Assembly (NCBI RefSeq): GCF_000275845.1
Contig: NW_006766923.1
Coordinates: 53,967-117,966, forward strand
Source: Dichomitus squalens LYAD-421 SS1
Lineage: Eukaryota > Basidiomycota > Agaricomycetes > Polyporales > Polyporaceae
Direction of reading: 5' to 3'
DNA length: 64,000 bases
Below, in pieces: positions 1 through 64,000 of the stretch. The notes beneath the pieces are model-generated. The model saw only the letters and a program-made list of their open reading frames with translations. It was not told the origin of the DNA and did not search any database. The position numbers and the translations under genes are program-made. Each line of letters opens with the position of its first letter. Within the stretch, counting starts at the first letter, position 1.

Positions 1-1277
1 GACCGCGCGCGCGCCGAAACCGAACGTAGAGAGCCCGTGCAGGATCACGCCCCCAAAGCCCGCGGCTTGGCCGATCGCGGGGTCTGCAAGTGCNCGGGGG
101 GGGGGGTCAGCGTGGGTACGTGCGGGAGAACGGGAGGAGGATGGGAGGGGAAGAGAGGGGAGGGGCACGCACTGATATGGAGCTCGTTGTAGTCGCCGCT
201 GAGGCGGTAGAGGACGGCCTGCTCGGGCGTCGTCTGGTCGCGGACGATCCAGTCGGGCTTGCGGTCCTTGGGGGGCTGCTTCGCCTGCGGGGGGCCGGCG
301 ATGCGCTTGGAGAAGTTGGTGCCGGTCGCCTTGGCGCCGAGGTTGAAGGAGCCGCTCTGCGGTCGGGCGGGTCAGATGGGTTGTGTCGAGGGCGAATGAC
401 ACTACAGGAGGCGTGCGCACGGCGCGCGGGCGGTGTTCGAGAGAGGGAGGCAGGGAAGGGACTCACGAAGAGCTTGGCGTAGACCGTGCCATGAGGGTCT
501 ACAAGCGTAGACTCGTTCTCGAGGATGATGCCCGACTCTGCGCATGCCAAGTCAGCGAGTGCGCGTCATGGCGGAAGACTGCGGGGCGTACTGTTCTCGC
601 TCACTCCGACAACCCGCTTCTTGACCTTCCAGCCGGGGCCGCTTACGGCGGGGAGAGGCTTAAGGATCTCAATTGACTGGCTGCCGTGCACCTAGCATAG
701 GAGGTAGTCAGTTCCTGACCGCGACGGAGACTTTGCGGAGAACTTACGCCACGGTTGGGATCGAATTTGGGGAGGCCGGGAGCGCGCTTGCCGCCGGTCA
801 TGAGCTGACGGAAGTTGACGACATCCTGGCTCGTGCCTGGAAAGCGAGAGGAAGGAGACCGGTATGAGTAAGAGTGGTACTGCGAGCATGAGGGAAAGAA
901 GACAGACCTTTAAAAGGGAGGACAACGGGGTAGGTGGGGAAAGGAGTCCACGACTTGTCTAGATAGCAAATAAGGGCTATGTCCTCATGGAACCATGGTA
1001 AGGAACATACCGAGCTCTGGCGAGGATGGGAGGATGAGGGTTAGGAGCTGGTAAACGACGGCGAGGTTGTACAGACGCACCGTTGATGATGGCGAAGTCA
1101 TCACGCTTCGCGCCAATACCTACGCCGTAGATGAGGATGTCCCTCTGGTTCCAGGACACCTATCGGAGAGAGACTCGCTGGGTCAGGAGCATGCTCATCG
1201 TTGGACACGGTTTGACGTACGGGCTGGTCGTCGTCCTGGAAGCCGACAGCGGAGGCGAGATCGTATTGCTGGGACAT
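1..1277 (-). CDS. MaoC-like 2-enoyl-CoA hydratase, peroxisomal type; 3' end outside window
   Basis: Expected to hydrate trans-2-enoyl-CoA in peroxisomal beta-oxidation (MaoC/hydratase-2, hot-dog fold). I read nine exons on the minus strand: 1221-1277, 1081-1159, 1011-1016, 908-958, 748-836, 592-691, 467-537, 173-356 and 1-83, all with GT-AG introns and consistent phase. The start ATG at 1277 begins MSQQYDLASAV. Landmarks in order are IGAKRDDF, FPTYPVVLPFKG, VHGSQSIEILKPLP, the hydratase-2 signature LSGDYNELHI (catalytic Asp and His present) and GFGGVILHGLSTFGFGAR. The signature usually reads N-P-L-H; here the Pro is Glu. The third exon is only 6 nt and supplies the Glu-Leu of the family's usual ELDK-like stretch. 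It diverges from the YTM1 relic downstream. An unresolved base (94) and a G-run lie in the last visible intron. The C-terminus is not in the window. Confidence 0.87.
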
Positions 1278-1389
1278 GTTCGTTCAGTGGGAGCACTCGT
1301 TCAAGGGGTTGAGTGGTACGAGAGTCGGAGAGGGGGGAGAGCGCGGGGTAATATGTCGCGAGATGCGGGGCAGGTTGCGCGTCGGGCCG

Positions 1390-3145
1390 CGGACATACAC
1401 CGGTCGTCCGGCGGGAAGACAGTGCCCGAGGACCGAAGCTGCTGATCTTGACGCGTCCTCGTGACGGCGCCTGTGACGAACGCGTCAACGTGTGACTGCC
1501 TCGGATCTCCTCTCGCTCGGGCCAGTCGCTCCTTGTCTTGCGTCCTCCCCGCTCGAGAAATTCCACTCCGTCTACGCCACTAGCATTGTGTCAAGGTCGG
1601 CTGCGCCTTATACCCCTGACATCACAGAGCCCGTAGATCCCGATGGCATGGAAGCGACATATAGCTCTCCCAGTTGCCTGTCAACAACCTGAAGGCCGCG
1701 CTCTCATTCCCCAAGCCCATCCCATTTGAGTACCTACTCTGGACGTCCGCGGGGTTGTATCGAGAGGGATGTTGGAGAGGTGCGCTTAAATTTGCCGTAC
1801 GTCCACTTCATGACGTTTGACAACGTGTCACGTAGGAGGAGACTCCTGAGATTGAGTTCTTTGGGTCGGTTTTGCTGCTTCAGCGGGTGTTCAGCCCCCT
1901 TCACGAAGACTAAGTATCCTTGTTATCATGTCCGATCCTCGTGCCTGTCGCCATCCCAATTACATGTGTCCCTACTGCCTTTCCAAGCGAACCACACGGC
2001 GGAGGCTGGACACTTGACGGGACAAGCGACAGAATGAGTTCAGCACCGGCTTCGCCACTTTTTGCCCTCGTATTCCATCCCTCCAAAGGCATCTTCGCAT
2101 CCTCACGTCGTCCAACTTGTAGCCTCGTTGAACGGTGCGCAGATGCATCTACCTTGTACTGTACGTTTCTTGCGGTGAGCCCTGCCTCGGTCGACAGGCT
2201 GAGCTATGCTTGACTATGCACCTGCCAGACGACCGCTAATCGTTGAAAGGACTGGTCTCCGAGCGTCTGCTAACATGACTGTAGATAAGTATGATGATGG
2301 TACAAGCGCATATAGTATGCTTTCTTTGTTCCATTGTGCACGCTGACTGCGTGCTGTCAGATACTTCCCTTTGGCTGATGGCACACTCTGTGTCCCCGAC
2401 CGCCCTCTAGAGCTCCTCTACACCGCCACCGTCTTCCTCCCATCCCGCCTGCATATCCGTCGTACTCTCTTCTGATGCTCTCGAGTCGCCTATTCCTGCA
2501 GCACGTCGCACGACCTCACAGCCCGTCTAACGCGTTTTCGACCTCTCCCCCGACGCTGGCCCTTCGAAAACGAGGACCCTCTTGTTTCTGCGCCTCCACA
2601 TCGCCCTGTATCATCAGCAAGACGCGGAGCTGCGGGTTCGACTCGACAGTGCAGCGATGAGCCGCCTCTTTGCCTCGATCTGCATGAAGCATACGCGGAC
2701 ACACTCACTGTATGCGTTGCAAGATCGCCCCCTCCGAGTCCCCGCTCTACCTCGCGCGGTCCGCAGACGCTCCGAGGGCCCTTGCTGCCGAGACGCCCCG
2801 CACCGCGTTCCCATATGGCCTCCACGCGGCGATGTCAACGTCTTCCGCTACGACGCTCTCCGGCCTCCCTCCTTGATCTTGCCACTTCCTCGTGCATAGC
2901 CCTACCTGCGGCGAGAACAGGAAGGAGACACTAACTGTAACGGGTGTGTGCGACGGAGTAGCGCGGCTGTGAGATCTGCGCAGCGCGAAGACCGCGGAGA
3001 CGGCATGACGGGCGTGGGAAGAGAGGTTGGTCAACAGTCGGTCGGTCGGAGTCAGCGGCAAGGGCAACGTTTGGGGCATGGAAGGTCGGATGGAGAGGGA
3101 GAGGGGCTGCCCGTCTCATCTCGAGAGGAAGCTCCTTGAGGTGCG
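1390..3145 (+). pseudogene. YTM1 relic I (dead copy of the WD-repeat ribosome-biogenesis gene)
   Basis: Nucleotide similarity to the intact YTM1 gene at 9145-11050 runs through the 5' flank (around 1390-1490), the N-terminal NLE-like region (FPKPIPFEYL at about 1715-1735), the segment matching EIEYFESVMPPQ (about 1850-1900), the GPSKTRT and CGFDSTVQ segments (2550-2660), the last exon start (about 2705-2840), and the 3' end (GGACATGGAAGGTCGG-like, 3075-3125). Frames are broken repeatedly and the region matching the middle WD repeats is largely missing. It sits immediately 5' of surface protein A, as the intact YTM1 sits 5' of surface protein B, so it is the decayed middle gene of a duplicated unit. 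The boundaries are approximate. Confidence 0.82.
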
Positions 3146-3709
3146 TGTTGAGGGTTTTCTACTTTGCACCTAGAAGAAACAAGATCAGTTTCGGAAGCTG
3201 ATGGTCGTTCCTTGGGGCATGGACGTGGCAGTGTGGATGCGATCGTAGTTAGAGAGCGAGCGTGGATGACATGCTGACGTCATTGTTGCCTGTATGTCGG
3301 ATATGTCAGACATCGGCACCGAGGCTGACAGCGTGGGCGCAGGCAGGCCGATCTCGAACTTTTGGAGTGAATTGGTTCACCAGTCCTGGCCTTCATCGAG
3401 AGCAAGAGAGCAAGGGAGCGGGTTGTCGGTGTTCATCCGGTTCGTCAAACCATCCGTCCAGGTTCTCTATGCATTGTTGATTTTCTGTTCTTTGGGACAC
3501 CTAGGCACATGGCCGTCTTCTGCGATGGGTATAAGTTGAGGCGTCTGTACGAAGCAGCACCGCTGAAATATTGCCCTGATTGAGTTCTGTCAAAATGCCT
3601 AGGAACCGCGCGATACCCATGCCATGGTATAAAGGTTACACACCGCGCATTTGCAAAAGTTTTGCTCTATCTACCCCCGCATCTCCTACGGGATCCGGGT
3701 TCCCATCCT
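3146..3709. other. Spacer between YTM1 relic I and surface protein A
   Basis: No gene seen. The first ~100 bp resemble the 3' flank of the intact YTM1 (a ccttgg...cacgtg-like stretch near 3210-3240 versus 11125-11155). The remainder should hold the promoter of the following gene. Confidence 0.4.
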
Positions 3710-5012
3710 ATGGAGTATGTGCAGTGTGCACAAGGTGACGGCGATGAGGCTATATGGGGTTGTATACCTATGAGGTGTGGTGCTGATTCTGCAGATGGCT
3801 ATAACATCTGTACAGATCAACCATCGGGTCACCCTGCAACCACCATTTTAGTGACGGGTTTTGGCATTTCCTTGTTCACCCTCCTACCCACTGGCATACC
3901 TACGCACCTGCTCTCCATCAAACCGCTACCGACACTCATTATCTCCGATGTCTACTATTCACCTTACACCATACACCTGGCGATATCTCCTCCTACTCCT
4001 TCCGGCACTCCTATCAGCATTCCTTCCAGCACTCCTTCCAGCACTCCTTCAAACACTCCTTCTAGTATCGTTACCAGCGACAATATCAAACCAGCTTCTG
4101 ACGTGCATTCCAACACCACCTCTACTACGACAACCAATCCCTTCGGCCCTACCGCCTCGCCGCTATCAACGAGCGGGCCATCTTTGGTATGTCCCTTTAC
4201 TCCCATTGGTAGCTGTTCATTCACATTAGCCTACCTTTGTTGTAGACGTCTTCCGCTCCTGTTCAAACGCACCCCAACTCCATACCTGTCCATGCTCCCG
4301 TATCTCATCCAGGGATGAGAACAGGCACGACTGCAGGCATCGCTGTGGGAGCTGTCTCACTTGCTATTGCTTGCGCCGTCCTGTTCGTATGGATACGCCG
4401 CAGGAGACGTCGCCCAACGCGGTTAGTTGGGGGAGCGACTCCAGGTACGAGCATATATCGCAGACGTTTAGTGTGCTCATGCTAAGATGACCGCCTTGGG
4501 TTTGTGCTAGATCTTGAAACCGCGACGGAGGAGATCCGGCCCCTGTCCTTGCCCTTCCCACTTCAACCAAACCGGCGGACCCAGTCACTTGCTACATTGG
4601 TCATTGAGAGTCTCTCGGACAACGATGGTAGGTCCCCAAATCCACATTCAGGTATGCAAGAAGCCATTCTCAATCAGTTATTACGACAGGTTCCCTCGTT
4701 CCTCAAGCAGTATCGGGTCTTGGCGTGTTAGTTCCTCTGGAGCCCTCGACCAGCATGGCGCCGATAATGTCAGAGAAACACGCTAATAGCACACACCGCA
4801 TCGCCGGACCTGTACAAGATCCCGCGGAGACGGATAGTGGAGCCTCGAGTAATCGGGCTAACACGCATACCGAGGGCATGAGAAGGCACGAGACGGACGG
4901 AGGTGTCCGCCTTGCTGGTGGGCGAGCGGGGGACGTTCTCGACAATGACCCTGATGGCCGGCGCGACTCCGTGGGATCTACCCTGCCCCCTCCCTACTCC
5001 GATTTCTTGTGA
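3710..5012 (+). CDS. Single-pass Ser/Thr-rich surface protein A with C-terminal PPPY tail
   Basis: Four exons: 3710-4186, 4246-4444, 4511-4627 and 4690-5012, all GT-AG. The ATG at 3710 (MEYVQCAQGD) is the first in-frame Met; no clear signal peptide follows it. The ectodomain has a Cys-containing head (about residues 1-50), then a Thr/Ser/Pro stalk with short repeats of the type SSTPSSTPSNTPSS, expected to be O-glycosylated. One membrane helix (GTTAGIAVGAVSLAIACAVL) follows, with an Arg cluster on its inner side. The cytoplasmic tail ends in ETDGGVRLAGGR and LPPPYSDFL. PPxY motifs bind WW domains, so tail-directed ubiquitination and endocytosis is an inference. Exon layout and tail match surface protein B closely, so the two are duplicates. 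I know no named family or function for the whole protein. Confidence 0.8.
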
Positions 5013-5043
5013 AATTGGGCAGGACCTGAAATTGGGCAGGACC
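5010..5043 (+). repeat. 17-bp tandem duplication over the stop codon of surface protein A
   Basis: The 17-mer TGAAATTGGGCAGGACC occurs twice head to tail (5010-5026 and 5027-5043). The first copy contains the TGA stop. A recent slippage or patch duplication with no effect on the protein. Confidence 0.9.
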
Positions 5044-5599
5044 GATGCTGATCCCGTACCATGGGCGAGCGATGCTCAACGATACCATGATCCTACGGAG
5101 CCGCCCGGTCTCCCTTCCGTCTCTTCAAGCGCCCGTTGGCTCGCCTGACCAAGTTTTTGTTCCACTACCGCTAATGTCTCCCTATCACCTCCCCCTCCCG
5201 CGCCTCTTCCCGTATTGTTATCCCTGCGTCCGGAATCTTCGAAGCTAAGGCTTTCGTGCCCTTGTGTCTCGGATACTGGGAGATGGTGAAGATTGTAAGT
5301 GGCGTTCCGTACATGGTAGCCCTGTCTCGACGCCTTTGACGTCCTTCGTCACGTTTAGCAGGTATGTAGTCTCACCATCTTATGCATCCCGTGTCTGATG
5401 GTCCTCCAGGGGGGAGAGACGCTGTAGTAGCAGTAGCGGTCATTTTATCATCGGAAGCATGAGACGGAAGCGTCGTAGGCTGTGATAAATACAAGGGACT
5501 TCATATGATGTAGCTGTGAGTAGATTAATACTGGCAACCAGTAGCCGCTATAATTCATTTTTGTCGGAAGGACGGTGAGTCGCGATTCAGGTGTATGAC
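5044..5599. other. No gene recognised
   Basis: Short frames only. No similarity to the neighbouring gene families is visible by eye. Confidence 0.4.
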
Positions 5600-6064
5600 A
5601 ACAGGGCATGATAGAAGGGATCAACAGGTAAGTACGCATAAGTACTCTGTGGCATGTGCTAGGAGCTATATCCGGTGTGGTCACAATTACGTGGCGAAGG
5701 GGTGCGGTACAGATAAATTCCGCTGCAGCGTTGAGGGAACATTCAATGTGCCATACATAACGAATGTCTTGAATCATGAGCAAGGAGAAAAGACGATGTA
5801 TACGTTCCCATCCTATCAAGCCGACAAACACGGAAGGGGTCCACAACTTGCGAACATCTAGATAGCCGATGGTGATGAATGTGCTTTGTCAAGTCCAAGA
5901 AGAGGATGTGGCGTAGGTGTCGGGATCTGGTTGACGACACGGCCTCCCATTGTAGGTGGTCGTCACTTACAGTCGACATAATTGAAGAAAGAGTTGCTGA
6001 CTTAGGAGTATGTACATGCATACATGAAGCCAGCAGTCGAGTCTGAATTGTCTTGTTGCGACAT
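5600..6064 (-). pseudogene. MaoC hydratase relic II (5' half)
   Basis: On the minus strand, GAACATGTCGCAACAAGAC at about 6050-6068 matches the start of the intact hydratase gene (GAACATGTCCCAGCAATAC). Further down, the intron end CTATCTAGA and the exon that encodes KSWTPFP are recognisable around 5830-5865. No open frame connects them. With the YTM1 5'-flank relic just beyond it, this repeats the divergent MaoC/YTM1 arrangement seen at 1-3145. The downstream limit is uncertain. Confidence 0.55.
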
Positions 6065-6107
6065 GTTCCTTCAAGGAAGTACAACTAAGCCGAAGATTTT
6101 GTACTAG

Positions 6108-6340
6108 GTGTACTTTTACATAGCGTCGGGTGATACGAGAGCAGGGGTTGTCGTTGGGTGGGAAGAGAGTGCCCGAGGACCGAAGCTCAGCGATAATAGC
6201 GAATACGTGCCGAAGGAGCCAAGGCTTGCCCTTTTCTTGCTATCACTATCAGGTGCTCCAAAACTGAGTCTCGGATTCATCGGGACACCGCTCGCTATAT
6301 TTGCCGTACACTAGGGTCTCGCTCAACGTTACGCGGACGT
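6108..6340 (+). pseudogene. Relic of YTM1 5' flank
   Basis: The 20-mer AGTGCCCGAGGACCGAAGCT, with a shared GGGAAGA just before it, occurs both here (about 6160-6188) and in the 5' flank of YTM1 relic I (about 1410-1440). No YTM1 coding similarity follows; an oxygenase gene begins at 6643 instead. I read this as the truncated right edge of a second MaoC/YTM1 unit. Confidence 0.45.
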
Positions 6341-6642
6341 AGTCTTCTACTTCGATGAAGCGAACGTCGCGGGAACTTGTCCTGTTCTGCTCGCTTCTGT
6401 ACCATCGTTCACTCACGGTGTGGAAAGATACTGAGGAACCGTTGGAGCTCGAAGGTTGAGCGCGATCTCACGGAACGTACTGCGTGCAACCCAACGTCAG
6501 CCAAGCCACGCAATTAGTCTCATTCCCGAAGACCTTTAAACTTAAAAGTAGGTCCCGAGCCCACTTGCTGTTCCCTCTCCGCTCTAGCGTCACAAGTCTT
6601 AAGCCCTGAAACAGCGACAGGCGAACGCACAGCTTCCCCAAG

Positions 6643-8239
6643 ATGCCTGGCACAACCATTCCTCCCGTCCCACATTATCAGCATGCGCCAGTGACGCAAG
6701 AAGACTGTGAGTCCATCTGTACTCGAGAGCACTGTCAGCGCTGAAATATTTTGCAGTGGACTATGCCGATCTAGCCATCATTGACATATCTAAGGCTAAA
6801 ACCCCCGAGGGACGTCAAGAGCTGGCTCCGTTGGTTCGCGAGGCCATGCGTACCTATGGATTCTTGTATATCGTGAATCATGGGCTGACTCAAGCCGAGG
6901 TATGATCCTCAAAATGTGTAGTCGAATTGTAAGCAACATAGTAGGACTAACACACCTTGTACAGAATGATCGCATGTCCGACATTGCAGATATTCCCTTG
7001 TCCCATGTCTCAGACGAAGAGAAGGCCAACTTCGTCGGTAAGATCAAGGAAGTAGGCTCGTATAGGGGCTATAAGCCGCGTCAATTCTGGGTGAGCTTTG
7101 CAATATGACTACGGATCCCCTCTGTTGCTCAGAAATACTCCGCCTCAGACGATCGACAATGGCGTTCGCGACCAGATAGAGCACTATAATAGTGTGTATT
7201 GTCTTGGATAATAGAAATCAAACACCACTGACCTCCTGTAGTGCATCGGCTCATCTTCAATCAGCAGCACCCCAAGGCGCTTCAGCCTTTCCTGCCCGAG
7301 TTACGGGCCTTCACAGAGCACAACCACTACAACGTCCTCCATCCTATCCTCAGGTACGCAACATGGGAGTAACAACGTCCTTCTTCTGACGTATGTGCAG
7401 ATTGCTCGCCTTGGGCTTAGAGCTGCCCGAAGAAACCTTCGTCAAACTGCACAACTTCGACGCCGAAGGGGAAACGTACCGTAAGGCATCTCTTTTCATT
7501 CCTCTTCGGTACCGTTCACATCTTTTTACCAGTCCGCTTTATGAAGTAGTAAGTCTGGCCCACAGCCTCAGCTTATAGGCTTAAGTCAAATTCCTAGGAT
7601 ACATGTTAGTTTCCCCAGGACAGATGACGACGAATCTAAGACACGGAACGTGTGGTTGAAGGGACACACTGGTATGTACCACTCCGTAACCACGACGTAT
7701 CCAATATAGCTCCTGAACTATATATCCTGGGTAGACATTGGCACCATCTCGCTCCTCTGGAGTCAACCTGTCACAGCGCTGCAGATCATGTCTCCGGACG
7801 GGAAGTGGCGCTATGTGAAGCACATCCCTAACGGCATCGTATGTCGCTAGTCATGCATGTCCTGAGCAGGAAACGACACTTACTTAGAGATACACAGATT
7901 GCGAACGCAGGCGACTCGCTGGAGATGATGTCTGGCGGATACTATAAAGCTACGATCCATCGGGTGTTCCAACCTCCTGCGGACCAACGTGGCTACTCCC
8001 GTCTAGGCCTCTTCTACTTCGCGTCCGGCGACGACGACGTGCGCATCCTGCCGTTGGAAGAAAGCCCTGTGCTGAAGCGAGTTGGGATCGTGAGGAGGTG
8101 TGCGGACGAAGACGCGCCGACAATGGGCGAATGGCGGCGGGCACGCACGAAAGTGTATGGGCTCTCCGAGTTACAGCGCAAGGACGACGTCGTCGAGGAG
8201 CAAATCGTCAACGGATTGGTTGTGAGGCATTACAATTGA
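6643..8239 (+). CDS. 2OG-Fe(II) oxygenase paralogue 1 (isopenicillin N synthase-like)
   Basis: Ten exons: 6643-6706, 6757-6899, 6965-7090, 7149-7191, 7242-7353, 7401-7480, 7533-7548, 7610-7671, 7735-7838 and 7898-8239, giving 363 aa in a consistent frame. The N-terminal DIOX_N-type domain (LAIIDISKAKTPEGRQ, GFLYIVNHGL) is followed by the jelly-roll 2OG-FeII domain. The iron ligands read as H214, D216 (GHTDIG) and H271 (IHRVFQPP), with R281 (DQRGYSRLG) as the likely 2-oxoglutarate or substrate carboxylate anchor. The first two positions equal those quoted for Aspergillus IPNS. An intron splits the iron-binding Asp codon. The 7th exon is 16 nt and encodes RFMKY. Very similar to paralogue 6 on the other strand. 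Cytosolic; substrate unknown. Confidence 0.9.
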
Positions 8240-8689
8240 GTGGGAATGGGGGCAGAAGCGTGCACCGGGCACATAGGCGGTGTTCGGCTGTTCGTGAGAG
8301 CCTGCTGATACGGCGTCGAATTGAGAAGGATTTGCACCATGAGGAATGTACGTATGCAGATATAAGGTAGTTGTACTAGTAGCGACGAAGCATTGAAGCA
8401 GAGGTACACACGCTCTGCATCATGGGACCTATGACTAGATTGTTGGAATCCTGGCGTCAAGATGGCGAGCTCGCGGAACGAGCGCCACAGGTCCCGCCCC
8501 CCGACGGATACCCGCGCCCTTATCTACCCCTATTCTACTGTGTATATAAGGTCTATTGTATGTACTATGTACGGCACGCGTTTGCACCGGCCAAACGCGA
8601 ATCCCATTTGTGCCCGCTTGCCCTCGAACTTCTTCATAGATGACTGATAGAACCGACGTACCCGGAGACATGGGATTGCTCTGATGCCA
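8240..8689. other. Spacer, no gene
   Basis: 3' flank of oxygenase 1. A TGTATATAAGG stretch near 8541-8551 is a TATA-like sequence with no gene clearly attached. Confidence 0.35.
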
Positions 8690-8860
8690 GACCAGCAGGT
8701 TACAAGATGAGGGCGATAAGGGTCTTGCAATATCATGGGTGCTACTGTGGATGCGAGCACACAGTGATTTCGAGCAGCGCGACTTACTGTTCTCCGCCAC
8801 AATACCCTTCGGTGTCTTCCTCCTATGTTGCTCACCGCAGAGAGAGACTCGAAGATTTCA
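8690..8860 (-). pseudogene. MaoC hydratase relic III (exon 6-7 fragment)
   Basis: Minus-strand reading around 8770-8830 gives KTPKGIVAEN followed by a donor-like GTAAG, matching KKRVVGVSEN plus donor in the intact hydratase. After a CACAG acceptor it gives APMILQD, against SGIILEN. The rest is missing. It lies upstream of the intact YTM1 in divergent orientation, as expected if the MaoC/YTM1 pair was copied as a block and this MaoC copy then decayed. Confidence 0.45.
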
Positions 8861-9144
8861 GTCGGCTGCCGGTCACGGTCGTCCCGCGTGGTCGGTGGCT
8901 GAGCAGAGCCTGAGGTAGCTGATCTCGACGCGCGTCGCGGCGAAATGTCACAACACGCGTCCCAATGTGATGATTTGCGTGACAGTGACAAAAATATTCC
9001 TCTCTGCGGCTCATCCCAGTCCCGAGGCTGCTCGTCCTGCTCTGCCTGCGCTTCCGGGCTGTCTGCTGTGCTTGTGCCTTCGCTGCTTCTTGCAGGTGTC
9101 CATATATCTCTGAACGCTCCTGCTATAGTGCTTGCTCGCCCTTC

Positions 9145-11050
9145 ATGACGTCGACTTCGGAGCCTAATCACCCCGTGGTTTTCACCACGCAAACTCCCTA
9201 CCCCTTGCCGTCCCAAAAGTTCATGATTCCAACTTCATGGAAGCGCTACCAGCTATCTCAGCTTGTGAACAAGGCGCTTTCACTACCAAGGCCTATCCCG
9301 TTTGAGTTCCTTGTTCGAGGAGAGATTCTCCGCGGAACGTTAGCAGAATGGTGTGCCGAGAGCGGTGTCGGAGAGGTGCGTCAAGTCCAAAATTCTTTTC
9401 CTCATCGCTTCCTGAATCCATGCGACTGTGTAGGAAGAGACTCTTGAGATAGAGTATTTTGAGTCGGTTATGCCGCCTCAGCGGATGTCCTCTCTCCCTC
9501 ACGAAGACTGGGTTTCTTCGATATCATGTCAAACACTTGGGTATGTACGCATTCCTAGACCGTTATCTTTGCCCCTGTGCGTTCCTGTTGCTGTGACTCC
9601 ACTCCTTTGTGAACGCTGGGAGGACTTCGACCCTCAATTCAGGTCCAGTCTGCGTCGTATCCGCGGTTTCCGACGAATTTTGTGCAATTATGTGTGATCT
9701 GGGCTGAGTAAAACCCCATACTTACACTCGATCTGCGGCCCGTGCTCATGGTAATTGGGTCCATCCATATCGTGTGGGGCAATTTAGGAAGACGGAGAGT
9801 GTTGCAATCCGAAAGCGCTTCCTGATACTTATTGTCAAAATGAAAATTTGCTAGCAGAGGGATGGACTAGGTACCGCAACCTCCGAAACGCCTGCTCGTC
9901 GAAGTGTTCTACTATCTCGTTGCATCTGACCTGTGTAAAATCCCGCTCTTCACGCAGACACACTGATCACAGCCTCTCCCATAGGCACTTCCTCACTGCT
10001 TCGTACGATGGCGCCATCCGTGTCTTTGACTACCCCCAAAAACTCCTCCAGACTGTCTCTGTACATCCCGTGCCCATCACTTCGATAGCCGTCGTTCCCT
10101 CCGACTCGCCCGACTCGCATCTCATCGCTAGCGCATCGCACGACCTCACTGCACGTCTGACTCGGGTCGATCTCTCACAAACCGCCGGCCCTTCGAAAGC
10201 ACAGACTGTCGCGTCTCTGCACCTCCACACCGCCCCCGTCTCCTCCGTCGCCGCGAACGCCTCGGGCTCGCATATACTAACTTCATCGTGGGACGGCCTC
10301 ATTGGTCTCTTCGACTCGTCAGTACCGACTACGGACGAAGTCCCTGCGGACAACACTGCCAACGGAGACCGCAAAAAACGCCGCAAGGTCGGGGAAGATG
10401 GCGACCCCGCGCGTCCAAAACGCAAAGCGCCCACTGCAGTGCTGAAGAGCCACACCGCGCGTGTGTCTCGCGTCGTCTTCGGTCGCGACGCGAAGGGCAC
10501 GAGCGCGTTCAGCTGTGGGTTCGACTCGACGGTACGCACGTGGGACGTCGAGAACGGCGTTTGCACCGGGACGATTGTGCGTTGTATTAGAGTGTCCAAT
10601 CGGCTATATACTCACTCTATGTACCTATAGACTGCTTCCACAAAGCCCTTCCTCGACCTTGCGCTCTCCCGCGACGGCTCTACTGCTCTCGCAGCCTCGA
10701 CAGACCGCACAGTCTCCCAATATGACCTCCGTGCCGCGATGACCTCCGCGACGACCCCGTCGATTGCCTCCCTCGCGCATCCCGCGACCCCATCTTGTAT
10801 CGCCGTCTCCCCAGCCGAGGGGAGCGAGCAGCAGCTTGTGACGGGCGCATACGACGGGGTGGTGCGGCTATGGGATTTGAGGAGCACGAAGAGCGCAGTG
10901 GCAGCGTTCAGGGCGTGGGAGGATAGGAAGGAGGGGGGGAGGAAGGTACTAAGTGTGGACTGGGCGAGGGGGCTGGTCGGGGTTGGCGGCGAGGGTGGGG
11001 TAGAGGTGTGGAAGGTCGGGGAAGGAGAGCGGCTGTCCATCTCGTCCTGA
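9145..11050 (+). CDS. YTM1: YTM1, WD-repeat protein of the PeBoW/Nop7 60S ribosome-assembly complex
   Basis: Nucleolar factor (WDR12 in animals) that works with Erb1 and Nop7 in pre-60S maturation and is released by the AAA protein Rea1. Four exons: 9145-9375, 9434-9540, 9985-10576 and 10631-11050, encoding 449 aa, normal for the family. Residues 5-100 form the UBL-like NLE domain (VVFTTQTPYPLP, PFEFLVRGEIL) that contacts the Rea1 MIDAS domain. WD repeats follow, including HFLTASYDGAIRVFDYP, SHDLTARLT, LTSSWDGLIGLFD, SCGFDSTVRTWD and VTGAYDGVVRLWD, with a basic linker KKRRK near residue 230. Intron 2 is 444 nt, much longer than other introns here. This is the only intact copy; three relics lie in the window. 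Confidence 0.95.
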
Positions 11051-11544
11051 TGGACGGAGGTCTCCAGAAGTGCGTGTGTTGACAGTTCTTGATCGAGCTT
11101 GAATTTGAGATGCTGATGATTGTCACCTTGGACACAGTACGTGCTCGACGTGTGAAGCGTTGTGTATAATTGCACGCTGCACCATCATATAAGTAGCAAC
11201 AGAAGCGGACAAAGCGGGAACAGTGAGTGATTGTTGATATCGACTTCCTGGTGCGTGAGATCATCAGCTCTGTTTCCTAGTCGATGCTGAGGTTTTCCAC
11301 ATAGTGTGGTATGGAACCAGGTATCTGTTTGAAGTAGTTATCCGGTGACCATCTCGTCGAACACGTCAAATAGTCCCACAGTCGCCTTGAGCTGTGGAAC
11401 GTACTCACAGCTGCCTGTAGGGAGCAGAATATTGAAGCATTTGACTCCGTGATTACGTTGCCATGTCAGGCTGCCATAACATAAAGGGTCGTGGGCCCCG
11501 CATGGGTGTAAGGTGCGTCGTCTCTATTGTGCTACATCTCGGAC
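11051..11544. other. Spacer between YTM1 and surface protein B
   Basis: No gene seen. The first part resembles the spacer after YTM1 relic I, supporting duplication of the whole block. Confidence 0.4.
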
Positions 11545-12863
11545 ATGTCTCGAACTACGACGTACAAGTTTTGCGAGGTATTAGGATCTTCAGACGACGC
11601 GTTCTGTGCTCCAGTCTTCTGTGAACCCTTGTCCTCCGACAATGGCGATCTTGCTTGTGCAGTCGTCCCGGATGAGGCCGCGGGTGTCCCCATAGCTACG
11701 ATTGTTGCACCGCAAACGGACCTTACCGCTGCGTCGATTTTATCCACTGGTACTTTGAATATCGGGACTGGACATGGAGATATAGCTTCAACTCTCTTCT
11801 TTTTCTTGCACACATCTACTACCACGGCCTTGGCGACTACACCTATTCCTTCTGCCTCTGGCTCGCGGTTGGGGTCGTCAGTAAGTCGTTTAGCGATTTC
11901 TAGCCATCGCTAAGATCTGGTACAGATATTATTCATAGATTAACTCTGAATCCACACGAAGCGCATCTACTACAACACCTCCCCAGCCATCTACCACAGC
12001 ACCTCCCCAGCTATCCAGCACATCAACTCCTCTGACATCCAGCGCAAGGCCTCCCCGACCATCAAGTACAACACCTGCCCAGACATCCTTCACAACCCAA
12101 GGAAGTACTTCCACCACGACATCCTCCCAAACGACAAGCCCATCTTCCCAAACGACAGACATAACATCCCAGACGGCAGGCTCTCATCAAGGCGTGAACA
12201 TACGGATAGTTGCAGGTGTCGTAGTGGCAGCAGTGCTTGCTGCTGTAGGTTGCACCGTACTCTTCCTGCGCCTATGCCGAAGGCCGCGAGGCCGCCCGAC
12301 GTCATCAAGCCTGAAAGCGACTCACGGTAAGAGACTAGATCCCAGCACCTTCTATGTACAGTCCTCACTGGACTGGTTTCGCAACAGAGCTTGAAGCGGC
12401 TGCTGGGCAAAGTGGGATCCCTGCGTTTGGCACTCGACCTCAACGAGATCGAGGGATTCGAACCTCCTTCGATATGGTGCTGGTCAACGAGGTCTCTCAA
12501 GTGGATGGTAGGTTCATCATATTGCACTGAACTGGGGCCTACGGACGTTCTCATGAAATCATTACTCCAGGTGTTCTAGTCTCTCAACTAGCCAACGTCA
12601 GCGGAACTGAGCCCCGTGCAGCGCCAAATGCACCGTCGGAAAAGCTTCTCCATAACATAGGACGCATGCGCGATTCGCCTGCGACAGGCGGGAGAACCCC
12701 AGATGATCGGGGGTTGGAACATAGGGAGAGGACGAGACGCCATGACACCGACGGAGCTGTCCGTCTTGCTGGAGGGCGAGTAGGAGACGATCTAGGACAG
12801 GATATCGACACTCGAAGCGACTCGGTGGGCTCCACGCTACCTCCTTCTTATTACCAGTTGTGA
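11545..12863 (+). CDS. Single-pass Ser/Thr-rich surface protein B with C-terminal PPSY tail
   Basis: The start is taken at ATG 11545 (MSRTTTYKFCEV). Exon 1 ends at 11880; exon 2 begins after a TTCATAG acceptor near 11939 and encodes a Thr/Pro-rich stalk (TTPPQPSTTAPPQ-like runs, SSQTTSPSSQTT). A membrane helix (VNIRIVAGVVVAAVLAAVG) follows with an Arg-rich inner flank. Two further introns (around 12328-12388 and 12510-12570) lead to the tail, which carries DTDGAVRLAGGRVGD and ends LPPSYYQL. Exon boundaries, tail motif and position 3' of a YTM1 copy parallel surface protein A. There is no signal peptide, so insertion may rely on the single helix. Family function unknown; PPSY still fits the WW-ligand consensus PPxY. 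Confidence 0.78.
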
Positions 12864-13079
12864 AGGACCTTGTTCGGACGGACACGAGCATGTTGCTCCT
12901 TTGCCGTAGGATATCAGTCAAGTATACGATAGTATCTTATCCGGCTTGGGTCGCATGGCGCATGCAATGGAACTCCTTCGCCTTGACGGCTTCCCTTTCA
13001 TGATGAGTGCCTGTACATACACCGGTGTAGGAATATGGACGCTGCTTCTGGGTCTCAGTGCCTACTATGCGCTATAGCA
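12864..13079. other. Spacer, no gene
   Basis: Joins surface protein B and YTM1 relic IV. No MaoC relic is visible here. Confidence 0.35.
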
Positions 13080-13810
13080 ACTATCCTCTCCAAGTGAATG
13101 CTACCAGGGCCTCGCGGTGCACTGCAGTGTATCGTCCATCGCCTACGACCTTCTTGAACACAGTAGAGTGACGTCGATCTGTCGTCCACGGCAATCCGGC
13201 CCGGACCGGCACCTGTGGAGATTGCGGCTCTACCCATCCATTCCACGCCTGTCTCGCATATACCTGCCTCTTGGGACGGTCTCATTGGTACCTGCAATAT
13301 CTATATGCTCACAACAGATGGGGTACCTCCGCATGAATGGAGGCCGTATGGAACGCGCCGCCACGAGGATGCAAGGACGTGGAACACAGCAAATCCGTGC
13401 GTTCGACTCTATTCTCCTATGATCGTACTAGAGATCCTTGATGTACAGCTCTATACGTAAAGGGTAACAGTGCACGGGCCTCTACCGACCGTACCACCTC
13501 CAATTGCACACGACATCCACCCCGCAACGTCGGCCCTCCGAGTCACTCTTCGCGCTCTTTGTTTCCCACTGCCACGCCACCTCGCCCTACGCCCTCATCA
13601 CGATATGATGCTCGCCTACAACGGAGCCGTCCCGAGATATGTGCGGTAACACATAACGAAGTCGCGAAGGGTGAAAGGAATGCGAAGGATGCGTTGGATG
13701 CGTTCAGGTCGTAGGAGAATAAGGAGGAGGCATGGAAGGCCGGGTGGAGGAGCAGTTGGTTTGTACTGCTCCCAAGAACTTGAACCGCTGGAGGTGGGCG
13801 CTGAAAGGCT
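13080..13810 (+). pseudogene. YTM1 relic IV
   Basis: The translation around 13215-13345 reads PIHSTPVSHIPASWDGLIG...LTTDGVPP, a clear match to LHLHTAPVSS...TSSWDGLIG...PTTDEVPA in the intact YTM1. Later pieces (13480-13800) match the start of the last exon and its end (ATGGAAGGCCGGGTGGAGGAGC). Stops and deletions are frequent and the N-terminal domain is absent. It stands 5' of surface protein C, repeating the YTM1-then-surface-protein order. Confidence 0.75.
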
Positions 13811-14317
13811 CACCGGTGAGCCTTTGACTAGCGATCAATGACTGTGGGATTGTGCGATTTAAACTTACGGATCACTGTCACTTTAGACGGGATTCGGCCA
13901 TGTACCTAGACGATTGTCTTCATCGTTTGCTGTCAATATTGTAAGGAGTCATGATTGATGCCATTAGCGAGCGTGAGCCGTGGCTGACTCGATGTCAAGA
14001 TTGCTAGCGTTGGCAGATGCGGTGAGACGACCATGGGAACAGTGGCATTCTGCCATGCATGTGTTCATGCATGCGTCCAGGAAGCTTTTGTGCGCTAGCC
14101 CCGAGAATCATTGGCGTAAATCAGTTTTTGGTAAGTACAGTCCTCTTACAGGATCTAACGTTGCGTATTCGCTGACAGAATCATGGAAAACGGTATATCT
14201 TCCTGATAAGCATCACTTTAGTATAACACATGCCTAATGCATACCGCCTCATAAGTTCATAGCGGGCATAGGAGGTACACAATATCCCCTGGGCCTTGAA
14301 GGTTTCGTCCTGCTAGC
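13811..14317. other. Spacer between YTM1 relic IV and surface protein C
   Basis: No recognised gene. Short frames only. Confidence 0.35.
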
Positions 14318-15783
14318 ATGGCGACACCGACAGTAACTCACCCAGCCTCTTCGTTGTTTTCTCTCACCGAGACTACAGTGATCTCACCTCCATCGGAGAC
14401 TATTCAAAATACTTCTACGACGTACTACTACTTCTCTGAGGAGGTCACTGTCTGCATATGTGACCAGCGTATCCGTTGTTTCCTGGAGTACCGCTTCAGG
14501 GATATCGTCTATCAGCGACTGTCTCACCTCACCTTCTACAACAGCTGTAAATGGTCCACAGCTCGTTACTGTCGTCGAATCGTCACAGTCTTCCACAACG
14601 ACTCAGCACCTACCTGCAAAGCCCACTTCTCCACGCCTTTCCTCCCTTGATTCTTTGACCAGCGCGTCCCCTTCAGGTCCACCTACTCAGAGTAAAAGTC
14701 ATGCCTCTGGCACATCAACAAGTTTCCTATCACAAACGTCCACCAGCAATGGTTCTCCCAGTAATCAGGGGGCCGCCCTGTCAAGCTCGAGGTATTCTCT
14801 TGGTCCTGCTGTAACAACGGCGACGCTCATTTGGACGCTAAAGGACGGAAGTACGACTACTACCACTCTGATGATGTCTCATGTGCGTACAGGTTTTCCT
14901 TGCGCCGAAAGGCTCTAACTCATACCCAACACAGACATTGACATATGCGTCCATGACCACGAGCTCAATCACGCCGGTCTCCCACAATGATATACCGATA
15001 GCTCCACCCCCAGGCCATTCTTCTTTTAGAATCGGATCCATTATGGGCGCCGCCATTGGAGGGGCGGTGCTAGTCATCGGGATGACCTTGCTGATTCTGG
15101 GTGCGGCACGCTACATGCGGCAGATAGTTCCAAGAAGCGCCAGCGATGTGGCAGGTCGGTGATTACGGTTCCTTCTTTAGACCCGCTTTCTGATCTGGGG
15201 CTCTAGCGTTCATGACAGACATCGAGCGGCTCACCGAAACCCTGTGAGAAGGTCATACCAATCTCAACGAGCAGCGTTCAACGCAGATGTTGAGCGTCCT
15301 ACCCGTGTCACAGGGAGAAGGTGAGTACTGAAATAGTCCATACCTGGTTTCACCTGCCGAGATCACGAATCACGCACTCGCCGCATAGCTTCGCAAGCTG
15401 TACAGGCGTCGGATTTGCATGTGAGAATCGACCGTAGCTCGTCGCAGCCTTATCCTCTCCCACCAGCCTCCAATCCCATGCCTCAGAAGATCGTCTCTCC
15501 CCTTCGCTCCTCACATGGCATTTCCCTGTCCAACCACACAATGAGCACTCATGATAGACTTCCGCTACCGCCTGGTCTTCTATGCATCAATCATGGAAAC
15601 CATCAAGATCCAACTTTCAGGACCCGTGCCTGTGATCCGGGTGAGACAGGAGGTCATGTTGTTGACTCGACCGTACGAGCCACTACTAGGAGACAGCTTA
15701 ATGGGGCTTATGAGGTGGAGGATGATCGAACCAGTAACTCTGAACGATCATCGTGGACGCTTCCTCCTCCCTATTCTCGCTGA
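14318..15783 (+). pseudogene. Surface protein C, frameshifted member of the Ser/Thr-rich PPxY family
   Basis: ATG at 14318 (MATPTVTHPASS) opens a Ser/Thr-rich ectodomain. The frame breaks near 14450: the sequence reads SEEVTV in one frame and SAYVTSVSVVSW in the next, with no room for an intron. Downstream are a Ser/Thr stalk, an intron around 14884-14936, a membrane helix (IGSIMGAAIGGAVLVIGM, about 15025-15095) and a fragment reading TDIERL (cf. SDIEKL in protein D). The last stretch reads VEDDRTSNSERSS and WTLPPPYSR, ending at 15783. The DGGVRLAGG motif is not recognisable. Either a pseudogene or one sequencing indel plus divergence; I favour the former because the tail exons also carry stops. 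Confidence 0.6.
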
Positions 15784-16959
15784 TCACCTACTTTGAGAAT
15801 ACACAGAGTCATTCATCACAATGTTCGCCTCGGATTTGTGCATCTGTAAAGTGCTATATCAGGACGGGGTATGGTTCGCACGTAGTCATGTAACTTGCCT
15901 CAGCGGTTCGCCCCGAGTATGGTGTAGCCCTCCGTTGACCATGGAAGTGAGTCCTTAAGACGCAAAACCACATTACCCGACTAGACCTAGACAGTGGTAG
16001 TAGCCTCCGGTACCTCCGGTCGCGGGAGGTATGGGAGTGCTATCATGTCCCGGTCTCTTATATCCCAAAAGCTAGCAATTCATGTAAGAGAGAACTTGTT
16101 CCCCATTATCCAGATGGCTAATCTAAGCATATTATTGAGGTACTCGGATATCCTGCATACGGTGGTAGGTACACTTTCCACACCGTATTAGCAGCCTGGG
16201 CCGCCGACGTTCACCCGCCAGCCATGTAATGGACTCGATCACGGAGATGGCTATCACTATGTTCCGATACTACATCTGTTTGTATCACACTGTATTCTAC
16301 GCAACCGGGAGTTCACAACGAGACGTACTAGTCAAACATGCCCAGTGCCCACAGATGCAGTCACACAATCACCGTCCTTGTATCTGAATTCGCCCCCGAT
16401 CTGCTCACCTGAAACATTAGAGCTCTCCGGAAACCGTAATGGAGTCCCTAGATACTAATTAAGTGCCCTTCCCACGTGGAATTAGCACACTGCGTAGAGT
16501 CCTAGCTCACGATTGATGAGGAGTTAGTGATTTTGAGACGTCTCAGGCCCACACGGAGAATTCTGTCACACTGTGATCTGACTCCTGGCCTCTCTGATAA
16601 ACGTGCGAGGACCAGTTTGCAATCATTCCCATGATCAATCTGCAGTAGGAACTTTACACATGAACAATTTTTACAGTTTCGATCATTCCTAATAAAGATG
16701 CATGATACTCCATGCTCTCATACTGACGGACGCTCGCTGAGGTTCGGAACCGCTCACTTCTGTACGTGATAAACCCCGAGCAGTCAAGCGCACCGGTTCA
16801 ATCATCGCACTAGAACAACCTCCACCAACATATGGGAGACCGCGGAACACCCGCTCAACTTCCCAAGCACCCCTGGAAGCAACCGACCTTAAAAGTCGAT
16901 GGTCCAGGACCAATTCATAGATATTCCCCCACTCTACCTATCCCCTAGGCCTATCCCAA
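15784..16959. other. 1.2-kb spacer, no gene recognised
   Basis: No conserved protein segment on either strand. It should contain the promoter of surface protein D near its right end. Confidence 0.4.
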
Positions 16960-18242
16960 ATGGATGGTGTAAGCACCATTTTCGTAGAAACGTGCGTTTT
17001 CATTAATGGCGTTGGGGGATGTTCTACTGTCATCGGACGACCTACCCCAGGCACTCCCGCCCCTTTAACCTTCGACTCCCCCACAACCACTTCCAGTTCG
17101 ACGTCTAGGAATCCTCCCAAATCTACCTCTACCACAGTCATTCCAACTATCTCTACTTCCAATACGTCCTCTCGGAAGCCCTCGTCATCCCCTCTAGCGT
17201 CGATACCCGTGTCTACTGCTCCTGACAACACGAGTCTTGTGTCAGTGCCGCCACCCAGGTCTAGCAGCGAATCGCGGTCATCTTCCACATCGCAGACCCT
17301 ATCATCATCCTCTTCTCCCACTCAAAGTCAGAGCCACAGTAGCGAAATTACTCGGGATGCTTCCGGGACGGGGACCCTACCGTCGGCGCCGACCTCGCCT
17401 TCATTGTCGTCGTCACGCAGTGCATCCCTGCTTCCATCAGCTTCGTCTTCGCACCCGAGCCTTGCAGAGTCAACCATCGTCGGTATTGCCACTAGTTTGG
17501 GAGCGGCACTTTTATTGTTGGCATTCGGTGTGTGGTACGCAGTGAGACGGAAGCGTCGGAGAGCGAAGGTGCAAATTTCGGAGAGTACAATCGCGGGTGC
17601 GTCAGAAGCTGCATTCTGGCCTCGCGGCTCCGGCATTGATGTAGCACTCATGCCCTCAGATTTGGACCAAGAGTACGAGGCCACCGCCTCGACTCGTGAA
17701 GCGCTCCTATCTGCTCAAAGCGATATAGAGAAACTCCGTGGCGGACAGCGTAGCTCTGTGGCTGGCACAGTGGGAGTGTCCCGCTGTGAGTCTTCTTCGG
17801 ACTGTAATGGATCCCCTGGAATCACCGTGCACGTTCTATCGCAGGTTCCACTATCGTTCAGACATCAAGCTTCGGGCCCTTCTTGAACCACGGGGCTGCG
17901 CAAGCCGTTCCATCACCGACAAGCACTTCGGAGAAGCGCTCTACGGGTGCTGCTGCCTCCGGCACCATCACAAACGTCGCTCTGAGTCTTGCGAGTGAGG
18001 AGCGGCCGCATCCCACCGTGGAGTTAGGAAGCGAGGACCCTGGAGACAGGCATGTCTGGGAAGAGAACGTTGATGGTGGAAGAGAACATGATGGAAGACG
18101 TACGAGGCTGTTCAGATATGAAGCAGATGGAGGGGTCCGTCTTGCCGGAGGCCCCCTGGACGGGGGTGACTCGTCTACCGAGGTAGACCAGCTCAACGAC
18201 AGCATGGTCGTTACGATGCCTCCGCCATATTCCCGGTATTGA
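16960..18242 (+). CDS. Single-pass Ser/Thr-rich surface protein D with C-terminal PPPY tail
   Basis: Two exons, 16960-17785 and 17845-18242, give 407 aa. The head (MDGVSTIFVETCVFINGVGG) has two Cys and no signal peptide. About 130 residues of Ser/Thr-rich stalk follow. A membrane helix at about residues 173-195 (IVGIATSLGAALLLLAFGV) is followed by RRKRRRAK. The cytoplasmic part contains STREALLSAQSDIEKLRGG, then the family tail EADGGVRLAGGPLDGG and the end MPPPYSRY. The start ATG directly precedes the conserved head and the phase agrees across the intron. Gene order does not place it behind a YTM1 copy, so it is either an older tandem copy or has lost that neighbour. Confidence 0.82.
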
Positions 18243-18253
18243 GTACCATCAAT

Positions 18254-19051
18254 TCATGGTGTAACTTTCGTATTCAAAAGGCAGCGTAGCAAGGCCAGAG
18301 CGCGGACTGAGGCATGCTGTATTGTGAATTGACGTCCCTGCGAGGGAATAGATTGTGGTACTACTTGCGTATGCTGTCCTCTCAGTTCAACGCCAGGCCA
18401 GGTATGTCGTCGAAGCTTCATCAGTACCGGTTTCCACCACATACAGTTCGAACGCTCACAGCATCCAGCAGGTGCTCCAGCGATTGAGGTGACACGCAAT
18501 GTATCAACCCGTGTGTCCCCAGCTTCTTCCTTACATGTCCGAGAATACCTGTTTACAATACCACCGCTCGGCGCGATCTGGACAGCCCCGCGCGAAGTAT
18601 GCTGGATATTATTTTCGTCATAGCCATACTGCGCACGTACATCACATTTCACGTCGTCGCCAAGGGAAGCATAGAGTGCGACGCACCGCGAAGCAAAGCC
18701 GGGCCATCTTTCATGCGTGCAGCGCCGAAAGTAGCCGAGGGCGTCCGAGGGAAGACGAAAAATCGAGGGAACACCCGCGCGGGTGCACTGACATGACACC
18801 CTGCTCGTGGAAGCATCGACGCGTGCGTGATAGGACTGCTTCAGTGACACTGGAAGGAAGACCACAGGAGATAGCCGCGGAGACATGACGAGACGCGCTA
18901 CGCGCGTTGATGCACCGTATTCACGATCTATGCGCACCGCTGTCACAACGCTGCGATCGTGAGACCTAGAGCGATAGGCCACTACCACCGGAGCAAGGAG
19001 ACGGTGGCGCGATGCGTTCGAAAGTATGCGTGCGCGATCGAAGTAAATCAT
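18254..19051 (-). CDS. Unrecognised 265-codon open frame
   Basis: Starts with ATG at 19051 and ends 12 bp from the end of surface protein D on the other strand. It is long for a chance frame in this base composition, but the translation is rich in Arg, Ser, Val and Cys, shows no domain, no membrane helix and no intron-like structure. It could be an orphan gene or a fortuitous frame in the 3' region of the BTB gene. Confidence 0.2.
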   Translation of the reverse strand: MIYFDRARILSNASRHRLLAPVVVAYRSRSHDRSVVTAVRIDREYGASTRVARLVMSPRLSPVVFLPVSLKQSYHARVDASTSRVSCQCTRAGVPSIFRLPSDALGYFRRCTHERWPGFASRCVALYASLGDDVKCDVRAQYGYDENNIQHTSRGAVQIAPSGGIVNRYSRTCKEEAGDTRVDTLRVTSIAGAPAGCCERSNCMWWKPVLMKLRRHTWPGVELRGQHTQVVPQSIPSQGRQFTIQHASVRALALLRCLLNTKVTP

Positions 19052-19121
19052 TCAGATTCTGGCACTTCGCGTATCTCAAACGGTTAGCTAAGTCACCGAG
19101 AACTCCCATTGATCACTTGCC

Positions 19122-20269
19122 TCAAAGTGAATTATTGATATCCGACGTAAAGTACTGCAGCAGGCTGTCCCATAACCTCTTCCGCTTCTGAGGGATCTCC
19201 TCTTCTAGTTTGTCCCAACATTCCTGACACAACCCCACATCACCCCGTACACCCATACTCCTAGCGATGTCCGAAGTGTGATTTCTGACCTCGAGGCAAA
19301 GTAGCAGTAGATGCAACGGATCTCTCCTGGATCCTCGACCCGCGGTCCACATGATGGTAAACACACGATGCAAGAATACGTAGCAGCTGTTATCGTCAAG
19401 ATCCATGTTCGCGAGGTCGTCATCTAAGGGAGTGCATCCAGCAGAAAGGAACGTTCGGATCGCGGGGAAGTAATCGGCGAGCTCTTGATAGCCTCGGAGA
19501 TAGCGTACGAGGTTATCCTTGTCGAGCAGCGACCAACGGGCGAGGGCGACGCGCTTGCCGTCCGGGTCACTGCGAAGCGTCCAGTCATGCTGTACTTTGA
19601 TGCGCGACAACTGGTAGAACGCGGCGGGTAGGATCTCGGAACACCCGAACTCTTGTGCGAAGAGGATGGCGGAAACCGGCTCAGGGATGAGGTCCGCGAG
19701 GGCCTTATCCTCGGGATGATCTCCGTACAAGTGATGGGCGGCAGTAGATGGTGTCTTAAGGATCGCGGAGATCTCGCCTTGGAGGATATCCCATTCGTGG
19801 AGGGTGGTAGGCCAGTCGGACACTACTTGTTTCACCAGGTGGTCATGGAGCGATTGGAGGCAGTACTTGTCCGCCAGGCGTATGATGCCGCTGACAACTA
19901 TAGGGGCATCAGGGTCATGTCGTTTGAGGGTCATGGATCTGTTGGAGTGAGGACTAAAAGAGCGGCCTAGGAAGATACAACGTACGAAGGGTTATAGATG
20001 AAATTCAACAGCTGCGCCAGGTCCTCCGCCTTGTCGCCATGCATTTCCACCAGCGGCACTCCATCGTAGACATTGTCGGTATGTGAGTTTGCATCCGCAA
20101 GCATGTTGGCAAATGTCTCCGAGTGATGCCTCAGGAGGAATTTGTGGATGCGGAAGACGTAAAAACTCGGAGGCCCGTCATGGCTCAGGGGCTCTTTGAC
20201 GGCAAGGAGAGCGATATCTCCGTCCGGAAAGTATAGCTGAGGGTGTCGCTCGATAAATACGGAGATCAT
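19122..20269 (-). CDS. BTB/POZ domain protein
   Basis: Two exons, 19986-20269 and 19122-19938, separated by a 47-nt GT-AG intron; 366 aa. Residues about 15-125 form a BTB/POZ fold as found across basidiomycetes (PDGDIALLAV, FRIHKFLLRHHSETFANML, GVPLVEMHGDKAEDLAQLL, FIYNP, then VVSGIIRLADKYCLQSLHDH). BTB domains dimerise and often act as Cullin-3 adaptors. The C-terminal half has no second recognised domain but contains a C-x-x-C pair (LCQEC) and a Cys-rich segment. A closer acceptor 19 nt from the donor is too near to be used. Substrate and role unknown; paralogous BTB families are large in these fungi. Confidence 0.85.
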
Positions 20270-21051
20270 GCAAGGAAGGAAAAAAACGGAAGCAAAGTCA
20301 ATGAGATTGTAGCAGACAAGTCCGAGCCTGCAGCTGGACGTGAACGACCACTATCATGATGAATGATGCATTGATGGCTGGCTTCGGCGCTTGTACTGCC
20401 ATATCCGGACTCAACACGTGGTCCCCCGACCAGCGGGTCTTAAACAGAGTCGACCTCATGCCCTTTGCATACTGCTTCGTGCCAGGAAACCTCACAGCGC
20501 TATGTATCGCACTATCTACGTAGGTCTGTATCTTATGCCGTAAGTCTGATGATCAATATCAGAAGTCAATAATATCAGGAAGTCACCCTGCGTCAACTTG
20601 AACGTCATCATGCATCTCGTCGGGTTTCCGTGGGCTCGAACGAGGTGAGTCTCTCGGCCGATCCTGCCAATATGCAGTATAACTTATGGTTTCGTCTCAC
20701 TGTCAGTGTGAAGGGACTGAAATAGTGGTCCCACGGAGCTCCGATAGCTGAGTAGCCTGACGTCTCAGCGGAGTCACCGACTTCTTAGAAGGAATTCCAA
20801 CTATTCAGAACACTCCATGCCGCTTTCGGGCTCACACGGTGTCCAAATGAAATGCTTTTGTTAAGCCTACCCCCCTTCGGCGATGTCATGTGTACTCTAT
20901 TGCCCCAAGAGGGTCTGAACTCCCAAATTTGGAACGTGTCTCGTACTCACGCTCAGCCGTCGGCACAACGTCTCAGTTGGGAGGATATCTTTCGCAACCC
21001 CCAACCTCCCTTGAGCCAAAACGCCCTCAACGTCCCATCTATTTGCCAACT
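20270..21051. other. Divergent spacer between BTB gene and oxygenase 2
   Basis: Should hold both promoters. No further gene seen; short frames around 20850-21050 overlap the 5' leader of oxygenase 2. Confidence 0.4.
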
Positions 21052-22674
21052 ATGCCTGCCACGACCCTTCCCTCAGCACCTCGATGGATCCCACCCCCGC
21101 CAACCAAGAAGGACCGTGAGTGGATGTGCACCTAGTCCTCGCGAATGTTGTCTTACTTTCTCTTAACTTGTCATAGTGGATTGGGCCGACCTGCCGATCA
21201 TCGACTTCTCAAAAGCGAGCACGCCCGAGGGGCGCGCGGAGCTTGCGCCCCGTGTATGCGACGTGATGCGTACTGTCGGCTTCATGTGCTTAGTGAACCA
21301 TGGGTTAACCAAGGCTCAGGTATGCGATGGTCGGAAGCTTTGAATTTGAACTGAATGATTACCTTAATTCAGACTGATCGCTTCTTCGATATTGGAGAAG
21401 TGGTTTTCACTCAAGTCTCAGAGGACGAGAGGATGCAGCACGCATCGAAACTCGCTGAGGAGGGCTCGAAAATCGGCTACAAGCCTCGCGCGCTCTGGGT
21501 ACGTGCTCGGAGGCCTCTGCCACTGCTATGACATCATCCTAAACCTATCACACCCCCAGACCATAGATAACGGAGTACGCGACCAACACGAACAGTACGC
21601 ATGTAAGCGCCTTTCATCTGAGATGGGTTGGTGCAGGTTGTGCTCATTACTTCACTTCTGAGTGCACCGCACGGTCTTTGGTGGGCAAAAGCACCCGAAG
21701 GCGCTGGAGCCGTTCCTTCCAGAACTGCGTGCGTTCTGCGAGCACAACCACTACAACGTCCTTCACAACATCCTTCGGTACGTTAGAAATAGAGTTCAAT
21801 GAGATGATCATGCTCAGCCCCGTGCAGCCTCCTCGCCATAGGGATGGAGATTGATGAAGAGACGTTCGTCAAGATGCACGGCTTCGACGCTGTCGGGGAC
21901 TCTCATGGCACGTTTCTTTACGCGAAGTCATGTTCCGATAAAGGGCTCACCTTCATAATGTGGTCTTCACAGCTCGATGGATCAAGTAGTGAGTAGCGCC
22001 GCGCATGGATGCATGATTTGTTCCTGAGCGACATGCAGCTACCCGCGCACAGCAGAGGAAGAATCAAAGACGAACAGCGTTTGGCTTAAGGGACACACAG
22101 GTGAGCTCGAGCTTCCGCAATACCACGCATCGCTATCTTATGCCTAAGCTTTCTATGCTAGACACGGGAACCGTGACGATCCTTTACAGCCAGCCCATCG
22201 CCGCTTTACAAATCTTGTCACCCGACGGAAAATGGCGCTGGGTCAAACATATCGAGAACGCGCTCGTGAGTCTCAGTCTCCTCATCGGCACCGAATCTGT
22301 CAGGTACAATATTGGTGATAAATATCCAGGTGGTCAATATCGGCGAATCGTTGGAGATGCTCTCCGGCGGGTTCTACAAGGCGACTATCCATCGCGTCGT
22401 GCAGCCTCCCATGGACCAACGCGGTCTCGTGCGACTCGGGGCATACTACTTCGCGCTAGCGGACGACGACGTGAAGCTTGTCCCCGTCAAGAGTCCAGTG
22501 CTTGAGGAAGAGGGTGTCGTTCGCAAGTTCGAAGACGATGTCGCGCCGACGATGGGGGAGTGGCGGAAGATGCGCTACATGGCATATGGGTTGAAGAAAG
22601 CGATCGGCACTGACAAGGCGACTCAAGAGCAAATCGTTGACAATGGTGTGCAGATATTGAAGTACTACAATTGA
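21052..22674 (+). CDS. 2OG-Fe(II) oxygenase paralogue 2
   Basis: Ten exons: 21052-21115, 21177-21319, 21373-21498, 21560-21602, 21663-21777, 21828-21907, 21973-21988, 22039-22100, 22162-22265 and 22330-22674; 365 aa. Same architecture as paralogue 1: DIOX_N (LPIIDFSKASTPEGRA), the iron site GHT|DTG with the intron inside the Asp codon, and [13 protein letters not shown]. Intron 6 begins with GC rather than GT (donor ATG|GCACGT), which is forced by the exon length and phase conserved in all paralogues. The subgroup marks GSKIGYKPR and ILYSQP are shared with paralogue 8. One extra residue (GQKHPKALE) is also shared with paralogue 8. The substrate cannot be inferred. Confidence 0.9.
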
Positions 22675-23596
22675 ACGCTCGATCTCGGCCAGGCAGCGAG
22701 TGAATATGCATGCAAGATAGCGTCCTTTGGAGTAGACATCATACGAATTGATTGGTGTATGTGATATGAAAGAGCTCAGACGAATGTGAATCTTTCTCGG
22801 TCGCATAGATCACCCGTCGTTCGCTCTACTGCGGGCTGAGAAGCCGTGTCTGAAAAAAGACAGTACATAAGTCTTATACGTCTGCACGTGTCCATCTGAT
22901 TTGGCTCCGCACCACACGAGCTCAGTGGAGACAGTTTGTTGGGACGGTATGAAGCCACAACGCCATGTGCCATGTTCTTCGGATAAGATCCCATTTGAAC
23001 ACGGATCAGAACATAACGCCTGATGTCTCTGATGAATATAGGAAAGGAAATCTGACTGGAGCTTATGATATGCTGGACCCTGTAACGCCGCTCTTTCCCT
23101 GGCAAACATGCACAAGTACAGCGTGGTAGTACGGTTTCTTCTATGATGATCTGTCCTCATATCGTGCTTCTCTGGAGCATACATCTTGGTTACAGCTTCC
23201 TGCGACACAGCCTTTACAGTTAGGAGACTCTGAGAATGTCGTGAAAGGACCAAGGCACTCTGCTGTCGTAGGACTCAGGAAACTGCATACTCACATCTTC
23301 TCCATCTCACTTGGTCCATAGATACAGACATGTCGTCAGGCGAATTGGCTCTCATGTGACGGCGAACATCTCACCCTTCTTCAGTCAGGTCTTCCCCCTT
23401 TGCAACATATCTGACCATCCCTGTCGCTTTCATCGCCGAGTCGATGATTGCGTCCATCGCCAACAGTACTATGGTACACCAGAGTACAAGTTTATATTCC
23501 ATTTCAACGAATCGGTCCTCTACGGCAGATAGCAAAAGTCAACATAGCATATCGCATTTTGAACCACAATCATTTCCGCAGACTCATGCATTCACC
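22675..23596. other. Convergent spacer between oxygenase 2 and the DUF4419 gene
   Basis: No conserved coding segment recognised; both neighbouring genes end here. Confidence 0.4.
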
Positions 23597-25125
23597 TCAG
23601 GATCTCGCCGGATGCTTGCCCCACTTGACTTCAAAGTCGCGCATCAACCTTGCCAATTTCTCCGCCTCCTCTTCTTCATACCCCCGCCGCGGTTTGTCCC
23701 CTTTGACATACATGAACCATTGGGGCGCAGGGCTGAGAGTATCGTATACTCCATCGTCGCTTGACTTTGAGATCGTCGCCGCAACGTGACCCGCAACCAT
23801 TTTGCAGTCGAATGTCGTCCCGTTATCGTCGACTAGGACATTGACATCGCCATATCCACTCGGGATGTCCTTCATATCAAGTTCAAAGTAGGGAATGCCG
23901 TCAAGGGTATAGTTACCTTATACCGAGCAGCCGTGAGCCATATTACCGATATTCGAAGGCATTAGTCACTTACCCTCAGTCTTTATGCTTCCCAAAGACT
24001 GACTCCCGGCCCGCCGATTGCGGGCTAGCCACTTCCCGTCCTGGTCCCACACACAGAACGCGGTGATCCAACCCGAAATCAAGTCCAGGCCACAGATCCT
24101 GTCGTTGCGGTTCACGACATGCTCCCAGAAAGGTATGTCGGGCTGCCCATCGAATGCCTCCACGAAGCGCCGCAGAATAGGACGAAGCATGGCCGCCCAT
24201 TGCTCGGGCTCCTCTCCGAGCTCTGGAAGACGGTCAAGGCGTTTGTAGAGCCTCTCCCAGTCAGCCTTCTCTCCCTCGAGGGTGACCGAAGGAATGCCAC
24301 AGATTATGCCGATCCCATAGGAGAAGTATCTGCCAGCCGAGAATGTGATTTAACTACGTGTTGGCACGCGAAGACTGAGAAACGCACGCCTGCAGAGTTG
24401 ACATGAGGAGAATGGCGCAGATCGTGGTATCATTTGTCGTCGAAGTCGTGAAATCAGGGAGAATCCACTCGACCAAGGTCTTGTCGACAACCTACGGATG
24501 TGAAGTGTCATCAGCATGCCGCACATTGGTCTCATGCAGATGTACGTACATGCTGATGAATTTGATCAGACATCTGTCTGGCCAAACTTCCAAAATCAAC
24601 CGTGTAACGGGTGCCGACTGCATAGACCCAAAGCTCTTTCTTTCCCTCGTGCGTGACGAAGTATTCCCGCAGCTCATCGGCGTGCTTATTGACACTACAA
24701 AGAACAGTGGATGAGCAAAGATCATAATATTCAGGTTGTGAATGGAAGGGTAAAACTGACTAGAAGCTGAGCTGTGAAAGGATTGCGATCCAAATGTCGT
24801 CCGGCCTGCAGATGAAACAGGTCTGGTTAGCATATGTGCGGCCTTGATCATCTGCGATATGCTTTCGTACTGACCGAATTCTGAGGTGATGATGTCTTCC
24901 ATGGGCCTCAACGACCGTATGAACGAACCCGTTCTTGTTCGATCTCAAGGTTTGGAGCGCAGAGTCCGTTACGGAGGACTGAAGAATCTCCCCGCTTTCC
25001 TTCCACTGCTTGTAGCAGGATTGTTTCAGGAACTCTTCCACAGCGTCTTGCGACCGGCCTTGTCTATAGCCAGGAAGCGCAATAGCATTCGCGTCGTGCT
25101 TTGCAACTTGGAAGGTCACGGGCAT
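23597..25125 (-). CDS. DUF4419 family protein
   Basis: Spliced gene beginning at ATG 25125 (MPVTFQVAKHDANAIALPGY). Segments in order: QSCYKQWKESGEIL, GFVHTVVEAHGRHHHLRIR joined across an intron to PDDIWIAILSQLSFYVNKH, ADELREYFV, GKKELWVY, DKTLVEWILPDFTTTT, AILLMSTLQ, YGIGIICGIPSVTLEGEKADWE, FWEHVVNR, ISGWITAFCVWDQDGKW, and the C-terminal MVAGHVAATIS...PQWFMYVK. These are typical of DUF4419 proteins, which are widespread in fungi and have no assigned function. At least six exons are separated by short introns. The last exon also carries an acidic EEEEAEKLARLMRDFE helix. No membrane segment or signal peptide. Confidence 0.85.
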
Positions 25126-27743
25126 TATGGGAGAGAAGTCATCACGAAGAAGGAGCTGGTGAAAGAAACAGTAGAGTGGGGGTATGTTTTTGTGCGCAAG
25201 GACTGTGCAGCTGCCGGGCCGGTCGACAGCACCAACTCATAACGGCCCCGACTCGTGCACACCGGAATCCGCCGCGCACCTGAACTTCCGTGGTACCATT
25301 ATGCTCACCATGGGGACAGTTCGTTCACATCCTGATGATCAGTAAAAGGAAGGTCTCAGAAGGCAGTGGTATGCTCTAGATATCGTGATCCTCGGTGTGA
25401 TCGTACATGTCGAGCGTGCGACCATTTCAAAGCCAAGGGACACCCGCAGGACGGTCCCAACTGGCTCAGTACCTGAGCTTGACGTTATCCGGTCTGCAAG
25501 CACTAATCTATGTCGAGTGGGTCCGAGCGGGCGTAAGAACCATCCGAGGATATGATGAGAGATCATCATAAAAGAATGGGACGACACGGCGTCTAACCCA
25601 CGTGGTGCCGCGTGGCAAACCATGTGGCCCGCTTATGGGCCACAGGTCCTGCGCGCCAAGCGCCCCGTTCACCGGGTTAGGGCGCAACGGGCAGCAACCA
25701 GGGAGATTTGACATTGATAATCTTATTTGCACATGACAGAGGGAAGATATAACTGTATAATACCAGGAATGATGAGAATAGAATTCTCGCACACTGAAAT
25801 TTCTGGGTAGAAGACAACAAGGTATTTGATAGGGGCTGAACAAGTAGTACAAGGGTAGGTAAGCAGGCCTCAACATAACATATTGAGACTGCAGGCAGCA
25901 GCCGGAAAGCAATGGGTGCGCCTGCTGACTTCTAGAGCCTAGCCCGAGCAACAATGTAATCCAGAAACCATACTGATCCAAATCCCAGAACATTATCTAG
26001 GGTACCTACACTGATATTTGCTCAAATTCTTACAACGGGTTCATGTAGGTAGAATGGTTTGATCCCGCCTGTCAAAGCCATTACACCAAAAGGCAGTTTA
26101 ATTGAGATTTTACGTTCTCACCCACCCGCAGGTATATGCGCACAATACTGGGCTTGATTGTGCTAAGGGCGACCGCCACCCTTACATTTGAGGTTGTAAT
26201 AAGGAGAACTAATACAATTGTATCAACACAGAGCAGGCAGGCCTCGAGTGACAAAGCCACGGGTAAACGAAAGCTAGTTTGTAATGATTCCAGGATAACA
26301 GTCTGTTAAACCACGGTTCAATAGCTGGACTCTTCTCGAGAGATCACTGAATTACATTGCATCACCCTACCATCAATTAAACGTACGATTATCATACGAC
26401 ACGAGGACACCGACCCATCGTCGAGCGAGTAACCTACAACGGCGGTGTTAACTTGAAGGGCAATCTGGCCTCGACGGTTTAAAAAACCTACCTACCGCAT
26501 GCAAACAGAGAGTAGCCGAGCAGTGCGCGCAGGTACAGCTATCATGCGCCCCTCAAAAGTTGATACCCGAGCTACAGGCGCGGGCGGTGAGGTCGAGGGC
26601 GCTGCCCAAGGCGACCGGAAAGAGGGAGAAACCAGAGCGACAAGTATGTAGTGTGCAAGCATACTCTAAGCCTTAGCGCGAGCAGGTCTATGGCGGAAGG
26701 CGGGGAGGCGGGAGCGGGAGGCGGCAGTCACGACGGACGAGGCGGGAAACAGGTAAGAGGCGCTGATGGTAAGCGCGTAAGTGCGATCATGAGGAGCGCA
26801 TCAAATGCTGATGTGCTTTCGGCGCGACAGCGTCCATGGGGTGGCAGAGCGCAGGGTCTGCAGGCAAGGAGAGCGCAAAGTGGCTCACAGAACAGCGGTG
26901 CACGGCGGGAAGAGTGCGGGAAGAGGGCGGTAAGAGGGCCGGAGGGGTCCCCGGGCGCTGTGAAACTTGCAAGTCCTGGCCACCCATGTGGAGAGGAGGC
27001 ACAGACGACTCCGGAGAAGGCACGCAAGGCATCACGTGAAAGGGGAAAGGGGGGTTTTTAACCATGATGGCCCGCCGCCCGATCCCCCTTCGAGTCACTT
27101 GAAACCGCCGTTGTAGTCTCTACGTCGAGGATGACCACATGCACTAATTTTTGCTCCTTCATGCCACAGGGTCATTGTGTGAGATGTGTAGTCCCCCTTC
27201 TCCCTGTTGTGCCAAGAGAATAGGAAGAAAATCTCTTGAAACGAAGATGATAGTCCGATCGAAGTGCGTGCATCGGGCCAGAGCGCCTTAAGTTGCAACT
27301 TGGCAGCGTATCTGTAGCGCCCTGCGCTCCTTCAAAGTCGTTGATTATGCAGACGATCATGGCACAGTTTCATCTGTTTCCACGATTATTTGTAGGAGCC
27401 GCGACTCGAACATCTTGGCTAGGAGTAGGGACTTTGGCAGTTCCTGAGAGAGTGTGGTGTGTAGCTCTCCTGAGACATGCATCAAGATACTGCCGGCCAA
27501 GAGGCCGAGCTGTCCGCCGAGGTGCAAGGATGACTGGGCTTTTCTTGTGTGGAAAGTGTCCTTCTATGTGGTACATACGGAGAGAGTGCCATACGTTTGT
27601 ACAAACAAACTAGGGATAACACGGACTTCAACGGAGTACGGATACATCACTTGTTAATGTTGGAATTTCGCTTCTGATACATCTCCTTCTACCTTCCTCG
27701 TCGCAATTGTCCACTTGTACTTGTCTGTTGGGGAAAAGGGTCC
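25126..27743. other. 2.6-kb region without a recognised gene
   Basis: Left part (25.1-26.5 kb) has no conserved frame. From about 26560 to 27060 the plus strand is strongly purine-rich (many AGG/GAG/GGG runs), and the 136-codon frame there is low-complexity (Gly, Arg, Ala, Ser), so I do not call it a gene. The region separates hexokinase (3' end) from the DUF4419 gene (5' end) and may contain old repeat DNA, but no terminal repeats or target duplications were found. Confidence 0.4.
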
Positions 27744-30254
27744 TTATAGGGTGGGGTAAATCTGGGCGTCCTTCCGGGCCTTGGTCATCGCAGCGACGAT
27801 CGCGCTGCCGATACCGCTGCCGTCCTCTGCACGATACGTGACGATGTTCCTAGCGCATTTGAGTCAGTACCATATTGGCAGCAGAAAACCGATGGACAGA
27901 GGATCACTCACTTTCCCTTCTCGCCGAAGATGTCCTGCAGGCCTTCGTGCACCCGCTCCGGGAACATGGGGTATTTCTGCCAGTTATCCAAGCGTAAGCA
28001 GAGCGCGAGGGTTGGGACCAAGAGGCCATGAGACTTACGTTGTACAGCGATCCATCCGCGCCGACCGCGCAACCTTCCTCCAGGTATCCCATCTTGCTCA
28101 CGATCGCCGCGATCCCGCACGCGCTCAGCCGCGCTGCGCGCCTCCCGACGAGCTTCGCAAGCGCGCGGAAGAACTGTCGTTCTGCAAGCGTGGTCTCGAG
28201 CGCGAAGAAGTGGTTGAAGATTCCAATGATCATCAGCAGCTCCTCAGTCGGATCCATCTCCATCAGCGAAAGGAACGCAGTGTCGAACGAATACGGAATC
28301 TCGATCTTGTATGTGTTCTGCCCCAGGAAGAGCACGCCTTCGTCGATGAGTTCGCAGATGATGAGCCGAAGGATCTCGCCAAGGTAACGACCGGAGATAA
28401 GCTTCTCAAACGCTTGCTCGCCTGGCTTGTTGGAGCTCTCGTCGATGATCTGGTCGTACTTCGTGCGCGGGAGGTTCTCATGCTCGAACGAGTCGAACGC
28501 GCCCTGTACAGATGAGTGAGACATGCTGCTAGAGAGCTGTAGTAGATATGTATGGGAGAGCGTGATGCGTACCCATTCGCAGTTGATAGCCATCTCCTGC
28601 TCAGGATCGATCCCGAGGTGAGCGATCTTGGGGATGTCCTTGACCTTCTCCATGTATGCAGCGTTGCAACCGGTACCGAAGATGCACGCGATGCGAGTCT
28701 TGGGATTCACGTAATGTGAGGCGATAAGCGTACCGGTCGTATCACACGTGAGCGCAACAATCTCTGCAGGCACAGACTACACGGGAGGAAACTGAAGTCA
28801 AGATCGGCCGGCCGTTCCATAAAAATATCACATACGTGCTTCGTGAGGGATTTGCGGAACATTTGGACAACGTCATGACCCTCAGTGTTCGGCGCACCGA
28901 AACCCTTCGTCCATCGAATGAGCACACCGTGGTCGATGCGGTCTTGTCTGGATTATCAGATACAATGAGGTTGAGTGAGAGGAGGCTAATCACAAAACGT
29001 ACGAGCACGGGTATGAGAACTTGAGGATGTCCTGATGAGTCGTGCGATAGGATAAGAAAAGCACTGGACGTACCGTGAATCCGAGGGGAAGAATAGAGCC
29101 TTTGGGGATCAGCCCCGTCTCCTGATTGGCATCAACGAACGCTTTCAGGCACCCTCCACAGAAATCAAAGAGCTTCTGGCCCTCTTCCTGTTTCTGCTCC
29201 TCGGATAGACGGTACTTTGCTTGGGTGATCTCAAACTTGCCCTTGCCCTCGAGGGTGACGAGACAGACACGCAAGTTTGTGCCGCCTGCAAGATATGATC
29301 GTCAGTCTCGGTAGTCAATGTCAATGTATATGGGCCGTGATATTCGTCGCAGGGTGAGAGCCGCCAGAGAGGTGTGATAGTTCTCGCCCTGAGTGGGCCG
29401 AGATTTCATTAGAGCGAGACGCTATGCCATAACCCCATGATCGATTCGGGGCCTCCTCATAGTCTGGCGCCGTTGTAAAGTCGCACGCTATTGTATTGGC
29501 TTACGCTAGGCTCGATGCACCTGCAGTTCTTCCGGACTCCACAAGAGCAAGGGGACGTGTCAGGGGAGCCAGGCATCTTAAGAATTGATCACACATACAC
29601 GATGGCGTGGATGTGGTGCTTCGGCATCGGCCGAATTCTCGAGTCCATTAGGCGTACTCGGACTATAGGGATTGCACAAACGCAGCAGCATTGACCCCTC
29701 GATGCTGCCTGAGCGAGTTCGGAGAAGGAATGTGATGTACAGAATTGAGAAAACAGACTCACCAAGATCAACCGCAAGGAAGTTTCCTGTCTCGTCACCT
29801 TTGGGCCATCCGAAAACGTACGTCGGGATCATAGGCTACCACCCGTTCGACCGAAATCGTGGGTCTTCACTTCACCAGACGTTCTGACAGAATACTCACA
29901 ACAATCTGCCCATTCTTCGAAAGGCCGAGCTCCAAAGACTCCCTGAACGCCTCGACGATCATACGCATCCGCTGTGGGGTCAAGTTGAACCTGGATGCGC
30001 GCTGTAAATGAGCATTTGGGACGCTAGTGTGTCAAGAGGGAAGACGCACAAGGCCTCAAATTTACGGAGGTGATCCGCCATGGTTCTGCAATGGACATCG
30101 ATTGGACGCGAGTCCTCGGTCTGGATGTCTCTGAGCGGACGTACTTCTTGGTTGCGTGAGGGAGTCCTTCATCGTCGGTGCTGGATTTCGTGAAAGTCGT
30201 GAGGGTCTGGCCCGAAGGGAGCTGGACCGTCTGGCTTCCACGTCTGCTAGCCAT
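27744..30254 (-). CDS. Hexokinase
   Basis: Phosphorylates glucose and other hexoses with ATP in the cytosol, the first step of glycolysis. About eleven exons. Exon 1 is 30145-30254 (MASRRGSQTVQLPSG), exon 2 is 30050-30085 and exon 3 starts at 29990, yielding KTMADHLRKFEALFNLTPQ. Motifs in order: NFLAVDLGGTNLRV (phosphate 1), LPLGFTFSYPCSQ (hexose binding), IRWTKGF, EIVALTCDTTGTLIA, RIACIFGTGCNAAYME, AINCEWGAFD, FEKLISGRYLGEILRL, VGADGSLYNKYP, ending QIYPTL. A 17-nt exon at 29003-29019 encodes FSYPCS. An extension of about 35 residues precedes the usual start; the inner Met (MADHL) is an alternative start. Diverges from uL14m across a transposon-like insertion. Confidence 0.93.
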
Positions 30255-30822
30255 TTTTCAAGTCGTTCAGGAGGGGAGACTGGGGTCGGAGATGGAATGA
30301 AGCAGATATTGGGACAGCGTCGAGCAGTCGCGGTCGAGAGAGGAACACACAGGCGCCCGTTCAGATCAAGGAAGAGGCTGATAACCCGCTTAACGCGCGC
30401 CCTTACAGCCGGTTTCAGCTCGCTTGTCGTGAGAGCGCCGCGCCGCATCTCACGCATTTGCCTGTTTTCCCCTCCTAAGCGCCCCCAAAGGAACTTCGGA
30501 CGACGATATCTCCTCGACAGCTTAATGTAACCACTTCATTCTTGCGTATTCTGGCTCAGGATTACGACGCGCAGGGCACGGTATTGTATTGAAGTTGCGC
30601 CAACTCGACGTCACCAACTTCTGGGCATTCCCGCTCTTCCAGCTCCCTACTGGACTCGGACAGCGTTGTTGGCTGAATGGTATGGCGTACTCTCCCGGAA
30701 ATTGTCGGAATGGTGAAGACAAGACGCTACCGAGGGCTCTGTGTCAAAAGGCGGAGTGTCTAGCGACAATCACGTCCACCATAGGGTGGGCTCGGGTGGC
30801 AGCCCTCTTGGGCCAGCTCAAA

Positions 30823-31801
30823 GTCCTCGTCGGGGAGCACCAGACACCATGACTTTGTGAGTAATCTGCACCTCCATAATCCCTGTGGTCTTGCAAGGCA
30901 TTAGGGGCCATGTAGTCACTGCTGAGTAGGAGGGAGGAACAGACGAGGTGGGTAGATTGGAGCTGCAAAGGAGAGCTTGTAGAACACTACAATTGGCAAC
31001 CGGCACAATTACATGGGTTTGTAGGCTTACAGTGGACATATGTGACATGTTTCGTAGCAAAGATGTGTTGGATTTGACGATATACGACAGAGTGGTATAC
31101 TAGGCATGTGCGAGAACCATTCGCAGAATNNNNNNNNNNNNNNNNNNNNNNNNNNNNNNNNNNNNNNNNNNNNNNNNNNNNNNNNNNNNNNNNNNNNNNN
31201 NNNNNNNNNNNNNNNNNNNNNNNNNNNNNNNNNNNNNNNNNNNNNNNNNNNNNNNNNNNNNNNNNNNNNNNNNNNNNNNNNNNNNNNNNNNNNNNNNNNN
31301 NNNNNNNNNNNNNNNNNNNNNNNNNNNNNNNNNNNNNNNNNNNNNNNNNNNNNNNNNNNNNNNNNNNNNNNNNNNNNNNNNNNNNNNNNNNNNNNNNNNN
31401 NNNNNNNNNNNNNNNNNNNNNNNNNNNNNNNNNNNNNNNNNNNNNNNNNNNNNNNNNNNNNNNNNNNNNNNNNNNNNNNNNNNNNNNNNNNNNNGTCCTC
31501 GTCGGGGAGCACCAGACACCATGACTTTGTGAGTAATCTGCACCTCCATAATCCCTGTGGTCTTGCAAGGCATTAGGGGCCATGTAGTCACTGCTGAGTA
31601 GGAGGGAGGAACAGACGAGGTGGGTAGATTGGAGCTGCAAAGGAGAGCTTGTAGAACACTACAATTGGCAACCGGCACAATTACATGGGTTTGTAGGCTT
31701 ACAGTGGACATATGTGACATGTTTCGTAGCAAAGATGTGTTGGATTTGACGATATACGACAGAGTGGTATACTAGGCATGTGCGAGAACCATTCGCAGAA
31801 T
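30823..31801 (+). repeat. Perfect 307-bp direct repeat flanking an N gap
   Basis: Bases 30823-31129 and 31495-31801 are identical by eye and abut the two edges of the gap exactly. This pattern is typical of two overlapping contigs joined with an estimated gap instead of being merged. Confidence 0.9.
31130..31494. other. Assembly gap (365 N)
   Basis: Run of undetermined bases. Any reading frame crossing it is meaningless. Confidence 0.99.
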
Positions 31802-32237
31802 GGAGAAAACGTACATCATGGACTCTTCGGCACCATATGCCCTCCGTAACATCCGCCCACAGCTTCCAGTGAGCCTTCCAGGTATCTCCAGGGGTTGTTT
31901 GAAGATATATGCGCGACAGATGCAGAAGACAGCGTGAAATCGACCGAAGGCGGGTGGAACATCCGACATACGAGCGGCCAACTTAAAACCGGCACCGTGC
32001 CCTGCGCGTCATGATCCTGAGCCGGAATATGCAAGAATGAGGTGGTTACATTGAGCTGTCGAGGAGATATCGTCGTCCGAAGTTCCTTTGGGGGCGCTTA
32101 GGAGGGGAAAACAGGCAAATGCGCGAGACGCGGCGCGACGCTCTCACGACAAGCGAGCTGAAACCGGCTGTAGTGTAGACCTCTAACATCCGCCACCGTC
32201 TCTCTCGTCCTCCACCACATCCGCACAGCGACGAGGC

Positions 32238-32743
32238 ATGATTGGCCTCAAGGGCACCCTCAATGTACTTACCTTTTTTCTACGCTCATTCTCTGTCTCG
32301 CTTAACTGCTATACTCGACAGGTCATAGACAACTCGGGGGCACTCCTCGTCGAGTGCGTCAACGTCCTCAAGCAAAAGGTCAACAATGGTTGGGGCAGCG
32401 TCGGCGACGAGATCGTCTGCGTTGTCAGGCGTGCCCGCCCTATATCTGGCCAGGCCTCTGCCTCCGCACCGAAGGTACGCCAGGGCGACGTCCGCCGTGC
32501 TGTCATCGTCCGCACGCGTAAGGCCGTTCGACGGCCAGATGGCCGCTTCATCCGGTTCGACGATAACGCTGCTGTGCTACTCAACAACAAGCGCGAGATG
32601 CTAGGCACACGCATTGGTGGGGTTGTCAGTGCGGACTTGCGTATGAAGGGATGGGGGAAGATCGTCAGTTTGGCTCCCAAGGTCCGTCTCCATCCTAGCC
32701 TCGCTTGTCTCAGTCGTGACGTGTTCCTGCCTAGGTCGTATGA
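32238..32743 (+). CDS. Mitochondrial large-subunit ribosomal protein uL14m (Mrpl38-type)
   Basis: Three exons, 32238-32264, 32322-32681 and 32735-32743, give 131 aa. The last exon is 9 nt (Val-Val-stop). Bacterial-type L14 signatures: [79 protein letters not shown], and the end [13 protein letters not shown]. Binds 23S-like rRNA near the subunit interface of the mitoribosome. The short length and bacterial-type start distinguish it from cytosolic uL14. It ends 106 bp before the stop of oxygenase 3 on the other strand (convergent). Confidence 0.93.
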
Positions 32744-32849
32744 TACATCACGTTATAATGCTACTGCTCTCCTCTCTGCTATCCATACTGTCTTTCGCTG
32801 CCTAGCCCCCTCGGTGATGCTGGATGCCGCGGCGGTTCAAGTATTGCCT

Positions 32850-34414
32850 CTAGTTGAAGTGCTTCACCAACACACCGCTGAGCACCTGTTCCTCCGTGCC
32901 ATCCTCCTTCTTGGTTGTCTCCGAATTACCATACGAACTGATCCGTATGGTCCTCCACTGCTTGATCGTCGGTGCGTTTTCATCGGGGACCTTCCTCTTG
33001 ATACCAACGCGTTGCAAAAGTGGACTCTCTTTGTGCGGCACGACCCGTACGTCGTCGTCCCCATAGGCGAAGTAGATCACGCCAAGACGGGTGTGGTCCC
33101 TCTGGTCGACGGGCGGCTGGACGACGCGGTGAATCGTGGCCTTGTAGTAACCTCCAGAGAGCATCTCGATGGTGTCTCCTGTGTTGATGATCTAATGCAA
33201 AAGCATCAGCTCCAATTCGAGGATGTTGCGAAAGGAACGAGGTACGTACGATGCTGTTTGGGATGTACTTTACGTATCGCCATTTCCCGTCGGGGCACAT
33301 GATCTGGAGACTGACGACGGGCTGGTTCCAGAGAATGGTGAGGACTCCGCTGTCTGTGTGACCTTTTAGCCAGACGTTCTTCGTCTGAGCCTCGTCTTCG
33401 TCCGTGCGTGGATAACTAGAGATTATTGTCTCAACGTGACAGAACGCCTGCAATGTGTGGCAACTACTTAACTACTTCATGAAACGGACTGAAAGGCAAG
33501 TATGTCAGTAGTCATGCAACTGCCAGGAGACATACGAAGTACGTACAGAACGTCATGCCCTCCGCGTCGTAATGGTTCTGATTCACGAACGTCTCTTCTG
33601 GCAGCTCCAGTCCCAAAGCAAGAAGCCTATGAGACATGAGCGGGCATGTTTCCATCTATCCCCCGGGGGCGCACCTCAAAATGGGATGGAGGATATCGAA
33701 ATGACAAAATTCCATGAAGGCGCGGACCTCCGGCAAGAACGGCTGCAGCGCCTTAGGGTGCTGCTGTCCGAAGGCTGGGCGGATAACTACTCGTCGGGCT
33801 GGTGAGCCATGTCCCGTAATTGGGATAAAGTCTTACAACTGACCCCCGTAGTGCTCGATCTGGTCGCGCACCCCATTGTCGATGTGCTACTCATGTCATT
33901 GCGAAGTCAGCGAACCCGACTCATCGTCGCCCACATCCACTCAAGAGCGGACATACCCAGTACTGGCGCGGCTTGTATCCCTTCCAGTCGCCTTCCCTGA
34001 CCTTCGCGACAAGCTGCCTCTGCTCTTCCTCCGAGACCTGGGTGAACGGTACGTCCGCGATGTCGATTATGCGATCGTTCTGTCATCGCAATCTGGTTTG
34101 AGTACTACCAATCATGTACGTATGCACCGCCTGTGCTAGGAGCTCACCTGCGCTTGAGACAAACCGTGATTCACGACGCGCATGAATCCGTACGTGTGCA
34201 TTGCGTCGCGGACTTGGGGCATGAGTTCCGCACGCCCCTCAGGCGTGTGTACCTTCGAGAAGTCGATGATGGGCACATCGGCATAGTCGACTGGAACCCA
34301 CAAACTTGTAAGCTGCCGCGTTACGTATACAGTGGAAACTCTGTACTGACACTCCTCCTTCGTTTCTGGGGCAGGCTCATAGTGCGGTACTGGGGGAACA
34401 GTCGTAGCAGGCAT
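32850..34414 (-). CDS. 2OG-Fe(II) oxygenase paralogue 3
   Basis: First of six tandem minus-strand members. Start ATG 34414 ([20 protein letters not shown]), stop at 32850. Segments: [70 protein letters not shown], the 16-nt exon (RFMKY; its intron has the weak donor GTTAAG), [23 protein letters not shown] and [14 protein letters not shown]. The intron that splits the iron-ligand Asp codon in paralogues 1, 2, 6, 7, 8 and 9 is absent, a mark shared with 4 and 5. The position after the distal Arg is Asp-His rather than Gly-Tyr, so the co-substrate pocket may differ. Convergent with uL14m. Confidence 0.88.
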
Positions 34415-35013
34415 GTTGACGTGTGGCGTGTGGCGTCGTATTGGAAAATCGAAGGGCAGCGAGGATCAGATTTGCTATGCTGATAAAGGGAGGACGGGGA
34501 ACGTCACGGTGACCTCGCAATTGGTGTCCATGTGAGTCTTGGTAATGCTCGGTGTGGGAGTGCGCTGACGTCCGGAAGTGAATAGAGTTCTAGGGTAGCT
34601 TCCTCAGGGCGGCCGACCGGAATTGAGAGGGGACCTGAAGACGAGAAGGTGTATGCCTTCGACGGGGACTGAGCAATGCGACGTTGAGACGTCATGCCGT
34701 CGCGGGGGATAGGCGAGCCACTTACTGACCATGAAGTGCCGAGATCGGGAGCTATGCAATTCGTCGCTCGGTAGAAAGCGGCACAGCAACTTGAATGGCA
34801 CGAACATTGGCTGTAAGGAGATTGGTGTAGAGACCGTGCTAGCTCGGATGGATACTCAAGGTGCGTCTTATCACTACTGCTGTTGCTGCTGGCCACACTA
34901 CGAAAGCTCGCAAGATACTCGTACAACGCCTATGTTACTGCTCTCTTCGCTCCGGACTACGAAGACTTCTGAACTATGCCTCTACGACAGAGGCTCTCCT
35001 TTGTCCCTTGCCA
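34415..35013. other. Spacer between oxygenases 3 and 4
   Basis: Promoter of 3 and 3' flank of 4. No other gene seen. Confidence 0.4.
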
Positions 35014-36553
35014 TCAGTTCCAATGTTTGATCACCACCCCATTCACTACCTCCTCCTCGGTGCCGTCGTCCTTGCGCTTTCTCTCTCTCTCCGAATCTCC
35101 GTAAGTACTTGTACGGATGACCCTCCATTCCTTCTGTGTAGGAGCATCCGCGTCCTCACAACTCCTCGTAATGCCAACGCGTTGCAAAAGAGGACTCTCC
35201 ATGCGCGGCAGGAGCCGCACGTCATCATCGGCATAGCCGAAGTAGAATAGCCCGAGACGAGCGTAGCCCTGTTGATCCAGAGGCGGCTGGAAGACGCGGT
35301 GGATGGTGGCCTTGTAATAGCCCCCGCACATCTTCTCCATCGAATCGCCCAAATTGACGATCTGTCGAAGAGGTAAGTTCTTGTCATGGAAGCAAAAATA
35401 GATGAAGGTCACGTACGATGCTGTTAGGGATATACTTGACATACCGCCACTGACCATCGGGGCACATGATCTGCAGTGCTACAAGGGGCTGGTTCCAGAG
35501 GAGTGAAACAGTACCGCCGTCGGTGTGTCCCTTCATCCAAACGTTCTTGGTCTTGGCTTCGTCATCTTCTGTACGCGGGTAACTGGGAGCAATCTGGTGA
35601 GTGCCGACTTCATCTCCTCCCAAATAAGGCGTCTGACCATTTTGCGAAACGAACTGGGCCACTGTCCCCGTCAGCAACATGACAGAAGGCTGACGGTGTA
35701 CTTACGGAACGTCATACCCTCGGCCTCGAACTGGTGCTGACTTACGAACGTCTCTTCAGGCAATTCCAACCCTAGCGCGAGCAGCCTGGATACATTTCAG
35801 TGGGTGGCACACTTCTTAGCGTCCTCAAGCGCACCTCAGGACAGGGTGAAGGACATTGAAGTGGTTGTGCTTCATAAAAGCGTGGATCTCTGGGAGGAAT
35901 GGCTGCAGCGCCTTAGGGTGGTGCTGCTCGAACGCCGGACGGATCACTAGCACCGAGCTCATCAAGGGAGAAGTCCTGCCTGCATGGGGGGACTTACTAG
36001 CGTAGTGGTCGATTTGGTCGCGTACGCCGTTATCGACGTGCTAGACACGGAGTGTCAGATCATGCTCTTTGTCGGAGAATCAGTCCAATAGACGTACCCA
36101 GAACTGACGTGGCTTATATCCCTTCCACTCCCCTAGTTCTCTGATCTTGGACACGAATGACCTCTGCTCCTCCTCGGGAACTTGAGTGAATGGGACGTTG
36201 GCGATGTCGATCAAGCGGTCATTCTGCCATGGGTCAGTATCCTACAGTCGCAGACTTCATTCTACAAGCCAAGTCTCTTACTGACCTGAGCTTGCGATAG
36301 CCCATGATTTACAACGCACATGAAGCCATAGTTGCGCATCGCATCCCGTACTTTTGGCGCAAGTTCTAGGTGCCCCTGGGAGGTGTGCACGTTGGCAAGG
36401 TCAATGACAGGAACCTCAGCGTAGTCCACTGTATGAACGGTGTTAATGAGACTAGATGCTGACGACGTGCTTGAGGATGCTATACTAACAATTCTCCTTT
36501 GTCTCTGGAGCATGTTCGTAATGAGGGACCGGTGGGATGATGGTGGCCGGCAT
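35014..36553 (-). CDS. 2OG-Fe(II) oxygenase paralogue 4
   Basis: Start ATG 36553 (MPATIIPPVPHYEHAPETKE), stop at 35014. DIOX_N: VPVIDLANVHTSQGHL and GFMCVVNHGL. Then [54 protein letters not shown], and a 16-nt exon that reads RFAK instead of RFMK. The iron site KGHTDGGTVSLLW lies in an uninterrupted exon. Distal His IHRVFQPPLDQQGY: the residue aligned with the usual Arg of QRGY is Gln here, so carboxylate anchoring would have to rely on the following Arg of ARLG. All splice sites are GT-AG. A TATATA stretch lies about 60 bp upstream of the ATG. Substrate unknown. Confidence 0.88.
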
Positions 36554-37011
36554 ATCGCTAATGAGGACAGTGGGAGTTGAGTACGGGGGAACGAGCAAGA
36601 TAGGAGCTTCTATATATGGAGATGGGAACCACAGGACACCGTATCGAAGAAAGAAAATGAGTTTCCTACTCCAGCGGGATTTCCCATGGTCTGACGTATG
36701 AGAATCATGTCGAAGTATAGGTTACCGAGGATCACGAATCGACATTAGATGAGTCGCTCCGATGGTGCTCTCGTTCACGAATTCAGAATGCAAATGGTGA
36801 GCTAAGTACCAGTATTGAAGCAGCATCTCAATAGTTGAGATACTCGTTCCCAATGTTGGTACACCCTGGGCAGGTCGTATGAAACATCACGCCGCCTCGC
36901 CACCCAATTCTCAGTGTAGCACGTGCTATTCTACAGTCGTTCAACACATGCCGTTTCCTAATGAGTAAACTCGAGTCTCGTATCCGACCAATCACGTAAT
37001 CCTCTCTTCAG
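36554..37011. other. Spacer between oxygenases 4 and 5
   Basis: Holds the TATATA-like promoter element of oxygenase 4 near 36612; nothing else recognised. Confidence 0.4.
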
Positions 37012-38565
37012 TCAGTTCCAGTGCTTGATCACCAGCCCGTCCACGATCTGCACCTCCATACCGTCATCCTGCCTTGTAGTCTCCGAATTACCATACAACG
37101 TCGCGCGGATAATGCTCCACTCTTTCATCGTTGGTGCATCCTTGTCATCACATTGTCTCCTGATACCGACCCGCTGCAAGACGGGACTCTCTTCATACGG
37201 TACGAGGCGCACATCGTCGTCAGTATAGGCGAAGTAGAAGAGCCCGAGGCGAGAATAGCCTCTTTGGTCGCTAGGCGGTTGGAAGACACGATGGATGGCC
37301 GCCTTATAATAACCTCCGGAAAGCATCTCCATTGCATCGCCAAGGTTGACAATCTATCGGAATAGCAGCTTTGTAAGCGATCCGGCAAGGTAATGTAAGT
37401 CGCGTACAATTCCATTCGGGACATGTTGAACATAGCGCCATTTGCCGTCAGGAGACATGAGTTGGAGTGCAATGATAGGTTGACTCCACAAGAGGGAGAC
37501 AGTGCCGCCGTCGGTATGCCCCTTCATCCAAACGTTCTTGGTTTTCTCCTCGTCGCTGTCTGAGCGAGGGTAGCTGTCATCATGTTGGTAAATCCCGGAG
37601 TACAAGCCTCAAAGACCGCTTTAGCTTACTACTTCGAGAAACAGACTGGAAGTTCAAGGTTTAGGCTCACTAGTAGCTAACATGTATTAACAAGTACTTG
37701 CCAAATTTCTTGCCTTCAGCTTGGTATCGATGCTGGTCGACGAAAGTATTCTCCGGCAACTCTAGTCCTAAGGCAAGCAGTCTATGGTACGTGAGTCAGG
37801 TATACGAACATTGGTCAACTTGACGTACTTGAGGAGGGGATGGAGGACTTTGAAGTGGTTGTGCTCCATGAATGAGTGGATCTCTGGCAGGAAGGGGACC
37901 AGTGGCTTAGGATGATCCTGCTTGAAAGTCGGAGGTATCACTAACCCCCAAAATATACTCGTCATCTCTACATCAATGGAGGATTTCGCAAAATATACCC
38001 ATGTATTGGTCAACCTGGTCGTGTACTCCGTTCTCAATGTGCTGGTATGCGACGCGAGCGGATTAAAAGGTGTTCTTGCACTATGTCAGAACTTATGCAA
38101 ATTCCTCACCCATGATCGCAAGGGCTTATACCCTTTGTACTCGCCCAGATCTTTGATCCTCGACACAAACTTTCTCTGTTCCTCTAATGGTACCTGAGTA
38201 AACGGGACGTCGGCAATGTCCATCATGCGGTCATTCTATTGATAGGTCAGTTCCGCATGCATCCGAACGAATTTGCTTACTGACCAGCGCTTGCATGAGA
38301 CCGTGGTTTATAATGCATATGAAGCCGTAGGTACGCATCGCGTCGCGAACCTGCGACACAAGCTTTGCTGTACCCCCTTCACTATGCAGCATCGAAAAAT
38401 CGATGAGGGGGACATAGGCCCAGTCCACTGCGAATCAGTATGGTCAGTGACGATGCGTACGATCTCTAACTTGCGCTGACGTTTTTCTTGGGTTTCAGAA
38501 ACATGTCGATAGCGTGGTAGCGCAGGGACCATTTTGGCAGGCAAGTCGGTGGGGGACGCAGCCAT
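37012..38565 (-). CDS. 2OG-Fe(II) oxygenase paralogue 5
   Basis: Start ATG 38565 (MAASPTDLPAKMVPALPRY). The position aligned with the Met that starts the other paralogues is Leu (TTG), so this copy begins eight codons earlier. Stop at 37012. Segments: VPLIDFSMLHSEGGTA (the usual TPEGR is lost), [65 protein letters not shown]. Intron 6 has a GC donor (TTTG|GCAAGT). The 16-nt exon reads CFSKY. Iron site KGHTDGGTVSLLW in one exon; IHRVFQPPSDQRGY intact. It is the most diverged N-terminal half of the group, though the ligands are kept, so it is called functional with some doubt. Confidence 0.85.
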
Positions 38566-39096
38566 GCGACAGACTCCCCTCGCACACTCAAGATTTAAGT
38601 TGAAGTGGCATTGAGATCTAGGCGCGGAGAAGGATCTCGCGCCGAACTAGAAGAAGCGTACTCTTACTCACCATGAGAGCAATATAGCCTTTCCGGTCGA
38701 GTAATTTGTTCCCTTGTTAGAGGACGCCTCTGGACCGTTAGTAGGAAGAGGGGACAATATGACGTATCGGCCCTTGAAGTGCTTCCACTCGCTGTCCCAA
38801 TGGACTCAAGCCGCATATGATGGCGTTGTACTGGTCACACGCATAGCTGCTGTCAAATAATGCGGTCCTTGTAACCTGTTGGACTCGAATAGCAGCATGT
38901 CTTCGCGTCTCGTCAATGGCGTTACAATTACGCTGATTCTTGCGAAGACTTCGATTGGAGGGCATGATATAACATCACAGGGTGTACTTCGCTTCGTCAC
39001 TACTAGTACGACTCCACATAGATCGTTTCTGGTACGAGTACACTCACGACGAACTGGTCACTGCCTGTACAGTGCATGTTCCTTCCCTGCCCCCAC
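38566..39096. other. Spacer between oxygenases 5 and 6
   Basis: No gene recognised. Confidence 0.4.
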
Positions 39097-40684
39097 TCAA
39101 TTGTAATGTTTCACAACCAATCCGTTAACAATCTGCTCCTCGATGACGTTATCCTTGCGTTGTAACAATTCGGGTATCCCATACACTTTCGTGCGGGCCC
39201 GCCGCCATTCGCCCATTGTCGGCGCGTCTTCATCAGCAAACTTCCTCGTGATCCCAACCCGCTTCAGCACAGGGCTGTCTTTCATCGGCACGATGCGCAC
39301 TTCGTCGTCGCCTGACGCGAAATAGAGGAGGCCCAGGCGGCAGTACCCACGCTGGTCTGCCGGAGGCTGGAACACGCGATGAATCGTAGCTTTGTAGTAT
39401 CCACCGGACAGCCATTCCATCGAGTCTCCCACGTTCGCGATCTGAAGTTAGAAGTAAGGGTTGTTTCCTCCTAAGGATACCCATGGATAGCAACATACGA
39501 TGGCGTTGGGGATCTGCTTCACATAGCGCCACTTGCCGTCCGGAGACATGATCTGCAGTGCAGTGACGGGCTGACACCAGAGGAGCGAGATGGTACCAAT
39601 GTCTGAGTAGGGGGTATGAATAGCTACATAGGATACTTCACGCTTCTCGAAAAGTGGTACTGACCAGTGTGTCCCTTCATCCACACGTTCTTCGTCTTGG
39701 ATTCGTCTTCTTCTGTCCTAGGGAAACTAGCATGGATCTCAGGAATGGACATTCAGCCTATGGACGAGGCTGTGGGCCAGACTTACTATTTCATGAAACG
39801 GACTGCCATAAAGATGTGAACGGTAGCGAAGAGAGATGAAACGAGATGCCTCACGGTACGTTTCACCTTCGGCATCGAAGTTGTGCAGCTTGACAAATGT
39901 TTCTTCAGGCAGCTCCAAGCCTAAGGCGAGAAGCCTGTGCATGTATCAGAGGCGGGACGACGTTTCTCCTATGCCACGTACCTGAGAATAGGGTGGAGTA
40001 CGTTGTAGTGGTTGTGCTCCGCGAAGGCCCGTAATTCGGGCAAGAAAGGCTGCAGCGCTTTCGGGTGCTGCTGATTGAAAATGCGCCGATGCACTGTAGG
40101 AGGTCAGGTGCGCTCAACCCTCGATGGCCAAGCAGAAACAAACTGTTATAGCTCTCAATCTGGTCGCGGACGCCATTGGCGATCGTCTGAAGCGGATACG
40201 TCTGAGCAAGAGAGGAGCTCGAATCAAACTACAAAGCTTACCCAGAATTGACGCGGCTTATAGCCCCTGTAGACGCCTTGCTCTCTCATCTTCCCCATGA
40301 AGTTCGCCTTCTCTTCGTCTGAGACATGAGATAAGGGGATGTCTGCAATGTCAGACATGCGATCATTCTGTACAAGGTGTTTTAGCCCTATTTTGCCTAC
40401 TATAGACTAGACCTTTGGGGGAAATACCTCGGCTTGGGTCAACCCATGATTCACGATATACAAGAATCCATAGGTACGCATGGAATCGCGAACCAACGGA
40501 GCCAGCTCTTGACGCCCCTCTGGGGTTTTCGCCTTAGATATGTCAATGATGGCTAGGTCTGCAAACTCCACTGCAACGTGGTTTGGCACTGGGATAGTCC
40601 TCGAGAACAGGTGGACTCACAGTCTTCTTGCGTCGCTGGCGCCGGTTCATAATGCGGGACGGGAGGAATGATTGTGCCCGGCAT
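39097..40684 (-). CDS. 2OG-Fe(II) oxygenase paralogue 6
   Basis: Start ATG 40684 ([21 protein letters not shown]), stop at 39097. Nearest relative in the window is paralogue 1: LAIIDISKAKTPEGRQ, GFLYIVNHGLTQAE and NDRMSDIADIPLSHVSDEEK are identical, as are long stretches later ([20 protein letters not shown]). Others: [25 protein letters not shown], the 16-nt exon RFMKY, FPRTEEDESK, the intron-split GHT|DIGTISLLW, and IHRVFQPPADQRGYCRLG. All introns GT-AG. GGCCTTAAATAC, a TATA-like 12-mer, lies about 50 bp upstream and recurs upstream of paralogue 9. Paralogues 1 and 6 are on opposite strands about 32 kb apart, pointing to a fairly recent inverted duplication. Confidence 0.9.
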
Positions 40685-40733
40685 CTTGGGGAACTTGTGC
40701 GGTGGCTTGTCACTCAGCTTCGCTGTCGCTACA

Positions 40734-40745
40734 GTATTTAAGGCC
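40734..40745 (-). promoter_or_regulatory. Probable core promoter element of oxygenase 6
   Basis: GGCCTTAAATAC on the minus strand, about 50 bp upstream of the ATG. The identical 12-mer occurs upstream of oxygenase 9 (58887-58898). TTAAATA resembles a TATA box. Confidence 0.4.
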
Positions 40746-41187
40746 TGGTACAGAGGGAGATGCGAATGCCCACGGCTCGATCCTTTGAGTTCAAGGGTTG
40801 TCGCCACGAGCATGGATGCATAGCTGAGCTGAATTTGGGGTCCACGCAGTACATTCCTTGAGACCGCACTCAACCTTCGAGTTCCATTGCCTCCGTCTCT
40901 TTCTGTACTGCGGGATATCCTATGATCATGCGTGAGTCAAAGATGATGCAAGGTCAATTATGAAGGTACAGATTCCTGCGATGCTGGCTTCGTCGAAGTG
41001 GAAGACGACGTCGAGTCAACGTCGCACTAGGCCCAGTGCACAGTAAGTATAGAGAGGTGCTCCGATGACTCCGAGAGTCAGGTTCGAAGAATCTCATACT
41101 GATAGCAAGAAAAGCGCAATCCTTAGACTCTTTCGGCATGTCATCTATGCTATCATTCATCCCTACATGTCTGTCTGGCGCCTCGAT
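40746..41187. other. Spacer between oxygenases 6 and 7
   Basis: No gene recognised. Confidence 0.4.
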
Positions 41188-42746
41188 CTAGTTGTAATGC
41201 TTCACGACCACGCCGCCAGATACCTCCTCCTCGTGACCGTCCTCCGTCTTCTTCAGTGGGACCGTGCCATAAGTCCGGGTCCGTGCCTTGCGCATCTCCT
41301 CCATTGTTGGCGCATCCTCGTCTGCACACTTGCGCACGATGCCGACACGCTGCAATGCTGGGCTGTTCTTCATGGGCACTAATTTGATGTCGTCGTTCGG
41401 GTAGCCAAAATAGAACAGGCCAAGCCGAGTGCAGCCACGTTGATCAGGAGGTGGCTGGACGACGCGATGTATTGTCGCCTTGTAAAAACCGCCGGAGAGC
41501 ATCTCCATGGTATCGCCTATGTTGACAATCTGTGTTTTGACACACAACATGTATGAGCTCTTCGGATGATGACACAATCATGGTAGGGTCAATACGTACA
41601 ATGCCGTTAGGTATGTGATTCACGTAGCGCCACTTTCCGTCGGGCGACAAGATCTGAAGTGCCGTCACGGGCTGGCTCCAAAGGATGGAGACAGCCCCGA
41701 TATCTGCGATTGTCCGACAAAGAGCTGCATTGGTACTTCATCGTTGCGTACGCACAAGAGACCCCACCTGCATGGCCTTTCATCCAGACATTCTTGGACT
41801 TGACCTCGTCCTCTTCCGACCTGGGGAAACTGGTTGAAGTGAGCCAGGACCCTCTTTGCACTTATCGAGAGGCGTAAAACGTACTACTTCATGAACAGCA
41901 CTACACGAAGGCAACAAAGTCAGCAGCGTTCGGAGACCGTGCGAAGCTATGTACTATAGGTTTCGCCTTGGACGTCGAAGTCGAACATGTCTATGAACGC
42001 TTCTTCGGGCAACTCCAGGCCGAGAGCAAGAAGTCTACCATGGTGTCAACTTAGTAGCCGGCAGTTGAAGCCAGTGCAATCACCTCAGTATAGGATGTAA
42101 GACTCTGTAGTGACAGTGCTCTGCGAATGCCCGAATCTCTGGGACAAAAGGTTGCAACTCCTTGGGATGCTGCTGCTCGACTATAGAGTGATGCATATTG
42201 TAATGCTCGATCTGGTCCTTCACGCCGTTGTCAATGGTCTATGAACATGACGGACGCGGGGTAAGAATCCTGGCTCAGTGCATACGGGTGATATCGTACC
42301 CAAAACTGACGGGGTTTGAAACCTCTATATGACCCTGTTTCCTTGATTTTGGACGCGTATTGCCGCTTATCGTCCTCCGAGACTTGGGAGAACGGGATGT
42401 CTGCTATATCAACCATCCTATCGTTCTGAAACAGCTGTCAAAATGCAGGCCCTAAGTCACCGAAAGAGTAGACTCACCTGAGCCTGTGTTAGGCCATGGT
42501 TTACCACATAGATAAACCCGTACGTCCGCATGGCGTCTCGTACGATGGGTGCAAGCTCGGCACGACCCTCCGGCGTGCTCGACTTGGAGATATCGATGAT
42601 AGGAAAATCTGCCCAGTCGACTGCAAGCGTGATTAGTGGAATGATGAGCATGACTATACTCTGATTAGAAACGAACACTCACTATCCTCCTGCGTGACAG
42701 AGGCCGACTCATAATGAGGTACCGGAGGCAAAGTAGTAGCAGGCAT
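41188..42746 (-). CDS. 2OG-Fe(II) oxygenase paralogue 7
   Basis: Start ATG 42746 (MPATTLPPVPHYESASVTQED), stop at 41188. [104 protein letters not shown], 16-nt exon LFMKY, FPRSEEDEVK. The iron site is GHA|DIGAVSILW: the middle residue of His-x-Asp is Ala instead of Thr, with both ligands kept and the intron again inside the Asp codon. Distal [18 protein letters not shown]. All splice sites GT-AG. It groups with 1 and 6 by the RGxKPRQFW and DIGxxSxLW marks. Substrate unknown. Confidence 0.89.
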
Positions 42747-43556
42747 AGTGAACGCGAGAGAGACTGAAGGCAGCTGGGCACGTAATGGGAGGACGAGCGA
42801 CAAGCTAGAAATCAGATCCTCATAAGTGAATCTGATTCCCTCATGAGAGAACCTTGCCCGATGAATAAGTGATCACTGAACGGGTTGCTCGACGTTTTTT
42901 CGGCGGTTTCTCGACGAGGAACGACTATCAGATAGAGAGACGTAGTCACTACAGGTAAGACTAAAGAGCTCCCGAAAGACGCATCGCAGGCCGACGTTGG
43001 CAGGCGGGTAACCCAGTAAGAGCCTTCCATTCTGCGCATTCTCACAAGAAGGCCGCTAGAGTGAAAGCTAGGCAGCTTATCAGTGAGTACCTGCAAGTAG
43101 GCAACTATCTTGTTCACACCGCTGCTATCCATGGGCAGTCGGTGGGACCGGGGGAGGGCGATAGCGTATAGAGTACCTGATATGACCGGTGACGGATACC
43201 CAGCATCGAGCATGACGACAGAGCTTCTTCGTAGATGCTGCATCCATAGATAATCAGAGGCAGGACGGAGAGCGGAACGTTGCACATGACTTACTGCAAC
43301 CCGTTACACGTTAACGGTGTTCGGCACCCGATGCCATGTCCCATGCGTCCGTCGTACAGGGGAGCAAATTGAAACCCCAATTCCCGGACAAAAGACACCG
43401 AAGACAACCCACGCATGACGGCGGCCATCCTGTAGTCAGAACCGCTGGGCTAGTACACGCGCCCAATTTGTTGTACATAGCGTATCCAGTTCTGCGTCGT
43501 TACACAGGTGCCATAGTAAGGCAAACGTCTGCCAAGACCATCCCGCTGACCGAAGA
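42747..43556. other. 0.8-kb spacer between oxygenases 7 and 8
   Basis: Longest gap in the array. A 157-codon minus frame occurs but matches nothing I recognise and has no family features. Confidence 0.4.
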
Positions 43557-45132
43557 CTAGTTGTAGTGCTTCAGAACGATTCCGTTGATGTCCTGCTCCT
43601 CGATCGCATCGCCTTTCTTCGTAGTGGCCTTCAATCCGTAGGCCATCACGCGGGCGCGCCGATACTCACCCATCGAAGGCGCAATGGCGTCGTCGCATTT
43701 GCGAACGATCCCAACCCGTTGGAGTGCCAAGCTTTCCTTGAAAGGGACGAGCTTCACATCATCGTCCGGCAACGCGAAATAATAGGCCCCGAGGCGCGTG
43801 AAACCTCGCTGGTCCGCGGGAGGCTGAACGACACGGTGTATTGTGCCCTTGTAGAAGCCCCCAGATAGCATCTCCATTGCGTCTCCGACGTTCACAACCT
43901 AGTAAACAGAAGCTCAGTCAAGAGCCACATGGAGGAACAAAGAGCTAACTAGGGCGTTGTCCATATGTTTCACCCAGCGCCACTTTCCGTCTGGAGACAG
44001 GATCTGCAGGGCGGAGACAGGTTGGCTGTATAGGATAGTGACAGTTCCTTGGTCTAGTGCGCAGAGTTGAATAAATGCTTCACGGCGGGGTGTCCCAGTT
44101 CCGATTGCTCACCGGTGTGACCTTTCAGCCAAACGCCGTTTGTCTTGATCTCCTCTTCGGCGGTGCGAGGGTGACTACGCGGCATCTGTAAGAGGGTCAA
44201 CTGTGAGAACCAGCGCACTTACTACTTGATGAACCGAGCTGTCGCGGGAAGAAGTGAGCTTGTCTCATAAAACGACGAGAAGGACGACATACCATGGCTA
44301 TCCCCAACCGCGTCGAATTCATGGAGATGCACGAACGTCTCTTCGGGTAACTCCATCCCTAACGCTAGTAGCCTACAAGCACATCAGGGCAGGAGCAGAA
44401 CATGACGTAGTGGTGTGCATACCGCAAGACAGGAAATAAGACGTTATAGTGATTGTGCTCAGAGAATGAGCGGAGCTCAGGGAGGAAAGGCTCTAGCGCC
44501 TTAGGGTGCTTCTGTTGCCCACAGATCGAGCGATGCACTGTCGAGGCAAAGTCAGAGTTCCATGCAACGCGCGAGGCCAGAGCACTTACGAGCATATTGC
44601 TCGTGTTGGTCCCGTACACCGTTTTCAATGGTCTACGACGACCAATTAGGAAATCGCGAAATGGTGAAGCATGGTAAACGTACCCAGAGCTGGCGAGGTT
44701 TATACCCTATCTTCGAACCCTCCTCTTGAATTTTGGCCGCATGATCCATCCGTTCTTTTTCAGACACTTGCGTGAAGAGGACGTTCCCAATGTCGAAGAT
44801 GCGGTCAGTCTGCGAGCGTAGTGAGCACGAATGAGATCCAAGAATAACCACGTAGACATACCTGGGCCTTTGTAAGTCCATGGTTCACAACGTACATGAA
44901 CCCAACACTGCGCATCACATCACGCACGCGAAGCGCGAGCTCCGCGAGACCCTCGGGGGTCGATGCTTGCGAGAGATCAATAATCTCTAAGTCTGCCCAT
45001 TCGACTGTGCCACAAGTTAGACAGGTATCAGTGGGGAATTCGAACACGAGGATGAGGAAGTTACTCACGTGTTTCAGCCGTGGGCGGAGCGGGAGTATAA
45101 TGGGGCACTGGAGGTACCGTAGCTACAGGCAT
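43557..45132 (-). CDS. 2OG-Fe(II) oxygenase paralogue 8
   Basis: Start ATG 45132 ([21 protein letters not shown]), stop at 43557. [106 protein letters not shown], the 16-nt exon RFIKY, HPRTAEEEIKTNGVW, GHT|DQGTVTILYSQP (intron in the Asp codon) and [18 protein letters not shown]. Shares GSKIGYKPR, DQHEQYA and ILYSQP with paralogue 2, which lies on the plus strand 22 kb away. It is the 5'-most member of the six-gene minus-strand array. Intron 6 has a normal GT donor here, unlike paralogue 2. Confidence 0.9.
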
Positions 45133-46179
45133 TGAGTTTCTTTGTTCTGGTCCAATGGCTGGTGCCGTTAACTTGAAGAGAGAAAGATCGAGTAAGCAGG
45201 AAAACCTTGCGTCGCCTGACCCCCGTCCAAGCTGACGAGCGTCGTAGATGTCATACAGACAGCGGCGAAAGGGCACCTGTCGACATTCGAAGCAGGAAGC
45301 TCTGTGCAGGTACAGTTCCGTGGCACCGGGGTGCAAGCCGCTCAGCTGACGCTTCGCCACCGTGAGACCATTTAGAGGATGAAGCTTGGAAGCTTCCTTC
45401 GCGGCTTTCGCGTTCTGTGAAGAGAAACGCTCCGTAGTCTCCGACATCTCACGCACCCAAATATCGACGGTTCGGCACTCCGCACGGGTGTCCGCTGAAG
45501 ATCATCGTGTGGTGCTTCTGTAAGGGCGCACAACACAAGAGTACTGTTCACAGAGCAGTCCGTGGATTGCGCGCCAGGCGGCGGCAAAGGGCATCGCCGC
45601 TAGGTTCGTGCACACCCGCGAGAGCTCGTCCCGTTGGAGTCGATTGGACGTAAAATTACTCGACGTATGGGAAAAAGTAGCGGTCTTACTGGAAGTGTCA
45701 GCTAGAGACTTGGACTTGGCGCACCCCTCCACTGCTCAATCGATCCTCGCTTTACGAGGTATGGACTCCGCTTCGTGCCAACAGCATCCCGCTAAGTTCA
45801 AGTTCGGCCCGCAGTGACGTGTAGTCCATAAACTGGGGCGGAAAGCCACGCAAAGACAAGCAGTTGCAGAGCATCAAGCGCTGATAAACGCTTAGCGAGG
45901 AACGATATTTGGAGGTCAATTCAAGGCCGTGGGTCATAGATGAGGTACTTAGATGAGCTCCTGGAGATTGGTGAATAGGCTTTTGCAAGCTACAAGTCGT
46001 GCGCCCATAACTTGTCATACAAGCGCCTTACTGATAAGGCAGAGACGGTAACGGGACCCCTGAAACCTCGCGCCGGCTCCCAAATCGGCACGGCGGAGCG
46101 CTCAAGTACGCAGCGCCCGCCGTGATGCGCCCGTAGCATCATTCAGAACTCCGCCTTTAATGTGTTAGACTTCAGTTTG
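45133..46179. other. 1-kb region upstream of the oxygenase array
   Basis: Promoter of oxygenase 8 plus unrecognised sequence up to the target duplication of the Mutator-like element. Confidence 0.4.
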
Positions 46180-46188
46180 CTCTTCTAC
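46180..46188 (+). repeat. Left 9-bp target-site duplication of the Mutator-like element
   Basis: CTCTTCTAC, repeated exactly at 47035-47043 just outside the other end of the inverted repeats. Confidence 0.75.
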
Positions 46189-46255
46189 TAGTCTCGTGAC
46201 CAGACGTTCGGAGCTCCAAGCGGGAACGAAAAATCGGAGGTTCCCGAGCACCTTA

Positions 46256-46605
46256 CAGTGCTTTGCAAAAAAGATTGCAGTGCGAAGCGCGCAAATCCGG
46301 TTTGCCCCTGTTTGGTCCCCCGTCGGCTACGGCGAGGATTTCTGTTTCGGGAACCGGGCGCTCACAAGGACTCCGTCCGTCAAAGCCGTGCTTGAGTCCG
46401 TGCCCGCTTTCCTACTGCCAAAATGCACGACGATGTTCTTTGCCTCAGCAACATAAATTTCTGAACATATTTGGTAGGTTTGTACCTGAAAAATCGACCA
46501 TGCTGCAAGGAGGCTCCCGGCATTGCGGGCGTTTCCCCGGGTGGGCAAACAGAGACAAACAGGATTTTGCGCGCTTCGCACTGCAATCTTTTTTGCAAAG
46601 CACTG
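46256..46605. mobile_element. Tc1/mariner-like MITE nested in the left TIR of the Mutator-like element
   Basis: Terminal inverted repeats begin CAGTGCTTTGCAAAAAAG at both ends, are nearly perfect for about 40 bp, and are flanked by TA on each side (46254-46255 and 46606-46607). No coding capacity. At 350 bp it is one base shorter than the related element at 53845-54195 and shares its terminal layout. Confidence 0.8.
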
Positions 46606-46708
46606 TAACGTCTGGTGGCTTCACCCCCGTGACTCCCCCATCGGTGACAGGCCGTGACGTCTCCTGCTTGCCTTCTACCGTCACTAAGCTTCCTGTCCGC
46701 CAGCGCTT

Positions 46709-46921
46709 ATGGATCCCCGAGGCGCCGAAGAAGACATCGAGGCGCACCCCAGCGGTTGGGGAGCCCTCTTCGACGACGACGACGACGACGACGCCGACTA
46801 TGCGCCATCCGACTGCGACACATTGTGGCTAATACTGAACATTGACAGCGGGCTGCCACATCGGGCACCAAGGGCGCACTCCGACTTTTTCGGACTGCCC
46901 CGACTGGGCGTCGGGATGTGA
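46709..46921 (+). CDS. 70-codon frame inside the Mutator-like element
   Basis: MDPRGAEEDIEAHPSGWG followed by a run of seven Asp, then ADYAPSDCD. The acidic run comes from GAC repeats. It might be a leftover N-terminus of a longer element protein, but nothing supports expression. Confidence 0.15.
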   Translation: MDPRGAEEDIEAHPSGWGALFDDDDDDDADYAPSDCDTLWLILNIDSGLPHRAPRAHSDFFGLPRLGVGM

Positions 46922-47034
46922 CGCGTGTCACCGATGGGGGAGTAACGGGGGTGATGCCACCAGACGTTCGAGTGTCCGGATACCTCCGATTTTTCGTATC
47001 CGCTTCACACTCCGAACGTCTGGTCACGAGACTA

Positions 47035-47043
47035 CTCTTCTAC
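47035..47043 (+). repeat. Right 9-bp target-site duplication of the Mutator-like element
   Basis: CTCTTCTAC, identical to 46180-46188. Confidence 0.75.
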
Positions 47044-47275
47044 TAGTACTTACTCTGACGATCGATCTTGCATAACAGCAAAAATGGGGCCGTTTCGACA
47101 CGCGTTGTCTACCAGCGCGTGGATTGTGTTGGCATGGAAGAGCGACATGGGCGAGGCCGCCGATACTCAGTGAGTGCCCGCGTATATAACCCACGATTTG
47201 ACTTGTACGTGGCTCCAGCCGAGAACGCTTTCCACACCTGACACGACTGCGGCAGGACTCAGCGACACGTCTACA

Positions 47276-49626
47276 ATGGCTACGCTCACCTACACGCCAG
47301 TTGATGACATACCCAAGGTGATGGTGATTTCAGCGCAGGCATGTCGCTCACATAACTCATCTCGAGATTCAGGTTCACGCTCGTGCGCGTGCGGCGTTCG
47401 AGAGTGGGAAGACGAAGTCTGTCGCTTTCCGCAAAGAGCAGATTGCCCAGGTGGGGTACCTGCTGAAGGACAACGAACTGTGCCTGAAGGAGGCTCTCAA
47501 GCAAGATCTTGGGCGACCGCATCTCGAGACGGAGTTGTATGTCCCTTTTTTGCGGTCAACTCTCACCTCAGCGACCATCTCTCTAACGCAGTCGCTGCTC
47601 TGACAGCTTAGACTTGTCCCCTGTCTACATTGACGTGGCGAAAGCATACAATTCCGTCGAAAGATGGGCCGCGGAACAGAAGGCCGAGTTCGACCTCAGC
47701 TTCTGGGCGATGGGCCCCAAGTATCGACATGAACCGAAAGGCGTCGTGCTCATCATCGCGCCCTTCAATGGGCCCGTCGTCCTGACCATGTCTCCTATCG
47801 TAAGTGGACGGTATTGAAGCCATTAGCATGAGCATAACGTGGCGCACCACTTGATACATGTCCTTGTTGCGAACTATAGGTTGGCGCAATCGCGGCAGGG
47901 TGCGCCATGGTGCTGAAGCCATCGGAACAGACTCCGGCGACGAGTGCGCTCTTTGCGGAGCTTTTCCCGAAATACCTCGACCCTGAGCTGTACCACGTCG
48001 TGAACGGCGGGGTACCCGAAACCACCAAGGTGCGTGCCATCATTTCTGACACTACCAGCTTTCACTGAACAACGTACGCTAGATTCTCGAGCTTCGATGG
48101 GATCATAGTGCGTTTTGCCAGTCATTGTCCACTGATTCGTCTGCCGGCTGATCATTCGGGTTTAGTTATGTACACGGGTAACGCTCGCATTGCTCGCATC
48201 GTCGCTGCAGCAGCCGCCAAGCATCTCACCCCATTGACCCTCGAGGTACGCCTCGTTCAGCTGTTGACGGTATCTGACTCATCCAGATGTCGTTCTAGCT
48301 TGGCGGTACGATAAGCTGGTTCCTTAAAAGTATACATGGCGTTTCATTGCGGATGTTTGACTGCAGGGAAGAACCCTGTTGTCCTCGATTCAAAGTCCGA
48401 TATCAAGCTTGCCGCGAAACGCGTGTTCTGGGGTCGCTGCCTCAACTCCGGTCAAGTCTGCGTTTGCCCCGAGTACGTCCTAGTGCCTGAGCACCTGCAA
48501 GACGCGTTTGTAGACGCCGTGAAGGATGTGTACGACGAATCTGTCTCGTACCAAACAATCTGCTCCGGCTAAAGTATATTGCCTGCTAGGTACCAACAGT
48601 TCTATCCTGACGGACCGGAAAACTCAGACTCTCTCGGACGCATCGTCGGGGAGTCGCACGTGCAGCGTATCAAGAACTTGCTCGACAATACGAAGGGGAA
48701 GATTGTGTTCGGAGGTCAGGTCGATGTCTCGAAGAGATATGTTGCGCCGACCCTAGTTCGGGACGTCTCCGGAGACGACTCGCTGATGAGCGAGTAAGTC
48801 CCAAGCTTGCTCATCTCTAGATCCTGAACTGACTGTTTCCGCGCCGCAGAGAGATTTTTGGCCCCGTCCTGGTTGTCATTCCTGTGAAGGACACCGATGA
48901 GGCAATTCGCTTCATCAACAGCAGAGATGATCCACTCGTGGTATACGTGTTCTCACAGGATAAGGCCTTCCAGAGCAAGGGTGAGTCCAGGGCCTCATTT
49001 GTAATGTCGGGTACGAACAAACTTCTCAGTGTTCAACAACACGAAGAGCGGTTCGGCGGTCGCGAACGACACAATGATCATTGTCCGAGGTATGTGTTAC
49101 TTGCTCAAGTCTGCAGACAATGACGCTCAGCGCGGGATCTGCAGTTCCCGGCCTCCCTATGGGTGGTGTTGGTGCGAGTGGATGTAAGTAGCTTTGTGAT
49201 TAGACCCGCTCCGCCCGTAGCGCTGACCTGTCGTCGTGGCAGACGGGTATTACACAGGAAGGGACATGTTCGAGCAATTCACGCATAAGCGTGCATTCAT
49301 TGACAACCCGAGCTGGTAAGCTTCCACTGCCACGTCATCGCAGACAGCAGCTCACGCCACGGCCTAATCTAGGGTTGATACGCTCGGTTTCGGATGCAGG
49401 TATCCCCCCTACAAGGTGCGCCCATCTCACCTTCCCAGAGCTGTATTGCGCGCTAAGCCACGATCATTAGTCGCTCGGTCCGCTCAACGCCCTATTACCG
49501 TCGCTCCCTCCCCGTCCTGGGAAGAATAACGGGCCACGAAGGTGGGCGTTATGGATGTCCGCCGCGCTCGTTGGCGCAGCTTGTGTCCTGCTAACACGCC
49601 AGGACGATCTCAATCGACTGTTGTAG
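47276..49626 (+). CDS. Fatty-aldehyde-type aldehyde dehydrogenase (ALDH3-like), C-terminally membrane-anchored
   Basis: NAD(P)-dependent oxidation of medium/long-chain aldehydes at a membrane is the likely role. The start ATG 47276 gives MATLTYTPVDDIPK; about 510 aa after removing roughly a dozen introns. Motifs in order: YLLKDNELCLKEALKQDLGRP, GVVLIIAPFNGPV, GCAMVLKPSEQTPATS, FDH-like ELRWDHIMYTGN, LTLELGGKNPVVLD (catalytic Glu), LNSGQVCVCPEYVLVP (catalytic Cys), EEIFGPVLVV, LPMGGVGASGYGYYTG, FTHKRAF. A 7-nt exon at 48299-48305 (CTTGGCG) supplies Leu-Gly and part of the next Gly of the ELGGK motif. The tail has a hydrophobic segment (ALWMSAALVGAACVLL) near the C-terminus, as in ER- or peroxisome-anchored fatty aldehyde dehydrogenases. 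A Mutator-like element sits in its upstream region. Confidence 0.92.
48299..48305 (+). other. 7-nt micro-exon of the aldehyde dehydrogenase gene
   Basis: CTTGGCG is bounded by TTCTAG before and GTACGA after. Inserting it restores the invariant LELGGKNP across introns of 53 and 61 nt; skipping it shifts the frame. Confidence 0.85.
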
Positions 49627-50171
49627 TTGGTGCTTATTCAAGAGCCGCTTGTGAACATCTAGTCATCCTTCTGTACTGGTCGTGCTGTTGTATGACATGC
49701 TTGCATTGAGCTTCGTGAACGAGATCGGCCTTTTTTGACCGTGGCGAAATATGGCGTCGCGAGCCTGATCTGGACCACACGCGTCGCTGGGAACAGTACA
49801 TGCTTCGCCGAAAACGCGGTCCGACTGGATCCGCAGCATCGTGGCCGTAGGGTGGTGAAAAGGTATGTGGCAACTTGCCCGTTGCACAGGCAAGTGATGA
49901 TGCCCCCATGTTGTACGTTCTCGTTTCATCGCTCTTCCTGTTACATGCTCATCGCTATCGACTCTAGAGATTTAGATTGAAATCCTCAATCGACGCTACT
50001 TCTGCTGAATGCCCGCGTCGCTAGCTGGTAACAATGATCCTCGATATTCATATCCCCTCCGACTGCGAGAGACGCGCACATATACGACAGTTTGACGGTA
50101 ACCAGGGTGCGTCTCCTAATCATCCCAATATTAATGTCTTGTCTGCTAATCGCGACAATATCCTAGACTTA
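49627..50171. other. Spacer between aldehyde dehydrogenase and surface protein E
   Basis: No gene recognised. An in-frame ATG at 50034 could extend surface protein E by 46 residues, but that stretch is polar and would bury the signal peptide. Confidence 0.4.
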
Positions 50172-51098
50172 ATGGCCACATGCAGAGCACGACCTCGGAA
50201 GCATCATCACGAATCCATACGACGTCTGAAAATCACCTTCGACTGCCTCACGTCCATCCTGTCCGTCATTTCCCTCATACCAGTAGCCCAAGCGGCGGCC
50301 CCAAACAACGCGCTCCAGCTATTCCCACTCCTTCAAGCCTTCCAGTGTCAGGATCTATTCATTTCCTGGCAAGGCGGGATCCCAGACTATGGCCTTACGG
50401 TCATCAGCGACCACGTAGAGGAGTTTTCAGGCATATCTGGGACGACATTCCAGTGGCTGGTGGATGCTCCCTTGGGTACCACCGCGACCATATCGCTTAA
50501 GGACAGCACTGGCTCTAGTACCGACAGTCCGCTATTTCAAGTAGTTGACGGCCCTGGTTCCAGCAACAGTTGCTTGCCGCTCTCGTCTCCGACCACTTCT
50601 AGCTCTACCTCCACTTTCCCCTCTGCTTCGTCTCCGTTGATCACTGTGACTGTGGTAGAGAGCACTCCTACCTTGCTCTCCGGTGGACCTTCGCATCCCT
50701 CGCTTCCCGCTGGTGCGATCGCCGACATCGCGTTGGAGGCTGCACTATTGTCGCTTGCTATTGTCGGGCTGCTGATCGCATTCATACTTCATTGGAAGGA
50801 ACGTGCGCGGGACGTAAGGGATGGAGCTGCAGCAGGTACGCGATATGTCTCGGATCAGGCCCAGCGCGTCCTTTTGACTTGGAGTATTGTTATAGACTGG
50901 CTCGAATCTCCCCGCCCGCTCACGCCGAATCCTTGGAGTATGAGCCAGTCCACGGCCGCAGCGTCCATCGCCCCCCAAGTTAGCCTAAGGCGTATCCAGG
51001 AGTTGCGTGACGGCACCCTCAGGCGGGGTACAACCACTGGCATGCAGAGCGTTGCTAGTCACCGCCACCATTCAGTCGTCGACACTGGCGCCAAGTGA
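50172..51098 (+). CDS. Surface protein E: Kre9/Knh1-like ectodomain, one membrane helix, no PPxY tail
   Basis: Start chosen at ATG 50172 (MATCRARPRKHHHESIRRLK), a basic stretch followed by a hydrophobic signal (LTSILSVISLIPVAQA). The ectodomain has the pattern seen in proteins F and G: FQCQDLFISWQGGIPDYGLTV, FQWLVDAPLGTTATISLKDSTG, then a single late Cys (SNSCLP) before a Ser/Thr stalk. This resembles the small beta-sandwich of Ser-Thr-rich GPI-anchored and Kre9/Knh1 cell-wall proteins. A helix (LEAALLSLAIVGLLIAFIL) follows. The cytoplasmic part lacks DGGVRLAGG and PPxY and stops at 51098. Remnants of a longer tail lie downstream, so this copy appears truncated. Confidence 0.7.
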   Translation: MATCRARPRKHHHESIRRLKITFDCLTSILSVISLIPVAQAAAPNNALQLFPLLQAFQCQDLFISWQGGIPDYGLTVISDHVEEFSGISGTTFQWLVDAPLGTTATISLKDSTGSSTDSPLFQVVDGPGSSNSCLPLSSPTTSSSTSTFPSASSPLITVTVVESTPTLLSGGPSHPSLPAGAIADIALEAALLSLAIVGLLIAFILHWKERARDVRDGAAAGTRYVSDQAQRVLLTWSIVIDWLESPRPLTPNPWSMSQSTAAASIAPQVSLRRIQELRDGTLRRGTTTGMQSVASHRHHSVVDTGAK

Positions 51099-51180
51099 GG
51101 CAACGGTCTTGTACACATTGCCTACTCTTGGTGATGGATCCTCCCCTCCCTCTGTTCGATTTGATGCCCAGAGGGAGAGG

Positions 51181-51345
51181 TGATGGAGGGACCTGCCTCA
51201 GTCAAATCTCTACGTGACGCGTTGGAACCTGCCCTATCTGATATAGAAGCAGACATCGCGAGTAGGCCCTCCTGTGAACGACGGTTGGCGGACTTGAGTG
51301 GGAAACCGTCTCAAACAACACGTAGTAGCGCGAACAGAGCCTTGT
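51181..51345 (+). pseudogene. Possible tail remnant of surface protein E
   Basis: The frame SLRDALEPALSDIEADIA resembles STREALLSAQSDIEKL in the tail of protein D. It is out of reach of protein E because of the stop at 51098 unless an unseen intron joins them. Confidence 0.35.
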
Positions 51346-51707
51346 GAGATAGCTTGATGTATTCCCGCTGGACGACGGACTCCGTCATGGAGCTTGGCAC
51401 ATGTTTGAGTACGAATGTTTGATATGCCCCTCTTCAGCCTGGTTATTACTAGCTCTGATTGTGCTCTGATTATGTTGAGATGTCGCTGCCGAGGGCTAGT
51501 ACTATACCTTGCGTTTAGGATACATCGGAGAGTCGATTGTAGCCTGACTGCATCAAGGGTGATCAAACGGAAGAACAGCGACGTTAGGATCGTTTCCAGA
51601 CGTAACTATCATAGCTAAGAGATTCTTGAAGAATAGGTCAATATACAGCACGACATGGGTAATATCGTAGAAAACAACCAATGGAGTCTTGAGAATGTAA
51701 GCGGACC
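51346..51707. other. Spacer, no gene recognised
   Basis: Convergent region between surface proteins E and F. Confidence 0.35.
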
Positions 51708-53108
51708 TCATACTACCGAATACGGAGGGGGGAGCCCGGACCCTCCTTGGTTCACGTCTCGTTGTTCTACAACCGCATCGACCATCTGCCCGCCACTTGC
51801 ATCGTCACCCTCGGAGATAGGTTCAGGACCACCGAGCAAGCGCACGCCCGCATCCGTCTCTTGCCGGGGTGTCCTTGGTGATCGGGGCGTCCTCGGACTG
51901 CCCACGCTGCTCGCCAGAGTACTCGTATCGCGATCGCGACCTGTGTCGCGGTCTCCCGAAGAGCTGGAGGGAGCTGTGGAAAGCCCGAGACTCGCTGTGT
52001 GCGCTCGCAGGGGAGCCGTGGAGGCATCGGTGCTCGCATATGACATCGTAGACGTATCCGAGGTGTTGTGCGTGTGCAAGGGTCTTTTTGCCTTGCGAGT
52101 CTGAGATTGCCCATCCGAAAGAGACGTCGTGGACTGATGTGGGAGAGGAGGGACGGGATAAGGGCTATGAGGTACGCTGATCTCGCCGCGATCCGTGCTG
52201 GGGCTCGAGGGTCCCGAAACGATCACGGAGTCTGTAGGTGAGGGAGGCTTGAACGGGTCCACGACGTTAGCCAGTCCGTTCATGATGCCGTCGTACGTCA
52301 TGGCAGGGAGGAGATCGCGCTGCTGCATAGCGAGCGTCGGGGCCCCATTGGCGAACGTTGGTGACAATACGGATCTGTCGATGTCGAAGTCATGAGTGCG
52401 GGGCCTGATGCGTCGCGCAGCGCGCTTGAACCACGAAGTGCGAGCAGATTCAGGAAAAACACCGCTTGAGCTGGACGAAGGTGAGGGTGTGTGTATCCCG
52501 GATCTGCGGCGACGGAGTCGGCGCGTGAGGATGCACCAGACCGCCAGCGCAGTGACGATAACTGCGATTGCCCCAACTCCGATGGCGATCCCTACGATAG
52601 GGCCTACACTCAGTCCTGTCCGCGAAACGGCGGCGAGTGTGCTGCTTTGTGAAGGTGAGCTAGTCGCAGAAACGGAGACGACTAGAGATGATGGACCTCC
52701 GATGCTAGTGGTCGGGTCACCTAACGCGGTGGAAGAAGAGCTGATGCAGCTGTTATCGGCCCCTGGTAGGACCTGCACAGATGGAATCCCGCCCGCGTCC
52801 CCGGCTGCGTCTTTGATGTCGAACATCAGGTTGCTACCCGCGGTGAAGTTGACTGTCCAGAGAAGCATCGATGCATTCAAGTTCATGTAAGCCTGAACGA
52901 GACTAGGGTCTTCGTTCCCGTCGGGTTTGAGTGGACCTATTTTGAGCGTGAATGGGGGGCTGCCGCCTGTCCATGTAAGAGTCGTATGGGCACATTGCGT
53001 GAAATTTGTTTGCTGGAGGAGTATGGATTCGGCGCTGACAACAGGTGCAAAGGACAGACTGAAAAGCACAAGCCCGACCGTGTATGCTATAGAGAACAGC
53101 TTCAACAT
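51708..53108 (-). CDS. Surface protein F: Kre9/Knh1-like ectodomain with PPPY tail
   Basis: An intronless frame ending at 51708. I start at ATG 53108 (MLKLFSIAYTVGLVLFSLSF), which gives a textbook signal peptide ending VVSA|ES; an upstream extension has no support. 466 aa. The ectodomain (TQCAHTTLTWTGGSPPFTLKI, MLLWTVNFTAGSNLMFDIKD, DNSCISSSS) matches E and G. A Ser/Thr stalk precedes the membrane helix at about residues 167-195 (IVGIAIGVGAIAVIVTALAV), then RRLRRRR. The long tail (about 270 aa) contains FPESARTSWFKRAARRIRP, many Ser/Pro, ETDAGVRLLGG and the end LPPPYSVV. The combination suggests a cell-wall-facing sensor or adhesin whose level is set by WW-domain partners; that role is inference. 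Confidence 0.85.
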   Translation of the reverse strand: MLKLFSIAYTVGLVLFSLSFAPVVSAESILLQQTNFTQCAHTTLTWTGGSPPFTLKIGPLKPDGNEDPSLVQAYMNLNASMLLWTVNFTAGSNLMFDIKDAAGDAGGIPSVQVLPGADNSCISSSSTALGDPTTSIGGPSSLVVSVSATSSPSQSSTLAAVSRTGLSVGPIVGIAIGVGAIAVIVTALAVWCILTRRLRRRRSGIHTPSPSSSSSGVFPESARTSWFKRAARRIRPRTHDFDIDRSVLSPTFANGAPTLAMQQRDLLPAMTYDGIMNGLANVVDPFKPPSPTDSVIVSGPSSPSTDRGEISVPHSPYPVPPLPHQSTTSLSDGQSQTRKAKRPLHTHNTSDTSTMSYASTDASTAPLRAHTASLGLSTAPSSSSGDRDTGRDRDTSTLASSVGSPRTPRSPRTPRQETDAGVRLLGGPEPISEGDDASGGQMVDAVVEQRDVNQGGSGLPPPYSVV

Positions 53109-53844
53109 GCTGTTCCTGACACTGCCTGTCATACGACGTAGTGCATGCTGGGTAACGTCGTAGACATTGTCCGTTGACGTCACCGAGTGCCTGAGCATCC
53201 GGGGATCTGTAGGGAAGTCAGTCAAATTCTGTGCATCGCGAAGAATCAACGCTTTCACCAATGCATAATGTCATGGCAACGCCGTTCCTAGATAAGTTCG
53301 ACGTTATTCGGGACACGATGGATGGTGCGCTGTTGAACGACACGTCAAAGATATAAGGCGAGGCGACCTGATCGGTACGGCGATAAGCAGGGATGGAGTA
53401 CATTAAGGCAACGTTGTAGTGTAGCGTTGTCGTAAGAGCAGTATTTCTGCACGTAAATTAGAAGTGGCGGGGTAGGAGAGGTGTAGGAGGGTGGCGAGGT
53501 GCAGGCGAGGTAAACAGCGTCAGAAGGAGGGCGAGATGGAAGGGGCTGGGGTCAGCTTTTAGAGTTCGTCCCAAAAGTTCACTGTCACTTCATGTTTCCG
53601 AAAGCACCCACAAAGCGCACGCCAGGCGATCCGAGTCCACCGGGCTGTTCCAGCCCAGTTTCCCAGTCTCGAGAAGTTTGCGGTCAGCTGCACTGGCGTG
53701 TTGGCACGCGCGCGTCTGATAACTGGTCTGTATGGAGGTGAAGATGAATGCATGAACTACCGCTAACCAGAAGAGTCCATCTACAAATTTGACGAAGCGA
53801 TCCAGACGCGGGAGATCAAGACATATGTAGCCTGTACATGCACA
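53109..53844. other. Spacer upstream of surface protein F
   Basis: Contains a G-rich, purine-skewed stretch (53460-53560). No gene recognised. Confidence 0.4.
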
Positions 53845-54195
53845 CAGTCGTTTGCATATCAAACTGCAGTCGACGCGCGCGCCGCGGGGCTGTTTGCCCG
53901 TGTTTGCAACGCTGTGAGCGAGCGTCTCTCTGCCTGTTTGGGACCGGCCTCTGTCAACCCATTGTGGCCATCAAGTACAAAAAGCATCTCCTGCATTGAA
54001 AGCCAACAAGGCATTGCTAGGGGCCATATTGTATGTAATATCAACCCGCTACGACATTTTTGAGGGATTTTATCTGTTTTCATTGAGGGTGCACCCACCG
54101 AAGTGGCAGTCCTAGCCGGTACCCGACGGCGGAGCAAACACGAACAAACAGGCTCGACGCGCGCAAGACACTGCAGTTTGATATGCAAACGACTG
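53845..54195. mobile_element. Tc1/mariner-like MITE, 351 bp
   Basis: The outermost 26 bp are a perfect inverted repeat starting CAGTCGTTTGCATATCAAAC, with weaker similarity (CTGTTTG, GTGTTTGC) further in. The right flank is TA; the left flank is CA, so one copy of the expected TA duplication has mutated. The terminal pattern CAGT-TTTGCA-TGCAGT-GCGCG-TGTTTG and the length match the nested MITE at 46256-46605. Confidence 0.75.
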
Positions 54196-55235
54196 TAAAT
54201 TATTGAGACCAGTGGCTCGAGAGCAGGGAGGCGCGGCAATACCGGTAGCCGGATTGCCGGACCCGGGATCTGAGAAATGGAAACGATCTAGACTCAACAG
54301 TCTCAAACGCTTCCTATGTTATGCTGTTGGCCGGCTCTCCCTTCTCACCGCGATACAGATACTGGAAGCATTGCGAACAAGTACATGCTGTCCATACAAT
54401 GCTTGCAAAAATTAAGCAAGCTCCTATACAGCAGCCTGAAAGTCTGAAGGAACACAGCTTAGTACGTCGGTCAACTTGTACTCGCGCGTTGTTGCTTAGG
54501 CTCACACGAGCTCCTGTCCAGGATATTGATACTTAGACGCATCCACAGTTCTGGATTCAAGGTGCAGCCAGCCTAAACCAGTCTGCATGTGGGTGCCCAC
54601 ACTTCAATTAGAGATGAGTATAGCCGGCGGCATGACATCGAGCACCGCTTGTCCTCTTACGTACAGGAGGATAGTACCGTCCATGGCGACGTCGCCTCAC
54701 CACTCACTCAAGCACGCCAATTCCTAAGTCACACCTCCCAGTCCACGAGTCCTCCCCTCATAAAGAATTCTACACAGTGAAAGGAAGTCATATTTGTCGA
54801 TGGTGAGCACTTGTACTTCCGTATTCCCTACAGCATCTCCTGACCTCTGCACTCCGCTATCATATGTTTGAAGGGATCACATCGAGATGTCCGCTCATTT
54901 AACTTCAGTCAGTTGACGTGTATAAGATGGAAGCGCATTAGCCGCGCCAAACTCCTCAATGTACATAGTAGGTACATAGTCATTCTAGCGTATCTTTCGG
55001 GCTGCGTCCCCGGTGAGCTCATCATTATGCTGCATCTTGCGATGATCAAGTGCTCATCATAATATGATGTCAAACAATCACATCGTTTGAGAACAGTGGA
55101 TGGTATTCATCTACACAACAAAGAAGTGGATCAAAGTCTCCGAGTCGCACTTTGTCAAATTTTGTCAGTCTACTCGGTGACGACTGAGTAGCCTCGTCAG
55201 TACAAGCCTGGTCAGGAATCCTCAAAATGACACTT
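54196..55235. other. 1-kb region without a recognised gene
   Basis: Short frames only. Confidence 0.4.
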
Positions 55236-55560
55236 CTACGTACCTGTGGCGCTCGTCGGGGATGACGGCGTTCTTGTAGGCTCCACGCTTTCCTGGACTG
55301 GAATCAGCAAAATGAGTAACATGTTGCCTCCATAAGCCTCGACCCCAGCAGCTTGTTTGATCTCAGTAGGGTCTTGGTCTTCGAGGGTCACGGGAAATGG
55401 CCCCATTTCTCTCCGCGACGCTCTCATCGCACTGGGACTGTGTTGTCACTTGCATATCAACCGCTCCGAATTCGCAACGTGGGTCCTCTAGCATGGCCCA
55501 TAGCCGCAGGCACACATTTGGTCTCAATAGCTTCGAACTAGAATGGAAACCATCATTCAC
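55236..55560 (-). pseudogene. Relic of a Kre9-like surface protein (E/F/G family)
   Basis: Minus-strand pieces in two frames give VTTQSQCDESV and then MGPFPVTLEDQDPTEIKQ, YGGNMLLILLIPVQE and TRTPSSPTSATG. These line up with TQCAHTTLTW, SPPFTLKIGPLKP, ASMLLWTVNFTAG and a Ser/Thr stalk in protein F. A frameshift separates the first two pieces, and no membrane helix or tail follows. Confidence 0.4.
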
Positions 55561-56164
55561 TGTCTCATCTCAATACTCTGTGGTATATTACGATGCTCTC
55601 CTCACGACGTAAGCTCTCCTTCAGGCCTGTAATACTGTTTTCTGCGACTGAAGAACTCGATATGAATATGGAGGGTGAACGTACGAAAGGAGATCAGAAA
55701 TAGGAGGTCCGAGCCGGAGACGTCTATGGGGCCCCACGCTCTTCGTCCCGTCAGCGGATTCGGTAATGGAGCTCCTCGCAATTCATATCGAGGTAAGCAA
55801 GGATAGCTAAGGCAGTTATCGGAGGCGTTTTTGAACCCCCTCTACTCTCACGATCTGCAAAGAGAGGCCGCAATTGAGGTCGACTTTGCTTGCGCGACGC
55901 CGGTGTGTAGTGTAATTTCCTTCTAGAATATAGTCGTTGCTTGGTGGCACTATCTGTAGGGCATCGGAGTCGAATCAAGACCTAGAAGCGTGATGCGGAA
56001 ACATTCCTCGTGACTGTTTAACAAAAAGGTAGACGGTACCACATTTGAAGGATTACAGAATGCACGTGAGAGGGCCCATGACGTCTTCATATCATGACAG
56101 GGAAAAGACTACAACTAATAACCAAAACGAGGACATCACGGCATGCCATTTAGGGGGAATTACC
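55561..56164. other. Spacer, no gene recognised
   Basis: Lies 3' of surface protein G. Confidence 0.35.
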
Positions 56165-57381
56165 TCAGTTGATTGAGTAATGAGCATATGGCGGAGGTAG
56201 CGTTGTCTCCCCCGACTCGCTCCTGACGTCCGAGACCTCCGTCTCTCCAAGTGATCCAATACGCTCGGAGCCCCCTGAAAACCGCACGCTCCCATCCGCC
56301 CCGAACACCATCACGCCACCGCCCGTACCGCCATCCCTCAGCACCGACGAAGCCACAGCCTCGGGCGCCTCGTCAGATCCGAACTGCGTGGGGCTCACGC
56401 TCATAGCGCGCACATCCGCCGTAGACGCGTTCGTGCTTGAGTTTGATAGCTCCCGCATGTGCTTCTGGGCTCGCCTGATCTCCGAGAGCGACGTAGTCGA
56501 CTCCCGTGGGACGAGGTATGGCGTTGGGCGCAGGTCCTGCTCGCCGCGGTTAGAGCCACCCCCGAACATGGACTGGGACGGGGCCACGAAGTTGTACGGT
56601 TTGTCCGGATCGGCAGAAATGAGCGTGGAAGAGATGCCGGTGTAGGGCACGCTGGAAGCTCCGTCTGAGAATGCGGGCGACACGATGTTCCTATCGTAAT
56701 CTTTCCCTATGCACGGTGTGCAGAGAATCAGCCCATGTGCGAGAAATGTATGGTCGGCGAGAGATGAAGCGATTCGAGGCAACGCTACGTACCTGGTTGT
56801 TGCATAAGGGACCTGCGCCTCAGCACGGCCCAGATGGCACCGACGATTAGTCCGATGCCAATGAGGCTAACAGCGACCGCGATCCCGGCGATAGCGCCTT
56901 TACTCAATCCGCCTCCGGGAGACTGAACTTCGGTTGACATAGGGGGGACGATGGCTTGGCTTGAGGCCGTCATTGGGCTGAGAGTACTCTCGATGTTGCT
57001 AGAGGTGGCGGCCTGCGAGGTCGTCGGGCTGGCAGCGCTCAAGCAACTGGAATTCGAGCTCTGCAGCACGATCGAATGTCCGCCTGCACTGCCGGTCAAG
57101 CCGCTCCCGACCACATCAAGTTGAAGTGTGGTGTTCGCAGGAAAATCGGGTGTCCACGTGAAGACCAGATTAGTGATATTGATGTGCCGCTCGTTTTGGC
57201 TAGTAACTTGCATGTTGCCTACGAGCGGCTCAACATCTAATCTGTAAGGCGGAGTGCCTCCCGTCCAGTTCAGGGTGACGGGTTCGCAGAGAGTGACGGT
57301 GGAAGGTGGATGGAAGGATATCGGGTCTTCAGCGCTCACAAGAGGAAAGAGGAACGCAGCACTGAAGACGAGCCCACCCAT
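56165..57381 (-). CDS. Surface protein G: Kre9/Knh1-like ectodomain with PPPY tail
   Basis: Two exons joined by an intron at about 56707-56792 (Q-P-G|K-D-Y). Start at ATG 57381 (MGGLVFSAAFLFPLVSAEDP), an ideal signal peptide; ATG 57465 would add 28 residues. The ectodomain (TLCEPVTLNWTGGTPPYRLDV, LVFTWTPDFPANTTLQLDVVG, SNSSCLSAAS) parallels E and F. A stalk of Ser/Thr/Ala leads to a helix at about residues 160-187 (AIAGIAVAVSLIGIGLIVGA), then LRRRS. The tail (about 210 aa) has QKHMRELSNSSTNAS, GADGSVRFSGGSERIG and ends LPPPYAHYSIN, so the PPxY lies six residues from the C-terminus. Same strand as F; the two are probable tandem duplicates separated by a MITE and a relic. Confidence 0.83.
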
Positions 57382-57465
57382 CAGAGTCGAGAGAGGGCTG
57401 AGTTTTCGGGGAGATGGACGACCCCTGAAGACAGCATCGTAAGCGTATGCATGGCCTACGTCCAT

Positions 57466-58886
57466 GGAGAGTGCGTGTGGAACGCTTTCTACAATGCGCA
57501 CGGCAGTATCAGACGTTTTCAATCTGAGGGACTTTGAAGATCATATCACATACTGGCGTGCCCCATCGTATCAGCTCTAATCGCAAGATACGTGGATTGG
57601 TCTTCTTGAACCCCGAGGATTCTCTTGTCCTCTATTCCTGTAACCTCTGGCTTCTTGTTGCTGCAGGCCATTATTTGACTCTATCGGAGTCTCCGTTATA
57701 CGACGAAGCGGCGATGCGTATAGTCAGGGCGTCTAGGAGTCGTCAGTGGAAAAGACGAGCATACCGGGTGTGCAGAGACTCCAACAGACCACCGGAAGCT
57801 ACAGAAGATAGCAAAGATCTGGTACTCAGCTGGCGCTATTTAAAGCCAGCGTCCAAGTCCAGGCCACAGGCTGTTCAGGCAAGGTTCAAGGCTTTAGAGG
57901 GGTCGCGGGAGTCAGCTGGACCACCCAAGCATACGGAGACGCGCGCCGATAACACCTTTGAGGGGAAGGTATGCGGCTTTATTCTCATGAAGCTGAGAAG
58001 CTCACTATACCGCTGAGGTAAAACAACTGGAAGCAGTCGTTGCGGGGGGACGCAGGCGTGCCGATGGACCATGGCCAGTCGCGTGCGCTCGTCAGCAAGA
58101 GGTCGTCCAACACGTTGCTGACTGGTCAGCGACAGGTTTAGATATGACTAATTGAATACATACACGAAGATTGCGTGCAGTTTAGATCGCCCGCTCAAGG
58201 AAAGTTTTGCTCGTGGCAATCCGTCGTCTACAGCGAAGATATGAGGTGCGTAGATGGGCGTTTACCAGCGGTTTCGGGGTCCCAGAAGGCGGTGATCCGA
58301 GTATGCCACCTACGCATCAAGCAATGGTCGTAGAGTCATGTCATCGTATACTCATCTGCAGTCCGCCCTAAGCCTGATGGACAACACACCTTTGCTCGCA
58401 TTTCTTTCGAGGCGCAGAGTAAGGAAAAGAAGGACGCGGTAATTCGTCCAGTTGCCCCCGGTCTACGTACCGATATCAATGTCGTCCTGAGTCCTTTTTC
58501 GAGTGGCCGAGTCGATGACGCATGCCATTGCCGCACTGGAAGCCTCTCTGAACTCCAATATTGGGCTCAGCCTTACAAGTCAATATCCTCGGTGCGTGGA
58601 AAGCGGAGTTCCGCACGCTGAAGCTGGTCAGGCTCAGGGGCCTTCTTGCGCTCCCAAGACGTGTTCAACCGCTTCTCGCAGGTGGAGATGCATCCATACG
58701 CAGTAGGTCTGTACTCACATGCACACTGCTCTACCGTTAGCCTATCTAATGTTCTGTCAGGGTGGGAGCCTCTGCTCTTCGCTGCTCAGGAATGCTAGTC
58801 AGCGGACAACCCTGACGTCGAATAATAGCCCCGTTTCCCATGTCCCCACGACCTCTGTTTCTCTTCTTGCCCTAGCGACTTCGCGA
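57466..58886. other. 1.4-kb region without a recognised gene
   Basis: A 160-codon plus frame (57534-58016) shows one hydrophobic segment but no homology I recognise and no intron support. Right end holds the promoter of oxygenase 9. Confidence 0.35.
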
Positions 58887-58898
58887 GGCCTTAAATAC
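58887..58898 (+). promoter_or_regulatory. Probable core promoter element of oxygenase 9
   Basis: GGCCTTAAATAC, about 77 bp upstream of the ATG, identical to the element upstream of oxygenase 6. A second TATATATA stretch follows at 58904-58911. Confidence 0.4.
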
Positions 58899-58974
58899 AT
58901 ACCTATATATATGACAGAAACTGCTACCGCCTCTAGTCGCACATCTTGGTCGCCGCACAGAGCCTTGAGCCATA

Positions 58975-60602
58975 ATGCCCGCAACCACAATTCCGTACGC
59001 ACCGCATTATGTCCCGGCCCCGGCTACCAAAGAAGATCGTAAGCCAGCCATTCGAGATTTTGCGCATGATACATGGACTCAGGCTTCCAACATAACGCAG
59101 TCGAATGGGCGGACCTTCCTATCATCGACCTGTCTAAGGCAGCCACTCCTGAGGGCCGCGCTGAACTCGCTCCAGCCATGCGAGATGCGATGCACACCCA
59201 TGGCTTCGTCTACGTCGTGAACCACGGACTTACTCAGGCTCAGGTCGGTACCTCTAGGTTGCTCTCATGTGCTAATAATTCTAATTTGTCGTTTCGTCTA
59301 TGACAGAGAGACCGCATGTTCGATGTCGCGGACGTTGCGTTCTCACAGGTTCCTGAGGAAGAGAAGAAGCAATACACTGCGAACTTCAAAGAGACGGGCT
59401 TGTATAGCGGATACAAGCTGCGCCAGTACTGGGTAGCGTGTCACAACTGCTGTCAATTGGCACATGCACTGACTCTGTCCAAAGCACATCGACAATGGCG
59501 TCAGAGATCAAATCGAACACTTCAACAGTACGCTAAGTTTTCCAACGGAGTATGGCGCGCGCAGAGCTGACATCGAGATCAATTGCAGTGCATCATGGCA
59601 TCTACGGTCGCGACATCTATCCAAAGGCACTCCAACCATTCCTGGCTGAAATACGCACATTCTCGGAATACAATCACTTCAACATCCTTCATCCAATTCT
59701 GAGGTATGCACAGGCTGTACTCTCCCTACGCTATTCCTCAATATATCCCGTCCCTCAAGGCTTCTGGCCAGGGGGATGGAGCTCCCAGAGGAGACGTTCG
59801 TGAACATGCACAACTTCGACGCCGCCGGAGAAGGGTGGAGTAAGTGTCGCTCTTTGTATTATGACATGATATTTACATATTGAATGCCTTTCTTTCTACC
59901 AGTCCGCTTCATGAAGTAGTGAGTGCGATGTGCACAGGGCCTTCGGGGTATCACAGCTGATGTGGGAGCTACAGTTATCCGCGCTCAGAGGACGACGAGA
60001 AGAACACCAAGAATGTCTGGCTCAAGGGCCACACTGGTGCGTGCTGATCAGTATCTGCACTTGTCGCCGTCGACGCTGAGTGCAGCCTACAGATTTTGGC
60101 ACGATCACTATCCTCTGGAGTCAACCCGTCACCGCGCTGCAAATCCTCTCCCCGGATGGCAAATGGCGCTGGATCAGGCACATGGACAACGCTCTGGTAC
60201 GCCCCGCACTCTCATTCCGGTCCGTATCGTTATGACCTTCGTGTAATCCCAACCTCGAAGGTCGTCAACATCGGCGACTCCTTGGAGATGCTCTCTGGAG
60301 GCTTCTACAAGGGCACAATCCACCGCGTTGTGCAGCCCCCGGCCGATCAGCGCGGTTACGAGCGTCTGGGAGTGTTCTACTTCGCGCTCGCGGACGACGA
60401 TGTGAAGCTCGTGCCATGCCTTGAGAGTCCTCTGCTGCAACGCATTGGGGTAAAACGGCGGGTGGCGGACGAGGCCGCGCCGAATCAGGAGGAGATGCGC
60501 AAGGCGCGCACGGCCTCGTATGGGACGTCGAAGCTGAAGAAGAGGGAGGACGGGAACGAGGAGGAGGTCGTTGCTGGAATTGTCGTCAAACACTTCAACT
60601 AA
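58975..60602 (+). CDS. 2OG-Fe(II) oxygenase paralogue 9
   Basis: Start ATG 58975 (MPATTIPYAPHYVPAPATKED), stop at 60602; same ten-exon plan. LPIIDLSKAATPEGRA, GFVYVVNHGLTQAQ, RDRMFDVADVAFSQVPEEEK, LYSGYKLRQYW (Leu for the usual Pro-Arg pair's Pro), [44 protein letters not shown], 16-nt exon RFMKY, YPRSEDDEKN, GHT|DFGTITILW (intron in the Asp codon) and [18 protein letters not shown]. All introns GT-AG. It stands alone, 14 kb from the array, between surface protein G and a decayed membrane-protein gene, and belongs to none of the three closer subgroups. Confidence 0.9.
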
Positions 60603-60674
60603 ACCTGCTGCCTGGGACCGTATTCGCGGTATCGCAGAGACGTCACATCACTGGCTGTAGCAATTGTTTAGGAC

Positions 60675-63296
60675 TCAGATGATAGACGCTCCCGACTGAT
60701 TCTCCGAGGGGATGTACGGTGTCTCATCCGGCGCGGCGGAGTCATGATGGGCTCCGACGGAAGTCGGGTTCCGACTCGGATGAAGGGGTAAGGATACAGT
60801 ATCTCGCACGTTCTCTCCGGCACTCGAGGTCTGTGAGCGCTCGGTCGCTCAGTTGAGTAGCTCTGCCGTCCGACTCGTCATGTCACCGCCGCCATCGCGG
60901 AGAAGTCCAGCTCCCTGTGCTTCTATGTGAAGAGAATGAATTCTCGCCTCCCACAGTGAAGCGCACCCGGCGAAGATGTGAACAGGTGAGACGTGCTCCC
61001 GACTTAGATTGTGCAAGGAACAAGATATCCAAACACGGGCTTTTGCCCGCAGTCTGCCGGCGATATCAGCACAGATTTAGATATCAGTTCGCGCCATGTG
61101 AAGGTTTTGATGACACAGCCTGTTATCGGACCTTGGGACTACCTGGAGTCAATCATAAGGTCGGAGTACAATACAGAATCGCCCTAGGAGATTATGCCGC
61201 TGAAAGTCACGCGACTGGTTCGGTGCCAGGGCGAGTCATGCAACGTATGGCGCTTCTATCTCAATCTTGCACTGAAAATACCCCGCCGAAGGTTATTGTA
61301 TGAAAACTCTAGGGAAAAGGAGAAACATATGTACCTCAATTGCTGTCTCTGAGTCGGCAATTCTATTCCCTCCGTCTGCACCTCGGATACGTTCTGACGG
61401 GGTCTGGAAGGAGAGAGGGATCGATCCGGAAGAAACGCCTTGTCGTACGTAGTCTCGAGAGTTGAGCCTGCATCCCAATTGTGAGTTTCATACGTGCATA
61501 TAGTGCACAGACGCGTAGCACGCACGATGTCAGCAGTGCATTTGCGTCCACTATGATGCACAGGTAAGCGTCTAAGAGATTGGCTTCGAGCGAGAAAGTA
61601 ACGCATACTCTTTGCGACGAGAAAAGTGAAGAAAAGGACATAGAAGGAAGTCGGTGCCGCGATGTACTAAGCAACCCTCATTCAGCTCAGTCTCTCACAT
61701 CGCTAACAAATGTGATGTCAAAATACTCACAGCAATCAGGTTTGCGACTGCGAACAGCCTGAAAGAGACCTCAGAACGATGCGACCAAACGATGATGATC
61801 ATGTGTTAGAGAACTCACGTCGTTAGGCCTCCAGTGGCAACAGTCAGAAAGATCAGCCTTGTGATCATATCATCGGACCTTCGTTCAGTTGAAGGGGGTT
61901 TCAGCGTGGTTCACGTAAACACAGTGCTTGAGGTACCTGCTTAGCCCGGTTCGGCTGCTGTATAAGTAATATATGAGTGAGGAGGAGACGACAATGTCTG
62001 CGGACGCCTCTAAGGACATGCTCGTAATACCATAGGGCTTGATAGAGACACATGAGTTATCAGATGGGATCTGAGAAGTCGTGACATACTTCGAGCTCTA
62101 CTTCAGCCACCAAGAGGCTAGCAAAAGAGAACCTGAGAATGGAGAGGTCCGAGTCAACCGTGGCACAAGGTGGGCCTCTGTACCGACTCTGGACGTACGT
62201 GCGAGCAGGGTAGTCTGAGATATAGGGATGATCAATCTTCAGCACGACCATTGAGGTTGGCTGGTGAGATACTTACAGATGTTCGTAGCTGTGTCATCAA
62301 ATAGTACATGAGAACCGGTTTGGCCAATCAGGCATAGAATAAGTTACCAAGACGTGCCAGGTTAAATATGACCTGTTACGAATATCCATGAGCCACATAT
62401 GATTATGATGCCGTTATGACAAGTACAAGGGTGACTTACACAGGTCCCAGTGGCATATACGCTTCCGCTGACTGTGAAAAAGCAATGTTCGGTCTGATGA
62501 TTGCGTGATGGAATTCAGCAGGTATAGACGTACGCCGCCAGACCCTAAACGTAAAGAACCTACGGAGAGAATATCAGCTAGCGTCAACTAGGACTAGATA
62601 ATCAACGCCAACGAACGTCTTCACCAAGAAGGAGATACAGGCCTACGACAATGTTACGACTCGCTGCAGAAGTTCTGAGATACTATGACTCACGTTTGTC
62701 AAAATGACAGCCTCGAGACAAGGAAAGATCAGTGATTGACTGCACTGCTACGTCGTGTAACTCTCACAGGTATGCTCCTAGTTTAACAGCTCCGTTGCTT
62801 AGTGATGATCCGGAGACGTGAGAGGCCGACGTACCAGTTATTGATCAGCAATCCAGATGGGTTTGCATAATTGTCAATCACATAGAAGTAGCATGCGTAG
62901 ATGGAAAATGATGACTGAAGCGAGTCCAATATCCTGCCACAGGGAACAGCGTCAGGGTGTGCTTCCTGCTGGACCAATCTCCTGATAGTATACCATAGAG
63001 CTAGAACCTGGTGCGAAGAGAACATGTAAGTTTACTTGACCTTCCGTAGACAGTTTTGGAAAAATAGATACCATATAGAACAATGGACGATTGTCAGTCT
63101 TGGCCCGCGGCGACCGATAGTATTGAAAGGTCTGCATGCATGTAACACCATAGACACTAAAGCACAGTAGTCAGTATCGGCTGAAGGCAGTCTCTGAATA
63201 CACGAACATTGAGCTAGCAATGACTCCTAAGAACCCTACGCCAATTGTACTACCCTTATTAAGATGGGCAAGTAGCGCAGCGCCCGTGTCGGTCAT
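60675..63296 (-). pseudogene. DUF6534-type multi-pass membrane protein gene, probably decayed
   Basis: Start ATG 63296 (MTDTGAALLAHLNKGSTIGV). Recognisable exons: first helix GVGFLGVIASSMF, then VYGVTCMQTFQYYRSP, a 14-nt exon giving VLALW, then ILDSLQSSFSIYACYFYVIDNYANP. Further along are AVILTN, FFTFRVWRR, LFAVANLIA and APTSFYVLFFTFLVAKS, all typical of the seven-helix DUF6534 family of basidiomycetes (function unknown, GPCR-like topology). From the fourth exon onward the phases no longer join (for example, the natural splice after NNW runs into a stop), and the middle helices are fragmentary. A possible last exon (ETPYIPSENQSGASII, stop at 60675) may be its cytoplasmic tail. It could still be a working gene with unusual splicing. 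Confidence 0.45.
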
Positions 63297-64000
63297 GTTA
63301 GTCGGGTAAAGTGACAGTGAGTAGCCTAGCGTGTGGAGCCGCCTTGAAAGGTGCAGAGCAGAGGCTATGTGAAGGGGTGCAAGGAGTTATAAGTACCCTT
63401 CGTAGAAGCTGATCACAGCAGGCACGCAAAATACGTGCACCGTGCAGGACAGATGATCCGACTCGGTGGTTGGTGCCGAACGGACATTTACCGGTGTCAT
63501 ATCTAATAGGCGCTCTCAGTATGCCAGTAGCAGATGTATAGTTACGATTCAGTAAGCGGGCGGCTACCGACTTTCATGACTCTCCCTCATCTTAGCACCC
63601 TCTGACACTATATCTCTGTTCCTCTCGTGGTATAACCACTCTCAGATTACGCTCGGAAAGCCCCAAGGTATCAACCAACCGACTCTGAGCCACACAGACA
63701 TATGTATGTGACGGATGAGAGGATGATCATCACGGAAGAATACACCACGAGGATGGGCTGCGGGAACGAGGCAATGCAACATGGAAGCTGATTGAGCTGA
63801 TGCGTATGAGAGAAAAGACGTGCATCTTTCCGAGCTCCGGGCCAGAACTCAAGTTGAAGCACCATCCCCGTATCTTGACTGATGTTAGCCTGAAGAGAAC
63901 AGCGTCGAGTGGGGCATCTGTCTACCACACCTACGGCGGCGAAGTCCATAACAGACAGTTTTGAGATCCGGCTCCTATTAATCAGCGCACGGGGTGTGCG
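63297..64000. other. Right edge of window, no gene recognised
   Basis: A 92-codon minus frame at 63671-63949 ends in a hydrophobic stretch (VVYSSVMIILSSVTYI) but has no recognisable family. Confidence 0.35.

Follow-up and report, generated by a model that had tools for sequence, protein, structure and literature searches.

We propose, with a probability of roughly two in three for the explanation as a whole, that six genes (A, B, C, D, F and G) in a 64,000-nucleotide window of the genome of the wood-rotting fungus Dichomitus squalens LYAD-421 SS1 (Polyporales; NW_006766923.1, positions 53,967-117,966) carry copies of a polypore tail module on different wall-facing ectodomains, and that the PPxY motif of this module would recruit the ubiquitin ligase Rsp5. 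The module comprises two short linear motifs: DGGVRLAGG, here called the box, and an L/PPxY at the C-terminus, in which the residue at Tyr+3 is often hydrophobic or aromatic. Its tail is Lys-poor and probably disordered.

The first-pass annotation had described at least six genes with a Ser/Thr-rich ectodomain, one helix, an Arg cluster and an LPPPY, MPPPY or LPPSY near the C-terminus, and this description is borne out by the gene models and a six-frame scan of the window (Table 1). Hydropathy and composition place a single TM helix in each of A, B, D, F and G, preceded by sequence with 25-45% Ser/Thr and followed by an Arg-rich stretch. Gene A encodes an N-terminal four-Cys stretch, a Ser/Thr-rich region, one TM helix, RRRRRR and the tail, and its model, with the last intron ending at 4689, is identical in every letter to the deposited protein P0005. 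Genes F and G both start with a signal peptide (by eye); this is followed in F by an Ig/FnIII-like ectodomain, a TM helix, RRLRRRR and a long tail, and in G by an Ig-like ectodomain, a TM helix, RRR and a tail. Hydropathy and the Arg clusters that follow the TM were also examined in relatives, where the layout is again one TM helix, with a second hydrophobic stretch in P0007; the structure model of P0009 has a helix at 272-301. The tail side of the single helix is presumably cytosolic, the Arg cluster holding it there.

Table 1. Positions of the genes, boxes and C-terminal PPxY motifs in the window.
Gene	Feature	Positions	Strand	Details	Source
A	gene	3710..5012	+	exons 3710-4186, 4246-4444, 4511-4627, 4690-5012	
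A	box	4896..4922	+	DGGVRLAGG	
A	PPPY	4986..4997	+	LPPPYSDFL-stop	six-frame scan
B	gene	11545..12863	+	exons 11545-11880, 11939-12326, 12388-12507, 12571-12863	
B	box	12750..12776	+	DGAVRLAGG	
B	PPSY	12840..12851	+	LPPSYYQL-stop	six-frame scan
C	gene	14319..15783	+	putative start 14319 (guessed), first exons provisional; TM within exon 14935-15158; tail within the last exon	
C	PPPY	15763..15774	+	TLPPPYSR-stop	six-frame scan
D	gene	16960..18242	+	exons 16960-17785, 17845-18242	
D	box	18126..18152	+	DGGVRLAGG	
D	PPPY	18219..18230	+	MPPPYSRY-stop	six-frame scan
E	gene	50172..51098	+	Ig-like ectodomain, paralogue of F/G, TM present, without box or PPxY	
F	gene	51708..53108	-	single exon	
F	box	51828..51854	-	DAGVRLLGG	
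F	PPPY	51720..51731	-	LPPPYSVV-stop	six-frame scan
G	gene	56165..57381	-	exons 57381-56793, 56706-56165	
G	box	56270..56296	-	DGSVRFSGG	
G	PPPY	56186..56197	-	LPPPYAHYSIN-stop	six-frame scan

All six genes end in (L/M)PPxY with two to six residues after the Tyr. Ten PPxY motifs lie within eight codons of a stop in the window, seven of them in frames that stay open over at least 60 codons; the seven comprise the six genes and one motif at 10934 (-), which was not counted as a gene, and the remaining three are in shorter frames at 13730 (-), 58455 (+) and 63563 (-). When 20 windows were simulated with the window's own dinucleotide transitions, near-stop PPxY occurred in frames of at least 60 codons with a mean of 0.15 and a maximum of 2, and with a mean of 3.2 and a maximum of 6 when the frame-length condition was lifted. 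Direct DNA repeats of at least 40 bases were absent from 3000-19000 of the window.

The tail is a two-motif module, box and C-terminal PPxY. The box sits 21-32 residues ahead of PPxY in A, B, D, F and G; in C it is degenerate (VVDSTVRATTR). PPxY had been thought to be conserved while the rest of the tail drifts; the first part stands, and the second is partly wrong because D-G-G-V-R-L-A-G-G is also conserved in these five genes. A genome scan for the box only, blind to PPxY, returned 24 matches, against 7 for the reversed pattern as a control; from the 24, 16 members were chosen by eye. The other eight (on C1, C2, C3, C7, C11, C19, C24 and C42) were dropped as spurious because the surrounding frame was unlike the family; the C42 match was judged from codons alone, with no frame printed, and the C11 match (DAGMRFAGG) is the least clear of the eight. 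PPxY ends 10 of the 16 judged members (10 of all 24 matches), compared with at most 4 of 16 in 20,000 shuffles, and LPxY ends three more, related genes in these figures not being independent counts. The three members without a C-terminal PY are C62:101767, C69:160153 and C28, the first two of which have an L/PPxY ahead of the box; at C62:109557 a TAG precedes the PY motif. The idea that PPxY alone defines the family thus has to be abandoned, since the second motif is equally conserved and the C-terminus of some members is LPxY or has no PY motif at all. No PPxY tail was seen in the frames read for gene E and for the Ig-like genes on C34 and at C62:122960, the last two having been read short of their later exons.

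In 17 of 23 tails a hydrophobic or aromatic residue stands at Tyr+3 (background 24%), as might be expected if the Tyr were read mainly by clathrin adaptors as a YxxPhi endocytic signal (YSDF, YYQL, YSVV, YAQL) and the prolines were secondary. This seems unlikely to us. A strict fit (Phi = L, I, M, V or F), counted by eye, is found in nine of the 23 tails, whereas Tyr+3 is not Phi in the other 14 (Tyr in eight of them) and three of 26 tails have no Tyr+3 residue; moreover, YxxPhi requires no Pro, yet all 13 of the members found through the box that carry a Tyr motif at the C-terminus have L/P-P ahead of the Tyr.

Purifying selection on the PPxY columns, as had been anticipated, was found by dN/dS analysis (NG86), on few codons (9-11 for the PPxY end, 12-13 for the box). 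Between C62:71534 and C62:75750, dN/dS is 0.08 in the box, 0.13 in the spacer and 0.14 at the PPxY end, and reaches 0.67 in the Ser/Thr linker and 0.64 in the tail linker. Between A and B, where the spacer is saturated, the values are 0.16 for the box and 0.13 for the PPxY end, and elsewhere 0.42 (ectodomain), 0.43 (TM) and 0.52 (linker). The linkers drift, whereas purifying selection acts on the box and the PPxY end; the jelly-roll ectodomain is equally constrained (0.15). Two alleles of A show five differences in the last 60 residues and 10 in the 182 residues from the helix onward, so that the last 60 residues are no less variable between them than the remaining tail. The paralogue clusters on C41 and C62 would be in keeping with tails devoid of present function, in which box and PPxY are common only through recent duplication or gene conversion. 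We consider this highly improbable, since synonymous differences are frequent at unchanged protein (for the box and PPxY segments, dS is 0.29-1.80), similar tails occur behind dissimilar ectodomains, and PPxY is kept in box-bearing proteins from other genera. Synonymous differences are also present in the Pro codons among 17 genes.

Box and PPxY are found together in Ganoderma, Lentinus and Cubamyces, and the loss of PPxY from homologues that keep the tail, which would have spoken against the first-pass annotation, was not encountered: all four proteins of other species that have the box end in PPxY. Overall, 20 proteins of other species were examined; PPxY ends eight (among them P0004, with 14 residues after the motif), LPxY ends one (P0021) and neither ends 11, the LPxY of P0025, 19 residues from its end, being left uncounted. 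These 11 are misses and are not read as PPxY loss: P0002, P0003, P0013, P0015 and P0017 are ectodomain matches whose predicted sequences, inspected by eye, look as if they end or shift frame ahead of the tail, and P0019, P0020 and P0024-P0027 are weak matches with no terminal PPxY or LPxY. As a separate observation, P0018, P0022 and P0023 end in PPxY and have no box, the stretch ahead of the motif looking, by eye, coiled-coil-like; a search of the D. squalens genome for this type of tail, run without a positive control, found none.

Similar tails match one another across ectodomain classes that show no mutual match. One class has an Ig/FnIII-like fold and another a CBM35/CBM6-like fold, and there are Ser/Thr-rich types in which no domain is recognised. 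Since these classes are unrelated, the earlier view of one family of sensors gives way to that of a shared tail module. In Foldseek, the predicted fold of the ectodomain of P0009 hits structures of CBM35 and CBM6 with E-values of 1.6e-5 to 9e-5, the best match being CBM35 2w46 (E 1.6e-5, TM 0.60 by target length), for a model with a mean pLDDT of 54.5 over 415 residues (per block 74-95 at 61-150 and 51-82 at 21-60). This jelly-roll class is CBM35/CBM6-like by predicted fold, with putative sugar binding; P0009 differs from CBM35/CBM6 in being membrane-anchored with a PPxY tail. Its best Pfam match, CE2_N, is below the cut-off (16.3 bits against 27.9). The Ig-like ectodomain of F, G and E we take to resemble Kre9/KNH; no Pfam Kre9_KNH match was obtained for these three at E-values up to 1, nor for P0001. 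Membership of the Wsc/Mid2 sensors was also rejected for the proteins searched in Pfam, with no WSC match and a best Mid2 score, in a C6 protein, of 15.1 against a cut-off of 23.2. Searches of NCBIfam, and of PDB sequences with the F ectodomain alignment, gave nothing useful.

PPxY is the ligand of WW domains in Nedd4/Rsp5 ubiquitin ligases and their adaptors. C9 encodes an Rsp5-type ligase with a HECT domain and three canonical group-I WW domains (Y-Y/F-V-D-H-N-T-R/K-T-T-T-W), and we think it likely that the tail recruits Rsp5, with putative WW binding and turnover. At the plasma membrane or endosome, PPxY would bind a WW domain of Rsp5, and the bound ligase would ubiquitinate the tail protein itself or a partner; the surface amount would thereby track the state of the ectodomain, and the box may bind a second partner. 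Dystroglycan is likewise single-pass and mucin-like, with a basic juxtamembrane region and a C-terminal PPPY. The window proteins match this layout and further WW matches exceed the cut-off on C1, C5, C12, C15, C49 and C72; by analogy with beta-dystroglycan, PPxY might then dock a non-Rsp5 WW protein as a ubiquitin-free scaffold. However, the three strongest WW matches in the genome all belong to the C9 HECT ligase, and we regard such a scaffold as improbable. If Rsp5 is recruited, we lean slightly towards an adaptor rather than a cargo role, by analogy with yeast Rcr1, because Lys is scarce in the tails (1-5 residues) and absent from the last 44-62 residues of each of the six tails in the window. 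Lys accounts for 0.6-2.4% of the tails versus 4.1% of six other window ORF stretches (1,245 residues); gene E, without PPxY, is also Lys-poor (1.9%), so that a low Lys content may be a general trait and is weakened as proof of an adaptor role.

Single-pass PY-motif membrane proteins are a known kind (Rcr1, Sna3, Comm, PRRG), to which one TM helix and a conserved L/PPxY tail assign the present proteins, with putative WW binding; for the two-motif tail on varied ectodomains, no described family was found among the literature matches listed. Rcr1 and Rcr2 are a gene pair not known to have a large ectodomain or the box, whereas the D. squalens proteins form a repertoire with both; Sna3 is not known as a Ser/Thr-rich surface protein. 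Rcr1 and Rcr2 are described as transmembrane Rsp5 adaptors with an effect on wall synthesis and with PPSY and VPEY motifs, of which VPEY binds Rsp5 and PPSY cooperates (PMC5578492, PMC9105457). Rcr1 is reported to down-regulate the chitin synthase Chs3 (PMC9105457, also the source for Zhu et al. 2020 on Rcr1), in contrast with a report that Rsp5 is dispensable for its chitin effect (PMC5578492). Homology to the RCR family was rejected, as Pfam gave no RCR match for four proteins, nor for eight window stretches when E-values up to 1 were allowed. According to PMC5578492, the animal single-pass proteins Comm, PRRG and CYYR/Shisa share an extended motif, GLPSYDEAL, some are without a signal peptide, and the cytosolic L/PPxY of Comm and PRRG4 binds Nedd4; their ectodomains (Gla, Cys-rich) differ from those of D. 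squalens. The PPxY of the membrane protein Sna3 is reported to bind Rsp5 WW domains and to direct Sna3 into the endosomal pathway (PMC2171029). Sna3 is ubiquitylated at a single target Lys, a residue that is absent from the six window tail ends. The wall-integrity sensors Wsc and Mid2/Mtl1 are described as having a transmembrane region and an ectodomain that is rich in Ser/Thr and O-mannosylated (PMC9148135); O-mannosylation aside, the window proteins resemble them in this, without a WSC match in Pfam.

The wall-integrity pathway of Cryptococcus, another basidiomycete, is described as conserved apart from its sensor proteins (PMC9148135), and Rsp5 is reported to be required there for wall integrity (PMC11481503). 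WSC domains have 16 matches elsewhere in the D. squalens genome, so an absence of sensors is not established. A carbohydrate-binding-type ectodomain with a conserved predicted ligase docking motif would be a direct candidate link from the wall to the ubiquitin ligase. As unrelated outer parts share one tail with a putative docking site, one switch may control varied surface proteins, and the signature DGGVRLAGG ... terminal L/PPxY could sort unnamed fungal surface proteins. More speculatively, and with considerable doubt, polypores and perhaps mushroom-forming fungi generally might join a repertoire of polysaccharide-sensing, membrane-anchored ectodomains (CBM35/6-like, Ig-like and others) to Rsp5 via the two-motif tail, so that bound wall or plant polysaccharide on the outside sets the ubiquitin-controlled removal of surface proteins; if true, this would be a basidiomycete receptor class whose output is ubiquitin ligase recruitment.

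Based on the sequence comparisons presented here, we have demonstrated in Dichomitus squalens a conserved tail module that is shared by different ectodomains. As the first-pass annotation proposed, six window genes (A, B, C, D, F and G) end in PPxY, 2-6 residues ahead of the stop. For A, B, D, F and G, computation also bore out a single predicted membrane helix followed by an Arg-rich stretch, and a Ser/Thr content of 25-45% N-terminal to the helix. That annotation nevertheless overlooked a conserved block in the aligned tails, DGGVRLAGG (the box), which lies 21-32 residues N-terminal to PPxY in the window genes and 15-31 residues N-terminal to it in nine proteins from homology searches. The gene A product is identical to the deposited protein P0005 (DICSQDRAFT_149192); gene C retains the helix and PPPY, the 5' part of its model being provisional. 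A signal peptide is recognizable by eye in F and G; none is present in the modelled A, B and D proteins, which would need N-out insertion without it, unless a first exon was missed. Gene E, situated between D and F, has an Ig-like ectodomain as in F and G and a transmembrane helix, with neither box nor PPxY in its tail; it offers a natural contrast for tail tests.

Features by position (window coordinates unless a contig is named)
Feature	Position	Strand	Observation
Window	C41:53967-117966		
A N-terminus	3710-3811	+	C-x10/11-C-x4-C-x10/11-C, common to A and B; model without signal peptide
B N-terminus	11545-11658	+	as A
Gene E	50172-51098	+	
AT-richer region	30001-32000		GC 0.43; surrounds N run
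N run	31130-31494		365 N
2OG-Fe(II) oxygenase fragment	32983-33471	-	Pfam match
Oxygenase-like stretch	35017-35478	-	resembles these fragments by eye; no Pfam match
2OG-Fe(II) oxygenase fragment	60048-60599	+	Pfam match
Member	C62:89146		tail exon only read
Member	C62:101767		no C-terminal PPxY or LPxY; L/PPxY upstream of box
Member	C62:109557		tail exon only read; in-frame TAG between box and PPxY-like continuation
Member	C69:160153		as C62:101767
WW matches	C1:3283591-3284888		two, near-equal scores, separated by ~1.2 kb; open frame of 84 residues around each, with a TAG inside each match

When one full protein, single tails and a box pattern at the DNA level were used to query the genome (40.3 Mb, 116 contigs), 25 genes were obtained: six in the window, ten on contig C62, two each on C69 and C76, and one each on C68, C27 (tail exon only), C6, C64 and C28. 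PPxY is C-terminal in 18 of the 25 and LPxY in three (two on C76, one on C69); excerpts of PMC1557994 and PMC10721834 describe Rsp5 WW domains as taking LPxY as well as PPxY. Three members, on C62, C69 and C28, end in neither, two of these carrying L/PPxY (PPxY or LPxY) upstream of the box, and in one C62 gene a TAG, either a natural truncation or an error, intervenes. A further kind, on C69, C76 and C28, has IPPSYHT, and mostly LPSY, before the box. This set was mostly recovered by PPxY-containing tail queries; the box-pattern scan is blind to PPxY and gave 24 matches versus 7 for a reversed control. Sixteen were judged members, 10 ending in PPxY and 13 in L/PPxY (10/24 and 13/24 when all matches are counted), and shuffling the post-box residues yielded PPxY in at most 4 of 16 members across 20,000 trials.

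The ectodomains behind this tail fall into distinct classes. Among 17 ectodomains compared by BLASTP (low complexity masked, E limit 0.01 for a set of this small size), F, G and E group with P0001 and P0004 of Ganoderma in one class, and a second comprises P0007, P0009 and P0011 of D. squalens with P0012 (Lentinus), P0016 (Cubamyces), P0018 (Trametes), P0021 and P0022 (Mycena) and P0023 (Earliella); A, B and D had no match in the set. Comparison of the final 60 residues joins A, B, D, F, G, P0001, P0007, P0009, P0011, P0012 and P0016 across classes, and P0004 to G alone; the ends of E, P0018, P0021, P0022 and P0023 showed no link to other tails. For the F ectodomain the predicted structure is a six-strand sandwich (pLDDT 89), whose nearest but weak matches are fibronectin III and Ig domains (best E 6.8e-3, none <0.001). 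The prediction for the second class is a jelly roll, with CE2 (E 2.3e-6), CBM35 (1.6e-5) and CBM6 (7e-5) as the nearest structures. The tail of the jelly-roll model is mostly below pLDDT 50, in line with expectation for disorder.

Constraint on the PPxY end, suggested earlier, was supported by Nei-Gojobori dN/dS. Between two close C62 paralogues the ratio is 0.14 for the PPxY end (11 codons), 0.08 for the box (12) and 0.13 for the spacer (17), versus 0.67 for the Ser/Thr linker, 0.64 for the tail linker and 0.37 for the helix; the jelly-roll ectodomain, at 0.15, is as constrained as the motifs. For A versus B, the box (0.16, 13 codons) and PPxY end (0.13, 9 codons) contrast with 0.42-0.52 elsewhere, the spacer being saturated; over the last 52 codons, six further pairs gave 0.24-0.33 in three and saturation in three. 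Two alleles of A differ at 29/189 ectodomain residues versus 10/182 from the helix onwards (five in the final 60), and P0007 and P0010 at 7/298 versus 1/141 (0/60 in the final 60). Hydrophobic or aromatic residues occupy Tyr+3 in 17 of the 23 tails versus a 24% background, a significance overstated by the relatedness of the tails; the extended PY motif GLPSYDEAL of Comm, given in an excerpt of PMC5578492, is similar in this respect.

Three homology searches, one with a tail-containing profile that favours tailed proteins, returned 27 proteins, all examined. All seven from D. squalens end in PPxY; the 20 from other species end in PPxY (8), LPxY (1) or neither (11). Four of these 20 carry the box, from Ganoderma leucocontextum, Lentinus tigrinus, Lentinus brumalis and Cubamyces sp.; all four end in PPxY, and none of the four keeps the rest of the tail while losing it, the pattern anticipated as counterevidence. 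In the jelly-roll proteins P0018, P0022 and P0023, which have no box, the C-terminal PPxY follows a stretch that by eye resembles a coiled coil, perhaps a second kind of mushroom PY tail.

Single-pass PY-motif membrane proteins are a well-known kind. In agreement with the first-pass annotation, we found no description of the PPxY-tail module, including the string GVRLAGG, among the literature matches listed, which covered few subscription journals; apparently undescribed are the second motif, the attachment of the module to ectodomains of unrelated types, one of them CBM-like, and its expansion within a single genome.

A WW-domain search of the genome gave 16 matches, 10 above cut-off. The best three share one frame on contig C9, upstream of a HECT domain and downstream of a C2-like stretch (by eye), and all have the canonical Y-Y/F-V-D-H-N-T-R/K-T-T-T-W; HECT domains also occur on C20, C32 and C70, adjoining WW matches only on C9. 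Sequence matches of the C9 WW stretch are to structures of the Nedd4 family, headed by Nedd4-like and Itch and including Rsp5, and this WW-HECT protein is the likely partner of the tail. The tail would lie in the cytosol, where its PPxY may bind a WW domain and thereby promote ubiquitin-dependent sorting of the tail-bearing protein or of a partner. Lysine makes up 0.6-2.4% of the tails versus 4.1% in six ORF stretches from elsewhere in the window, and is absent from the final 44-62 residues of the six window tails, which leans towards adaptors of the type of yeast Rcr1, a reading weakened by gene E being Lys-poor as well. In Cryptococcus, wall integrity requires Rsp5, according to an excerpt of PMC11481503.
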